Assembly (NCBI GenBank): GCA_003024785.1
Contig: PUQB01000230.1
Coordinates: 1-64,000, forward strand
DNA: 64,000 bases
Source of the DNA: Selaginella tamariscina
Lineage: Eukaryota > Streptophyta > Lycopodiopsida > Selaginellales > Selaginellaceae
Direction: 5' to 3'
A program made the translations under genes and the position numbers. Under the pieces are notes generated by a model. It ran no database searches, had not been told where the DNA came from, and was given only the letters and a program-made list of their open reading frames with translations. Positions 1-64,000 of this stretch are shown in pieces. Every line of letters begins with the position of its first letter. Positions within the stretch are counted from its first letter, which is position 1.

Positions 1-1713
1 TACTGACCGTAGAGAATAGCTCCGATATCAATTGTCAGAGTTTTAACTCAAAGGGCCAACACGTGGCTGCTAGGTGGCCATTCAGCGTCATCACCCTGTG
101 TGAGCAACGCTAAGTTTCTCAGAACACCTCAACGACCCCTAGGGTTAGACTCTAATGCCCAAGTGGACAGGAGACTTAGGGTTTAGCCTAAGTCTCCCTA
201 GAATGTCTACCCCCAGAACCCTTGAGGGCCTAGTTGACTTAGGGTTTAGCCTAAGTCTCCCTAGAGTGTCTACCCCCAAAACCCTTGAGGGATAACCCTA
301 GTTGACTTAGAGCCTTGCCCTAGAAGACCTAGACAGGCTCATGCCCTAACCCCCATCAAGGAGACATGTGTTCCACACATACCCCGTGACAGAGCTAAGG
401 CATCGTCACTTACCCCTTGAGGAATCACCCTCATTTGGGAGTACAACTCCTTTAGGGCGACGAGGGGTACCTTGAACCACAACTAACCCTTAAGGGTTTG
501 AGTGGCCAAGTCATACCATAGAACTAGGGCTAGTACTTAGTGAGGACAAGAGTGTGCGCCGTAGGCGGACACGAGTGTTCTATTAAGCAAACTCCCTAAG
601 CACATGACCTTGCGAGTGCCTCACGAAAGGGCTCCTGTTAACATGCTTAGGTTTTCAACCCTTGGATTCCAAGGAGAACACTCCCCTAGCCAAGTGTGCC
701 AAAGCACACCTAGTTACGAGACCTAACCTCCCTTAAGTGGATGCCCAAGGCTTAGCACCCTAATGCAAGCACAAGCATGTCTATTTGCTAGAGTATCCAA
801 CCCCTTGGCGACAAGCCCATGACATAACCCCAAAAGGCGTGCCTCAAGCGTTGCACCTTGTGACATTTAGCCCAATGTCACTGCCTTCCCCGATGTGGGC
901 TATCATGCCATAGCCCTTAGATTCAAGAGTTGCCCCTTAGTGAACCCTCAGGAACTGGTAATGTGAACCTGTCAAACAAGATCCCACACCCACAGTTGGA
1001 CAAGGACACGGATGTGCCTTGCTTGGCCATGAGTGCTACACCTAGCTTGACATGGAGGAGGAGGCTAGAGACAAGCCTCAACCTCTGCCTCTTGAAACGT
1101 GCATTCTGACAAGACCTCATAGGCATGGATTCGCCAACGTTAAGGGTAAGTTACCCCGAAGGTGGGATGTACCCCTAGCATTTGGAAGTTAAGGCAGCAC
1201 AACAGAGGGTTTGTGCCTTGACGACACAAGCTAGAGCTTGCACCGGGAGAAGAGTAACGAGCTCAGTTATGAACCCAGGAACCCTCGCTCCTATATACTA
1301 CCTTATTTATGTGATAGACCCCCCCCCCCTGTTTTCCTGTTTACATAAGTGGGCTAGCACTGAATTCTCATTCCCAAAGGGAACATACTTGGTGAGTTAT
1401 CCATCGACCCCTAAACCCTAACCTATCAAACCTGGGGGTATTTCTAAGCATATCCGACATGCCGAACTCACCGGAACTAGCCATTAATCCAACCGGGACA
1501 TGGAAAACCAAGGTAAGAGTTTTTTAGATGTAAGTGCTAGCTTTGCCCAGAGTTTCTTGCAAATACCTAATGACACCCGGCCGGACCATCACTAGATATC
1601 CAAGTGCACTAAGCAGGCCTGTTTCTTCTACACTTAGGGCTTGCCAACATAGTACAGTAGGTAACAATAGTCAACATCCAAAGTAAAGAGGAGTCATAGT
1701 AAAAACTATGACA
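1..1713 (-). mobile_element. LTR of a minus-strand Ty3/gypsy element (body lies left of window)
   Basis: The LTR proper runs from about 33 to 1713 and, read on the minus strand, starts TGTCATAG and ends CTCTGACA. Its outer end, the C-run at 1319-1329 with a nearby TATA-like stretch, and the blocks around 1160-1240 and 1500-1713 match the reverse complement of the gypsy-2 LTRs (39966-40946, 46432-47410), but it is longer and clearly diverged. Bases left of 33 carry a primer-binding site, so this is the 5' LTR of an element whose coding body lies outside the window. The LTR would drive transcription leftwards. No coding region is supported inside it. Confidence 0.85.
19..30 (-). other. Primer-binding site
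   Basis: Read on the minus strand the bases are tgatatcggagc, two bases inside the LTR end. This resembles the tRNA-iMet-complementary site (TGGTATC.GAGC) found at the same place in gypsy-2 and gypsy-1. The second base differs from the usual G. Confidence 0.7.
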
Positions 1714-2412
1714 ATTATACCAAAGTATAGCATTTCACTAATTGGAGCAATTAGTGTTTTGATAAACATCTTTTTAAATTAATTCTTATTCTATAAAGAG
1801 TTGCAATTTCGATATTGATACTCTCGAATGAATAATGATCGTTTTAACGCTCAAATCCTAAGCTTACCAACTAGTTGTTATACTAGTGGATATAAACTTA
1901 CAATCATATCAATATATCGAAATGCTACAACTATAATATAGACATGGTTTTAATTTACATGAACCGAACTTCAGTTTTGAGATGGAACTATAATGTTATA
2001 ACAGTATTCTGAAGAACTTGTTCAGAGACTAAAGGAATCATGAACTAGTGTCTGGTTCATCTAACTGATTTAGCAAGATATTATTTTCCACACTAATGTT
2101 ATCATGACACCAAAGTGCCACCATAACTTCATGTTTTAGTCATATCTCATAATTCAGTAGATCCCTTCTAAACATGAATAAGATATTTAGTTCAGTATGT
2201 TGAACTAAGATACACTATTCATTTTAGACACCTAGTAATCTAGAAAGTACCACATTGCCCCTCAAGCAATATATTGAGAAATGCCTCATTTCTCAACTAA
2301 TTTGAAAACATGTTTCAAGTTACTACACTAAGATACCGTTTGAGTCTTTATATTTCATGATTATGGCCATCTCATGTGATCATAACCAAGTTTCAATATT
2401 GAGCGCTCTCAA
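1714..2412. other. AT-rich intergenic block
   Basis: About 700 bases with much lower GC than the surroundings. No long open frame, no similarity to other parts of the window, no terminal repeats that I can see. It lies between the outer end of the gypsy LTR and a fragment of the opposite end of the same kind of LTR, so it may be old flanking DNA or the remnant of another element. Confidence 0.5.
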
Positions 2413-2503
2413 TGTCAGAGTTTTAACCCGAATGGCCAACACGTGGCAACATGAGGCTGCCAAGTGGCCATCTGGCGTCAGCACCCTGTGTGAGCAACGC
2501 TAA
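2413..2503 (-). repeat. LTR-end fragment of the same gypsy family
   Basis: This segment closely matches 33-115: it begins TGTCAGAGTTTTAAC, continues through the AACACGTGGC block, and ends at GTGTGAGCAACGCTAAG. It is therefore the 3' terminal part of the LTR in minus orientation. The bases before it do not form the usual primer-binding site. Confidence 0.75.
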
Positions 2504-2514
2504 GTCTTGTGAGC

Positions 2515-3010
2515 AACGCTATGGTTAGTGGTGATGTGGTAGTTTGACCTAGGGTTTGGGGACATGACCTGAGACCACGTCCGCCATGTGGCACATGGGT
2601 TGCCACGTCATCACAGACTTTAGGGTTTAGGGTCAGGTTTTGTGGTGACATTGCAGTTTGAATGGGTTGCCATGTCATCACAGACTTTAGGGTTTAGGGT
2701 TAGGTTTTGTGGTGAAATGGCAGTTTGAATGGTTGCCACGGCATCAAGGACTTTAGGGTTTAGGCTTTTTGGTGACGTGTCAGTTTGACATGGGATTTGG
2801 GGAGGTGACTTGGGACCACTTCCGCCACGTGGCACATGGGTTGCCACATCATCATGACTCTAGGGTTTAGGGTTTGTGGTGACATGGCAGTTTGACCTAG
2901 GGTTTGGGTGAGAGCATGTTCGCCACATGGCACATGGGTTGCCACGTCATTGCAAACTTTAGGGTTTCTTGCTTTGGTTTGTGTTCTAGGGTTTAGGGTT
3001 TGTGGTGATG
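2515..3010. repeat. Degenerate minisatellite with telomere-like TTTAGGG units
   Basis: Four to five irregular copies of a 60-105 base unit. Each unit combines a GTTTGACCTAGGGTTTGG block, a TGGCACATGGGTTGCCACGTCATC block, and one to two copies of TTTAGGG (for example around 2625, 2685, 2750, 2860 and 2957). TTTAGGG is the plant telomere unit, but here it is part of a longer unit rather than a pure telomeric tract. The open frames across it are products of repetition and I do not call them genes. Confidence 0.7.
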
Positions 3011-3204
3011 TGGAAGTTTTGTGACACGACAATTTTACATGTATAGGACATGTTTCATCTTGGGTAGTAAACAATAAAGCTAAAGCATTATTTGTTTATG
3101 ACACAAACTCTAAAGATGCCAAATATACAAGATCATATTGGCACATGAACCCATAATGCAAACTTTGTAGCGGGCTTATTCGTGCATGACACATATGCTA
3201 CTTC

Positions 3205-3520
3205 CAATGTAAAAAATACATGAGAAATGACAGTGACAGTGGGAGTATACTTTCGCAGTGACAATGGTTGCATGTTGGCAATGATAGTGAGTGCATCTTA
3301 ACAGTGGGCACATGCTGGTGCATCTAATGTCATTGTAACAGTGAGCTATAGTGACCATGTAGTACTCATGTTGACACATACACGAGAAATGATAGTGACA
3401 GACAATGGTTGCATGTTGGCAATGATAGTGAGTGCATCTTAACAGTGGGCATATGCTGGTGCATCTAATTTCATTGTAATAGTGAGCTATAGTAACCATG
3501 TACTCATGTTAACACATACA
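3205..3520. repeat. Tandem duplication, unit about 140-160 bases
   Basis: Two adjacent copies share the blocks ACAATGGTTGCATGTTGGCA, GAGTGCATCTTAACAGTGGG and GAGCTATAGT. The first copy has an extra segment near its start. The function is unknown. Confidence 0.75.
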
Positions 3521-3896
3521 CTTTCCATGCAAGGACATTACAATGATAAATGTGATAAAATAAGGAACTAGTTGCAGTGTGTGAGATGTGAAGCTTATGA
3601 AACGATTGTGCTATTGGGGTATAAGGGTTTAAGGCTGGTTTTGGTGGTGAAATATTCTCCTTTGGCTTTCCGTCTATGTGTTGGGGTTATGTAGGGTTTA
3701 GGGTTTACTTCCCTAGTTGTAAGCCTAAACGGTTCAGGGCTAGTCTAGGGTTAGTTTAGGGTGTAACTCTAAACATGTCAATACCAGTTTATAATACTTA
3801 TTGCCCATAGTAACTTATTTCTGTGTAGAATTTTGTGTGAATTGTGTAAGCCCTAAAACCTCAAACTAGGGTTCACATGCAACGACAAAAGTTGAG
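3521..3896. other. Intergenic sequence, no gene seen
   Basis: Contains scattered TAGGGTTTAGGG-like words (around 3690-3770) and no supported frame or structured element. It ends at the 3' side of the 5S-like sequence. Confidence 0.5.
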
Positions 3897-3993
3897 TCGA
3901 GCACTTGGACTTCCCGAGTGGTCACCCATATTCAAGCTCAAACACGCTTTACTTCGGAGTTCTGATGCGATCCGGTGCAATCGTGTTGATATA
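3897..3993 (-). pseudogene. 5S rRNA pseudogene
   Basis: Read on the minus strand this follows plant 5S rRNA from about base 10 to the 3' region. It includes CACCGGATCGCATCAGAACT, CTCCGAAG, the A-box region (plus 3936-3949) and the C-box region (plus 3909-3930; GGGTGACC and GGGAAGTCC are intact). The stretch between A box and C box is about nine bases shorter than in plant 5S and the intermediate element is lost, so I doubt it is transcribed. The first nine or so bases of 5S are missing; in their place stands the 3' end of element B1. A Cassandra-type LTR also carries 5S sequence and cannot be fully excluded, but no LTR ends are visible here. The comparison is with plant 5S from memory. Confidence 0.75.
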
Positions 3994-6811
3994 AAGGAAT
4001 GTTTAAAGTTTATTCATGGGGCTAAATACAAGTGTACATAAAAACATTCCAACGGATTTTATATAAACCTACTCTTATTCCCATCCCCCTAAACCCAAGC
4101 ATCGTTGAGTGTTCGAAAAGAAAGTAATCGATTTAGACCTTTACGGTCTAGTCTCTCGCCCGGATACTGTCTCGAGCTTCAATCTCCAAACCACAGCTCA
4201 CAAGCACACACCAAAGAAAAAAGCAAACACAAACAAACAAGGCCAAACCAATCGCAGCAGATGCCCAAAGTAGCTTCATCACAACCATATAGCATACCAC
4301 ATACACATCCACCAAGATCACACATCAAATGCCAAGGATATGCCCAATACGCATCAGAATGACCACTTATTGCAAACACACCAAACCTCTTCGTAAACAA
4401 GAACCATCGTTGAGTTGCCCTCTTAAAGATACCCATTAAACCTTAGAGCAATCCCTAGCAAACTGTATAGCAAATGCCTATCAAAGAGGAGTAACACCGT
4501 AAAGCACACCAAAGCAACAAGCAAACGCACAAACAGACGAGGTCAAACCAATCTGCAGCAGATGCCCAAAGTAGCTCCATGACAACCACTATAGCATTTG
4601 CCATCAAAGAGGAGTAACACCGTACCAGAATAACCATACTCGTTTCCAAGCATGGGAGCCTCACGCTCGGGTGTACTAGGCTCAACACACGCCGACAAGC
4701 CATAAATGGTGGTCCTTACCACCTCAAACATGGGCCGCACTTCCACTAGTAGCTCAAGTCCCGGGAAGCCGACTCAAAAAGATGCCACTACTGAACCAGC
4801 AAGAGGCAATGAAGTGCAAAACGCAAATGCTTGAACCAACAAAGTGTATAACTCCTTCTAGACACCCAACCAGCACACGTGTTCGGGGTCTTCAGTCTCT
4901 GACCATTCAGCACAGGCCCGTAGGCGGTGCCTAACCCGAATTAGTGAGCCATCAAGTGCATACGAATTTGCCACACAGCTTTGCCCATCACCGCAAGTGC
5001 CACAAGGAACAACCAATGTCGCCAGGAACACGACCATCCACATACACATACGCAAGTGCCAGCAACATGTCACTCGGGTCTTCAGTCCTCTGACCTTTCA
5101 GCACAGGCCCGTAGGCGGTGCCTAACCCAAGCAACGAGCTAATCAAGTGCGCATGACACCAGAAACAACCAGCATCACAGAAACAACCAACGTCGCAGGA
5201 ACACGACCATCCACATACACATACGCAAGTGCCTGAACCAGTAAATTGCATAACTTCTTCTAGGCAAACCAACCAAACCCGCAACATGTCACTCGGGGTC
5301 TTCAGTCCTCTGACCTTTCAGCACAGGCCCGTAGGCGGTGCCTAACCCAAGCAACGAGCCAATCAAATGCATCTCTGTCACCATGAAATCGCCACACAAC
5401 GTCACTCATTCATTGCACATCCACCAGAAACAACCAATAGAAACAACCAGCATCACGAAGAAAAGTCCGCACCACACAAAACAACCTCTAGAGACAACCA
5501 ACATCACAGAGAACAACCATCGACTAACCATGAAGCTTCCCTCAACAAAACCAATGACTATTGCCCCCACATGCAGACCAGAACAAGAGCAACTCCACCA
5601 AATCGCCATGTCTAGCCAAAAGGACCACCACTGAACCATGGTAATACTCGCAGATAGCTATGGGTGACGAGGCCATGCTGTAATCCGCATCATCATATGT
5701 ACCATTGCAGTTGATGACTTGCCCAGACTCCGCTTGCCGGGCTACAAGGGAGTCAGCAATATCGCTTTCAAACAAGACACAAACAACTTGATTTCGCAGC
5801 TCATACATGACAATCCAGGCTTGTCATGCATGGTAAGACCATGCTCCAGACCCACAATGACAACATCTACTCACATGACCTTATCAAAGTTGCCACATGG
5901 TTTACCCCTTCTGGGAAATGCAGCAAAACCTAGAATCGCACAAACAACCAACATCACAAGACTGAATCCGCACCACACCAACCACATACACGTCGACTAA
6001 CCGTGAAGCTTCCTCAACAAAATCAATGACCATTGCCCCACATGTAAGACCAGAACAAGAGCACACTCCACCAAATCGCCATGTTTAGCCAAAAGGACCA
6101 CCACTGAACCATGGTAATACTCGCAGAAGCTATGGGTGGCGAGGCCATGCTGTAATCCGCATCCTCATATGTACCATTGCAGTTATGACTTGCTACAAGG
6201 GAGTCAGCAATATCGCTTTCAAACAAGACACAAACAACTTGATTTCGCAGCTCATACATGACAATCCAAGCTTGTCATGCATGGTAAGACCATGCTCCAA
6301 CCCACAGCAACAACATATACTCATATGACCTCATCAAAGTTACCACACAAGTTTTACCCCTTCTGAGGCAAATGCAGCAAGACCTAGAATCGCACACATA
6401 CCCTTCGAGAACTCCAAATTTCTCTCCAAAACTTGAGGAGAGGCTAAGAGACCACACCCACTACCCATCTCCTCAATTTCATAAAAAACCGAGCAATCAA
6501 GGCACATGCATCAAACCCTAGAGTGAACCCTAGCATCGCACACATACCCTTCGAAATTCCAAATCCTGCTCCAAAACTTGAGGAGAGACGTAAGAGACCA
6601 CATCCTCACTACCCATCTCTCAATTTCATCAAAAACCTGAGCAATCGAGGCGCATATGCATCCAATCCTAAAACTCACCACATAGTCGAAAAGCTCCAAA
6701 AAATTCCTTCGAATCGAGTCAAAGGGTCATCAAGACATCACCATGCAAACATTTAACACTCCAGATGCCCCACCGCCAAGGCGGCTAAGGTTTGCAATCA
6801 GCAATCGTATT
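3994..6811 (-). mobile_element. Non-autonomous non-LTR element B1
   Basis: The 3' end is at low coordinates. In sense direction the last bases are GCCCCATGAATAAACTTTAAACATTCC, shared in position and largely in sequence with the LINE 3' ends, followed by the 17-base junction motif (3977-3993). A second motif (6812-6828) lies at the 5' side. Inside are a duplicated 3' module (about 4200-4290 and 4500-4590), three copies of a roughly 200-base unit with GCACAGGCCCGTAGGCGG (about 4911, 5101, 5321), a duplicated segment (5601 and 6076), and two copies of a 150-base 5' unit (about 6400, 6540). No reverse transcriptase or other known domain appears. Short coding-like stretches recur in all copies, but I do not recognise them. 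Confidence 0.7.
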
Positions 6812-6941
6812 ACAATCGTGTTGATATAAAGGAATGTTAGAAGTTTATTCATGGGGCAAAATTACAACCAACAATTCCAAGTTTTCCCCTTACTTTCTAT
6901 GCCGTCGAACTACTTCGCTAACTAACTCAAGAATACTAACC

Positions 6942-7108
6942 TTAGCCCATGTTCCTCCACCTCACTACGTCAGCAGCCACGTCATCAGCCACGTCGGCAG
7001 CCACATCAGCAGCCACGTCATCAGCCACGTCAGCACCATGTCAGACAGCCAAGACAATGCCACGCCAGAAAAGCTCATACGCACCTGGTTCCTCATCCGT
7101 GGGAATCC
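6942..7108 (-). pseudogene. Putative acidic-repeat ORF3 remnant (L1)
   Basis: Overlaps the end of ORF2 in another frame. The start codon seen in L8 is ACG here, and there is an in-frame stop after LAV. Beyond it the frame reads the DVAADVAADV type repeat and ends DVVRWRNMG-stop, like L6 and L8. It may be only a by-product of the GACGTGGCT repeat. Confidence 0.35.
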
Positions 7109-7909
7109 ACTAACCACCTAGGTGGGCTCCATCTCCACTTCACCTGACTTTGAAGTTTCACTCCAAGCAGTGGAAGCCACTGTCTTTCTAGTAAATCCCT
7201 CTCCTCCAGATCCCCTCGTTCCCAAGAAACCTCATGGTGGGAGGCCATTGCCGATACCAGTGTAGTCCAGAAGAAGACAACCGCGCGCTGAGTCGTCCAC
7301 CTCCTCCCCTTGAACACCCCTGCGTTCGTGAGCGCCAGATTGCCCACATGGTGCAGCCCCGAATGAAGTACCACTGGCTCGATGACATCCCCGGCGGCTC
7401 TTCCACTGTATCTAAAGCAAGGCCTGGACTGAAGCTTGGAAGGTCTCTGTTCCCCTTCACAACTCACACGCCGGCTGACTTTGAAACATAGACTGCATGC
7501 TCCCAAGGCAAGTAGCTCCCAGCTCACTAGCACGTCCTGCTGACATACCTGCTTCACGACACGCAACGCATGAGCCCAGATTTCTTGCGCGCACACACAC
7601 TCCAGAAACAGTGCCGCTCCAATTCCAACGTCCCGCAAGCCTCACACCCCTGAAACGGGAGTCCCCAGATATTAACTGCGCACAGCCAGATTGTTCTGGA
7701 GAAGCATCCACATCATCGCCTTAATTGCTGCCGGCCACGGACCCGACCAAAGCTCCCGCCCGAAATCCTTGCTCAACCCCAGTAGCAATCTGCGTCCCAT
7801 TCCCGGCTTGTAATTGAAAAAGCTGCTCCCCGATTCTCTCCTGCAGTCCACCTCCATGCCTTGGGATCGAAGTCAAGTTTCTCCACAGCCCCTTTTCGGA
7901 AAAGGTACA
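7093..7909 (-). pseudogene. LINE ORF2 C-terminal fragment (L1)
   Basis: Three overlapping frames give the ORF2 C-terminus with frameshifts. The zf-RVT-like region, best seen in other copies as GCEACGTLES, is damaged here. The distal part has the IRGCTMWAIWRSR and FFWTTLVSA blocks found in L6 and L8, and the reading ends RWLVDSHG-stop. The catalytic reverse transcriptase core is absent. Confidence 0.75.
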
Positions 7910-7926
7910 GCAATCGTGTTGATATG

Positions 7927-9924
7927 AAGGAATGTTTAAAGTTTATTCATGGGGCTAAATACAAGTGTACATAAAAACATCCCAATGGATGTTATATAAA
8001 CCTACTCTTATTCCCATCCCCCTAAACCGATTTAAGACCTTTACGGGTCTAGTCTCTCGCCCGGATACTGTCTCGAGCTTTCAATCTCCAAACCACAACT
8101 CACAAGCACACACCAAAGCAAAAATAACAAAACACAAACAAACGAGGCCAAACCAATCGCAACAGATGCCCAAAGTAGCTCCATGACAACCACTATAAGC
8201 ATACCACATTAACATCCACCAAAGATCAAACATCAAATGCCCAAGGATATGCCCAATACGCATCAGAATGACCACTTATTGCAAACACACCAAATCTTCG
8301 TAAACAAGAACCATCGTTGCAGTTGCCCTCTTAGAAGATACCCATTAAACCTTAGAGCAATCCCCTGCAAACTGTATAGCAAATGCCCATCAAAGAGGAG
8401 TAACACCTTATCAGAATAGCCATACTCGTTTCCAAGCATGGGAGCCTCACGCTCGGGGTGTACTAGGCTCAACGCACACGCTGACAAGCCAATAAAGGTG
8501 GTCCTTACCACCTCAAACATGGGGCCGCACTTCCACTAGTAGCTCAAATCCCGGTAAGCCGACTCAAAAAGATGCCACTACTGCAACCAGCAAAAGGCAA
8601 TGAAGCGCAAAACGTAAATGCCTGAACCAACAAAGTGTATAACTCCTTCTGACACCCCAACCAGCAACACGTGTTCGGGGTCTTTCAGTCTCTGACCATT
8701 CAGCACAGGCCCGTAGGCGGTGCCTAACCCGAATCAATGAGCCAATCAAGTGCATACAAATTTGCCACACAACTTTGCCCATTCACCGCAAGTGCCACAA
8801 GGAACAACCAACGTCGCCAAGAACACGACCATCCACATACACATACGCAAGTGCCAGCAACATGTCACTCAGGGTCTTCAGTCCTCTGACCTTTCAGCAC
8901 AGGCCCGTAGGCGGTGCCTAACCCGAGTAGTGAGCCAATCAAGTGCATACGAATTTGCCACACAGCTTTGGCCCATTCACCACAAGTGCCACAAAGAACA
9001 ACCAACGTCGCTAGGAAACACGACCATCCACAAACAACCTCTAGAAACAACCAGCATCACAAGGAACAACTCCGCACCATACCAACATCCACACACACGT
9101 CGACTAACCATGAAGCTTCCTCAACAAAATCAATGACCATTGCCCCACATGCAAGACCAGAACAAGAGCAAACGCCATCAAATCGCATGTCTAGCCAAAA
9201 GGACACCACTGAACCATGGTAATACTCGCAGATAGCTTGGGTGACGAGGCCATGCTGTAATCCGCATCCTCATATGTACCATTGCAGTTGATGACTTGCC
9301 CAGACTCCCGCTTGCCGTGGCTACAAGGGAGTCAGCAATATCGCTTTCAAACAAGACACAAAACAACTTGATTTCGCAGCTCATACATGACAATCCAAGC
9401 TTGTCATGCATGGTAAGACCATGCTCCAGACCCCAGCAACAACATCTACTTATATGATCTCATCAAAGTTACCACATGATTTTACCCCTTCTAGGCAAAT
9501 GTAGCAAAACGTAGAATCGCACACATGCCATCTGAGACTCCAAATTTCTACTCCAAAACTTGAGGAGAGGCATAAGAGCTCACACCCTCATTACCCATCT
9601 CCCCAATTTCATCAAAAAATGAGCAATCAAGGCGCACCCTAGAGTGAACCCTAGCATCGCACACATACCTTTCGAAACTTCAATCTCTGCTCCAAAACTT
9701 GAGGAGAGACGTAAGAGACCACATACTCACTATCCATCTCTTCAATTTCATCAAAAACCCAAGCAATCGAGGCGCACATGCATCCAATCCTAAAACTCAC
9801 CACATAGTCGAAAAGCTCCAAAAAACTTCTTCCGAATCAAGTCGAAGGGCCATCAAGACATCACTGTGCAACATCTACCATTCCAGATGCCCCACCACCA
9901 AGCGTTAGGCACCAAGGCGGCTAG
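7927..9924 (-). mobile_element. Non-autonomous non-LTR element B2
   Basis: Same family and orientation as B1, flanked by motifs at 7910-7926 and 9925-9941. The 3' end has the shared AATAAACTTTAAACATTCC block. It carries two copies of the GCACAGGCCCGTAGGCGG unit (about 8701, 8897), one copy of the CCATGGTAATACTCGCAGAT region (9214), and two copies of the 5' unit (about 9535, 9655). It lacks the duplicated module of B1. No known protein domain was recognised. Confidence 0.7.
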
Positions 9925-9941
9925 GCAATCGTGTTGATATG

Positions 9942-10423
9942 AAGGAATGTTTAAAGTTTATTCAAAAACCTACTCTTATTCCCATCCCCCTAAACCCCAA
10001 GCATCGCTGAGTGTTCGAAGAAGAAAGTAATTGATTCAGACCTTTACGGGTTTAGTCTCTCGCCCGGATACTATTTCAAGCTTTAATCTCCAAACCACAG
10101 CTCACAAGCACACACCAAAGAAAAAAGCAACACAAACAAATGAGGCCAAACCAATCTGCAACAGATGCCCAAAGTAGCTCCATGACAACCACTATAGCAT
10201 ACAATACACATCCACCAAGCTCAAACATCAAATGCCCAAGGATATGCCCAATACGCATCAGAATGACCACTTATTGCAAACACACCAAACCTCTTCATAA
10301 ACAAGAACCATTGTTGCAGTTGCCCTCTTAGAAGATACTCATTAAACCTTAGAGCAATCCCCCGCAAATTGTATAGCAAATGCCCATCAAAGAGGAGTAA
10401 CATCGTACCAGAAAGCCATACTC
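9942..10423 (-). mobile_element. Non-autonomous non-LTR element B3, 5'-truncated
   Basis: About 480 bases of the B family 3' part, between motifs 9925-9941 and 10424-10440. A short deletion relative to B1 and B2 removes the bases after GTTTATTCA near 9963. The 5' truncation lies in the region that is 4640 in B1. Confidence 0.75.
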
Positions 10424-10440
10424 GCAATCGTGTTGATATG

Positions 10441-10761
10441 CTGAAGTTTAGAAGTTTATTCATGGGGCAAAATACAACAAACACTTCCAGGTTTTCTCTT
10501 CTCTACATTCTACTCTGCCTAAGGACCTCTCTAACTACATCATAACATTATGTATACAAGCCCGCACTCCGACTGCTACCTCTATGTTCACATCCTCAGC
10601 CACATAAGCAGCCTCACAAGCAGCCACGTAGGCAGCCACACTAGCAACCACACAAGCAGCCACGTCATCCCCCACGTAAGCCACACAAACAGCCATGTAG
10701 GCAGCCACGTAAACAGCCACGTAAGCAGCCACATAAGCAACCACGCAAGCAGCCACGCAAG
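10441..10761 (-). mobile_element. LINE copy L2, 3' end only
   Basis: A 5'-truncated LINE of the same subfamily as L4: the 3' terminal sequence (TGCTGAAGTTTAGAAG...) is almost the same as at 21650. The rest is an array of GCAGCCACGTAA-like 12-base units (about 10600-10760). It is cut off inside the array, directly at the next junction motif (10762-10778). The minus frame 10535-10765 is an AAYVAAYV repeat with no conventional domain. Confidence 0.75.
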
Positions 10762-10778
10762 GCAATCATGTTGATATG

Positions 10779-11700
10779 TAGGAAGATTATTTGGTTATTC
10801 AAGGTGCATTTACAAGAAAGTATTTTTCTTCCTAGTTTTTCTTCGCTTGTTTCCCTCGCCGTCTACCTACTTGCCTCTAAGTCTGTTGCAAAATTCTGTA
10901 CATCGGTCGTGTCATCTCTCCGCATACTCCTCCCCGCCAGCAACCACTTAGCCCTTGGTTTTGTTGCAAAAACTGTGCACCAGTCATGTCAACTCGCCAC
11001 GTTCTCCTCCCATGAGAAGTCTCTTCTTCCCTTAGTCTGCTGCAAAATCTATGCATCGGCCACGTCATCACACCACTTAACTCATCCCCGCCAGCAGCCA
11101 CTTCATCTGCCACGTTCACAGCCATAATCATCTGCCACGTTCACAGCCATATCATCTGCCACATTCGCAACCATGTCATCTTCTCTGCGCCATCCCCGTC
11201 AGCCTGACTTCATCCTAGTCATCACGTATATGTCTGCCGCCATGTCAACCTCTCCAGTATTAGCTCTCTAGTCCCTTCAAAGTAGTATTCACACGGTATT
11301 TGTAAAAGTGTCCGCCTTGCTACCAAGGTACCACGTAACTAAGCCATCATTATGAGCAGGCTAAACTTCTCTCCCTAATGCTCCCATGGGGAGCAGGAAA
11401 GCATGAAAGGGAGCGTAGCTTCCCCGCCTGAAGGATCACTTCTGTAAGCACAAGGATCGGGAGATTCTCAATAAGCCAAACTTCTCTCCTTTGTGGTTCC
11501 CCTGGGAGCCAAAGCATGAAAGAGAAACATTCCCCGCTTACAGGAACCATCCGTCACTCATTCCGTTCTACAAGACCAGGTCGCGAAGGGCACTCTCTCT
11601 AGGCTCGAAGTCACTGACTCAATGTTCAGCACACCTGACAACCTCACGGGTACTCCTGTGTCTACTAACCTTGCGGGTACTCCTTGTCATGACACCAGTA
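10779..11700 (-). other. 3' region of L3
   Basis: Non-coding tail. It has CTGCCACGTTCACAGCCAT-like repeats at about 11090-11180 and the paired hairpin unit. The terminal block is more diverged from B and other LINE copies (TAGGAAGATTATTTGGTTATTC), similar in layout to L7. Confidence 0.65.
11361..11555 (-). repeat. Twin hairpin repeat in the 3' region of L3
   Basis: Two direct repeats about 115 bases apart, each with a short inverted repeat: GCTCCC/GGGAGC at 11380-11394 and GGTTCCC/GGGAGCC at 11495-11510. L7 has the equivalent pair at 36521-36536 and 36636-36649 with changed bases. Such structures in LINE tails can be recognised by the element's own reverse transcriptase; that role is inference here. 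Confidence 0.6.
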
Positions 11701-14700
11701 GCCATCTCGGGGGCTCCACCTCCAGCCTGACTTGGTTCTGCCGTTTAGTCCCCAAGCATGGTATCCATAGCCGCTCCATCAAATCGTGTTCGTTTAAGTC
11801 CCCCTTTCGCGAGACATCTCATGATAAGATGAGACGTCGAAACTAGAGTTGTCCAGAAAAATGTTACTGCTCGCTGAGTTGACCACCTTCGCCTTTGAAT
11901 ACGCCTGCATTCGCGAACGTCAGATGGTCCACAGTGCGCAACCTCTCACGAAGTACCAGTGTATCGAAGAAATACCTGGCGGTTCCTCCACTGTGTCCAT
12001 GGTTAAGCCGGGATTAAAACAGGGGCGCTCCACACCAGCAGCTTTTACATCCACACTCCGATGGACTTGGCTAAGTGAGATGCATGCTCCCCCAGACACG
12101 CAATTTCCCAGCTTATCAAAGCGTCCTCTCGACTCAGATGTTGCACCAACCTTAAAACATGTGCCCATACCTCACGTGCGCATATACATTCCCAAAAGCA
12201 GTGCGTTCTATCTCCAGTGTACCACAAGCTTCGCAACCCTGATACGGCAGTCCCTTCACATTACCCGAACTTGCTAAACTGTCCTGTAACATTAGCCACA
12301 TCATGGTTTTGATACTTGACGGCCATGCGCCTGCCCACAGCTTCCTTTCGAAATCTTTGCTCAACCCGTGTGGTAATCCTGCAGCGTGCAGCTGATCTTC
12401 TTCCCAAGAAACAGCCTCCTGCCCATGCGCGGCTCATAGCTGAAGAAGTCCCCCCCTGCTCGCTCGAATTCCAGCCCATGCCTTTGGATCAAATGTAAGC
12501 TCCTCTACTGCCTGCTTGCGAAACCAGTACAATATCCTCCACTCGCCGTGCCTAACCCTCGGATCCACAATTAAACGTTTCCATTCCATGTCCACCACTC
12601 GCACCAGCTTGGCATGTGTTAAATCTGGCAATGGTTCAATCCTCACTCGGTGGGGATGCAGCAGCCCGTCCTTACCAGGGAATCTCGCCCCTTCACAGCC
12701 TATTCTGTCATATATATGCCACACTGGTCTCCCAGTACGATCCAATTTCCGTCTACAAATTCCTGTGTTTGCCATGCACTTGACTGTCGCAACTTGTCTC
12801 GGCCACCAGTAGCTCCTCACAGCTTGTAGCATTGACTCTGTCGCGGATCTCATGTGTGATCCTTCCCATTGTCTGATCCACGTGTCTGGTTCTCCTCTGT
12901 CGACGTCAGCTCATCCAATTGATGCACCGTGCGCAGCCCTGCTCTGTGCCAACGCTAAACGTATCTCGAAGTACCTGTGGTGATCTCTCATCACCCAATG
13001 GGCAGCCATCCTCTGAGCTCATCAATGCGTGTAAAATATTGGATGCCTTGCATATTCCGCTTTGCACCCTGGCATCTTTGGACATAGAGCTGCCTTCAAC
13101 TTTTCCCAACTGCTCAGTAGTTTGCCGCAAAAAGACTCACGCACCACAGGCAGTTTCAACATCGATGTTGCAATATCCATCTGTCATCCCGTGCCCATTC
13201 TGCTATTCGTCCTGTGGAGTGTGCCGGACGCACCCTCGCCATTATATCTCTGAGCATGACTTTCCACGGTTGCGCGCCCGGCGCCAACCTCGGATCACTA
13301 GCTTCACCAGCAAAGCTTTAGCCGCTTCCGTTGGTGGAATCAAGCCTAGTCCCCATCAGCCTTGGGCATTGTACAAGATTCCCACCTCACTCTCGCCTGG
13401 TAGGCCTTGTTGACCGCTCCTTTCCAGATATATACTCGGAGCAGCACTCTATCTTCCTCATTGTTTCCACGTTGATGCTCCAGGTGCCTGCAAAAAACCA
13501 CAAACTCCCTAACAAACACTGTTAGCGACTGTCACTCGAGCTGGAATGACAATTGCCGTTCCCCACTGGTTCAAATGACTGGCCACGCATTGAGTACAAA
13601 AGAACTTTGTCGGGCCGGGCAGTAACTGCTCCAATCTGGAAACCCAAGTACCGCGTCGTGGCTCCTTTCTCAACCCATGAAACCCCCACTCTCCTCCCCA
13701 GTCCGGATGCTTGCCTTCGCCAATCCAAATTCCGCGCGATTTATTCCAGTTGGTACGCGCCCCTGCTGCTAGGTTAAAGCGTTCTAACAATCTTCGAACC
13801 CTGTCCAAGTTCTGTGCATCCCCAGCTAGCAAGAGGCTTGTGTCATCTGCGAATAGACTATCCAGCACGTCCCTCTGATGGGAGGTCCCAGATCGCTAAT
13901 TCCCCCTGACACTCTAGTAGTGGTATGCCCATCGGTCTCATTGGTCGAAGCGTGGACATGTGCGCATGCATGGCCTCTGCTTGCATCAAAAACAAATATG
14001 GCGCTAGCAGGCAACCCTGACGCACTGATCTCTGCAGTACCATGGCTGGTCCAAGCTTTCCGTTTAGCAGCAAGTGGCTCTTTGCACTTCGATACAATTT
14101 GGCCATCCATCCGATGAAACTTGCGGTATCCCCTTGCGCTCATAACTGCCTCCAGAAAACCCAATCTACGCGGTCATATGCCTTCTCTCTGTCCAGCATT
14201 AGCAAACAGAAGTCTCCTTCTAGTTCCTGCACTCTCTCCCCAGCTAGGAGTAGTGTGGCCACGTTTTCGTACAGCTGCCTTCCCCTTACAAATCCGCACT
14301 GCGATTCTCCGATTATGACTGCATCATGGGACGAAGCAATTGGCCATGGTCTTGGCTATGATCTTGTAGATCGTGTTGAGCATAGAGATGGGCCTCCAGT
14401 TGCGCACTTGCGTGGGATCTGCCATACCTTCCTTCGGAATGAGAGTAATCATGCTACTCGTGAAGGCCTCGGCCCATGGCTGACCTTCTGGTCCATTACA
14501 CACCGCTGTCCATTCATTATGCATAGCCTCGCCTAACCAATGCCATGACTGGGCAAAGAATTCCACCGGGTCCATCAAGTCCTGGCGACTTATCCCGTTT
14601 CCATAACTCCCGCATTGCCATGTGCATTTCTTCTTTCGTAAAGGGACGGGTCAACTTGTTGGACATTTCCTGGGTCACACAAGGTCTGAGCAGGGCCAAA

Positions 14701-16052
14701 CCAACTCGCACATCCTTGCACGTTCCGCCATCCATCCTTCCATAGTGAAGAGCCATTCAAAATACTTGGTTCCACATGCATCATGCGTCCACATCATCCT
14801 GCAAAATTCCTTCCTTGTCCTGTAACCCCAGCACCAGCTTGCTTCTCAAAGTTGGTTTGATGGCTCGATAGAACTCCGCATTGAGTCTCCGTTCATTCGA
14901 GTACCATCTTTGCGCCCTCAACCTCGTGCAGTCTTTAACCTTGAAGTCTTCCAATGCCTCCAAGTGGCGCAGAAGAACTTCTTTTTGGCTATCAGCCATT
15001 CGTTCTCTGGGTGTCGTCTCATCAACCTCTCACAAGCTGCCATGTTATGTCTTACTGCCCGGATGCCTGCGAATGCCTGGTTGTGCTTGGCACATTGTCC
15101 ATCCCTACATACTCTCGAACTGTGTGGAGATATTCCGATAGCCCCGGCTGTCCATTCTCCACTGCTTCCTTCCTCTCGAACCACATTCCTTCTAATAAGT
15201 TTGCACCTCCGGGCTGGAGATATACCGTCTGGTGATTGCAGACGGACGGTCGGGAGAGCTGATCTAACTTGGTGCCTTACAAATACCGAGACCGGTGCAT
15301 GATCTGAGAGGTAAATCCTTCCCACCGCTTCATGTTACCACACATCCCAAGTAACCATGGTGTTCCATAAATCCTGTCCAAGCGACGGTGCAAAGTGCGG
15401 CCTCCTTGGATCACTCCAGAACGCGTAAAGCGAGGCTCGTGGTCTTTGAAGGTCGTACTACCATACAAATCCTGTATCCCCAATGCCACTGTGCAGTGTG
15501 CGCCAGGCTTGTTGCTCTGTTTGTCCCCGTGCTGATCCTTCATACTGCCGAAATGCTGCTTGGTCCGAGGTGTCTTGTTCTGACTCAACCATGTTGAAGT
15601 CTCCACAAGCAATCCACTCATCCACCTCGTCTGGCAGTTTCTCCCTTAGCTCTCTCCAGAAATCAGTCCTCTGTTGATCATCCGTAGGAGCATATATGTT
15701 CAACAGCCCAACGCTGCTTCTTTTCACTTGTAGTACCACGTACTGGCTCTCCCCCGAATTAAAATGCCCTGCCCGACACCAGCCCCGACCATCTGCTACT
15801 CAAGCATAGCAACGTACCACCCGTTCTGCCTGCAGTTGGGTTCCAATACTGAGTGTACCCTGGCAAAATCCAACTTCCCTCCCATTATTGACGCTGCTAT
15901 GTGGTGTTCCTGCAGTGCTAAAACTCTACCGCCATTGATGCGACTTTGATCTCAGCCAGGTGCAAACTCAGCTTCTCCCTTTTCCTCTGTCCGTATGTGT
16001 CCGCATTCGCCAGACCTCGGACATTCCATGTCAATATGTGAACGTCCATCAT
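11700..16052 (-). pseudogene. LINE ORF2, endonuclease-reverse transcriptase (L3)
   Basis: Starts MMDVHILTWNVRGLAN at 16052, a start that overlaps the ORF1 stop as ATGA. The AP-type endonuclease has the CGDFNMVES motif (about 15590) and the SDHAPVSVF motif (about 15300). The reverse transcriptase includes KSPGLDGP, ITLIPKEG and NWRPISMLNTIYKI (14350-14600) and the catalytic FADD at 13842-13853. The C-terminal part has damaged zf-RVT-like sequence (about 12200-12320) and the block around 11950. It would nick target DNA and reverse-transcribe the element RNA. At least ten frame changes make it non-functional as read. It belongs to the plant L1-like group. Confidence 0.85.
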
Positions 16053-18973
16053 TTTGTTGTTGGGGATGGTGGGTCAGGCACTTGCCCCATGTCCTCCACC
16101 CATCCTAACTCGTTCAGCCGGGCTACCCTTTCCAGAAGCTCTGGCATCTTTGGAGGGATCGTTGGATCTTCTCCTCGTGAGAGCTTCGCTTTCCAGGTCC
16201 TCTTAGCTTTCTTCCCTAGTTTCGGATGCAACTTCAACCCTTGTGTTAACTTCGAGACTTCTCTCTTCTTTGGAAACTTCTTCCGTTTTGCACTTCTAGG
16301 CTGCAAAGTACTCGGTTGGTTTGTGCCATGACCCGGCTCGGTTTCTGCTTGTTCGTTTTCTTAGGATTGTTGCAAAGCTGCAAACTCCCGCCCACTATCG
16401 TTTTGACTGGTGTGACTTGCCCTGATTTGGGGGAAGACACTGCCTTTTTTCCTTTGGCGCTGTCCATCCCTCTTCCTCTAGTTGGTCTGTTTTGTCGGTT
16501 GTTTTCTTGCCTCTGTCCAGTCTTGCCGTTTCTTTCTTGCTGCTAGTACCGGGCATGTTGCTATCACGTGCCCGTTCACCTTCAAAATCGACACGCAAGT
16601 CTGCCTCCTCGCAAGGTAATTTCACCCTTGACTCCATGAATGGACAGTTCCTTGGGCACTTCTGCCACTGTAGTGCCCCTCAACTTCATATGCACTGGCC
16701 CTCGCATCCCGGGCTAGTTCCTAGAAACCATACCTCTGCCGCCCCTAGATCTTGAGCCACTATCCATTAGTGGTTTTGTTTTGCAAAAAATCGGGAGATC
16801 CCAAAGTTCAATCTCTAGATCATCTTCTTGCGCCAAATAATGATCCTTGTCCTCCGGACTGCACTCTGGAATCCATTTAAGCACCCTTGCCCAGACGGGT
16901 TAGCTGAATGGTTCCCTGCGCCACAAAGCATCCAAACACATGGCATCACTCAATTCTCCTTCAAAACATCCACGCCTAGATTCCGCATGCTAATTACAGA
17001 GCACTGCAATCCCGGATCCAGGGCTGTGTTTATCCAGTCTTTTATTTCAGCCATCGGCGGAATTCTACCTCCAAATATCAGCGTGAACATGGTACCTCGC
17101 GCTTCCATCTGCATGAGTCTCTTCTATGATGCGTAGTGTTAGATCCATCACCATCCGGATGTCCACCCTCAAGCTCCTCCATCCTAGAGAGTTGAGACCG
17201 ATCCGCGATAGCAACTTTATGAGTACCCACCAGGCTGCCTTGTTATCTTCAACGATGCAGGTAAAGTTTCCTTTCCTTTCCACACGCTCGTCTTAACTTT
17301 TGCCAATGGTGTTCACTTGAGTTCCTTTCCCCTGCTGGCATATCCGATAATTCCGTTGGTTTGTCACTTAGAGAAATCCGCACTTCATGTTCCTCCCCGT
17401 TGGTAGCTTTCCAACTTCCTCTCTCACAATCGCTCGATCTGGGACTACTCTACTTCGCCTTCTGCTTGCTTTTCTCCTGCTACTCTTTATCCTCTCTGCG
17501 TTTGCTCTGCCCGTGCACTTTCCAACTGTTGTATACCAGCTTTCTCCGTGTTGCTCAACACCTCCGCACTCAGCTCCTTGTCCTTGGTCCCCCCATGTCT
17601 TTTCTATGTTCTTGAATGCATCTTGGATCACCTTTGCCAAACTGATTGACTACCTCCTCAACATTTATTGTCTTCTCCGACCTGCCCGTTTGATTCCTTC
17701 TCTGTTTGTCCTTCTGTTCTACCCTGACTGCTAGCTCTCCTTGACACCGGCATCTCCCCTGAGTCTTCATACTCCGACAACACTCCACTTATACTTGACA
17801 CTGTGTTACCACTCTCAAACTAGATCTCCGTTTGGGATCCATCCATATCTTCAGCATTTTTGCCATGCTTCCTCATCCGCTAACCTGCTCCCGGCTTTTT
17901 TCTTGCAGGTGCCACTCTCTCTCTGCATCTTCTTTGCTGCCAGCTAAACTCCACACCATCCTTGTCGGTAAGGGAGGGAGCACTTCCGCCTGCCCACAGG
18001 ACTTCCATAGCTCCTTCTTCACGTTCAACAATTCAAAGGTATGTGAATCCCACCCGAACTTCTCCATACACATACGTTCCAGTGCCATCAGAAAGGTCTC
18101 CTCCAAACGTCTTACCACCTTCAGCCCACTCCATGCTCCACCATCTTCCTTGTGCAACAGCACCCTCTCTTTACCTTCGCAGTCCATTAATTTGAACTTG
18201 ACCACGCGTTCTTCCGTGTCATCTTCTTCCTGGATTTGTGTCACCACCGTCCCGCCCGAACGGTCTCCTCGCAAACGAACCAACCAATCTTCCAGTTTGT
18301 CCGGCACTCCTCGCAACACTGTTTGATTTCTGTTCCTGCTTCCACCGCATTGATCTGAGTCTCCTCCACGCGCACCCCTCGAGCTTGCAACGCCAATAAC
18401 AGCCTGACTCGACAACTTATCGCTCGCGCATTCTGCTCCCTCGCTACATGCTTCATGTCCACCTTCTCGAATTGGGTCATTAAAATGCACACTCGCTCAT
18501 GTAGAACTCGTAAACCGTCTGTCCAACTTTCACTTTCCCTTGCACCTGCACCATCAACTTGGAGTCGCACCTGATTCGAATCTTCTTCACCCCTCCGTCT
18601 TGCTAACATTAGACCGAAGAGTAAGTCCCCAGTACTCCGCTTGATAGTTCGTTGCGAACTTCAATGGCTGGATCACCTCCTTCACCATTTCCCTGTTTCC
18701 TTGCTCAACGTTGCTCCTACCTGCGCTCCCTTGGATTGTCTTTCGCCGCTCCATCGTGAAGCACGTACCAGACATTTCTGTCTCCTGCACTGCCTCCTCC
18801 TCACCAAACTCCTGCTCCAGTTTCGTAAGTGCTTCCTCCTCACCGCACCAATCGCTGTCTCCGCGTCCTCGGTCAACCCTGCTGACCTCAACCTCCGTGT
18901 AGGCAAAGCTAACCTTCCTTTCTCGCCATATGACTACTCTCCGTGGCCCCAACTGGCACTTATACATACGCAA
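16049..18973 (-). pseudogene. LINE ORF1 with N-terminal RNase H, gag-like region and CCHC knuckle (L3)
   Basis: Pieces in several frames, 5' to 3'. An N-terminal leader is followed by an RNase H domain (about 18770-18400) with HDGAAKDN, TNYQAEYWGL, a diverged VDGAGARES region where others have DSKLM, and HVAREQNARA. Then come KLEDWLVRLRGDRSGG and KLMDCEGKERVLLHKE (about 18300-18150), a charged region, a gag-like stretch (about 17280-16640), a zinc knuckle broken by a one-base deletion at its second Cys (about 16590), and a basic tail ending DPPSPTTK. The RNase H type (TNNQAEY) is like the archaeal/bacterial form known from some plant LINEs, where it normally follows the reverse transcriptase. 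Whether RNase H and gag were one frame is inferred from L7. Confidence 0.75.
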
Positions 18974-19747
18974 CCACTTGGCCCAGACTAGGCTCTTACA
19001 TATGCATCAACAAACGAACGCATGTCCATCAAACCCAACCAGCATTAACCGTGTCCCCTGACCGTTCCTCAAGTCTTGTACCCGAACTGGCCCCCAGCAA
19101 GGCTAATCGCCATACATGTTGACTTAACTTGCCAGGAGAACCACTTGTTGCATATACGTGTATTATGCTTACCTCCAACGAGCAACTCCGTTTTCTCACT
19201 TCAATGTCCTCATTTCCACTTCCCGCACATACTTGTTTCTGCCCTGCAACCCTAATTCTTACCCTGTTTTTAATTTTCAATTTTCCTAATCTCTATGAAC
19301 ACTAAACCCATGTTTCCTCTTTTGATCAAATCCGCTCCTCGCCTTCTATCCTCTTCGAATCCGATCTTTCCAGCACTGCCCTTTTGCAATTCCCGCCCTT
19401 GCGCACAGCACTCAACCCAATTTCTGGTTTTCTGACTGCCACACCTGTTCTAACTCTGCCCAACCTAACCCTACCTCGCCAGCTACCACATCTCCTCCAA
19501 TCTGCTCCTCTACCTGCTGCCACTGCCCAACTCACCTACGGCTCTCTTTCCTAATGGCTCCTGAGGTTGCCCAACTACTTCTTTCTCTGATTCCTGTCTG
19601 CTACGCTACACTCTCGCCTAAAACCTCTCAAACACCTGAAAAACTGCCCGAAACACCCAGCGCTGGGTGGCGCCATCCCTATGGACCTCTAGCATGCCTC
19701 CTACATGCTTTTCACTCTCAGATCCTCAGCTTCATGAATTGCCGGCT
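18974..19747 (-). other. 5' UTR of L3
   Basis: No supported coding frame. It matches 52054-52830 of L7 closely over most of its length, including GGTGGCGCCATCCCTATGG. The last 30-40 bases at the 5' end differ between the two copies. It probably contains the internal promoter, which is inference. Confidence 0.6.
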
Positions 19748-19789
19748 GCATCGTGTTGATATCCAATCCGCCGCAATCGTGTTGATATG
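19748..19789. repeat. Double junction motif with a 10-base filler
   Basis: Two copies of the 17-base motif (19748-19762, slightly shortened, and 19773-19789) separated by CCAATCCGCC. This fits a target duplication around a tiny insertion. Confidence 0.65.
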
Positions 19790-21613
19790 AAAGAATGTTT
19801 AAAGTTTATTCATAGGGCTAAATACAAGTGTACATAAAACATCCCAACGGATTTTATATAAACCTACTCTTATTCCCATCCCCCTAAACCCAAGCATCGC
19901 TGAGTGTTCGAAGAAAGAAAATAATCGATTCAGACCTTTACGGGTCTAGTCTCTCGCCCGGATACTGTTCGAGCTTCAATCTCCAAACCACAGCTCACAA
20001 GCACACACCAAAGAAAAAGCAAACACAAACAAATGAGGCCAAACCATTCAGCACAGGCCCGTAGGCGGTGCCTAACGCGAACAGTGAGCCAATCAAGTGC
20101 ATACGAATTTGCCATACAGCTTTGCCCATTCACTGTAAGTGCCACAAAGAACAACCAACGTCGCCAGAAACACGACCATCCACATACACATACGCAAGTG
20201 CCAGCAACATGTCACTCGGGGTCTTCAGTTCTCTGACCTTTCAACACAAGCCCGTAGGCGGTGCCTAACCCAAGCAACGAGCTAATCAAGTGCGCATGCC
20301 ACCTGAAACAACCAACATCATAGAAACAACCAACGTCGCCAGGAACACGACCATCCACATACACTTACGCAAGTGCCTGAACCAGGAAATTGCATAACTT
20401 CTTCTAAGCAAACCAACCAAACCTGCAACATGTCACTCGGGTTTCAGTCCTCTAACCTTTCAGCACAGGCCCGCAGCGGTGCCTAACCCAAGCAACGAGC
20501 CAATCAAATACATCTCTGTCACCACGAAGTTGCCACACCAACGTCACTCATTCATTGCACATGCCACCAGAAACACGTTGCTAGAAACACGACCATCACA
20601 CAAAACAAATTAATGTTTACTAACCATGAAGCTTCCTTAATAAAATCAATGACCATTGCCCCACATGCAAGACCAAACAAGAGCAAACGCCACCAATGCC
20701 ATGTCTAGCCAAAAGGACCACCACTGAACCATGGTAATACTCGCAGATAGCCATGGGTGACAAGGCCATGCTGTAATCCGCATCCTCATATGTACCATTG
20801 CAGTTGATGACTTGCCCAGACTCCACTTGCCGTGGCTACAAGGGAGTCAGCAATATCGCTTTCAAACAAGACACACCAACTTAATTTCGCAGCTCATACA
20901 TGACAATCCAAGCTTGTCATGCATGGTAAGACCATGTTCAGACCCACAACAATAGCATCTACTCATATGACCTCATCAATGTTACCACATGGTTTTACCC
21001 CTTCTGGGCAAATGCAATAAAACGTAGAATCGCACACATGCCATCTGAGACTTCAAAATTTTGCTCTAAAACTTGAGAAAAGGCATAAGAGCTCACACCC
21101 TCACTGCCCATCTCCTCAATTTCATTAAAAAACCGAGCAATCAAGGCGCACATGCATCAAACCCTAGAGTGAACCCTAGCATCGCACACATACCCTTTGA
21201 AACTCCAAATCTCTGCTCCAAAACTTGAGGAGAGACATAAGAGACCACATCCTCACTACCCATCTCCTCAATTTCATGAAAAAACCCGAACAATCAAGGC
21301 GCACATGCATCAAACCCTTGAGTGAACCCTAGCATCGCACACATACCCTCCGAAACTCCAAATCTCCGCTTTAAAACTTGAGGAGAGACATAAGAGACCA
21401 CATCCTCACTACCTATTCTCCTTAATTTTATCAAAAACCCGAGCAATCAAGGCGCACATGCATGAATCCTAAAACTCACCACATAGTCGAAAAATTCTAA
21501 AAAATTTCTCCGAATCAAGTCGAAGGGGCCATTAAGGCATCACCATTCAACCATCTAACCTTCCATCTCCCCCACCACCAAGGCACTAGACGCCAAGGCG
21601 ACTAGGGTTTTGC
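19790..21613 (-). mobile_element. Non-autonomous non-LTR element B4
   Basis: Same family as B1, between motifs 19773-19789 and 21614-21630. It has three copies of the AGCACAGGCCCGTAGGCGG-type unit (about 20049, 20243, 20459), the region with CCATGGTAATACTCGCAGAT (20729), and three copies of the 150-base 5' unit (about 21015, 21180, 21320). The copy number of both arrays differs from B1 and B2. Confidence 0.7.
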
Positions 21614-21656
21614 GCAATCATGTTGATATGACCCAACATGCAATCAGGTTGATATG
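21614..21656. repeat. Double junction motif with a 9-base filler
   Basis: Motif copies at 21614-21630 and 21640-21656 with ACCCAACAT between them, another candidate micro-insertion. Confidence 0.65.
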
Positions 21657-21763
21657 CTGGAAGTTTAGAAGTTTATTCATGAGGCAAAATACAACAAACA
21701 CTTCCAGGTTTTCTCTCCTCTACATTCTACGCCGCCTAAGGACCTTTCTAACTACATAACATT

Positions 21764-21985
21764 CTATATACAAGCCCACACTTCGGTTGCTACCTCTACG
21801 TAAACATCCTCAGCCACGTAAGCAGCCATGTAAGCAGCCACACAGGCAGCCACATAAGCAGCCATGTCATCCCCCATGTAAGCCACCTCATCCCCCACGT
21901 AAGCAGCCACATAAGCAACCATGTCATTCCCCAAGTAAGCAGCCACGTAATCATCATCACGGGAATCTACCAACCATCTGGGGGA
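21764..21985 (-). other. In-frame acidic/aromatic repeat tail after ORF2 (L4)
   Basis: The ORF2 frame runs past its usual stop into the 12-base array and encodes YVAAYLGNDMVAYVAAYVGD-like repeats, ending EVATEVWACI. In L1, L6 and L8 the equivalent repeat is in a separate overlapping frame. It may be fortuitous. Confidence 0.35.
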
Positions 21986-24276
21986 TTCCACCTCCATTTC
22001 ACCTGGTCTTGTAGTTTGACCCAAGCAACGGGAGCCACACCCTCTCCATCAAGTCTCTCTCATTTTAGATCCCCTCTCTCCCAAACCACTTCGTGATGTG
22101 AAGCAACCGCGGACACAAGAGTTGTCCAGAAAAACGTCACCATCCGTTGGGTTGACCACCTCTGACCTTTGAAAACCCCTGCGTTTTGAGCACGCCAGAT
22201 CGCCCACATGCACATCCCCGTATAAAATACCACTGTGTGGCCGACATACCTGGCGGCTCCTCCACACATCCAAGGCAAGTCCCGGCCTGAAGCTTGGAGG
22301 CTCATCCCTATCAGTTTTCACCACCCATACTCCCACAGACTTTGAGAGGAAACCTGCGTGCTCGCCTAAACGCACTAACTCCCAACTCACTAAGGCCTCT
22401 AGGCAACTAACCTGTTTTACCACATGCATGACACAGGCCCATACTTCCTGCACACACACACACTCTTAGAAACAGTGTCATTCGGACTCCAAAATTCCGC
22501 AAGCCTCACATCCCTGGAATGGAAGTCCCACACATTCCCACGCACTGCCAAGCTGTTTTGTAGAAGCAACCACATCATGGCCTTGATCACAGAGGGCCAC
22601 GGACCATACCATAACTCCCGCCCAAAGTCCTTGCTCAACCCGCGGAGGAGCCCAGCCGCATGCAGATGATCCGCCATTTTGGACATAGGACGCTTACCCA
22701 GCAGCAACTTCTGGCCTAGCTGTGGCTGATAGTTGAAGAAGCTACTTCCTGTCTCACCACCTATCCATCGCCAAGCCTTGGGATCAAAATCCAGTTCTTC
22801 CACAATCCCCTCGTCGAAAAGGTACAGTAATCTCCATTCACCATGGCGGACACCAGGGTCCACACATGGATTCTTCCTGTCCATATCCACAACGCGTGCT
22901 AGTCGTGCACAAGACAGATCCGGCAATGAGGTGATCGCCAACCATGTGGCTGCATAACCCGTCTCTTTAGAAACCTGAATCTCGCCCCTTCGTTGCCTCC
23001 TACATCATACACAAACCACACTGTACGAGTGCCCTACTCATCTAACAATAGCCAATCTCCTGATTTGTGGGCTTGCGATTGCCAATCCCCCATCCGCCTC
23101 AGCCGATCCGCGCATATTCCAAAGACTTAATAGCCCGGCTCATGGTATCTGTGATCCCTATATCCGCTGCCCTTCCCACCGTTGGATCCATTGAGCCGCC
23201 AATCTTGGATCCCATGTCTGCAGACCTCGAGCTGATGAACCCGCCTTGTGCCACCGTCTAAAGCAATCCCTCATGGCTTGTGGCATCTTCTCTTCTCCTA
23301 GCATCCACCCCTCCTCTGATTGCATCAATTCGTGAAGAAAGATGGGGTGCCTCAATAATCTGCCCAACAACTAGGAACCATCGGATACAGTGCCTCTTTC
23401 AACTTCTCCCATGTGCCCAGGAGCTTCCCAGTAAAGGATTCACGAAGCACAGGGAGCCGTAATGCGGACGTGGCTAGAAACCAGGCGTTGTCTGGCGCCC
23501 ATTGTGCTGCTCTCCCTGACGCCCAAGTCGGTGTCACCCTCCTTAGTGCATCTATCAGCAAGACCTTCCACGACTGTTGCCCTGGTGACAGCCCCCTGAT
23601 CACCAGCTTAACCAAGAGCGCTTGAGCCGCCTCTACTGGTGGGCTCAACCCTAGTCCACACCTCCGACTTTGGCATGGTACAAGACTCCCACCAGACTCA
23701 AGCTTGGTACCTCATCCGTTGGCCAACTCCCTTCCAGATATATGCCCGCAACAATGTTTCCACCTTCCGCATCGTCTCTGCATTAATACTCCATGCTCCG
23801 GTAAAGAACCATAGGCCCAAGCAGGACACTATTGCAAACTGTGGCTCGGGCAGGGAAAGATAGCTTCCTTCGCCCCCATTGGCTAATGTGGCTAGCCACC
23901 CGCTCCAGAACAAACAAACTCTGTCTTACCGGTCATATCATGTGCCCAGCTGGAAGCCTAGGTACTCGTGGTGGCACCTCTTGCAACCCATCGGAAGCCC
24001 CATTCATTCCCCCAGTCCGGATGATCTCCTTCGCCCAGCCATATCCCCTTGGATTTGCCCCAATTTGTCTTAGCTCCCGCTGCTAAGTTGAACCGCTCCA
24101 GCAACCTCTTTACTGTGTCCAGATTCTCCATGTCACATGCTAGTAGAAGTCCCACATCATCGGCAAATAGGCTGTCCACCACTTCCTGTTGTACCGGTGC
24201 ACCCTGATTTGGGAGCGGGATGCCTCGTGGTCGTCTAGGCCTACGGGCCAAAGGTGGGCATGCAACGCCTCCACCT
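21960..24276 (-). pseudogene. LINE ORF2 C-terminal half (L4)
   Basis: The upstream end is truncated just before the catalytic site. FADD lies at 24156-24167, followed by LERFNLAAGAKTNWGKSKG. Further frames carry the thumb and connection region (23350-23650), then 22417-22941 with LDFDPKAWRWIGGETGSSFF and AMMWLLLQNSLAVRG leading into the zf-RVT-like part. The C-terminus ends near MEVESPRWLVDSRDDD and is open into the minisatellite in the same frame (to 21764). It is broken by several frameshifts. Confidence 0.8.
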
Positions 24277-24293
24277 GCAATCGTGTTGATATG

Positions 24294-25036
24294 ATGGAAT
24301 GTTGTAAGTTTATTCATGGTGCAAAATACAACCAACAATTCCAAGATTTTCTCCCCTAAGTTCTACGCCGCCTAACTATCTCTCTTAGTCTATGTCAAAC
24401 TACTATATACACCTTATCTACCTCGATATACGCCTCCTCAACAACCCAGTCAGAACAACCATCAATGTCCAAGTCACCAGGTCCGTGAGCAGCCACATCA
24501 CCACACATGTGTGCAGCCACATCATCGTCCATGTCACCATCCACGTCAGCAGCCACGTCACTATCAACGTCAGCAGCCACGTCACTATCAACGTCAGCAG
24601 CCATGTCACTATCAATGTCAACAGCCACGTCACTATCAACGTCAACAGCCACGTCGTCTGCCATGTCACTGTGCGCGTCAGCAGCCACCTCATCTCCCAC
24701 GTCATTATACATCAGGGGGATTGTACCAACCACCGGGGAGGACTCCATCTCCACTTGATCTGATTGGCCCCTTCACCCCAAGCAACGGATCCACAGTCTC
24801 TCCATAAGGTCTCTCTCATTCAAGTCGCCTCGCCCCTGCGACTTCATGGTGTGACGCAATCGCTGAAACCAGTGTAGTCCAGAAGAACACAACCGTTCAT
24901 TGGATAGACCACCTCTTCCCTTTGAACACTCCCGCGTTGCGCGCGCGCCAAATTGCCCACATGGCACATCCCCAAATGAAGTACCACTGGGAAGAAGACA
25001 TCCCTAGAGGCTCTTCCACCACATCTAAGACAAGAC
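24294..25036 (-). mobile_element. LINE copy L5, 3' fragment cut by gypsy-1
   Basis: The 3' end is at motif 24277-24293. It contains a tandem array of about 21 bases (CAGCCACGTCACTATCAACGT, 24535-24665) and the ORF2 C-terminus (24773-25036) with SSQWYF and MWAIWRARNAGVFKG. It stops at about 25036, where gypsy-1 leader sequence begins. Its continuation is not found on the other side of gypsy-1, so the break came with a rearrangement or deletion. Confidence 0.75.
24395..24754 (-). other. Putative acidic-repeat ORF3 (L5)
   Basis: A 119-residue frame beginning MEMESSPVVG, overlapping the ORF2 end in another frame, with (D/V/A)-rich repeats such as DVDSDVAADVDSDVAAD and an end VEEAYIEVDKVYIVV. No known domain. 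It could be a chance frame through a repeat whose unit length is a multiple of three. Confidence 0.35.
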
Positions 25037-25228
25037 CCAGACGCCGACTCACTGAGCAAGTGTTCTCCGAAGTTTGACAACTCACAGGATCAAACTCTTT
25101 GCGCAGAATACAGACATGTCAACCGAAAGCAATAGAGTATAACAAGAATTTAGAGTTATCTAAACATTGAAACACCCTATAACTTAAGGCAGTCCTACTG
25201 ACCACAGAGAACTCGCTCCGATACCAAT
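25037..25228 (-). other. Leader and primer-binding site of gypsy-1, inverted
   Basis: Reverse complement of 40947-41118 of gypsy-2, with the primer site (rc TGGTATCGGAGC) near 25216-25227. It meets L5 at about 25036. Confidence 0.8.
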
Positions 25229-25659
25229 TGTCAGAGTTTTTACCTGGTGCCACAAAGGCGGCTTGCCAGGTGCCAACCCGGAATCCCCTCTCTGGAAACC
25301 CCACGGAATCTGGTAAAATAACCCGTATTAGGAACCCAAGCCTTAGGAACTCCAACCCCTAACTGACTAAGCCCACAACGAGACTCACCTTGTGGATTAG
25401 GATACACGGACTAGCCGAGCTTTAGGTGTCGTTCCTAGCTTGGCGTGGTTGAGGCGGCCGGAGCAAGGCCTCAACCACTAGTTCTGCGGAACGTGAACTC
25501 GGGCAATGTCTTTGAGCTTCCGGGCAGGTTTTCGGACCAAGGAATCTGACTAACTCCTTGGAAGTGACGTGCCCCTATCTCAAAGGCAAGATCCTGCCAA
25601 CGATAAGGATAGCCTAACCCTAGGGTGGGTTGTACCCCTGTCGTGTGGAAGTTTGGGCG
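25229..25659 (-). mobile_element. Inverted 3' half of the gypsy-1 LTR
   Basis: Matches the reverse complement of 46978-47410. It ends within GGGCGG, which also begins the adjoining integrase fragment, so the junction has a few bases of microhomology. Confidence 0.8.
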
Positions 25660-26507
25660 GGTATGAAAGATGATGTTGCCAAATATGTCAAGACATGCCC
25701 CACATGTCAACAAGTAAAGAGTCGATCGCAAAAAACGAGCTGGGAAGTTGCAGTGTATACCGATTCCAGAGCGGCCATTTCAAAGTGTTAGTCCCTTTGT
25801 TGGCAGTTCCAAGTTTTCGGACACATCAAGACCCACCGGATTTCGAAACCATTGGCGTTACCACCTCCTCAGCAGACCAAAGGATCGGCTCCAAAGTCTG
25901 CTCCCCGCGTTCCGCAGGCGGGGTCGTGAAATGTTATAATTGTAACAAGCCTGGTCATTTTGCTAAAGAGTGTCCGGCACCCTCACAACAATCAGGACAT
26001 TTCAAGGCGATGGTAGAAGAGGAAGTTGCTGAACCAGAAACGCTTGAAGATCCGGAAGATGAGTCAGAAGAGGTAATGTTGTGCCAGACACAACCTGCCT
26101 TATTCGCTATTCAAGACAAAACTGACCCTTTGCTATATTTGACAGGAAGGATACGAGGGGACCGAGTCCGAATGATGATCGATACTGGAGCAACATACAA
26201 CTTCATATCGACTAGTCTAGCTCGTCGATTGAATTTGGATGTAATAAAGATGTGTGAAATAAAGATCAATTTTGGCAAAGGTTCTCAAAATACTAATAAT
26301 ATAGCAAGGGCAGTTCCTGTCCAAATCAAAGATTGGAAGGCTAAGCTAGACTTAGTTGTCTTGAATATGACGGGGTTTGACTTTGTTTTGGGTATGGAAT
26401 GGTTCCATAAACATGTAATCGAAATGAGGGGTTCTGGAGACAATCGAATCACGCTTGCAGCAGATAAAGAAGACATTAGAAAACCACGCTCAAAATGGAA
26501 ACGCTAA
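25660..26507 (+). pseudogene. Chimeric integrase fragment / gag C-terminus / protease (gypsy-1)
   Basis: The first 130 bases are a copy of the integrase zinc-finger region ([12 protein letters not shown]), also present in place at 28340-28475. They join gag at about 25790. The frame 25695-26507 then has the CCHC knuckle CYNCNKPGHFAKEC (25932-25973), an acidic linker, and an aspartic protease with IDTGATYNFIS (about 26177) and GMEWFHKH. The gag N-terminal part is missing. The protease looks complete here, whereas in gypsy-2 it has a short deletion after DTGAT. Protein processing would be its role in an active element. Confidence 0.8.
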
Positions 26508-27967
26508 CTGATAAGGATTGGAATCCTATGTTCCTTACCTTAACTCAGTTGCGTAAGGCAGTTAGACATCGGGAACGTGTGTTTCTTGCAATGGTTTTGG
26601 ATACTGGTGAAGTCAAAATAGGAGATGGTCAAGAATTGTTCCTGAACCTATTTTGGAAGTCTTGAACATGTTTAAGGATGTGTTGCCAGAAGACTTGCCG
26701 CCCGAGTTACCTCCACGTCGAGTTGTGGACCACAGGATAGAGATTTTGCCAGGTTCGTCTCCACCGGCAAGAGCCCCATATCGGTTGAATCCTCAAGAGT
26801 TAGTAGAATTGAAGAGACAGCTGACAGAATTTAGGTCGAGGACACATTCGACCTAGTCGATCGCCATATGGTGCACCTATCTTGTTGTAATGAAAAAGGA
26901 TGGTACGATGCGAATGTGTGTGGACTATCGAGCGCTGAACGCGATAACTATCAAAAATAAGTATCCTCTTCCACGAGTGGACGACTTATTTGATAGGCTA
27001 TCGAAAGCAAAGTATTTTTCAAGAATAGACTTGAGATCGGGGTACCATCAGATTCGGGTAGCAGAGAATGACATTGAGAAGACCGCTTTTCGAACGCGTT
27101 ATGGATCATTTGAGTTTCTAGTCTTGCCATTCGGGTTGTGCAATGCTCCAGCAACTTTTTGCACAATGATGGATGATGTGTTTAGAGACTATCTAGACGA
27201 GTTCGTAGTGGTGTATATTGATGACATTCTGATTTTCAGTTCGACAATTGAGAACATGTGGAACACTTAGAAAAAGTGTTTCAGAGGTTGAGAGAGAACC
27301 AGTTGTATGCTAAAGAAAGCAAGTGCGCATTTGGTCAAACCAAGATAGATTTCTTGGGACACTTGATCTCAGGTGGGGAGGTTGCCATGGACCCAAAGAA
27401 AATTCAAGCTATTACGAGTGGATGACTTTAAAAGATGTGCATGAAGTTAGATCATTTCTTGGTCTGACAGGGTATTACCGAAGATTCATAAAGGGTTACT
27501 CGGAAATAGCGGCCCCATTGACAGATCTTACGAAAAACATTCCATGGCATTGGACTCCAGAGTGCCAACGTGCGTTCGTCAAACTCAAAGAGGCTATCTC
27601 TTCTGAGCCAGTTTTGCAGTTGCCCATCTTTGAAGATCCCTTTGAAGTAGAATGTGACGCTTCCGACTTTGCAATTGGTGGTGTATTGCAACAGAAAGGA
27701 CATCCAGTGTCCTTTTTCTCGAAGAAGTTAGATGCCGCGCAAACTCGATGGCCTACTCACGAAAAGGAGATGTATGCTATTGTTGCTTCCTTGGAGTATT
27801 GGCGTCATTATCTTCCAAGTCATGGCACTGTGGTTTGGACAGATAGTGTAACTCTAAGGTATTTTGAAACGCAGCCGAAGCTATCGCCGAAGTATGCTAG
27901 ATGGCAGCAGAAGTTGGCACGATTTCAGCCTGAAATCAACATAAAGCGGGAAAGGACAATGTGGTAG
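26508..27967 (+). pseudogene. Reverse transcriptase and RNase H (gypsy-1)
   Basis: The reverse transcriptase runs from about 26653 in several frames. [18 protein letters not shown] and [12 protein letters not shown] are intact, and catalytic YIDD is at 27214-27225. One-base losses break the frame near 26835, 27250 and 27410. The RNase H region (27500-27967) has VECDASDFAIGGVL, THEKEMYAIV and TDSVTLRYF. It is nearly identical to gypsy-2, with different scattered indels. Confidence 0.85.
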
Positions 27968-28760
27968 CTGATGCACTCAGTAGGAAAGGGTCATCTTCGA
28001 TTATGTCAGCACCCATGTCAACTTTGGTGGATGAATTTGTGACGGCGTATCCTCAGGACAAGTTTGCTAAGGAGGCTTTGAGCCTGGTGGCAAAGAGGAA
28101 ACAAGTTCATCAGTTACGAAGAGATGGTAATATTCCAGCAGGAATAGAAAGTCGAATGGATGCACTCAAACAGGCGCATTTTGCGGTACGAGATGGAGTT
28201 CTTTATTATAAAGAAAAGAGACTCTATGTTCCAGAAGGGACATGGAGGGAGAGGCTGTTAAGAGAGCATCACGATGTTCCTTTGGCAGGACATGGTGGAA
28301 GGCATAAGACGTTGGCTTTGTTGAACAGGGATTCTATTGGCCGGGTATGATAGATGATGTTGCCAATATGTCAAGACATGCCCCACATGTCAACAAGTAA
28401 AGAGCCGATCGCAAAAACGAGCTGGGAAGTTGCAGTGTATACCGATTCCAGAGCGGCCATTTCAAAGTGTTACTTTGGACTTTATCATGGGATTGCCAAA
28501 ATCTTGTGGTTTTAACGCGCTCATGGTGGTAGTCGATCGTTTTCAAAGGTTGCTCATTTCATTCCAACTGTAGAGACAGTGAATGCAATTCAAGCAGCGA
28601 AGTTGTTCTTCCACGAAGTCATAAGAGCGCGGACTACCGGAAACCATGATCTCAGATCGGATCCTCGGTTTACGGGGAAGTTTTGGGGACATTGTTTAAG
28701 CAGTTTGGTACGATGCTCAAGTTCAGTACAGCTACCATCCGCAAACTGATGGTCAAACGG
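27961..28760 (+). pseudogene. Integrase N-terminal and core part (gypsy-1)
   Basis: An N-terminal zinc-binding region ([15 protein letters not shown], then TCPTCQQ) and the start of the catalytic core ([12 protein letters not shown] in the other frame; IRARTTGNHDL) are visible but shifted. The core up to the second Asp (SDPRFTG) is out of frame. It would insert element DNA into chromatin. Confidence 0.75.
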
Positions 28761-28764
28761 AGAG

Positions 28765-29532
28765 GTGAACCGACAAGTCGAGGACTATCTCAGATGCTAT
28801 GTTCAAGGTGATCAACTTGATTGGGCTGAACACTTAGATATGGCTGAGATATGTTACAATAACTCGATGCACACTGCAATCGGATGTAGCCCGATGGAAG
28901 TGTTAACTGGGAATAAGGGTGGTATTCCTCAGAGTATGGTGTTACCGAAAGACGATAGCAATCGAGTTCCATCTGTAGCAGAGTTCACGGGACAATTGTA
29001 TCGAACATGGGAAGCTGCTCGTCAAGCGATGGCTGCAGCACAGGAAAGGTATCGTCAGCAGTACGAAACATCGGCGGGATGTAGAGTATCAGGTTGGGGA
29101 CATGGTATTGTTGAGTACCAGAAACCTGAAGGTTCCAACAACTCTTTCGAAGAAGTTTCTATCGCACTACATAGGCCCATACAAGGTGGTGAAGCGAGTA
29201 GGGAAAGTGGCTTATGGGTTAGATCTTCCTCCAGAGTTGGGAACAATACACAATGTGTTTCATGTCAACTTGCTGAGCCATTCCACAAGGATGAGAAACA
29301 TCCACATAGATATCATAATTTACGTCCGCCTCCAGAGTTAGTTGGTGAGGAGAAAGAATTTGAAGTTGAGGCAATATTAAAGGGGCGAAACATTCATGGA
29401 CGGCGAAAACGTAAACGTGAATATCTTGTTAAGTGGAAAGGGTACCCGGCATGCGAGTCGACATGGGAACCATTGGAGAATCTGCAGAACGCGATGGAGT
29501 TGGTGAATGAGTTTGAGACAAGGTTGTCCTAA
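28765..29532 (+). pseudogene. Integrase C-terminal part and chromodomain (gypsy-1)
   Basis: A 255-residue frame begins NRQVEDYLRCY, just after the integrase catalytic Glu. A middle section (about 29080-29270) is read in the wrong frame between compensating indels; the correct reading VGKVAYGLDLPPELG appears in another frame. The end holds a chromodomain with REYLVKWKGYPACESTWEP. Chromodomains of this type steer integration toward marked chromatin. The frame ends at LS, right at the switch into inverted LTR. Confidence 0.85.
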
Positions 29533-29869
29533 CCTAACCCTAAACCTAACCCCTAGGGGGGTATTAGGCATGGGGTTAGGGCAACCCTAGGGTTAGGTCA
29601 ACCCTAGGAGTGTCCCTAACCCTTATTTTGACAAGCTATACTTTATAACCTAGAACGTCAAACCGGGGAGAGTTTCTAGAAGGTAAGTTCTAGCTTCGCC
29701 TAGAGTTTCCTGCAAATACCTAATGACACCCGGCTGGACCATCACTAAATACCCAAGTGCACTAAACAGGCCTTTTCCTACTACATCTAGGGTTCGTCAC
29801 ACAACTCGGTAAGTAACAACAGTCAAACCCCAAAGTAAAGGGTCGAGTCATAGTAAAAACTATGACAAA
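29533..29869 (-). mobile_element. Inverted 5' half of the gypsy-1 LTR
   Basis: Matches the reverse complement of 46432-46785, ending with the LTR terminal hairpin (GTCATAG/CTATGAC) at 29849-29868. B5 follows directly. Confidence 0.8.
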
Positions 29870-31208
29870 AACAACCAACGTTGCCAGGAACACGACCATC
29901 CACATACACATACACAAGTGCTTGAACCAGCAAATTGCATAACTTCTTCTAGGCAAACCAACCAAACCTGCAACATGTCACTCGGGGTCTTTAGTCCTCT
30001 GACCTTTCAGCACAGGCCCGTAGGCGGTGCCTAACCCAAGCAACGAGCCAATCAAATGCATCTTTGTCACCACGAAGTCGCCACACAACGTCACTCATTC
30101 ATTGCACATGCCACCAGAAACAACCACCATCACAAGGACCACACAAACATCCACATACACATCGACTAACCATGAAGCTTCCTCAACAAAATCAATGACC
30201 ATTACCCCCACATGCAAGACCAAAACAAGAGCAAACGCCACCAAATCGCCATATCTAACCAAAAGGACCACCACTGAACCATGGTAATACTCGTAGATAG
30301 CTATGGTGATGAGGCCATGCTGAAATCCGCATCATCATATATACCATTGCAGTTGATGACTTGCCCAAACTCCGCTTGCCGTGCTACAAGGGAGTCAGCA
30401 ATATCGCTTTCAAACAAGACACAAATAACTTGATTTCGCAGCTCATACATGACAATCCAAGCTTATCATGCATGGTAAGACCATGCTCCAGACCCACAAC
30501 AACAACATCTACTGGTTTAGGGTTTAGGGTTTAGGGTAAAATCATGTGACCCTAAACCCTAAACCCTAAACCAGCACTGGTTTAGGGTTTAGGGTCACAT
30601 GATTTTACCCCTTCTGGGCAAATGCAGCAAAACTAGAATCGCACACATGCCATCCGAGACTCCAAATTTCTGCTCCAAAACTTGAGGAGAGGCATAAGAG
30701 CTCACACCCTCACTACCCATCTCCTCAATTTCATAAAAAAACCGAGCAATCAAGGCACACATGCATCAAACCCTAGAGTGAACCCTAGCATTGCACACAT
30801 ACCCTTCAAAACTCCAAATCTCTGCTCCAAAACTTGAGGAGAGACGTAAGAGACCACATTCTCACTACCCATCTCCTAAATTTCATCAAAAAACCGAGCA
30901 ATCAAGGCGCAAATACATCAAACCCTAGAGTGAACCCTAGTATCGTACACATACCTTTCGAAACTCCAAATCTCCACTCCAAAACTTGAGGAGAGACGTA
31001 AGAGACCACACATCTCCTTAATTTCATCAAAAGCCTGAGCAATCAAGGCGCACATGCATCCAATCCTAAAACTCACCACACAGTCGAAAAGTTCTAAAAA
31101 ATTCCTTCGAATCAAGTCGAAGGGTCATCAAGACATCACCGTGCAAACATCTAACATTCAAGATGCCCCACCGCCAAGGCAGCTAGGGTTTACGCAATCG
31201 TCACAAGA
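29870..31208 (-). mobile_element. Non-autonomous non-LTR element B5, 3' end missing
   Basis: 5' part of a B element. It starts inside the GCACAGGCCCGTAGGCGG unit region (one copy at 30010) and continues through the CCATGGTAATACTCG region and three copies of the 150-base 5' unit (about 30640, 30790, 30930). The 5' side is at motif 31209-31225, preceded by a partial motif GCAATCGT (31194-31201). The 3' end was lost with the gypsy-1 rearrangement. Confidence 0.7.
30512..30595. repeat. Telomere-repeat patch with perfect inverted arms
   Basis: CTGG plus three TTTAGGG units at 30512-30537, then AAAATCATGTG, then the exact reverse complement (30549-30574), then a further copy with two units (30577-30595) running into CACATGATTTTACCCC. 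B1, B2 and B4 have ordinary B sequence here (such as CATATGACCTCATCAA), so the telomeric units were gained by this copy. Confidence 0.9.
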
Positions 31209-31343
31209 ACAATCGTGTTGATATGGAGGAATGTTAGAAGTTTATTCATGGGGCAAAATTACAACCAATAATACCAAGTTTTCCCCCTACTTTCTACGCC
31301 ATCTAACTACTTCGCTAGCTAACTCAAGAATACTATGTACACC

Positions 31344-31684
31344 TTAGCCCATGTGCCTCCACCTCACTACGTCAGCAGCCACATCAGCAGCCATGTCAGC
31401 AGGCACGTCAGCAGCCACATCAGCAGCCACGTCAGCAGCCATGTCAGCAGGCACGTCAGCAACCCCGTCATTATCCACATAAGCCACCACCTCATCATCC
31501 TCCACGTCAACTGCCACCTCATCATCCGCTTCAGCCACCACCTCACAACCCATGTCATCTACCATATCACCCGTTGTGTCCTTCGCCTCATTATCTCCCA
31601 CGTTAGCGTCCGGACGGGCAACCTGTCAACAGCCAAGACAATGCCATCGCTAGAAAGCTCATAAGCACCTGGTTCCTCATCCAT
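31344..31684 (-). pseudogene. Putative acidic-repeat ORF3 (L6)
   Basis: The start ATGGATGAGGAACC overlaps the ORF2 stop as in L8. One base is missing near 31610, after which the frame reads GDNEAKDTTGDMVDDM and an AADVAADV repeat, ending DVVRWRHMG-stop. No known domain. Confidence 0.35.
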
Positions 31685-31689
31685 GGGAA

Positions 31690-34600
31690 TCCACTAACCA
31701 CCTAGGTGGGCTCCATCTCCACTTCACCTGACTTTGTAGTTTCACTCTAAGCAGTGGAAGCCACTGTCTTTCTAGTAAATCCCTCTCCTCCAGATCCCTT
31801 GTTCCCAAGAAACCTCATGGTGGGAGGCAACTGCCGATACTAGTGTTGTCCAGAAGAAGACAACCGTGCGCTGAGTCGTCCACCTCCTCCCCTTGAACAC
31901 CCCTGCATATTGTGAGCACCAGATTGCCCACATGGTGCAGCCCCAAATGAAGTACCACTGGCTCGACGACATCCCCGGCGGCTCTTCCACTGTATCTAAA
32001 GCAAGGCCCGGATTGAAGCTTGGAAGATCTCTCTTCCCCTTCACAACCCACACGCCGGCTGACTTTGAAACATAGACCGCGTGCTCCCCAAGGCAAGCTA
32101 GCTCCCAGCTCACTAGCGCGTCCTACCGACACACCTGCTTCACGACACGCAATGCATGAGCCCAGATTTCTTGCGCGCACACACACTCCCAGAAACAGTG
32201 CCGCTCCGATTCCAACGTCCCGCAAGCCTCACACCCCTGAAACGGGAGTCCCCAGATATTACCACGCATAGCCAGACTATTCTGAGAAGCATCCACATCA
32301 TCGCCTTGATTGTTGCCGGCCACAGACCCGACCAAAGCTCACGCCAGAAATCCTTGCTCAACCCTTGCGGGAGTCCAGCTGCATGTAAGTGGTCAGCCAA
32401 CTTGGAAACTGGGCGCCTACCTAGTAGCAGTCTGCATCCCATTCGCAGCTTGTAATTGAAAAAGCTGCTCCCCGATTCTCTTGCAGTCCACCTCCATGCC
32501 TTGGGATTGAAGTCAAGTTCCTCCACAACCCCCTTGCGGAAAAGGTACAACACTCTCCATTCACCATGTCGGACGCTTGGATCCACACAGGGGTACTTGT
32601 TTGCCATGTCCACCACCCGTGCTAACCGTGCCAATGACAGATCTGGCAGCTGGGTGATCGCGACCTCGTGTGGCTGCAGCAAACCGTCTTCTCTTGAGAC
32701 TCGAAATCTCGCCCCTTCCATGCATGCCACGTCATACACAAACCACACCGTAGATCCCCCCTGTTCCTCAATGAGCAACCAATCCCCTGTTTTGATCCCT
32801 TGCTCCTGCCAATCTCCCATTTCTCGCAGACGATCTCGGGCATACACAAGGATTTTGACCGCGTGTCACACGATCTCCGTTACCGCATGTATCGGGTGAT
32901 CCTCCCACCTTTGAATCCAGTGAGCTTCCAAAAGCGTTTCCCCGCCTGCAAATCCTCTAGCAATTGGACCCGCTGCAGCCCAGCCTTGTGCCACCGTTGG
33001 AAAACAGTCTCGCAATGATTGCGGCATCCTCTCATCACCTAAGACCCAGCCCTCCTCTGACCGCATCAACTCATGGAGAAACACGGGGTGTCTCAGGTAT
33101 TCAGCATGGCATCCCGGAACCACTGGGTACAGAGCATCCTTAAGCTTTTCCCAAGTGCCGAGGAGCTTGCCTGAAAAAGATTCCCTGATTAGCGGGAGCC
33201 GGAGCGCAGAAGTTGCCAGGAACCACACGTTGTCCTGTGCCCATTGCACCACTTTTCCAGATCCCCGAGCCGGTCATACACGCTCTAAGAGGTCTCTCAA
33301 TAATATTTTCCATGGTTGATTCCCGGGCGACAATCCCTTGATCACCAGCTTAACCAACAACGCTTGAGCTGCTTCCAGTGGGGGGATCAAGCCCAGGCCA
33401 CCTTCAGACTTCAGCATGGTACACGACTCCCATCTAATGCGGGCTTGGTAGCGCATACGTTGGCCAACTCCTTTCCAAATGTACACGCGCAATAAAGCTT
33501 CGATTTTTTTCATTGTCTCCACGTTGACGCTCCATACACTTGCGAAAAACCAGAGGCTCCCAACCAAGACGCTGTTAGCGACCGTGGCACGCGCAGGGAA
33601 GGACAATTTCCTTTTCCCCCACTGAGTAATGTGGCTGGCCACGCACTCTAGCACAAAGACACTCTGACGTACCGGGTCATAGCGTGCTCCAATCTGGAAG
33701 CCAAGATATCTCGTGGTGGCTCCTCTCTCCACCATTGAAAGCCCCAGTCATGCCCCCAGGTCGGGGGATCTCCGTCCCCAAGCCAGATCCCCTTGGACTT
33801 GCCCCAGTTGGTTTTTGCTCCAGCTGCTAAGTTGAAATGCTCCAGCAAGCGTTTCACCGTGTCCAGGTTCTCCTCTTCTCCTGCTAGTAGAAGGCCGGCA
33901 TCGTCCGCAAATAGACTATCCAATACCTCCTACTGGATCACCCTGTTTGCCCCCGCCATGACATCAAGCTGATCAGGAAGTGGTATACCATGTGGGTGCC
34001 TAGGTCTACGTGCCAAAAGGTGGGCGTGGAGCGCCTCTGCCTACATAAGGAATAGGTATGGGGCCAGCGGACACCTCTGGTGACGAACCTTTGCAGCTCG
34101 ATCATTCGACTCATTCTTCCCATTTAAGATCAAGCAGCTCTTTGAGTGGCGATACAGCCGAGATACCCAGCTCACAAACGTCCATGGAATCCCCTTCTTC
34201 ACCATCACTGCTTCCATGAATGCCCAATCCATTCTGTCATACGCCTTCTCCGCGTCCAACAACAGCAAGCAGTAATCCTCAACGAGACCCTGTGCGCGTT
34301 CGCCGGCTAACAACATCGTCGCCACGTGCTTGTATAGTTGTCTTCCCTTCACGAATCCACATTGAGTCGGACTCACAATCACTTGCATAATCGATCGCAG
34401 CCGGTTTGCTGCCACGAGTTCGCAAAGAACGACATTGGAATGCCATCCAAGCCCGATGCTCTGTCTCCACGGCGCAATTCGCGCATCGCCAATTGCATCT
34501 CCTCTTCTGTGAATGGCTGGACTAGTTTCCTCTGCATTTCCGTGGTCACGCAAGGATCCATGGCTGCTAGAACCACATCACAAGCCTGCATGCGTGGGGA

Positions 34601-34693
34601 CCATGGTTCGACAGAGAAGAGTCTCCTGAAATACTCCACACCCACCTCCATCATCTCTTGCGATCCCTCCATAGCCCGCACACTTCCTTCCAA
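31690..34693 (-). pseudogene. LINE ORF2, reverse transcriptase to C-terminus (L6)
   Basis: The read starts near EMMEVGVEYFRRLFS (about 34660) and continues with MRELRRGDRASGLDG. A deletion around 34410 removes the NWRP region. It continues PTQCGFVKGRQ, DAEKAYDRMDWAF, and FADD at 33900-33911. The long frame 32140-32847 covers the linker, with LDFNPKAWRWTARESGSSFF and AMMWMLLRIVW. The zf-RVT-like GCEACGTLESERHCF lies around 32200 and the C-terminal WAIWCSQYAGVFKG around 31930. No endonuclease is present. Frameshifts and deletions make it inactive. Confidence 0.8.
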
Positions 34694-34695
34694 CT

Positions 34696-35350
34696 CTAAT
34701 GGGGGGACAGTAACATCGGCCTGACTTCTACCCTCTCCAAGTCAACCTCCTCCTCCAGAGCGTCATCGTCAACCACTCCTTTGGCTCGCTTGGCTAACAC
34801 GACCGCATAGTTCGACAACAGATCCGCACGTTGATTATGCTCCCTTGGCACGTGACTGATCTCCACCTCCTGGAACGCATCTAACAGCACATATACCCAC
34901 TCGTGTAGCACTTGTAGTCCCTTCGTCCTCACGTTCACCTCCCCCTTGACCTGTTGCATCATCAGCTTAGAATCAACCCTCACCTTAAGCCGCTTCACTC
35001 CTTCCTCGCGAGCCATCAACAACCCAATCGTCAACGCCCAATACTCCGCCTAGTTATTGGTGGCACGCTTCAAACCCTGCACCGTCTCCTTCACCAATTC
35101 TCCTCCCTCTCGACTCAAAGTGGCACCTGCACCTGCTGCGCCCTCGGTTCTCCTTGACTGCTCCATCTGTGTGCAACACATACCATTCTCCCATGGCTTC
35201 TCTCCGACGACTCCTCTCTGCTTCTTCCATTGCACCCTCCAAGTTCCTCGGATGAACCACCTCGAGGTCTCTAGAGACCTTGCAATTTTCGACAGGACCT
35301 GCTGATCGCAGCCGACATGTCGAGAACACAGACCCTTCCTTTCGCAACAT
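34696..35350 (-). pseudogene. RNase H domain from LINE ORF1 N-terminus (L6)
   Basis: Two frames joined by a small shift. The first gives WYVLHTDGAVKEN (catalytic Asp present), then ATNN-stop-AEYWAL (a TAG in place of the usual Gln codon), then VRVDSKLMMQQVKGEV and HVPREHNQRADLLSNYAV. The four acidic positions of RNase H are all recognisable. The domain is followed by VEVRPMLLSPH-stop and, at once, reverse transcriptase sequence, because about 4 kb of the LINE is deleted. It confirms that this domain belongs to the 5' end of the element. Confidence 0.85.
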
Positions 35351-35964
35351 TGCTTCCCTGTTCCCCTGTTTCCTCTCCCTTGTCTTGGCCCCCTAACCCA
35401 GAGCCCTGATTCTGCTCCCCTGTTTTAGCTATGTACCCATGCCCAAAGCCCTAATTCTGCTTCCCTGTTCCACCTCTGTTCCCCTGTCTTGGCACCCTAA
35501 ACTGCTACCCTAATTCCACTCCCCTATGACTCTGCCCTACACTAGAGCCCTAATTACTACTGAGGAACTCTAACTATCCTAACGAACCCTAATTACCGAT
35601 GTTTAAGCAATCCGACAAATCCTTCTCTCGCCCAAATCCTCTGCGAATCCAAGCTGAGCCTTGCTACCCATCTGCAATTCCCCCTACGGCCCACCAGGAT
35701 CTGCCTCCAATTCCAAAAACCGGAGATCCCCAACCCTGCACAAACCCTAAACCGCGCCCCAGCGCCAACCACACAAAAATCTACTGGTAAGATCTGTGAA
35801 TCGTGTCTGTACTCCCTACGGCACCCTTCCCTGGATGATGCTAGTCCTACCCATCTACACAAATCCTCTAAAATCCCCTATTGTGCTACCCACCGACCCA
35901 TCTTCATCAAAACACTAAGAAAACACCTAGAAAATGCATGGCACCTCGCAATCGTGTTGATATG

Positions 35965-36845
35965 GCGGAAGTTTATGTGTTTATTCATGGGCATGTACAA
36001 GCACACTCTTCCTAATTTTGCATCTGCGTTCATGTCCTAGCCACCTACTTATCTCTACTACTTTAGCAAAAATTGTATGTACAAAGCGCCTCATCATCCT
36101 CCACGTCAGCTCCACATCATCCTCCACTTCATTCTCCACGTCATCCTCCCCATCATCTGCCACATCACCCTCTGCATCATCCTCCACATCATCTGCCACG
36201 TCATCCTCCACCCTCATCTGTCACGTCATCCTCCACCTCATCCTCCACATCATCCTAATTGCCATGTCATCCAGCCATGTTGGCTATCCCTACGGACTAC
36301 TCTGGAGTGCACTAAGGAGCTTTGTAGCTTCGTTCTAAATCCTCTACTCCACTGGGCAATCCAGCCTACAGCCAGTCTTACTCTTCTCAGTTAGGTTCAC
36401 ACAGGGAAAATCATCCTCAAGGAGGATCCTTAGACTCTGCCATACAATCCTACTTAGACGACCAGAGTTACTCCTTCACACCGAGACTAGTGCCAAGCAG
36501 ACTTAACCGCTCTCCCTTTAGGTTCCCTTGGGGAACAGGAGAGTTGAAAAGGAGTAGTCTCCCTGTCCACTGGGACCCATCCATTGCACTTAATGTGAGA
36601 TAAGCATCTAATGGACTAAACCACTCTCCCTTAGTGCTTCCCTGGGAGCAAGAGAGTTGAAAGGGAGTCACCTCCCCGTCCATTAAGCTCGTCCGTGTCT
36701 TTAGAGCCCCATCCATCCTCATAGAATCAGGTCGCACAGGATCACTGCCTCTAGATTAACTGCCTATCTGATCCTAGGCTTAGACGAGTATTCATAATTG
36801 TTAGCTGTTCTGCCTAGCCGAGTGAGTTCTAGGACTAACTACAGC
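35965..36845 (-). other. 3' region of L7
   Basis: Contains a CATCCTCCACGTCAT-type array (about 36090-36250), read on the minus strand as an acidic frame with DDVADDVEDD repeats (35981-36217), and twin hairpins GGTTCCC/GGGAAC (36521-36536) and GCTTCCC/GGGAGC (36636-36649). The tail at the motif is GGAAGTTTATGTGTTTATTCATGGGC. Confidence 0.65.
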
Positions 36846-39800
36846 TCACCTCTTTACGCCACCAGCAGCCACCGAGGAGGGTTCCATCTCCACCTGATCT
36901 GTTTTTGTCGCTTCACTCCCAAGCATGGTATCCATAGCCGTTCCACTAGATCGCATTCGTTTAGGTCTCCTTTCTCCCAGGCTACTCATGATGCAATGAG
37001 ACCGCTGACACCAGCGTTGTCCAAAAGAAAGTGACTGCTCACTGAGTGGACCATCGCCGCCCTTTGAATACCCTAGCGTTCCTTGACCTCCACACTGCCC
37101 ACAATGCACAGCCTCGCACAAAATACCACTAGTCTGCTAATATGCCTGGTGGCTCCTCCACAATATGCATCATTAATCCGGGATTATAGCTTGGCCGCTC
37201 ATCACCTTTCTACTTTCACAATCCACACTCGGCTGATTTAGGTGTATGGATAGCGTACTCCCCCAGACACGTTACTTCCCAGCTTATCAGCGCGTCCTCT
37301 CTGCTAAGCTGTTTAACCAGGTGCAGCACATGTGCCCACACCTCCCTCGCACATACACATTCCCAGAAATAGTGGCGCTCCATCTACAATGTTCCACACG
37401 CTTCACACCCCTGGAACGGTAGCCCCTTTACGTTGCTGCGGATTGCCAAGCTATCCTGAAGCATCAACCACATAAAAGCTTTAATGGATGACGGCCAAGC
37501 TCCTGTCCACAACTCCCTGCCAAAATCTTTACTTAGGCCACGTGGCAACCCCGCTGCATGGAGGTGGTCTGCAAGCTTGGATCCCGATCTTCGTCCCAGG
37601 AACAATTTCCGACCCATACGTGGCTCATAGCTGAAAAAGTCTCCTTCGGATTCACTGGCGTTCCACTTCCAAGCCTTTGGATCAAAGGTGAGATCCTTCA
37701 CTGCGCTTTGCGAAACCAATACAGTATCCGCCACTCACCATGTTTGATCTTCGGATCCCATTAACCGCTTCCTCTCCATATCTACGACTCGTACAATCTA
37801 GCCTGCCCTAGATCCGGCAAGGCCTCAATCCTTACCCAATGCGGACGTAATAGGCCGTCGTCTCTTGTGTGGAATCGAGCACCTCATTCCCTGCTTGGTC
37901 ATATATATACCATATGTACTCATCCAAAACTAACCAATCCCTGTAGCAAACTCCTGTGCCTGCCACCTTCCTGTCTGCCGTAACTTGTCCTGCACAAAGA
38001 TCAGCATCCTAGTGGCTTGCTGCATAGGACCTGTGGCTGTGCGCACCTACTGTCCTTCCCACCGTCTTATCCAACGTAGCTGGGCCTCCTCGGCTAATGT
38101 CAACTCATCCAACTGTCGCACCACACGCAGCCTAGCTCTGCCATCGCTGGAATATGTCCCTGATTACCTGTGGGGTTCGCTCATCACCTAATGGCTTACC
38201 GTCTTTGGAACTCATCAGCTCGTGCAAGAAGATGGGTGTCAATCTACTCCTCTTTACATCTCGGTGGAATTGGACGGAAGCGCCATCTTTAGTTTCTCCC
38301 AGCTTCCCAGCAATTTGCCATGAAAGACTCGCACCACTGGTAGCTTTAGCGCAAACGTTGCCAACCACCATCTATCATCCCGTGCCCATTCTGCCGTTCT
38401 TCCTGAGGCTCTTGCAAGACGCACTCGTGCCATAATATCCCTGAGCATGACTTTCCACGCTTGTAGTCCCGGAGCGAGGTTCGTATCACTAGCTTCACTA
38501 GCAAGGCTTTAGCTGCCTCTGATGGAGGTACCAGACCAAGTCCTCCTTCAGCCTTGGGCAGTATGCATGATTCCACCTCACTCTAGCCTGGTATCGTGCT
38601 TGTTGGCCTACTCCTTTCATATGTAGACTCAAAGAAGAGGCTTCGATTCTGCACATGGGTCCACATTGATGCTCCACGTCCCTGCAAAAACCAACCAAAA
38701 CTGCCCAAAAGAACACTATTGGCCACGATCACCCGGGCTGAGAAAGACAATTGCCTTTCTCCCCCATTGGTTCAAGTGGCTTGCTACACGGTTAAGCACG
38801 AATGAGCTTTGGTGGCCGGACAGTAACTAGCCGATTTGGAAGCCTAGGTATCGTGTGGTATTCCTCTCTCAACCACTGGAACCCCACTCTCTCCCCCAGT
38901 CGGGATGCTCTCCTTCCCCCATCAAATGCCTCGTGATTTGTCCAATTAGTACGTGCCCCTGCTGCAACGTTGAACCGCTCTAACAGTCTGCGACTCTATC
39001 CAAGTTTGTCTCATCCCAGTCAGTAGGAGGCTCGTGTCATCTGCAAAAGGCTGTCAAGCACATCTCGTTGAATTGGAGGTCCAAATCGGCTAATTCCCTT
39101 GACACACGGTAGCGGGATTCCCAAGGACGCATTGGCCGGAATGCAGAAATGTGCGCATGCAAGGCTTCTGCTTGCATCAAGAACAAGTAAGGTGCTAACG
39201 GGCAGCCTTGTCTCACCAACCTTTGGAGCTCCATTGCTGGCCCATTTTCCCGTTGAGGAGCAAATGGCTTTCGAATTTTGATACAGCCGGGAAATCCATC
39301 CAATAAACTGTTGTGGCAATCCTTTGTGTCTCATTACAGCTTCCAGAAATTGCCAGTCTACTCTGTCATAAGCCTTCTCGCCATTTAAGAGCAAAAAACA
39401 GAAATCTCCTCCAACTGCCTGTGCGCCGCTCCCCAGCTAGCAACATTGTGCTACATTCTCATATAATTGCCTGCCTTGTACAAAACCACACTGCGAGGCC
39501 CCTATGATGACTTGCATCACCGGTCGGAGCGATTTGCCATTGACTTGGCAACTATCTGTATGTTGTGTTGAGCATTGATATTGGCCTCCAATTACGCACC
39601 TGTGTCTGGTCTGTCATGGCCTTCCTTGGGGATGAGCGAGATCATGCTGCTTGTGAAACGCATCTGCCCACGGCCGACCATCTGGTCTGTCACACATTGA
39701 CCTCCATTCATTGGTAGTGCCTCTCCGATCCAATGCCAAGACTGGGCAAAGAATTTCCACTGGAATCCCATCTAGCCCTGGGGATTTGTCCCTTCGCCAC

Positions 39801-39965
39801 ATTTCCCTCAGCGCAATTCTTCCTCTGTGAAGGGTGGATAAGTTTGTCCGACATTTTCCTGTGTCACACAGGGACGAAGTGGGCTAGCACCAATTCACAC
39901 GTCTATGCACGCTCTAGCGTCCATGCTTCGACAGAAAAGAGCTGTTCAAAGTATTGGACTCCCAT
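36846..39965 (-). pseudogene. LINE ORF2, 3' half (L7)
   Basis: Reverse transcriptase to C-terminus, downstream of the gypsy-2 insertion. It shows RRDKSPGLDGIPVEI (39780), NGEKAYDRVDWQFLEAVM (39370), GCPLAPYLFLMQAEALHAH (39180), and a frameshifted FADD near 39040. It continues to DFFSYEPRMGRKLFLGRR and FMWLMLQDSLAIRSNVKGLP (37500) and the zf-RVT-like GCEACGTL (37390). It is heavily frameshifted. Confidence 0.8.
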
Positions 39966-40946
39966 TGTCATAGTTTTTACTATGACTCGACCCTTTACTT
40001 TGGGGTTTGACTTGTTGTTACTTACCAAGTTGTGTGACGAACCCTAGTTGTAGTAGGAAACAGGCCCGTTTAGTGCACTTGGTATCTAGTGATGGTCCGG
40101 CCGGGTGTCCATTAGGTATTTGCAGGAAACTCTAGGCGAAGCTAGAACTTACCTTCTAGAAACTCTCCCCCGGTTTGACGTTTCCAGGTTAGGGTTCTTT
40201 GCAAAAGTATAGCTTTGTCAAAATAAGGGTTAGGGACACTCCTAGGGTTGACCCAACCCTAGATGCCCTAACCCCACGCCTTAATACCCCCCTGGGTTAG
40301 GTTTAGGTTAGGTTAGGACCAGTTTCTCTAAGGGCTGGCATTTCCGTGCTAGCCCACTTACTCATTTAGGTAAACAGGGGGGGGGGGGGGGTCCGTCACA
40401 TAATTAAGGTAGAGTGTATGTAGTGAGGCTTCCTGGGTTCAAAAGAGAGCTCGTTAACCTCCTACCGGTGCAAGCTAAGCTTGTTCGTTAAGATGCAACT
40501 CTCCGTTGTGCCGCCCAAACTTCCACACGACAGGGTTACAACCCACCTTAGGGTTAGACTATCCTTATCGTTGGCAGGATCTTGCCTTTGAGATAGGGCA
40601 CGTCACTTCCAAGGAGTTAGTCAGATTTCCTTGGTCCGAAAACCTGCCCGCAAGCTCAAAGACATTGCCCGAGTTCACATTCCGCAAAAACTAGTGGTTG
40701 AGGCCTTGCTCCGGCTGCCTCAACCACGCCAAGCTAGGAACGACACCTAAAGCTCGGCTAGTCTGTGTATCTTGATTCACAAGGTGAGTCTCGTTTGTGG
40801 ACTTAGTCAGCTAGGGGTTTGACTTCCTAAGGCTTGGGTTCCTAATACGGGTTACTTTACCAGGTTTCGTGGGGTTTTCAAGAGAGGGGATTCTAGGTTT
40901 GGCACCTGGCAAGCCGCCTTTGTGGCACCAGCTAAAAACTCTGACA
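39966..40946 (+). mobile_element. 5' LTR of gypsy-2
   Basis: TG...CA ends. It begins with the stem-loop GTCATAG/CTATGAC. It has a run of 14 G (40378-40391) followed by TCCGTCACATAATTAAGG, a TATA-like promoter region, and ends CTCTGACA. It would supply promoter and polyadenylation signals. Confidence 0.92.
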
Positions 40947-40948
40947 AT

Positions 40949-40960
40949 TGGTATCGGAGC
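40949..40960 (+). other. Primer-binding site of gypsy-2
   Basis: TGGTATCGGAGC, two bases after the LTR. It is near-complementary to the 3' end of initiator methionine tRNA, the usual primer of plant gypsy elements. Confidence 0.88.
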
Positions 40961-41273
40961 AAGTTCTCTGCGGTCAGTAGGACTGCCTTAATCGTACGAT
41001 GTTTCAATGTTTAGATAACTCTAAATTCTTGATATACTCTATTGCTTTCGGTTGACATGTCTGTATTCTGCGCAGAGAGTTTGATCCTGTGAGTTGTCAA
41101 ACTTCGGAGAACACTTGCTCAGTGAGTCGGCGTGAGATTCTAGGTATGTCCGAAAGTCTTATGCTAGTTTAAGCTGATGTGTGTGGGTGTACAACCTGTG
41201 CAGGGTGTTTCCAGTTTCACATTGGGAATATTCCAAGCATATTCTCCGAGTGTTGACACTAGGGTTCAATACG

Positions 41274-42629
41274 ATGAGCAAGAGAAAGCAACCAGAGCCT
41301 GAGGCAGAGAGGGCTGTCGCAGAGGCTCAAAATGAGGAGATGGATGAGGCTGATCCAGGTCGACCCCCTAGGGTTAGACAACGACCTGGTTGGCGAGAAA
41401 TAATGATGGATGCCCTAAACGAACTTCGAGGGGATGTTTGGGTTGAACGACGAATCGATAATGTTGCCGTTCGGATTCCAACGAATACTGCAGTGCCAGA
41501 TGTTCCGCAACCAGACACAGAAAAAAAGAAGAAGAAGCATGACTCAGAGTCAGGTTCCTCTGAATCAGATTCTTCGACGGAAGAAGGTGGAGGTCCCAGT
41601 AAATTCAAACCGGTAAAGCCTTCGAATTTCATGGGTTCAAAGGATTACAAGGTTTTGGATGACTGGTTGTATGATATGGAAAGCTATTTCGAGGCTGCTT
41701 CCGTGAGAAAGACAGAAAAGGTTGCATGTGCCAAGCAGTTTCTTAAAGAAGAAGCTAAGACTTGGTGGCGAATTGTTGAAGGTGAACGTGGATACCGAAA
41801 CAGCTGGAAGCACATGAAAAAGGAGATCAAAAAGCAGTATATGCCGGATGATCTCGGTTTGCGATTGCGTGCTGACCTGGCACTTTGTCAACAGGGAGTT
41901 CGGGGAAGTCCTATGGACCACGTTTATCGATTCGAAAGTGTACGGCGATTGGTGCCAAATATGCGATGATGAAGCTCGAAGTTGCTTCATGGCTAGCTTG
42001 AATGAGAAAACGCGAAGAGAAATCTTAAGGTACAAGCCACAAGCTATCGGGAATGTCAAGAGGCAGCTCAAAAGGTTGCTTATGGCATGTCGTTAGAAGA
42101 CTTGTACAAAGGGGAGGAAGCAAAACCTAAACCAAGGAGGTTTCCTCCAAAGTCTGGGTTCAGAAGGTTTGATAGGCGACCAGATCAATCGCCATCAATT
42201 CGAAGTGCAAGTCCCTTTTGGCAGTTCCAAGTTTTCGGACACATCAAGACCCACCGGATTTCGGAAACCATTGGCGTTACCACCTCCTCAGCAGCCAAAG
42301 GATCGGCTCCAAAGTCTGCTCCCCCGCGTTCCGCAGGCGGGGTCGTGAAATGTTATAATTGTAACAAGCCTGGTCATTTTGCTAAAGAGTGTCCGGCACC
42401 CTCACAACAATCAGGACATTTCAAGGCGATGGTAGAAGAGGAAGTTGCTGAACCAGAAACGCTTGAAGATCCGGAAGATGAGTCAGAAGAGGTAATGTTG
42501 TGCCAGACACAACCTGCCTTATTCGCTATTCAAGACAAAACTGACCCTTTGCTATATTTGACAGGAAGGATACGAGGGGACCGAGTCCGAATGATGATCG
42601 ATACTGGAGCAACATATCGACTAGTCTAG
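41274..42629 (+). pseudogene. gag with CCHC knuckle, start of protease (gypsy-2)
   Basis: The start is chosen at MSKRKQPEPE (41274) because the upstream part of the frame is leader. The protein has an acidic/lysine-rich stretch, then the plant retrotransposon gag core (WLYDMESYFEAASV, KTWWRIVEGE). A frameshift near 41965 moves the rest (DDEARSCFMASLNEKTRREI) to a second frame, and a third begins at 42087. CCHC CYNCNKPGHFAKEC is at 42351-42392, followed by protease MMIDTGATY. A deletion of about ten bases after DTGATY removes NFIS and shifts the frame. Gag packages the RNA into particles. Confidence 0.87.
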
Positions 42630-44400
42630 CTCGTCGATTGAATTTGGATGTAATAAAGATGTGTGAAATAAAGATCAATTTTGGCAAAGGTTCTCAAAAT
42701 ACTAATAATATAGCAAGGGCAGTTCCTGTCCAAATCAAAGATTGGAAGGCTAAGCTAGACTTAGTTGTCTTGAATATGACGGGGTTTGACTTTTGTTTTG
42801 GGTATGGAATGGTTCCATAAACATGTAATCGAAATGAGGGGTTCGGAGATAATCGAATCACGCTTGCAGCAGATAAAAGAACATTAGAAAACACGCTCAA
42901 ATGGAAACGCTAACTGATAAGGATTGGAATCCTATGTTCCTTACCTTAACTCAGTTGCGTAAGGCAGTTAGACATCGGGAACGTGTGTTTCTTGCAATGG
43001 TTTTGGATACTGGTGAAGTCAAAATAGGAGATGGTCAAGAATCTGTTCCTGAACCTATTTTGGAAGTCTTGAACATGTTTAGGATGTGTTGCCAGAAGAC
43101 TTGCCGCCGAGTTACCTCCACGTCGAGCTGTGGACCACAGGATAGAGATTTTGCCAGGTTCGTCTCCACCGGCAAGAGCCCCATATCGGTTGAATCCTCA
43201 AGAGTTAGTAGAATTGAAGAGACAGCTGACAGAATTGATTGGTCGAGGACACATTCGACCTAGTCGATCGCCATGGTGCACCTATCTTGTTTGTAATGAA
43301 AAAGGATGGTACGATGCGAATGTGTGTGGACTATCGAGCGCTGAACGCGATAACTATCAAAAAATAAGTATCCTCTTCCACGAGTGGACGACTTATTTGA
43401 TAGGCTATCAAAAGCAAAGTATTTTCAAAATAAACTTGAGATCGGGTACCATCAGATTCGGGTAGCAGAGAATGACATTGAGAAGACCGCTTTTCGAACG
43501 CGTTATGGATCATTTGAGTTTCTAGTCTTGCCATTCGGGTTGTGCAATGCTCCAGCAACTTTTTGCACAATGATGGATGATGTGTTTAGAGACTATCTAG
43601 ACGAGTTCGTAGTGGTGTATATTGATGACATTCTGATTTTCAGTTCGACAATTGAGGAACATGTGGAACACTTAGAAAAAGTGTTTCAGAGGTTGAGAGA
43701 GAACCAGTTGTATGCTAAAGAAAGCAAGTGCGCATTTGGTCAAACCAAGATAGATTTCTTGGGACACTTGATCTCAGGTGGGGAGGTTGCCATGGACCCA
43801 AAGAAAATTCAAGCTATTACTGAGTGGATGACTTTAAAAGATGTGCATGAAGTTAGATCATTTCTTGGTCTGACAGGGTATTACCGAAGATTCATAAAGG
43901 GTTACTCGAAATAGCGGCCCCATTGACAGATCTTACGAAAACATTCCATGGCATTGGACTCCAGAGTGCCAACGTGCGTTCGTCAAACTCAAAGAGGCTA
44001 TCTCTTCTGAGCCAGTTTTGCAGTTGCCCATCTTTGAAGATCCCTTTGAAGTAGAATGTGACGCTTCCGACTTTGCAATTGGTGGTGTATTGCAACAAAA
44101 AGGACATCCAGTGTCCTTTTTCTCGAAAAGTTAGATGCCGCAAACTCGATGGCCTACTCACGAAAAGGAGATGTATGCTATTGTTGCTTCCTTGGAGTAT
44201 TGGCGTCATTATCTTCCAAGTCATGGCACTGTGGTTTGGACAGATAGTGTAACTCTAAGGTATTTTGAAACGCAGCCGAAGCTATGCCGAAGTATGCTAG
44301 ATGGCAGCAGAAGTTGGCACGATTTCAGCCTGAAATCAACATAAGCGGGAAAGGACAATGTGGTAGCTGATGCACTCAGTAGAAAGGGTCATCTTCGATT
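42630..44400 (+). pseudogene. Protease end, reverse transcriptase and RNase H (gypsy-2)
   Basis: The protease C-terminal part is 42638-42820 (MNLDVIKMCEIK). The reverse transcriptase N-terminal part is 43130-43465 and the main frame 43384-43914, with [17 protein letters not shown] and catalytic YIDD at 43618-43629. The connection [11 protein letters not shown] is followed by a one-base loss (43912) and the RNase H in shifted frames (VECDASDFAIG, TRWPTHEKEMYAIV). It copies the RNA genome to DNA. Confidence 0.87.
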
Positions 44401-45660
44401 ATGTCAGCACCCGTGTCAACTTTGGTGGATGAATTTGTGACGGCGTATCCTCAGGACAAGTTTGCTAAGGAGCTTTGAGCCTGGTGGCAAAGAGGAAACA
44501 AGTTCATCAATTACGAAGAGATGGTAATATTCCAGCAGGAATAGAAAGTCGAATGGATGCACTCAAACAGGCCCATTTTGCGTACGAGATGGAGTTCTTT
44601 ATTATAAAGAAAAGAGACTCTATGTTCCAGAAGGGACATGGAGGGAGAGGCTGTTAAGAGAGCATCACGACGTTCCTTTGGCAGGACATGGTGGAAGGCA
44701 TAAGACGTTGGCTTTGTTGAAGGGATTCTATTGGTCGGGTTACGTTTGGTTGTGGACTACAGGGGTTTGAATCAAGTCACCACTTGGAATCGGTACCCGT
44801 TGCCATTGATCCCGGAACTTCTCGATCGGCTGCGAGGAGCAGGTGTTCACGAAGATCGACTTACGAATGATTTGCCAAGTATGTCAAGACATGCCCCAAT
44901 GTCAACAAGTAAAGAGCCGATCGCAAAAATGAGCTGGAAAGTTGCAGTGTATACCGATTCCAGAGCGGCCATTTCAAAGTGTTACTTTGGACTTTATCAT
45001 GGGATTGCCAAAATCTTCTGGTTTTAACGCACTCATGGGGTAGTCGATCGATTTTCAAAGGTTGCTCATTTCATTCCAACTGTAGAGACAGTGAATGCAA
45101 TTCAAGCAGCGAAGTTGTTCTTCCACGAAGTCATAAGAGTGCGCGAACTACCGGAAACCATGATCTCAGATCGGGATCCTCGGTTTACGGGGAAGTTTTT
45201 GGGGGACATTGTTTAAGCAATTTGGTACGATGCTCAAGTTCAGTACGGCCTACCATCCGCAAACTGATGGTGAAACGGAGAGGGTGAACCGACAAGTCGA
45301 GGACTATCTCAGATGCTATGTTCAAGGTGATCAACTTGATTGGGCTAAACACTTAGATATGGCTGAGATATGTTACAATAACTCGATGCACACAGCGATC
45401 GGATGTAGCCCGATGGAAGTGTTAACTGGGAATAAGGGTGGTATTCCTCAAAGTATGGTGTTATCGAAAGACAATAGCAATCGAGTTCCATCTGTAGCAG
45501 AGTTCACAGGACAATTGTATCGAACATGGGAAGCAGCTCGTCAAGCGATGGCTACAACACAGGAAAGATATCGTCAGCAGTACGATAAGCATCAGCGGGA
45601 TGTAGAGTATCAGGTTGGGGACATGGTATTGTTGAGTACCAGAAACTGAAGGTTCCAACG
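44401..45660 (+). pseudogene. Integrase (gypsy-2), with a foreign block inside
   Basis: The N-terminal region (44475-44710) is followed by a block of about 130 bases that is not integrase, then returns to the zinc-finger part, [13 protein letters not shown] in the shifted frame. The core has MISDRDPRFTG (shifted, about 45160) and AYHPQTDGETERVNRQVEDYL (catalytic Glu, about 45280), with a long frame 45209-45649 ending VGDMVLLSTRN. Strand transfer of element DNA is its role. Confidence 0.85.
44739..44868 (+). other. Foreign reverse transcriptase fragment inside integrase
   Basis: Reads [20 protein letters not shown] and [16 protein letters not shown], a reverse transcriptase segment of the Ty3/gypsy type but different from this element's own ([20 protein letters not shown]). 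It replaces the junction GGGTATGATAGATGATGTT that gypsy-1 has at 28340. Confidence 0.85.
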
Positions 45661-45705
45661 ACTCTTTCAAAGAAGTTTTCTATCGCACTACATAGGCCAT
45701 ACAAG

Positions 45706-46057
45706 GTGGTGAAGCGAGTAGGGAAAGTGGCTTATGGGTTAGATCTTCCTCCAGAGTTGGGAACAATACACAATGTGTTTCATGTCAACTTGCTTGAGCC
45801 ATTCCACAAGGATGAGAAACATCCACATAGATATCATAATTTACGTCCGCCTCCAGAGTTAGTTGGTGAGGAGAAGAATTTGAAGTTGAGGCGATATTAA
45901 AGGGGCGAAACATTCATGGACGGCGAAAACGTAAACGTGAATATCTTGTTAAGTGGAAAGGGTACCCGGCATGCGAGTCGACATGGGAACCATTGGAGAA
46001 TCTGCAGAACACGATGGAGTTGGTGAATGAGTTTGAGACGAGGTCTCAAACTGATTA
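45706..46057 (+). pseudogene. Integrase C-terminus and chromodomain (gypsy-2)
   Basis: VKRVGKVAYGLDLPPELG and FHVNLLEPFHKDEKHPH lead into a chromodomain (about 45900-46040) with REYLVKWKGYPACESTWEP. A one-base loss near 45877 (GEEKNLKLRRY) shifts the frame before the chromodomain. It is otherwise the same as gypsy-1, and its end continues GLKLIKK-like into 3' UTR, not into LTR. Confidence 0.85.
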
Positions 46058-46431
46058 AGAAATAAAGTTTCTTCTTAACCTAGGGGCCGACAGACAACCT
46101 TAACTAGAGGCCTCCAATATAAATTCTAGTTAACTTAAAGAAATTAACTAACCTGTTGTCTGTGTCGGGGACAGACTTTGCAGACATGCAAAAGGTCTCA
46201 AATGACTTCTTGTCGCAGGTGGTGCTCTGGCAGCTGAGTTCTCGCTCAGTGAATGACGGTTCTAAAGTATTTGGCTTCGCATAATGCAAGGAGGGTAATA
46301 AAAACTTGTGAACTTTTTGCTGACTCTGCATAGAGTGATTAGTGTTAGTTTTCAGTTAATTTTTCCTAACCTAGTCTAGTTTTGGAGTTAGACGTCAACG
46401 AGGACGTTGACATTCTCAAAGGCGGGGAGTG
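46058..46431 (+). other. 3' UTR and polypurine tract of gypsy-2
   Basis: Non-coding 370 bases, absent from gypsy-1. The purine tract AAAGGCGGGGAGTG (46418-46431) directly precedes the 3' LTR and primes plus-strand synthesis. Confidence 0.85.
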
Positions 46432-47410
46432 TGTCATAGTTTTTACTATGACTCGACCTTTACTTTGGGGTTTGACTGTTGTTACTTACCGAGTTGTGTG
46501 ACGAACCCTAGTTGTAGTAGGAACAGGCCCGTTTAGTGCACTTGGGTATCTAGTGATGGTCCGGCGCGGTGTCATTAGGTATTTGCAGGAAACTCTAGGC
46601 GAAGCTAGAACTTACCTTCTAGAAACTCTCCCCCGGTTTGACGTTCCAGGTTAGGGTTCTTTGCAAAAGTATAGCTTGTCAAAATAAGGGTTAGGGACAC
46701 TCCTAGGGTTGACCTAACCCTAGAGTTGCCTAACCCCACGCCTTAATACCCCCCCCTAGGGGTTAGGTTTAGGGTTAGGTTAGGACAGTTTCTCTAAGGG
46801 CTGGCATTTCCGTGCTAGCCCACTTACTCATTTAGGTAAACAGGGGGGGGGGGGGGGGGTCCGTCACATAAATAAGGTAGAGTGTATGTAGTGAGGCTTC
46901 CTGGGTTCAAAAGAGAGCTCGTTAACCTCCTACTAGTGCAAGCTAAGCTTGTGTCGTCAAGGTGCACTCTCCGTTTGCCGCCCAAACTTCCACACGACAG
47001 GGGTACAACCCACCCTAGGGTTAGACTATCCTTATCGTTGGCAGGATCTTGCCTTTGAGATAGGGGCACGTCACTTCCAAGGAGTTAGTCAGATTCCTTG
47101 GTCCGAAAACCTGCCGCAAGCTCAAAGACATTGCCCGAGTTCACGTTCCGCAAAACTAGTGGTTGAGGCCTTGCTCCGGCCGCCTCAACCACGCCAAGCT
47201 AGGAACGACACCTAAAGCTCGGCTAGTCTGTGTATCTTGATTCACAAGGTGAGTCTCGTTTGTGGACTTAGTCAGCTAGGGGTTTGACTTCCTAAGGCTT
47301 GGGTTCCTAATACGGGTTACTTTACCAGTTTCGTGGGGTTTCCAAGAGAGGGGATTCTAGGGTTGGCACCTGGCAAGCCGCCTTTGTGGCACCAGGTAAA
47401 AACTCTGACA
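46432..47410 (+). mobile_element. 3' LTR of gypsy-2
   Basis: Nearly identical to the 5' LTR. It has 17 G in a row at 46843-46859, then TCCGTCACATAAATAAGG. It ends CTCTGACA, followed by the CCCAC duplicate of the target. Confidence 0.92.
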
Positions 47411-48670
47411 CCCACTCTCATCATTCCTTCCAAATCTTCCTGCAACATCCCTTCGTCGTCTAACAAGCCGAGAATTGGTTTGTTTTTTTAGGGTTGGTTT
47501 TATTGCTCAATAGAACTCTGCGTTGAGTCTCCGCTCATTTGAATACCACCTCTGTGCCCTCAACCTCGTGTGCCTCCAAGTGACGCATGAGAATTTCCTT
47601 CCTAGCTATCAGCCACTCATTCTCAGGGTGCCGCCTCATCAACCTTTCACATGCAACCACACTGTTCCACACTGCTCGAATGCCTGCAAATGCCCTTCTG
47701 TACTTGGCACCCTGTCCTTCCCTGCATATGCTTGACACTACCTGCAAATATTCTTCCAACACCGGACATCCATTCTCCGCTCTTGCCTTCCTCTCAAGCC
47801 ACATTTCCTCTAGCAGGCTTTGCACCTCCGGGCTAGAGATATACCTTCTGGTAATGGTCGTCGGACGTGGGGGAAGATTTGATCGATTTCCTTGTTGAAC
47901 AACATGGAAATTGGTGCATGGTCGGAAAGAGTAAATCCTCCCACCTTCTCATGCTACCACACATTCCCAGCAGCCACTGCGTGCCATAGATCTTGTCCAG
48001 CCTACGCTGTATGACACGACCTCCTTGCAATACGCCCGACCTCGTAAACTGTGGCTCATGGTCTTTATACGTCACACTACCATACATATCCTGGACCCCT
48101 AATGCCACTTGCAACGCACGCCACGCTTGCTGTTCAATCTGGCCACACACGGATGCTTCATATTGTCAAAACAATGCTCTGTCCGACGTGTCCTCTGCCA
48201 ACTCAATCATGTTAAATCGCCACAAATTATCCACTCATCAACCTCCTCTGGCACCTTTTCCCTCAGCTCTCTCTAGAATGCAATCCGCTGTTGATCTTCC
48301 GTTGGGGCATAGACATTCAATAACCCCACACTCTTTCTCTTAACTTTCAACACCACATACTGAGCTCTGCCCCGGATTATGATGCCCTGTCTTGAGACCG
48401 CGCCGGCCCATCTTCTGCTCAAGCATACCAATGTTCCCCCGTTCTACCCAATGCTGGATTCCAAAAATGAGTATACCCCGGCAAAATCCAGCTTCCCTCT
48501 CCCATCATCGATGCTGCAATGTGATGTTCCTGAAGTGCTAAGATATCCACCACTGCTGTTTCTACTTTGATCTCCGCCAAGTGCAAACTCAGCTTCTCCC
48601 TTTTCCTCTGTCCGTATGTGTCCGCATTCGCCAGACCTCGGACATTCCATGTCAATATGTGAACATCCAT
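47411..48670 (-). pseudogene. LINE ORF2, 5' part with AP-type endonuclease (L7)
   Basis: Starts at 48670 with MDVHILTWNVRGLAN, overlapping the ORF1 stop by one base (TGATG). LALQEHHIAAS and GYTHFWNPA follow. A frameshift lies around 48200-48400, then VALGVQDMYGSVTYKDHEPQ (48100) and a damaged SDHAP region near 47930. The linker (47535-47825) has WLIARKEILMRHLEAHE. Gypsy-2 is inserted shortly before the reverse transcriptase. The enzyme would nick the target DNA. Confidence 0.85.
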
Positions 48671-51600
48671 CACTTGGTTGTTGGTGATGGTGGGTCAGGC
48701 ACTTGACCCGTGTCCTCCACCCATCCCAACTCATTCGGCAGCTCAAAACGAAGCCCAAACCATCTGATTTCAGCCACAACAAAATCTTGTCCTGGCTGTC
48801 GCTTTGCAGGTACCAACACTATGGAGCCTGGATCTCGTCCCACAATACTCTCCACAAACGGAGTCAATTCTAGTTGCAAGGGTATATCGTCGCACACTGG
48901 TGCCACCAATGGACCAAAACCCCCCTCTAGGATACGCATCATGAGCAAGTCACGCTTCCTCCATCATCCTCGTTTACCTTCCACACGTATAAACGGCATG
49001 GCCATGGCGGCTTTGCAGAACCCTTCACGCCGACCCGTCTGGTTGGGCGGTCAAGAGATTCCTCATCTTGCGGTTCATGATTGAGGATCACATGAACCTG
49101 ACTCGGAAGAAAATCAGGTGCCGGACTACCCTTTTCGGAAGCCCTAGGCATCTTCGGTGGGATCGTTGGATCTTCTCCCCGTGAAAGCTTCACTTTCCAA
49201 GTCCTCTTAGCTTTCTTCCCTAGTTTCGGGTGCAACTTCAACCCTTGTGTTAACTTCGAGACTTCTCTCTTCTTTGGAAACTTCTTCCGTTTCACACTTC
49301 CAGGCTGCGAGGTACTCGGTTGGTTTGTGCCATGGCCTAGCATGGTTTCTGCCTGTTTGTTCTCCTGGGATTGTTGCAAAGCCACAAACTTCCTGCCCAT
49401 TGTCGTTTTGATTGGTGTGACTTGCCCCGATCTGGGGGAAGACACTACCTTTTTCCCTTTGGCCGCTGTCCATCCCTCTTCCTCTGGTTGGTTTGTTTTT
49501 GCCGATTGTTTTCTTGCCTCTGTCCAGTCTTGCCGTTTCTTTCTGGCTGCTAGTACTGGGCATGTTGCTATCACATGCCCATTAACCTTACAAAACCGAC
49601 ACGCAAGTTTGCCTCCTCGCAAGGTAATTTTACCTTGACTCTATGAATGGACAGTTCCTTGGGCACTTCTGCCACTGTAGTGCCCCTCAACTTCATACGC
49701 ACTGGACCTCACATCCCTGGGGCTGGTTCCCAAAAACCATACTCCGCAGCCCCTAGGTCTTGAGCCACTCTATCCATCAGTGGTTCTATTTTGCAAAGAA
49801 AGGTCGGTAGATCCCAAAGTTCAATCTCTAGATCATCTTCCTACGCCAGATAATGATCCTTGTCTTCCGGATTGCACTCTGGAATCCATTTAAGCACCCT
49901 TGCCCAGTACGGGTTTAGCCCGAAGGTTCCCTGCGCCACAAAAGCATCCAAACACATGGCATCACTCAATTCTCCTTCAAAACATCCACGGCCTAGATTC
50001 CACATGCTAATTACAGAGCACTGCAATCCCAGATCACCCAGGGCTGTATTTATCCAGTCTTTTATTTCAGCCGTCGATGGAATTCTACCTCCAAATATCA
50101 ACGTGAACATGGTACCTCGCGCTTCATTTGCAGGCGAGTCTCTTCAATGATGCGTAGCTCTTCCTCCGTTAGCTCCATCACCATCCGATGTCCACCCTCA
50201 AGCTCCTCCATCCTAGAGAGTTGAGACCGATCCGCAATGGCAACTTTACGGGTACCACCAAGGTAGGCTTCATAATCTTCAACGATGCAGGTAAAGCTTC
50301 CTTTCCTTTCCACGCGCTCGTCTTAACCTTTGCCAATGGTGTTCACGCTTGAGTTCCATTGTCCCCTACTGTCGTATCCGACAGTCCCATTGGTTTGTCA
50401 CTTAGAGAAATCCGCACTTCTTGTTCCTCCCCCACTGGTAGCTTTCCGACTTTTTCTCTACAATCGCCCGATCTGAGACTATCTCTACCTCTCCTCCTAT
50501 TTGCATTTCGCCTGCTGCTCATGATCCGTCTCTTGCATTTGCTCTGCCCGTGCACTTTCCAACTGTTGCGTTCCAGCTTCTCCATGTTGCTCAGCACCTC
50601 CGCTCTCGGCTTCTTGTCCGTGGTCTCTTCCATGTCCTCTTCCATGTCCTTTTCTATGTTCTTGAATGCATCTTGGATCACCTTTGCCAACACTAATTGC
50701 ACTAACTCTTTTGCATTTATGTTGTCTGCCCCGTCCTTCCCGTTTGTTTCCTGCTCCACTTGTCCGTCCATTCTACCTGCACTGCTACCTCTCCTTGACA
50801 CCGGCATCTCCCCTAAATCTTCATACTCCGATAACACGCCGCTCAAACTTGTCACTTGGTTACCACTCTCCAGGCTAGATCTGCGTTTGGGATCCGTTTC
50901 CATGTCCTTCAGCAATTTTTCCCATGCCACCTCATCCGCTAACCGTTCCCGACTCTTTTCTTGTAGTTGCCACTCTCTCTCTGCATCTTCTTTGCTACCA
51001 GCTAGACTCCACACCATCCTTGTGGGTAATGGAGGAAGTACTTCCATGCCTGCCCACAACACTTCCATTGCTCCTTCTTCAACGTTTAATAACTCAAAGG
51101 TATGTGAGTCCCATCCAAACCTCTCCATACACATTTGTTCTAACGCCATCAGAAAGGTCTCCTCCAAACGCCTAACCACCATCAGCCCATTCCAGACCCC
51201 ACCTTCATCCTTGTGCAACAGCACCCTCTCTTTGCCTTCGCAGTCCATTAATTTCAACTTTACCAAGCGCTTTCCATGTCGTTGTCTTCATGGATTTGTG
51301 TCACCACTGTCCCGCCAGAGCGATCTCCTCGCAAACGCACCAACCAGTCTTCCAACTTGTCCCAGCACTCCTTGCAGCACCGGTTTAACTTTTGTTCCCG
51401 TTTCCACAGTGCTGATTTGAGCCTCTTCCACGCGCACCCCTCGAGCTTGCAATGCCAACACACGCATGATTTGATAATTTATCCGTTCGCACATTATGCT
51501 CCCTTGCAACATGCTTCATATCCACCTTCTCAAATTGAGTCATTAAAATGCACACTCGCTCATGCAGAACTCGTAAACCGTCTGTCCAAACTTTCACTTT

Positions 51601-52053
51601 CCCTTGCATCTGCTGCACCATCAACTTGGAGTCGCACCTGATTCGAATCTTCTTCACACCCTCCGTTCTTGCTAGCATTAGACAAGAGTCAGTCCCAATA
51701 CTCCGCTTGATTGTTTGTTGCAAACTTCAACGGCTAGATCACTTCCTTCACCATTTCCCTGTTTCCTTGCTCAACGTTGCTCCCGCACCTGCTGCTCCCT
51801 TTGGATTATCTTTTGCTGCCCCATTCGTATGAAGCACATACCAGACACTTTCTTTCTCCTGCACTGCTTCCATCGCTCCAAACTCCTGCTCCAAATTACA
51901 CACTGTCGCTTCCTCTCTTTCCACACCTAGCGCTATCTCCGAGTCCTCTGTCAACCCTGCTAACCTCAACCTCCTTGTAGACAAAACTGAACCTTCCTTT
52001 CTCGCCATATCGCTACTCTTCGTGGCCCCAACTAGGCACTTACAAGCACACAA
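48670..52053 (-). pseudogene. LINE ORF1 with N-terminal RNase H, gag-like region and CCHC knuckle (L7)
   Basis: Best-preserved ORF1. N-terminal residues are followed by RNase H: WYVLHTNGAAKDN (Asn where Asp is expected), TNNQAEYW (then a stop), RCDSKLMVQQMQGKV and HVAREHNVRTDKLSN (52000-51430). The frame continues CCKECWDKLEDWLVRLRGDR into 50343-51266, a 307-residue stretch with KLMDCEGKERVLLHK, PPLPTRMVWSLAGSKEDAER and a basic part. Next come MFTLIFGGRIPSTAEIKDWI (50110) and NLGRGCFEGEL, a gag-like domain, then zinc knuckle CRFCKVNGHVIATC (about 49590), a Lys-rich tail, and end DPPSPTTK. RNA binding and particle formation are its likely roles; that of the RNase H is open. Confidence 0.8.
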
Positions 52054-52843
52054 CCACTTGGCCCAGACTAGGCTCTTACAAATGCATCAACAAACGAGTC
52101 GCATACCCAACAAACCCAACCAGCATTAACCGTATCCCTGACTTTCCTCAAGTCTTGCACACCCGGACTGGTCCCCAGCAAGGCTAATTGCCATACATGT
52201 TGACTTGAGTTGTCAGGAGAACCACCTGTTGCATATATGTGTATTATGCTTACCTCCTACGAGCAACACCCTTCTTCTCACTTCAATGTACTTGGTTCTA
52301 CTTCCCGCGCACACTCTGCTCCTTCCCCGCAGCCCTAATTTGAATGCCCTGTTTTTAATTTTCAATTTTCCTAATCTCCTTGAACCCTAACCCATGTTTT
52401 CTCTTTTGATCAAAAACCGCTCCTCGCCTTCGATCCTCTCCAAATCCTATCTTTCCAACATTGCCTCCTGCAATTCCTGCCTTGCGTACAACACTCAAAC
52501 TCCAATTTCCTATTTTCCGACTACCACACCTGTTCTAACTCTACCCAACCTAACCCTACCTCACCGGCTGCCTCATCTCCTCCAATCTGCTCCTCTACCT
52601 ACTTCCACTGCCCAACTCACCTATGGCTCTCTTTCCTAATGGCTCCTGAGGTTGCCCAAACTACTTCTTTTTCTGATTCCTGTCTACTACGCTACATCTC
52701 GCCTAAAACCTCTTGAACACCCAAAAAACTGCCTAAAGCACCCAGCGCTTGGGTGGCGCCATCCCTATGGACCTCTAGCATGCCTCCTACATGCTTATCT
52801 CTCTTAGATCCTCAACTCCAAACATTTCCACAATCTCAATCGT
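52054..52843 (-). other. 5' UTR of L7
   Basis: No supported gene. It is colinear with the L3 5' UTR. It ends at the motif 52844-52860. Confidence 0.6.
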
Positions 52844-52888
52844 TCAATCGTGTTGATATGAAGGAATATTTGCAATTGTGTTGATATG
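52844..52888. repeat. Double junction motif with an 11-base filler
   Basis: Motif copies at 52844-52860 and 52872-52888 around AAGGAATATTT. The filler is almost the same as the last bases of the B family (AAGGAATGTTT on the plus strand), so it looks like a B or LINE insertion that kept only 11 bases. Confidence 0.75.
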
Positions 52889-53006
52889 GAGGAATGTTAG
52901 AAGTTTATTCATGGGGCAAAATTACAACCAACAATTCCAAGTTTTCCCCCTACTTTCTACACCGTCTAACTACTTCCCTAGCTAACTCAAGAATACTATG
53001 TACACC

Positions 53007-53303
53007 TTAGCCCATGAGCCTCCACCTCACTACGTCAGCAGCCACGTCAGCAGCCCCGTCCTTATCCACATAAGCTACCACCTCATCATCCTCCATGTCA
53101 ACTGCCACCTCATCATCCTCCACGTCAACTGCCACCTCATCACCCGCTTCAGCCGCCACCTCACCACCCATGTCATTTGCCACATCACCCGTCGTGTCCT
53201 TTGCCTCATCATCTCCCACGTTAGCGTCCGCGACGAGCAACCTGTCAACAGCCAAGACAATGCCAGCACCAGAAAGCTCATAAGCACCTGGTTCCTCATC
53301 CAT
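53007..53303 (-). CDS. Putative acidic-repeat ORF3 (L8)
   Basis: 98 residues, intact. Its start (53303) lies within the last codons of the ORF2 C-terminus (WLVDSHG-stop), so the two overlap as ATGGATGA. It starts MDEEPGAYELSGAGIVLAVD and has acidic repeats (VDVEDDEVAVDMEDDEV), then AADVAADVVRWRLMG-stop. L6 and L1 share both ends with small defects. There is no signal peptide and no known domain. It could be a real small protein or a chance frame on the repeat array, where several frames are open. Confidence 0.4.
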   Translation of the reverse strand: MDEEPGAYELSGAGIVLAVDRLLVADANVGDDEAKDTTGDVANDMGGEVAAEAGDEVAVDVEDDEVAVDMEDDEVVAYVDKDGAADVAADVVRWRLMG

Positions 53304-53319
53304 GGGAATCCACTAACCA

Positions 53320-56300
53320 CCTAGGTGGGCTCCATCTCCACTTCACCTGACTTTTGTAGTTTCACTCCAAGTAGTGGAAGCCACTCTCTTTCCAGTAAAT
53401 CCCTCTCCTCCAGATCCCCTCGTTCCCAAGAAACCTCATGGTGGGAGGCAACTGCCGATACCAGTGTTGTCTAGAAGAAAACAACCGTGTGCTGAGTCGT
53501 CCACCTCCTCCCCTTGAACACCCCCGCATTTCGTGAGCGCCAGATTGCCCACATGGTGTAGCCTCGAATGAAGTACCACTGGCTCGACGACATCCCCGGT
53601 GGCTCTTCCACTGTATCTAAAGCAAGGCCCGGACTGAAGCTTGGAAGATCTCTGTTCCCCTTCACAACCCACACGCAGGCTAACTTTGAAACATAGACCG
53701 GTGCTCCCCAAGGCAAGCTAGCTCCCATCTCACTAGCGCGTCCTACCGACACACCTGCTTCACGACACTCAACGCATGAGCCCAGATTTCCTGCGCGCAC
53801 ACACACTCCCAGAAACAGTGCCGCTCCGATTCCAACGTCCCGCAAGCCTCACACCCCTGAAACGAGAGTCCCCAGATATTAACCACGCATAGCCAGACTA
53901 TTCTGAAGAAGCATCCACATCATCGCCTTGATTGTTGCCGGCCACGGACCCGACCAAAGCTCACGCTCGAAATCCTTGCTCAACCCTCGCGGGAGTCCAA
54001 CTGCATGTAAGTGGTCTGCCAACTTGGAAACTAGGCGCTTACCTAGTAGCAGTTCTGTGTCCCATTCACGGCTTGTAATTGAAAAAGCTGCTCCTCGATT
54101 CTCCTGCAATCCACATCCATGCCTTGGGATCGAAGTCAAGTTCTTCCACAACCCCTTTGCAGAAAAGGTACAACACTCTCCATTCACCATGTTGGATGCT
54201 TGGATCCACACAGGGGTACTTGTTCACCATGTCCACCACCCGTGCTAACCGCGCCAATGACAGATCTGGCAACTGGGTGATCGCGATCTCGTGTGGCTGC
54301 AGCAAACCGTCTTCTCTTGAGACTCGAAATCTTGCCCCTTCCCATGCCTGCCACATCATACACAAATCACACCGTAGATCCCCCCTGTTCCTCAATGAGT
54401 AGCCAATCCCCTGTTTTGATCCCCTGCTCATGCCAATCTCCCATTTCCCGCAGACGATCTCGGGCATACACAAGGTTTTGACCGCGTGTCGCATGGTCTC
54501 CATTACCGCATGTATCGGGTGATCCTCCCACCTTTGAATCCAGTGAGCTTCCAAAAGCGTTTCCCCTGACTGCAAATCCTCTAGCTGTTGGACCCGCTGC
54601 AGCCCAGCCTTGTACCACCGTCGAAAACAGTCCCGCAATGATTGCGGCATCCTCTCATCACCTAAAACCCAGCCCTCCTCTAACCGCATCAACTCGTGGA
54701 GAAACACAGGGTGTCTCAAGTATTCAGCATGGCATCCCGGAACCACGGGGTACAGAGCATCCTTAAGCTTTTCCCAAGTGCCAAGGAGCTTGCCTGAAAA
54801 AGATTCCCTAATTACTGGGAGCCGAAGCGCAGAAGTTGCCAAGAACCACACGTTCCTGTACCCATTGCACCACTCTTCTAGATCCCCAGGCTGGCCGTAC
54901 ACGCTCTAAGAGGTCTCTCAATAATATTTTCCACGGTTGATTCCCGGGCGACAATCCCCTGATCACCAGCTTAACCAACAACGCTTGAGCTGCTTCCAGC
55001 GGGGGGATCAAGCCTAGGACACCTTCGGACTTCGGCATGGTACACGACTCCCATCTAATGTGGGCTTGGTAGCACATACGTTGGCCAACTCCTTTCCAGA
55101 TGTACACGCGCAATAAAGCTTCGATTTTCTTCATTGTCTCCACGTTGACACTCCATACACTTGCAAAAAACCAGAGGCTCCCAACCAGGACGCTGTTAGC
55201 GACCGTGGCACGTGCAGGGAAGGACAATTTCCTTTTCCCCCACTGAGTAATGTGGCTGGCCACGCGCTCTAGCACAAAGACACTCTGACGTACTGGGTCA
55301 TAGTGTGCTCCAATCTGGAAGCCAAGATATCTCGTGGTGGCTCCTCTCTCCACCCATTGAAAGCCCTAGTCACGCCCCCAGGTCGGGGATCCCCGCCCCC
55401 AAGCCAGATCCCCTTGGACTTGCCCCAGTTGGTTTTCGCTCCAGCTGCTAAGTTGAAGCGCTCCAGCAAGCGTTTCACCGTATCTAGGTTCTCCTCCTCT
55501 CCTGCTAGTAGAAGGCCGGCATCGTCCACAAATAGACTATCCAATACCTCCTGCTGGATCACCCTGTCTGCCCCCGCCAGGACATCAAGCTGATCAGGAA
55601 GTGGTATACCATGTGGGCGCCTGGGTCTGCATGCCAAAAGGTGGGCGTGGAGCGCCTCTACCTGCATAAGGAACAGGTATGGGGCCAACGGGCACCCCTG
55701 GTGAACAGACCTTTGCAGCTCGATCATCAGATTCATTCTCCCATTTAAGATCAAGTAGCTCTTTGAGTGGCGATACGCAGCTACGCACCAACGTGGGATC
55801 CGCTGAGCCTTCTTTCGACAACAAGGCTATCATTCCCTCTGTATACCTCCCAGCCCAGGCGCCATCATCAGTCCCTGCACATGCTTCTAGCCACTCCCTA
55901 TGCACGGTTGTGCCTAACCAGTGCCACGAGTTCACAAAGAACGACATTGGAATGCCATCCAAGCCCGGTGCTCTGTCTCCACGGCGCAATTCGCGCATCG
56001 CCAATTGCATCTCCTCTTCCGTGAATGGCTGGACTAGTTTCCTCTGCATTTTTGTGGTCACGCAAGGATCCGTGGTTGCTAGAACCACATCACAAGCCTG
56101 CGTGCGTGCGGCGAACCATGGTTCTGCAGAAAAGAGTCTTGTGAAATACTCCACACCCACCTCCATCATCTCTTGCAGATCCTCACGCAACCGACCCTCA
56201 TCGTCCTGGAGACCTACCACTGGCTTGCTCCTCAATGGGTTTGATGGCGCGGTAAAACTCTGCATTCAGCCGCTTCTCATTGGAGTACCAACGCTGCATT

Positions 56301-57436
56301 CGGAGTCGCATGCAATCACGAACCTTCAAGTCCTCCAGTCCTTCTAGGTGCTTCTTCACCACCTCCCTCCGGGCCACCAACCATCCATTATCCGGATACC
56401 TACACAGCAACCGTTTGCATGCCGCAAGACTCCCGTGGACTGCTTTCACCTTCGACAAGGCTGATGTGTGTTTGGCCTTTTGTTTTGCTCGGCACCAGCG
56501 TGACACCTCTTGGAGGAACTCGCTCAGGGACCAGCCGGGTCTCTCTGCTTCTCGAGATTGCCAAATATCCTCCAGTTTCGCCCTCGTCTCCGGGTCGCCT
56601 ATATACCGAGATGTGATCGCCGCGGGGCGCAAGTCAAGATTTGGTCTAGCCATGATCCTCACGAAGAGAGAAACTGGCGCGTGATCGGAGAGAGTGAAAC
56701 CTTCCCACCTGTGCATCCACCCACATTTCTCCAGTACCCACGCAGACCCATATATCCTGTCCAGTCGCCTACAAAGGATCTCTCCACCCGGTGCAACCCC
56801 CGTTCGAGTAAACCACAGCGTGTGAGCTCGAAAGGACGAAGCCCCAAACACATCTTGGATCCCCATCACCACCTGCAGAGTCCTCCATGCTTGTTGTTCC
56901 GCTTTCCCCACAACTGATCCCACGTACCGCACAAACCCATTTGGTGCACTCGTGTCCAATTCTGACTCAATCATGTTGAAGTCTCCAAGCACCACCCACT
57001 CGTCCACCTGATCCGGTAATGCCCCCTGCAACGCGTGCCAGAACGTCCCCCGCTGCCCATCCTCATTTGGTGCATAGACGTTAAGGATCCTGACACGCGT
57101 GCGCTACAACTGTAGGACTAGGAATTGTGCCCTCCCACGCATGATGATGCCCTGTCTCTGTATCAGCCCTGCCCACCTACTGCTTACACAAAGCAGTGTA
57201 CCTCCTGTCCTCCCAACCGCAGGGTTCCACCATCCGCGTGTATCTTGGAAGAATCCAGCATCCCCACCATTGCAGCAGATATGTGGTGCTCCTAGAATGC
57301 CGCTATATCTACTTTGCCAACTGACTCCCCATCTCCGCCATGCATAGCCCAAGACGCGCGCGCGCCTGCGTTGGCCATATGTGTCTGAATTGGCAAGTCC
57401 CCAAACATTCCATGTCATCACGTGGAGATCCATCAT
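53320..57436 (-). pseudogene. LINE ORF2, endonuclease-reverse transcriptase (L8)
   Basis: Starts MMDLHVMTWNVWGLANSD (57436). The endonuclease has LGDFNMIESELDTS (about 56960) and FTLSDHAPVSLFV (56690) in a long frame 56198-57031. The reverse transcriptase has MRELRRGDRAPGLDG (about 55990). A deletion near 55775 joins ADPTLVRS directly to LKELLDLKWEN, removing the NWRP to DAEKAYDRMDW part. The catalytic site is FVDD (55521-55532) where other copies have FADD. The C-terminus in frames 54808-55353 and 54066-54902 includes RWEDHPIHAVMETM and LDFDPKAWMWIAGESRSSFF, and a zf-RVT-like part near 53840. Inactive. Confidence 0.85.
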
Positions 57437-57441
57437 GAGAG

Positions 57442-58609
57442 CTATGCAGAAGCTGGGTCAGGAATCTGACCCGTGTCCTCGACCCATTCCAGCGACTCTG
57501 GGATCTTCAACAGTCTGTCCGCTTCCAGTGCAACGACCACAAAGTCCTGCTCCAGTGGTTTGCCCTCTGGTCTAATATGCATCGCGCCCGGTTGCACTGC
57601 AAGGCACTCTCCAAGAAAGACGTCAACTGAGGCGTCAAGGGACGATTGCCACACACAGGTGCTAGTAAGGGACCTGAGTTGCCATTGGGCAACTTCATTG
57701 CTAGCAGCTCCTTCTCCTCCCACCCTAAGCGCCACGTCCACAAGTACAGCCTGCATGGTTTCGAAGGCCATGTTGGACCCATGGCTGCCTCTCTTCGCCG
57801 TGCGGCCTCCTCCTCTTCCAGCTTGTCTCTGCGATCCCGTTCCTCCAGTGTGAGGTGGTTCAGAAGGATGTGGACTTGGCCCAAATTGGCTTCCGTCCGT
57901 GTCAGACTTCCACCCACCATTTCTCTCGGCACTTCGAAGGGGGTGCCCGATCAGCCATCCTCCTCCATTGATTCTGCATGCCGCCCTTATCTCCCAGAGG
58001 CACTGCCATGGTGGCCTTCCCAGTCCGCTGGGCCCATGTGCCTAATTTAGTCTTCACCCCTTTTACGGGTATCCCCTCGACTTTTTTCTTCCTCAGTCTG
58101 CTCCGACTCCTTTGTCGAGGTTTTGGCGTTGCCGCTCGCTCTCCCCTTGCGCCCTATCCACCTCATCCTTCTCCTCTTCATGCTGAAGGGCACCAAAGTG
58201 GCCACCCTCTGTGGTTTGCACCGGGCATGCCGGTATCTCTTGGTTCACTGCGCGTGCCTTTGACTTTTGTTGGACCGGGGTCCATTCTCCACCCTCTTCA
58301 CCATTCTTCTCAGGTACGTTCTCCTTCCCCCACGCCTGTCTCTTCTTCTTCACTGCGAGAATGAGGCATGAGGCAATAACGTGACCATTAACCTTGCAGA
58401 ATCTGCAGGCGAGCCGTCCTCCATGCAGTGTCACTTTGATGTCTGTGCCACGTATTTGCACTTCCTTCGGTACATCCTCCACCTTCGTACCTCGCAACCT
58501 CAGTCTGACTGGGCCCTTCACCCCAGGCACCGTTGTCGAAGGAAAATCATTCGGAGACTCGTATGTTTGGGACTTGATGGCTTTAGTGATAGTGCATCGT
58601 AGTAGTCCT
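57442..58609 (-). pseudogene. LINE ORF1 C-terminal part (L8)
   Basis: Frames 58093-58609, 57507-57932 and 57442-57771. It shows VRLRLRGTKVEDVPKEVQIRG, CCHC CRFCKVNGHVIASC (about 58400), a Lys/Glu-rich middle, and an end WVEDTGQIPDPASA followed by TAG. Five bases separate the stop from the ORF2 start. The N-terminus with any RNase H lies beyond gypsy-3. Confidence 0.82.
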
Positions 58610-59224
58610 TGCTAATGATTACACACATGAATAAAAGAATAGAGAGGAAAAGGAAAACATGAGATGAAACTCATGACACGAAAGATACACTAACTAATTT
58701 TTATATTTCATCATAGGAGCACACACAAAATAATGTCATCACACCTATTTATAAAGTAAGAGCCTTGGTTCCTTATATACCCAAAATAACATAAAGAATG
58801 CATGTAGGGTAGGGTAGAGATGTAAGAGAGGGTAAGATGGGGTTACATAAGAATAATGGTAGGGGGTTATGGAAGAAGGTGGGCTTGACCCATAATGATG
58901 GGGGTTATGGAAGAAGGTGGCCTTGACCCATAAATGATGGGGTTATGGAAGAGGGTGACTTGACTTTGACTTGGGAAGGTGACTAGGAAGGTGCATGGAA
59001 GAAGACAAAGAAAATGTGCATGGTCAAAGCAGGCACTAATCATATGGATTAACATAATAATGTTGACTAGTTTGACCATGTAAGAAAAGACAAAGAAGGT
59101 GAATAGTAAAGTGAAATGTAGACATATAATACGAGTAGAAGAACTAGTATAATACGAAGTAAGATTAGTCCACTACATGCATACCAGGGGCTACCAAGGT
59201 GATGATCCAAATTTTCCCGTGACA
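58610..59224 (-). mobile_element. 3' LTR of gypsy-3
   Basis: In sense, TGTCACGGGAAAATTTGG to TAATCATTAGCA. A TATA box TTTATAAATAGG lies at plus 58744-58755. The polypurine tract TTTGGGTGGGATTTA directly precedes it (plus 59225-59239). No coding frame. The low-coordinate boundary rests on the TG/CA rule and on where L8 reading stops. Confidence 0.75.
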
Positions 59225-59286
59225 TAAATCCCACCCAAACAACATGCATTGCCACGTGATGCGGGTTGTTTGAAAACTCATAGCTA

Positions 59287-60400
59287 CTATCGAACATGAA
59301 AGCGCTTCAACCTGTAACCATTAACCCGTGTGCCATGCTGTTCTCCATCCAAGTTTGCTAAAAGATATGACCCATTCTTATAAGCCTCAACAATGATGAA
59401 AGGTCCATCCCACTCTGGTAAGAACTTCTTCGAGAAGGTCTTATCCAATTGGCTATCATATCGCATCACTAAATCATCCACCTGGAGTGGTCGTTCCGAG
59501 TTTTCTATCGAATTTGGCCTTCCACTTCTGCTGCATTGCCTCCACAAGTTGCAAGGCTTGTCTTCGTGATTCACCATGCTCTCCAACTGAACACAACCTT
59601 GCTTTGCAAGTCCTCACCATCTCCAAGCCCATGCTTCAATGCTAGACGCAAGCTTGGTATCTCCAGCTCAATTGGGAGTATTGCTTCTATACCATAAACT
59701 AATTGAAATGGTGTGTACCTGGTTAGCAACTTTTGTGTGTTTGTCCTGAAAGCCCAAAGTGCTACTTGGTAACCACTTGTCCCAATCCTTCTTATGATCC
59801 ACCGCAAGCTTAGCTAATATATTGCACAACACTCCATTCGTTTCGTTCCACCAGTCCATTAGCTTGAGGGTAATAACTTGTTAATTGTCGCCGGTGTGAT
59901 GGACAATTGAGAAAGAAGAAGCTCCACCTACTTCATTGCAGAAATGAGAACCCTGATCTGTTACTATCTCTAATGGGCACCCAAACCTGGTGACAATGTT
60001 TCTGGATGATGAAATTTGTTGCGACCTCCTTGGTACAAGCTCGAACAGAGACTGGCTTCCACCCACCTCGTTAGATAGTCAGTACCCACAATAATGTATC
60101 TCTTTTGTGAAGAAGCCACTGGCAAGGGACCAACAAAGTCTATTCCCCACTTCTCAAATGGACCTGTTGGTAAAATAGGATGCAAAGGTCCCTTGTACAA
60201 CACTCTTCTTCCAAAAGTCTGACAAACCTGGCAAGTCCGACACCACTCCTTAACATCCTTGAAGAGGGTCGGCCAATAATATCCTGCATTGACTATCTTC
60301 TTGGAAGTGTAGTCGTGTGAGAAGTGTCCACCGCAAATCCTTCATGGCATTGCTCCATGATCTGTTTTCTCTCCTGACGACCCACCGCTCGTCGAAGCAC
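59287..60400 (-). pseudogene. Integrase (gypsy-3)
   Basis: The zinc-binding region has CHEGFA (H shifted, about 60340) and CRTCQVCQTF (60215-60245). The core has WGIDFVGPLPVASSQKRYII and VGTDYLTRWVEA (60080-60160), VTDQGSHFCNEV (about 59940), and the C-terminal domain with DKTFSKKFLPEWDGPFIIVE and GYRLKRFHVR, which ends at 59287. Several frameshifts occur in the core. Confidence 0.83.
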
Positions 60401-60512
60401 ACCATCTCGCCCTATCCTATAAAGTAACTCACCCATTACCATATAAGGTCGAGATTGTCGCATGATCGTCTTCTTCTGGGTTTTGTACATCCTTCTGGAA
60501 ACTTCCCATCCA

Positions 60513-61536
60513 TCAAGAAATTGTAGACTTCTTGATAATCTCCATGTCGGGTGAAAGAGCACAAACTTCTAAGAGATAATGGAACTTCTCAATGTCACCT
60601 TGGTCCAACATTTCTGCTAAACCCGCTCTTGTGCTCTTCTCATGTTGAAACTCAAAATCATACTCAGCCAAGGTCGTGATCCACCTAGAAAACTTCCCTG
60701 TGAGCCCAGGCTTATTGGCAATGTACTTAAGTGTTGCATTGTTGATGAGGAAAACAAAGTGGCCCCCACAAGTAATGCTTGAACTTCTCCACTGCATATA
60801 TGATTGCTGCTGCTTGCTTCTCCAACAATGGGTAGTTGAGCTCTCTGGCCTTGTAATTGCCTTCCTGCATAATAAATGGGAAACAAGTATCCGCTTCTCC
60901 CTTCTTCATCACCTTCTGCATCAAACAGTGATTGGAAACTTCTCCAACGCTGAGATTGACACATAAAATAACTCCTCCCATTTAGGTGCCACCAAAATCG
61001 GATGTGAACTTAGTGCGATCTTAAGCCTCTCAAATGATGCTTGGCATGAAGAAGTCCATTGAAATGCAACTCCCTTACGAAGTAGCTGGTTCAATGGATA
61101 TGCCATCTCTGCAAATCCCTCCACAAATCTACGATAGTACCCTGCCAACCCTACGAACTTTCGTACCTCCTTGACACAAGTCGGAGTTGGCAACATGAGT
61201 AGCTTGTCCACCTTTGTCTTGACTTGGCTCAATGCCATCCTTTGAGATCACATGTCCTACTAAGGTGCCCTTAGTACTACCAATCTGACATTTTTCCGGG
61301 TTCAAGCATCCTTTTGCATCATCCATCCTTTGGAATGCTAGTTGTACCTTCTCCAAGTGGCTCATCCTATCGCTATAGATGCAAAAGTCATCGAGGTAAA
61401 CCCTAATGAATGAACCAAGATATGGTTCAAACACCTTGTTCATCAATCGTTGAAACGTTGCTGGAGCATTTGTGAGTCCAAACGGCATCACCCTATACGC
61501 AAAGGTTCCCCATGGTGTGGTGAAGGTAGTCTTCAC
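60513..61536 (-). pseudogene. Reverse transcriptase C-terminal part and RNase H (gypsy-3)
   Basis: Frame 61129-61536 has FAYRVMPFGLTNAPATFQRL and catalytic YLDD (61387-61398), then HLEKVQLAFQRMDDAKGCLN. Frame 60921-61238 has VGLAGYYRRFVEGFAEMAYP. The RNase H region (60513-60964) is in pieces: YYAGRQLQGQRAQLP, YAVEKFKHYLWG, KFSRWITTLAEYDFEF. It is broken by several indels. Confidence 0.83.
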
Positions 61537-62515
61537 TGGTCCTCTTCTCGAATCCTGACTTGGAAATACCCAGAGTACCCATCAAAAATGTGTACATCTC
61601 ATGCCCTGTCACTTCATCCAGTATCTCATCCATGAAAGGAATGGGGTGATGATCTCGATGTGTGCCATCATTTAATCGTTTGAAGTTGACACAAACTCGC
61701 CACTTACCATTTTTCTTTGGGGCTACCACCACAGGAGAAACCCAATCTGACGTTTCCACCTTAAAAATGAAATCCGAACGCTGTAGCTTCATGAGCTCCT
61801 CATAAACTATGCTCTGTTTCAAAGGACCCATCCTATAAGCCTTTTGTGCAACTCCCTTCATACCTGGTTTAAGTGGGATCTCATGTTGCACAATATCTAC
61901 TTGACGAAGCTCCTCATATGATGTCGCAAACAACTTGGGGAACTTCAATAGCATGCTCATGTATTGCTCCTTCTCCTCAGGAGTCAAACTTGAACTAAGC
62001 ATCTTCTCCAAAAGAGCTCGTCGCTCCACTTCCTTTGCCTCAAACTTGTTGCCACTACTTGCTTCCTGCCCCTTTTCAACAACCCCTACTACCCCTCCTT
62101 GAGCCTCCTGCTCCTGGGTGAGTTGTTGATCATAGACCTCATGTCTATCGTGAGGCTCCACACGCGTAGCAACCTTAGGAATCGCCTTGAGGGCATACAA
62201 TTCCTTCTCCTCTTGCTCACTCTCAGAATCTGAGGTTGTCACCTCACTATTACTGCTAGAATCATATTCCTCACTGGAAGATGACTCCTCATCTACAACC
62301 TTTGTTGTGTTCTCCTTGATGGCTATTGTCACTCGTCTTGACTTATGACCAATAGTCATCTCCCCCTTTTTCCAATAATTCTTAGCATCAACCTTATAAA
62401 GCCAAGGTCGACCCAAGATCATAGGATAACCATGTGCATCCCGTCGTAGTTGCATGACATGCACATCTATAGAGGTAGTTATCCCGTGCACTGTGATCGG
62501 CAAGTCAATAATCAT
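61493..62515 (-). pseudogene. Protease end, linker and reverse transcriptase start (gypsy-3)
   Basis: A 340-residue frame begins IIDLPITVHGITTSID and contains YPMILGRPWLYKVDAKNYWK, the end of the protease region. An acidic Ser/Glu linker follows (SSSSEEYDSSSNSEVTTSDS), then SDWVSPVVVAPKKNGKWRVC, the first block of the reverse transcriptase. The last 30 residues are out of frame with the finger/palm block. Confidence 0.83.
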
Positions 62516-62548
62516 TCCACTGGCTTGACACGTCGATCATCTGCCACC

Positions 62549-64000
62549 CTAACCTCCTTTCGATGGTTGGTTGCACTTGAGACCAAGTTTCTCCATCAAC
62601 CAGCTACTCATGACATTGATCTCTGCACCACCATCTACTAAAACACGTTGCACACGCATTCCATCTACTACCACATCCACAATTGGTGCCACGGCATTCG
62701 TATTGGATTCTCTTGTTATCACTTGTACATTTCGCATCACCTCATCCTCACCACTAGGACGTACCTTCTTTGCACGAGTACTAATCCCTTGTCGAAGCTC
62801 TCTCCTCAAGCTTGGGCATTTTGACAATAATTGTGCAACTGTAATGTTGGCACGAGTATCTCCTAGATCCTCGACAATTGAATATTCCTTCTGCCCCTTG
62901 CCAATCCCCATATCCTGTATACCAACCTTACGTCGTGGCTTGGTACCTTCCTTCCTTTTCTTCTTGCTTGCACGTGTCTCCACTTGTTCAGGTTGCTCCA
63001 CTTGTTGCTCCCCTCTGGCTCTCTTAAGACCTAAGAGATCCAAGTCACCTTGCTCGGTTGTTAACTCCACCAAATGAACACTAGGTTGGTCCCTCTGTTG
63101 TGGTGCAGGAGTTGATTGAGGTTTCTGAGGACACTCATTTGCATAGTGTCCCACCTGTTTACATGTAAAACATGTCACCTGTGGTCGTGGTTGTTGACAT
63201 TCAGTGGCATAGTGACCTTGTTGTTTACAAATGTAACAAGTGACATTAGCTCGATCCCTAGGTGGCCTTGGAGGTTTTGGTCCTGTTGGCTTTGCTTGAA
63301 GCAAATGCAACTTGAGTTCGTTGAGATCTGAAGTTAATTTGGCAATACTACTCTCCAACTCAGATGATTTGACTGGAACGGTTGCAGGAATCACAACTTG
63401 GGGTGTTTGTAGAATTGGTGCCAACCTTGGTTGTGGTGCTACCGTTGAGATTGAGGCTTCATCAGGATCCATGAGAAGTGCCTCCTTTTTCATAGCAATC
63501 TTCACAGCTTCCTGCAAGTTACTAGGCTCTTTGTTCTTTACCTTCTGGCGTAATACCGGCTTCAATCCAGTAAGAAACTTGTTGAACACCAATGCATCTA
63601 TCCCCACAGCTGGTTTGGACTCCTTGGATGCATCCTCCTGTCCTTCGGAGGCCTCCACTCCCAAACCACTTCGTAGCTTACATTGGAGTTCCAACACACG
63701 CTCACTGAATGCCTTGACACTCTCTTCTTCACTTTGCCTCAATTGATCCAATTGCTTCATGACCTCATCCAATGTCTCTGGCTTTCCATACTCTCCTAGA
63801 AAAGCCTCACTCAACCTCTCCCAACTAGCCTTAACATCACTAGTTTGACGTTCAAACCACTTCAATGCTCCATCCTCCAAAAAGGATGGTAGAAGTTCTG
63901 CCCAAGTGGTAGAACTTCTATCTCCATTCGAAATGCATGCTCGCTTAAATGAACGTAAATACCGATCTGCATCCTCATTTTGCAGACCATGATATACTGG
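62549..64000 (-). CDS. gag and protease start (gypsy-3), partial
   Basis: The frame is open from the window end to 62549, over 480 residues. It shows YHGLQNEDADRYLRSFKRAC, LEDGALKWFERQTSDVKASW and the gag core, then a coiled-coil-like stretch (SELESSIAKLTSDLNELKLH). Two zinc knuckles follow, CYICKQQGHYATEC (63197-63238) and CFTCKQVGHYANEC (63131-63172), then a Lys-rich linker and a protease active site VDGGAEINVM (62618-62638). DGGA in place of DTGA is known in plant gypsy elements. The frame stops near FNQPSKGG, 34 bases before the next frame. It is the longest intact reading frame in the window. Confidence 0.85.
   Translation of the reverse strand, partial: PVYHGLQNEDADRYLRSFKRACISNGDRSSTTWAELLPSFLEDGALKWFERQTSDVKASWERLSEAFLGEYGKPETLDEVMKQLDQLRQSEEESVKAFSERVLELQCKLRSGLGVEASEGQEDASKESKPAVGIDALVFNKFLTGLKPVLRQKVKNKEPSNLQEAVKIAMKKEALLMDPDEASISTVAPQPRLAPILQTPQVVIPATVPVKSSELESSIAKLTSDLNELKLHLLQAKPTGPKPPRPPRDRANVTCYICKQQGHYATECQQPRPQVTCFTCKQVGHYANECPQKPQSTPAPQQRDQPSVHLVELTTEQGDLDLLGLKRARGEQQVEQPEQVETRASKKKRKEGTKPRRKVGIQDMGIGKGQKEYSIVEDLGDTRANITVAQLLSKCPSLRRELRQGISTRAKKVRPSGEDEVMRNVQVITRESNTNAVAPIVDVVVDGMRVQRVLVDGGAEINVMSSWLMEKLGLKCNQPSKGG

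Follow-up and report, generated by a model that had tools for sequence, protein, structure and literature searches.

LINE families inserted at a fixed base of 5S rRNA genes form head-to-tail chains on a duplicated 17-bp target in Selaginella tamariscina

In the S. tamariscina genome, elements that appear from their sequence to be several related APE-type, L1-like LINE families, together with a companion of about 2.5 kb that has a similar 3' tail, are found at one position of the 5S rRNA gene, the bond between bases 9 and 10. We regard it as highly probable that they insert there by target-primed reverse transcription. The 17-bp motif seen at the junctions is a target-site duplication and not part of the element, because its mutations follow places rather than families, bare element 3' ends lie between motif copies, and a second target has a duplicate of its own.

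Results

The window, the whole stretch of 64,000 nt, had been predicted to carry fifteen copies of the motif, all on one strand and each exactly at the 3' end of an element without a poly(A) tail. Allowing up to 3 mismatches, 14 of the 15 copies were recovered, where 0.23 were expected (100 shuffles, maximum 2); the last copy, at 19748, has a one-base deletion that amounts to 4 mismatches in a fixed register. All lie on the minus strand, as predicted, and no poly(A) was seen at any of the 15 sites. Across the genome (300.7 Mb, 1391 contigs), 241 copies with up to 2 mismatches were counted, against 18 for a reversed control, so that chance origin is ruled out by the shuffles in the window and by the control in the genome. 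The 17-mer matches bases 10-26 of this genome's intact 5S copies at every position. Placement directly after an element 3' end holds for 12 of the 15 copies, the usual end being AATAAAC...TTCC plus 2 nt, with variants at 10424, 10762 and 19773. It fails for the three inner members of doublets: the copy at 52844 is preceded by a bare 11-nt fragment of an element 3' end, that at 21614 by ATGTTGGGT, which is 5S bases 1-9 with one change, and that at 19748 by an 8-nt filler.

The whole chain reads on the minus strand. At its 3' boundary lies the 3' part of a 5S rRNA gene (3902..3994; Rfam RF00001, model positions 9-111, 54.6 bits), which directly abuts an element 3' end; the passage of the first motif into 5S, predicted at about base 10, falls exactly at 9/10. 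This motif (3977..3993) is the start of the 5S body, in a TATATC variant whose C-to-T change recurs, among the flanks listed, only in the copy at 6812. With rising coordinates come a 2.8-kb element with a B-type 3' end, ...AATAAACTTTAAACATTCCTT (3994..6811); the duplicate of the TATATC...GT form identified by motif search (6812..6828); a 5'-truncated LINE of 1.08 kb, 84-87% identical to LINE copy L036 (6829..7909); a B-type element of 2.0 kb (7927..9924) and a 5'-truncated one of 0.48 kb (9942..10423), set off by exact motif copies at 7910..7926, 9925..9941 and 10424..10440; and a short 5'-truncated element of 0.32 kb (10441..10761), followed by a duplicate with 1 mismatch (10762..10778). The next unit is a diverged LINE of full-length size, 8.97 kb (10779..19747), which belongs to the length class of LINEs L036-L038 and matches at 72-75%, in parts only. 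A doublet of duplicates with an 8-nt spacer (19748..19789, including the damaged copy) separates it from a 1.8-kb B-type element (19790..21613). At the 5' end of the latter stands a 5S leader (21614..21656), in which 5S bases 10-26 (21640) are followed by a piece resembling 5S bases 1-26, that is ATGTTGGGT plus the motif at 21614.

Beyond this point the chain continues with a 5'-truncated LINE of 2.6 kb, 73% identical to L036 and 77% to L038 (21657..24276), an exact duplicate (24277..24293), and a LINE piece broken by a stretch that looks by eye like an LTR retrotransposon, with plus-strand ORFs at 25.7-29.5 kb (24294..31208). A duplicate with 1 mismatch (31209..31225) precedes a 4.7-kb LINE with an internal deletion, 84-88% identical to L036 (31226..35947); an exact duplicate (35948..35964) then leads to LINE remains with a nested LTR-retrotransposon-like stretch, again judged by eye, with plus-strand ORFs at 41.2-43.9 kb (35965..52843). 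Two duplicates at 52844..52888 enclose an 11-nt micro-insertion (52861-52871) whose sequence, AAATATTCCTT, is a bare element 3' end. The most 5' LINE matched in the window (52889..58533) is 84-85% identical to L036 from position 2984 of that copy to its 3' end; its 5' part was not found in the window.

Rfam scoring of 47 of 7286 5S candidates yielded 27 hits. The best-scoring 5S found is present as five identical, intact copies of 119 nt (99.5 bits), whose repeat-rich flanks are conserved among copies. An element ends at base 9/10 in 17 of the 27 hits, which defines a fixed insertion site. Elements follow 14 of 20 5S 5' halves and directly precede 14 of 19 3' halves (all 14 junctions read on each side), proportions that apply to the assembled copies found, since collapsed arrays may conceal intact ones. 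Thus 5S genes interrupted at base 9-10, which the original prediction had proposed to look for, do exist; 5S bases 1-9 at the 5' ends of chains were likewise found genome-wide, but no 5S 5' half belonging to the window's own chain was found in the window. On contig C462, 5S and 5.8S lie on a common strand, 6.6 kb apart, and contig C225 also bears both; linkage of 5S to 45S is read from 5.8S only, as 18S probes in L126 found nothing.

Micro-insertions, in which two motif copies enclose no more than the final 4-15 nt of an element, occur in L008, L043, L045 (two), L046, L084 and L085, besides the one in the window. Of 55 listed 5S-type junctions, 4 show a CATATT variant of the motif; all of these are on C225, behind two different 3'-end families, and the 5S body of that contig's own chain has the variant too. 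This clustering scored 4e-5 in a test devised after seeing the data; the variant is also present in a 5S 5' half on C842 and so is not unique to C225, which itself has CATATC copies, its 5' half included. At fourteen distinct 5' junctions the element is preceded by a 5S 5' half that has its rDNA flank, so that these are separate insertions. In the SINE target, a 672-bp element lies between identical 16-bp copies of CATACGGACAAGTTGG, and the empty site is preserved in L125. On C313, two motif copies point in opposite directions (L046, L117). Chains lengthen through re-insertion and also when segments of them are copied: the L036 and L037 LINEs are 98.9% identical, and C634 and C828, whose motif spacing is near-identical, may be two versions of one locus. 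The predicted growth by re-insertion at the duplicated target thus stands, with the amendment that some units are copied segments, which inflates the counts.

Exact element 3' ends number 299 (114 + 185), at least 100 of them directly before the exact start of the 5S motif. Among 199 flanks classified (matches listed in contig order, hence a biased sample), 55 were 5S, 23 a tRNA-like SINE, 5 tRNA-Ser and 8 in three other recurrent targets, while 108 were unrelated. The same 3' ends are carried by tRNA-Ser(TGA) genes, the tRNA-like SINE, a second 5S-like family and dispersed sites, most of which begin with CA or TA. A single 5S-derived site, as originally proposed, therefore describes the fixed base in 5S but not the full range of targets; unrelated flanks, which had been named as evidence against the idea, form the majority of those listed, and the preference for 5S is strong without being exclusive. 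The many identical 3' ends elsewhere that lack the motif show in turn that it is not internal to the element consensus. ARAGORN identified tRNA-Ser in L135 and L137; it found no tRNA in the SINE-like target, nor in L133, L134, L136 (which holds only the start of tRNA-Ser) and L138, and for this reason the tRNA-like nature of the SINE, and of the antisense target of L133/L134, is a judgement made by eye only.

The LINEs measure about 8.9 kb. Pieces of L037 and L038 gave profile matches to Exo_endo_phos (1.2e-9), RVT_1 (3.5e-8) and zf-RVT (2.6e-7); the domain set as a whole, which adds RVT_3/RNase H, is drawn from different copies. LINE-1 ORF2 is the best solved relative of the RT segment, and the RNase H domain is encoded by the first ORF, ahead of the endonuclease. 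Endonuclease and RT domains, duplicates of 17 bp (5S) and 16 bp (SINE) and many 5'-truncated copies are all hallmarks of LINEs. No intact ORF2 was seen among three full-size copies, in which the longest ORF has 526 aa.

A 5S leader was present at the 5' ends of 18 of 22 full LINEs, 13 of 35 full B elements and 3 of 30 other or truncated elements (shuffled, 2.9%), in a strict count that registers only 5S pieces ending at base 26, with class patterns widened after the first count. That first count, which included doublets and micro-insertions (21/24, 15/33 and 5/35), is superseded. Twenty-two of the 35 full B ends thus lack the leader. Two loci, L063 and L127, which look like copies of one event, have an element with 5S from about base 2 to 26 beside a 13-nt piece matching the tRNA-Ser target. 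CGATTGCG recurs beside several LINE 5' ends, and it may be that the leader is a 5' end which the elements have inherited. The contrast between 18/22 and 3/30 suggests that element RNA starts in the 5S stub.

Discussion

In the mechanism that we favour, the endonuclease would nick the bottom strand opposite the bond of 5S bases 9 and 10, in the context RT|CA deduced from the junctions. The element 3' end (usually AATAAA...TTCC plus 2 nt, with no poly(A)) would then be joined directly to base 10, an arrangement visible in the junctions themselves. A top-strand cut, presumably some 17 nt downstream, would yield 5S[1-26]-element-5S[10-119], which accounts for the duplication observed. With bases 10-26 left on both sides, later copies have re-inserted and built up chains, head to tail, that reach tens of kb; micro-insertions and mixed families show such repeated events, and whole segments have been copied as well. 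The enzyme would combine a loose core specificity with a strong preference for 5S, tRNA-Ser and SINE targets. Finally, we think it rather probable that transcription of full-length elements begins within the 5S stub or a little upstream of it, so that new copies bring 5S sequence with them.

The role of the 17-mer could be that of a fixed 3' tail, acquired through a one-time capture of 5S, with chains arising by recombination. The motif does follow many 3' ends of several families, and duplicated chain segments exist; yet more than 100 identical 3' ends, among the matches listed, lack it, its variants cross element families within one chain, the sequence beyond 3' junctions is the 5S body, and that beyond 5' junctions is a 5S 5' half with its rDNA flank. 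Together with the separate 16-bp duplicate of the SINE insertion and bare 3' ends at non-5S sites, this makes the tail extremely improbable. A small number of insertions, multiplied in tandem or as segments, would as the main source of the chains fit the L036/L037 pair and the matching spacing of C634 and C828, but this is unlikely: adjacent units in the window belong to different 3'-end families, vary in length and in their 5' truncation, and show 71-88% identity to reference copies over the parts that match, and both the micro-insertions and the 14 distinct 5' junctions call for separate insertion events.

Cassandra/Ajax TRIM elements carry 5S inside paired LTRs and make 5-bp duplications. 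A mobile 5S-derived repeat of this kind, or one like SINE3, in place of a working 5S gene, could explain the divergent 5' end of the 5S (ATGTCGGGT) and the use of a second 5S-like family as well (L014, L015; interrupted copy in L027), and a tRNA-bearing TRIM, Helenus, is reported in Selaginella moellendorffii in the cited account (PMC10886601). Against it, the target is the best-scoring 5S among the candidates scored, with five identical copies in conserved repeat-rich flanks; its predicted fold keeps the outer helix, with an energy that is not unusual (z -1.2); 5.8S accompanies it on C462 and C225; and, unlike paired LTRs, no two of the 27 hits lie within about 10 kb on a contig, a statement on 5S hits rather than LTR ends and one limited by N stretches. 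We hold this origin of the target to be quite unlikely. Slippage or template jumping during the joining of the second strand, or a one-time capture at the 5' end, would account for the leader without RNA that starts in the 5S stub. Some fillers are indeed short or imperfect, their lengths vary widely, and most full B ends have no leader; the concentration of leaders in full-length LINE ends and the leader that travelled to a tRNA-Ser-type site (L063, L127) speak against it, and we consider it possible though somewhat doubtful.

Tx1-group LINEs use one target almost exclusively, which is not the case here given the 108 unrelated flanks among the 199 listed. In plant L1 elements, RNase H is carried in ORF2; in the elements described here it belongs to the first ORF and precedes the endonuclease. 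The combination of endonuclease, RT, zinc-binding domain and RVT_3-type RNase H in one element is otherwise like that of plant L1 with archaeal-type RNase H, as summarized in a secondary source (Smyshlyaev 2013, cited in PMC4640811). Utopia LINEs, according to the same source, also target a small-RNA gene, namely U2 snRNA, and have oomycete members with archaeal-type RNase H upstream of RT; they use a restriction-like endonuclease, as opposed to the apurinic type and 5S target here (PMC4640811). Mutsu of zebrafish, a 5S-targeted non-LTR retrotransposon of about 5.5 kb with two ORFs in the accounts that cite it (Kojima and Fujiwara 2004, cited in PMC11202950 and PMC3706591), likewise inserts in 5S rRNA genes. 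The present elements differ in being from a plant, about 8.9 kb long and of several families, and in having a companion, chains, and tRNA and SINE targets, a comparison that leaves aside insertion base and clade. Dictyostelium TRE5/TRE3 and NLTR-A/B resemble them as APE-type, L1-clade elements directed to Pol III genes, TRE5 to 5S among others; as outlined in the cited report, TREs insert outside the gene within a window, while here a fixed base inside 5S and tRNA-Ser is used and the target is duplicated (PMC5911963). Nested LINE clusters in the green lineage are known from Zepp of Coccomyxa/Chlorella, with one cluster per chromosome, probably centromeric; the cited text describes no 5S target (PMC3446292), whereas the chains described here start from 5S genes, at a 17-mer that is duplicated. 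In the insect Tribolium freemani, satellite-associated Jockey-like elements are regularly associated with 5S arrays, and the cited text describes no base-precise 5S insertion such as that found here (PMC11202950). A search of open-licence literature, which is weak evidence, found no plant report of a 5S-targeted LINE.

In conclusion, these chains form a natural series, from which one can read directly how the target is duplicated, how chains grow and, in the 4-15 nt micro-insertions, which nucleotides reverse transcription makes first. Tentatively, and with slightly more doubt than confidence, we propose that a plant LINE lineage copies its own landing site and borrows a 5S start, its RNA beginning at or near 5S base +1, and spills over into tRNA-Ser and SINE targets. 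Two questions become testable: how a genome copes when most assembled 5S copies are interrupted, and whether a target gene can supply the promoter of the LINE inserted in it. If it does, each chain would be a self-renewing set of targets and promoters.

The insertion site in 5S rRNA genes

The 17-base motif that the original prediction had derived from 5S rRNA is identical to bases 10-26 of the gene, whose intact form (five identical copies, 119 nt, 99.5 bits) reads ATGTCGGGT/CATATCAACACGATTGC/ACCGGATCCC. An Rfam search of the genome for 5S returned at least 27 matches, a lower bound with 47 of 7286 candidates scored. In 17 of these an element 3' end lies directly before base 9/10, so that the anticipated 5S genes interrupted at this point were indeed found. 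Nine others are the five intact copies, two intact copies of a second 5S-like family, a degenerate copy (L032; L-numbers denote extracted stretches of the genome) and a remnant (L035). The last (L034; C1010:58826-58935, C-numbers being contigs of the assembly) is a third 5S-like sequence, which lies on the other strand and adjoins an element 3' end. The second family (L014, L015 and L027; C531) reads GAGTGGGATCATACC...; L014 and L015 are intact and L027 is interrupted at base 9/10.

Searching for the 5' half (upstream flank plus bases 1-26) and the 3' half with a pattern each identified 20 and 19 places, respectively. Five pairs of halves are adjacent and constitute the intact genes; one 5' half, on C868, belongs to the degenerate copy. 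Fourteen of the 20 5' halves lead into an element and 14 of the 19 3' halves have an element directly before them, all of which were read. There are 14 distinct 5' junctions behind a 5' half and its flank, L081 and L129 lying outside the 20 places. In L016 (C272:11047-11148) the 5S body ends abruptly shortly past its 3' end and is joined to B-element sequence, probably through a later deletion.

All fifteen motif copies predicted in the window were recovered: 14 with up to three mismatches (0.23 expected), on one strand only, and a fifteenth, at 19748, that carries a deletion. Their placement at element 3' ends held for 12 of the 15, the remaining three being inner members of doublets. The window forms the beginning of contig C539; across the whole 300.7-Mb genome, 241 copies were counted at up to two mismatches, compared to 18 for the reversed control.

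Duplication of the target

As had been suggested, the motif is, judging from sequence comparisons, a duplicate of the target and not a part of the element. Three lines of evidence converge on this point. First, motif variants track places rather than elements. The CATATT variant occurs at 4 of the 55 listed 5S-type junctions, all on C225 (hypergeometric 4e-5, in a test made after the data were seen), where it follows element 3' ends of two different families and is also present in the 5S body of that same chain; TATATC is common to window positions 3977 and 6812 and absent from the other listed flanks. Two findings count against a strictly place-bound reading: CATATC copies occur on C225 too, one of them in its 5' half, and CATATT is also found in a 5S 5' half on C842. 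Second, what separates the two motifs of a doublet is just the final 4-15 nt of an element (CCTT, TTTTAAACATTCCTT, GAAACATTCCTT, AACATTCCTT, ACTTCCTA); at 52861-52871 in the window, AAATATTCCTT is a bare element 3' end between two motifs. We read these micro-insertions as reverse transcription halted at once. Third, a 672-bp element within a tRNA-like SINE lies between identical 16-bp sequences unlike the 5S motif, and an uninterrupted copy of this SINE is present in L125.

Growth of the chains

Among the 100 exact places listed, all motif copies on a given contig share the same strand; near-copies on C313 provide an exception, L046 and L117 being opposite. Chains with both ends assembled (C225, C438, C458, C462, C531 and C1348, the last with ends 36 kb apart) start with 5S[1-26], bearing out the expectation of a 5S start at chain 5' ends, and finish with 5S[10-119]. 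Neighbours in the window chain are unlike in family and truncation, which fits construction by repeated insertion. Near-equal motif spacing on C272, C634 and C828, together with a LINE pair 98.9% identical (L036 and L037), shows at the sequence level that whole chain segments were also copied. The target-site duplicate in L080 (C828:28738) runs directly into a telomere-type repeat, (TAAACCC)n, at the point expected for the start of another element.

We scored as leader any additional stretch of 5S, 5 nt or longer and ending at base 26 (the only type this test sees), within 40 nt past the outermost motif, skipping micro-insertions. Leaders were present at 18 of 22 full-length LINE ends, 13 of 35 full B ends and 3 of 30 other or truncated ends (Fisher 2e-7 for LINE versus the latter), with 2.9% in shuffled sequence; the end classes are sequence patterns, widened after a first, looser count (21/24, 15/33 and 5/35). 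Leader starts vary widely, the innermost being at base 22 and others reaching base 1 (window 21631-21639 plus motif) or, in L130, -7. In L063 and L127, probably one event copied, 13 nt that match the tRNA-Ser target adjoin an element carrying 5S bases from roughly 2 to 26. This pattern fits an element RNA that would start within the 5S stub; alternatively, the leader may be a captured, inherited 5' end.

Structure of the elements

The full-size LINE, read in three copies (L036-L038), is about 8.9 kb long with broken coding frames (longest ORF 526 aa). Pieces of L037 and L038 matched, in order, an RVT_3-type RNase H in the first ORF (L038:740-2317, 9.2e-20), an apurinic-type endonuclease, a reverse transcriptase, whose best match among solved structures is LINE-1 ORF2, and a zinc-binding domain. 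Since L037 and L038 are only 74.5% identical, several LINE families use the same site. The B element (about 2.5 kb) has a 3' tail similar to that of the LINE. The longest A run seen by eye in 199 flanks (12 nt each) is five; the elements thus have no poly(A) tail, as predicted. By eye, ORFs at 25674-29532, 41178-43914 and 61493-62536 in the window resemble those of LTR retrotransposons, the first two stretches sitting within the LINE chain.

Targets other than 5S

Exact element 3' ends number 299 in the genome (114 + 185; reversed control, 0), and at least 100 continue into the motif with its first 10 bases unchanged. This agrees with a 5S-derived site, though not with a single one. Among 199 of 200 listed 3' flanks, in lists biased by their contig order, 55 were 5S, 23 tRNA-like SINE and 5 tRNA-Ser; 3 were an antisense tRNA-like sequence, 4 lay at a site within ORF2 of the LINE itself, 1 belonged to the second 5S-like family and 108 were unrelated. 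ARAGORN identified tRNA-Ser(TGA) in L135 and L137, where the element stops before tRNA base 3. With up to three mismatches allowed, at least 524 copies of the SINE-like target were counted; this repeat (L125 and others), a tRNA-like SINE or similar, has box A- and box B-like stretches by eye. RT/CA is common to 5S (GGGT/CA), the SINE (GGAT/CA), the second 5S family (GGGAT/CA, read from its intact copies) and the ORF2 site (GGGAT/CA); of the 98 distinct unrelated flanks, 74 begin with C and 81 have A as their second base. We infer a loose cutting core combined with a strong bias toward small-RNA genes.

Genomic setting and related systems

C462 carries a 5.8S gene (142.5 bits) and, 6.6 kb away on the same strand, an interrupted 5S; the spacer separating them is rich in repeats, and a search for 18S between the two genes (L126) found none. 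Telomere-type repeats occur in the spacer upstream of 5.8S (L126, C462:287100-294200). The TAAACCC telomere-type repeat of L080 and a portion of the 5.8S that is typical of plants point to a plant genome. C225 carries the second-best of 11 5.8S matches as well as a 5S chain; the intact-5S contigs C438, C472 and C1054, parts of which read N, gave no 5.8S match. Linkage of 5S to 45S genes, described in bryophytes (PMC5021289), is likely in S. tamariscina.

No 5S-inserted LINE of plants was found reported in open-licence papers. The nearest named relative in habit is Mutsu of zebrafish (cited in PMC11202950 and PMC3706591). The TREs of Dictyostelium also show a preference for Pol III genes, yet land outside the genes themselves (PMC5911963), and Zepp of green algae builds clusters of nested LINEs (PMC3446292). 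The elements described here belong to an already known type, LINEs that prefer certain sites and duplicate their own targets, in a variant found in a plant-like genome.
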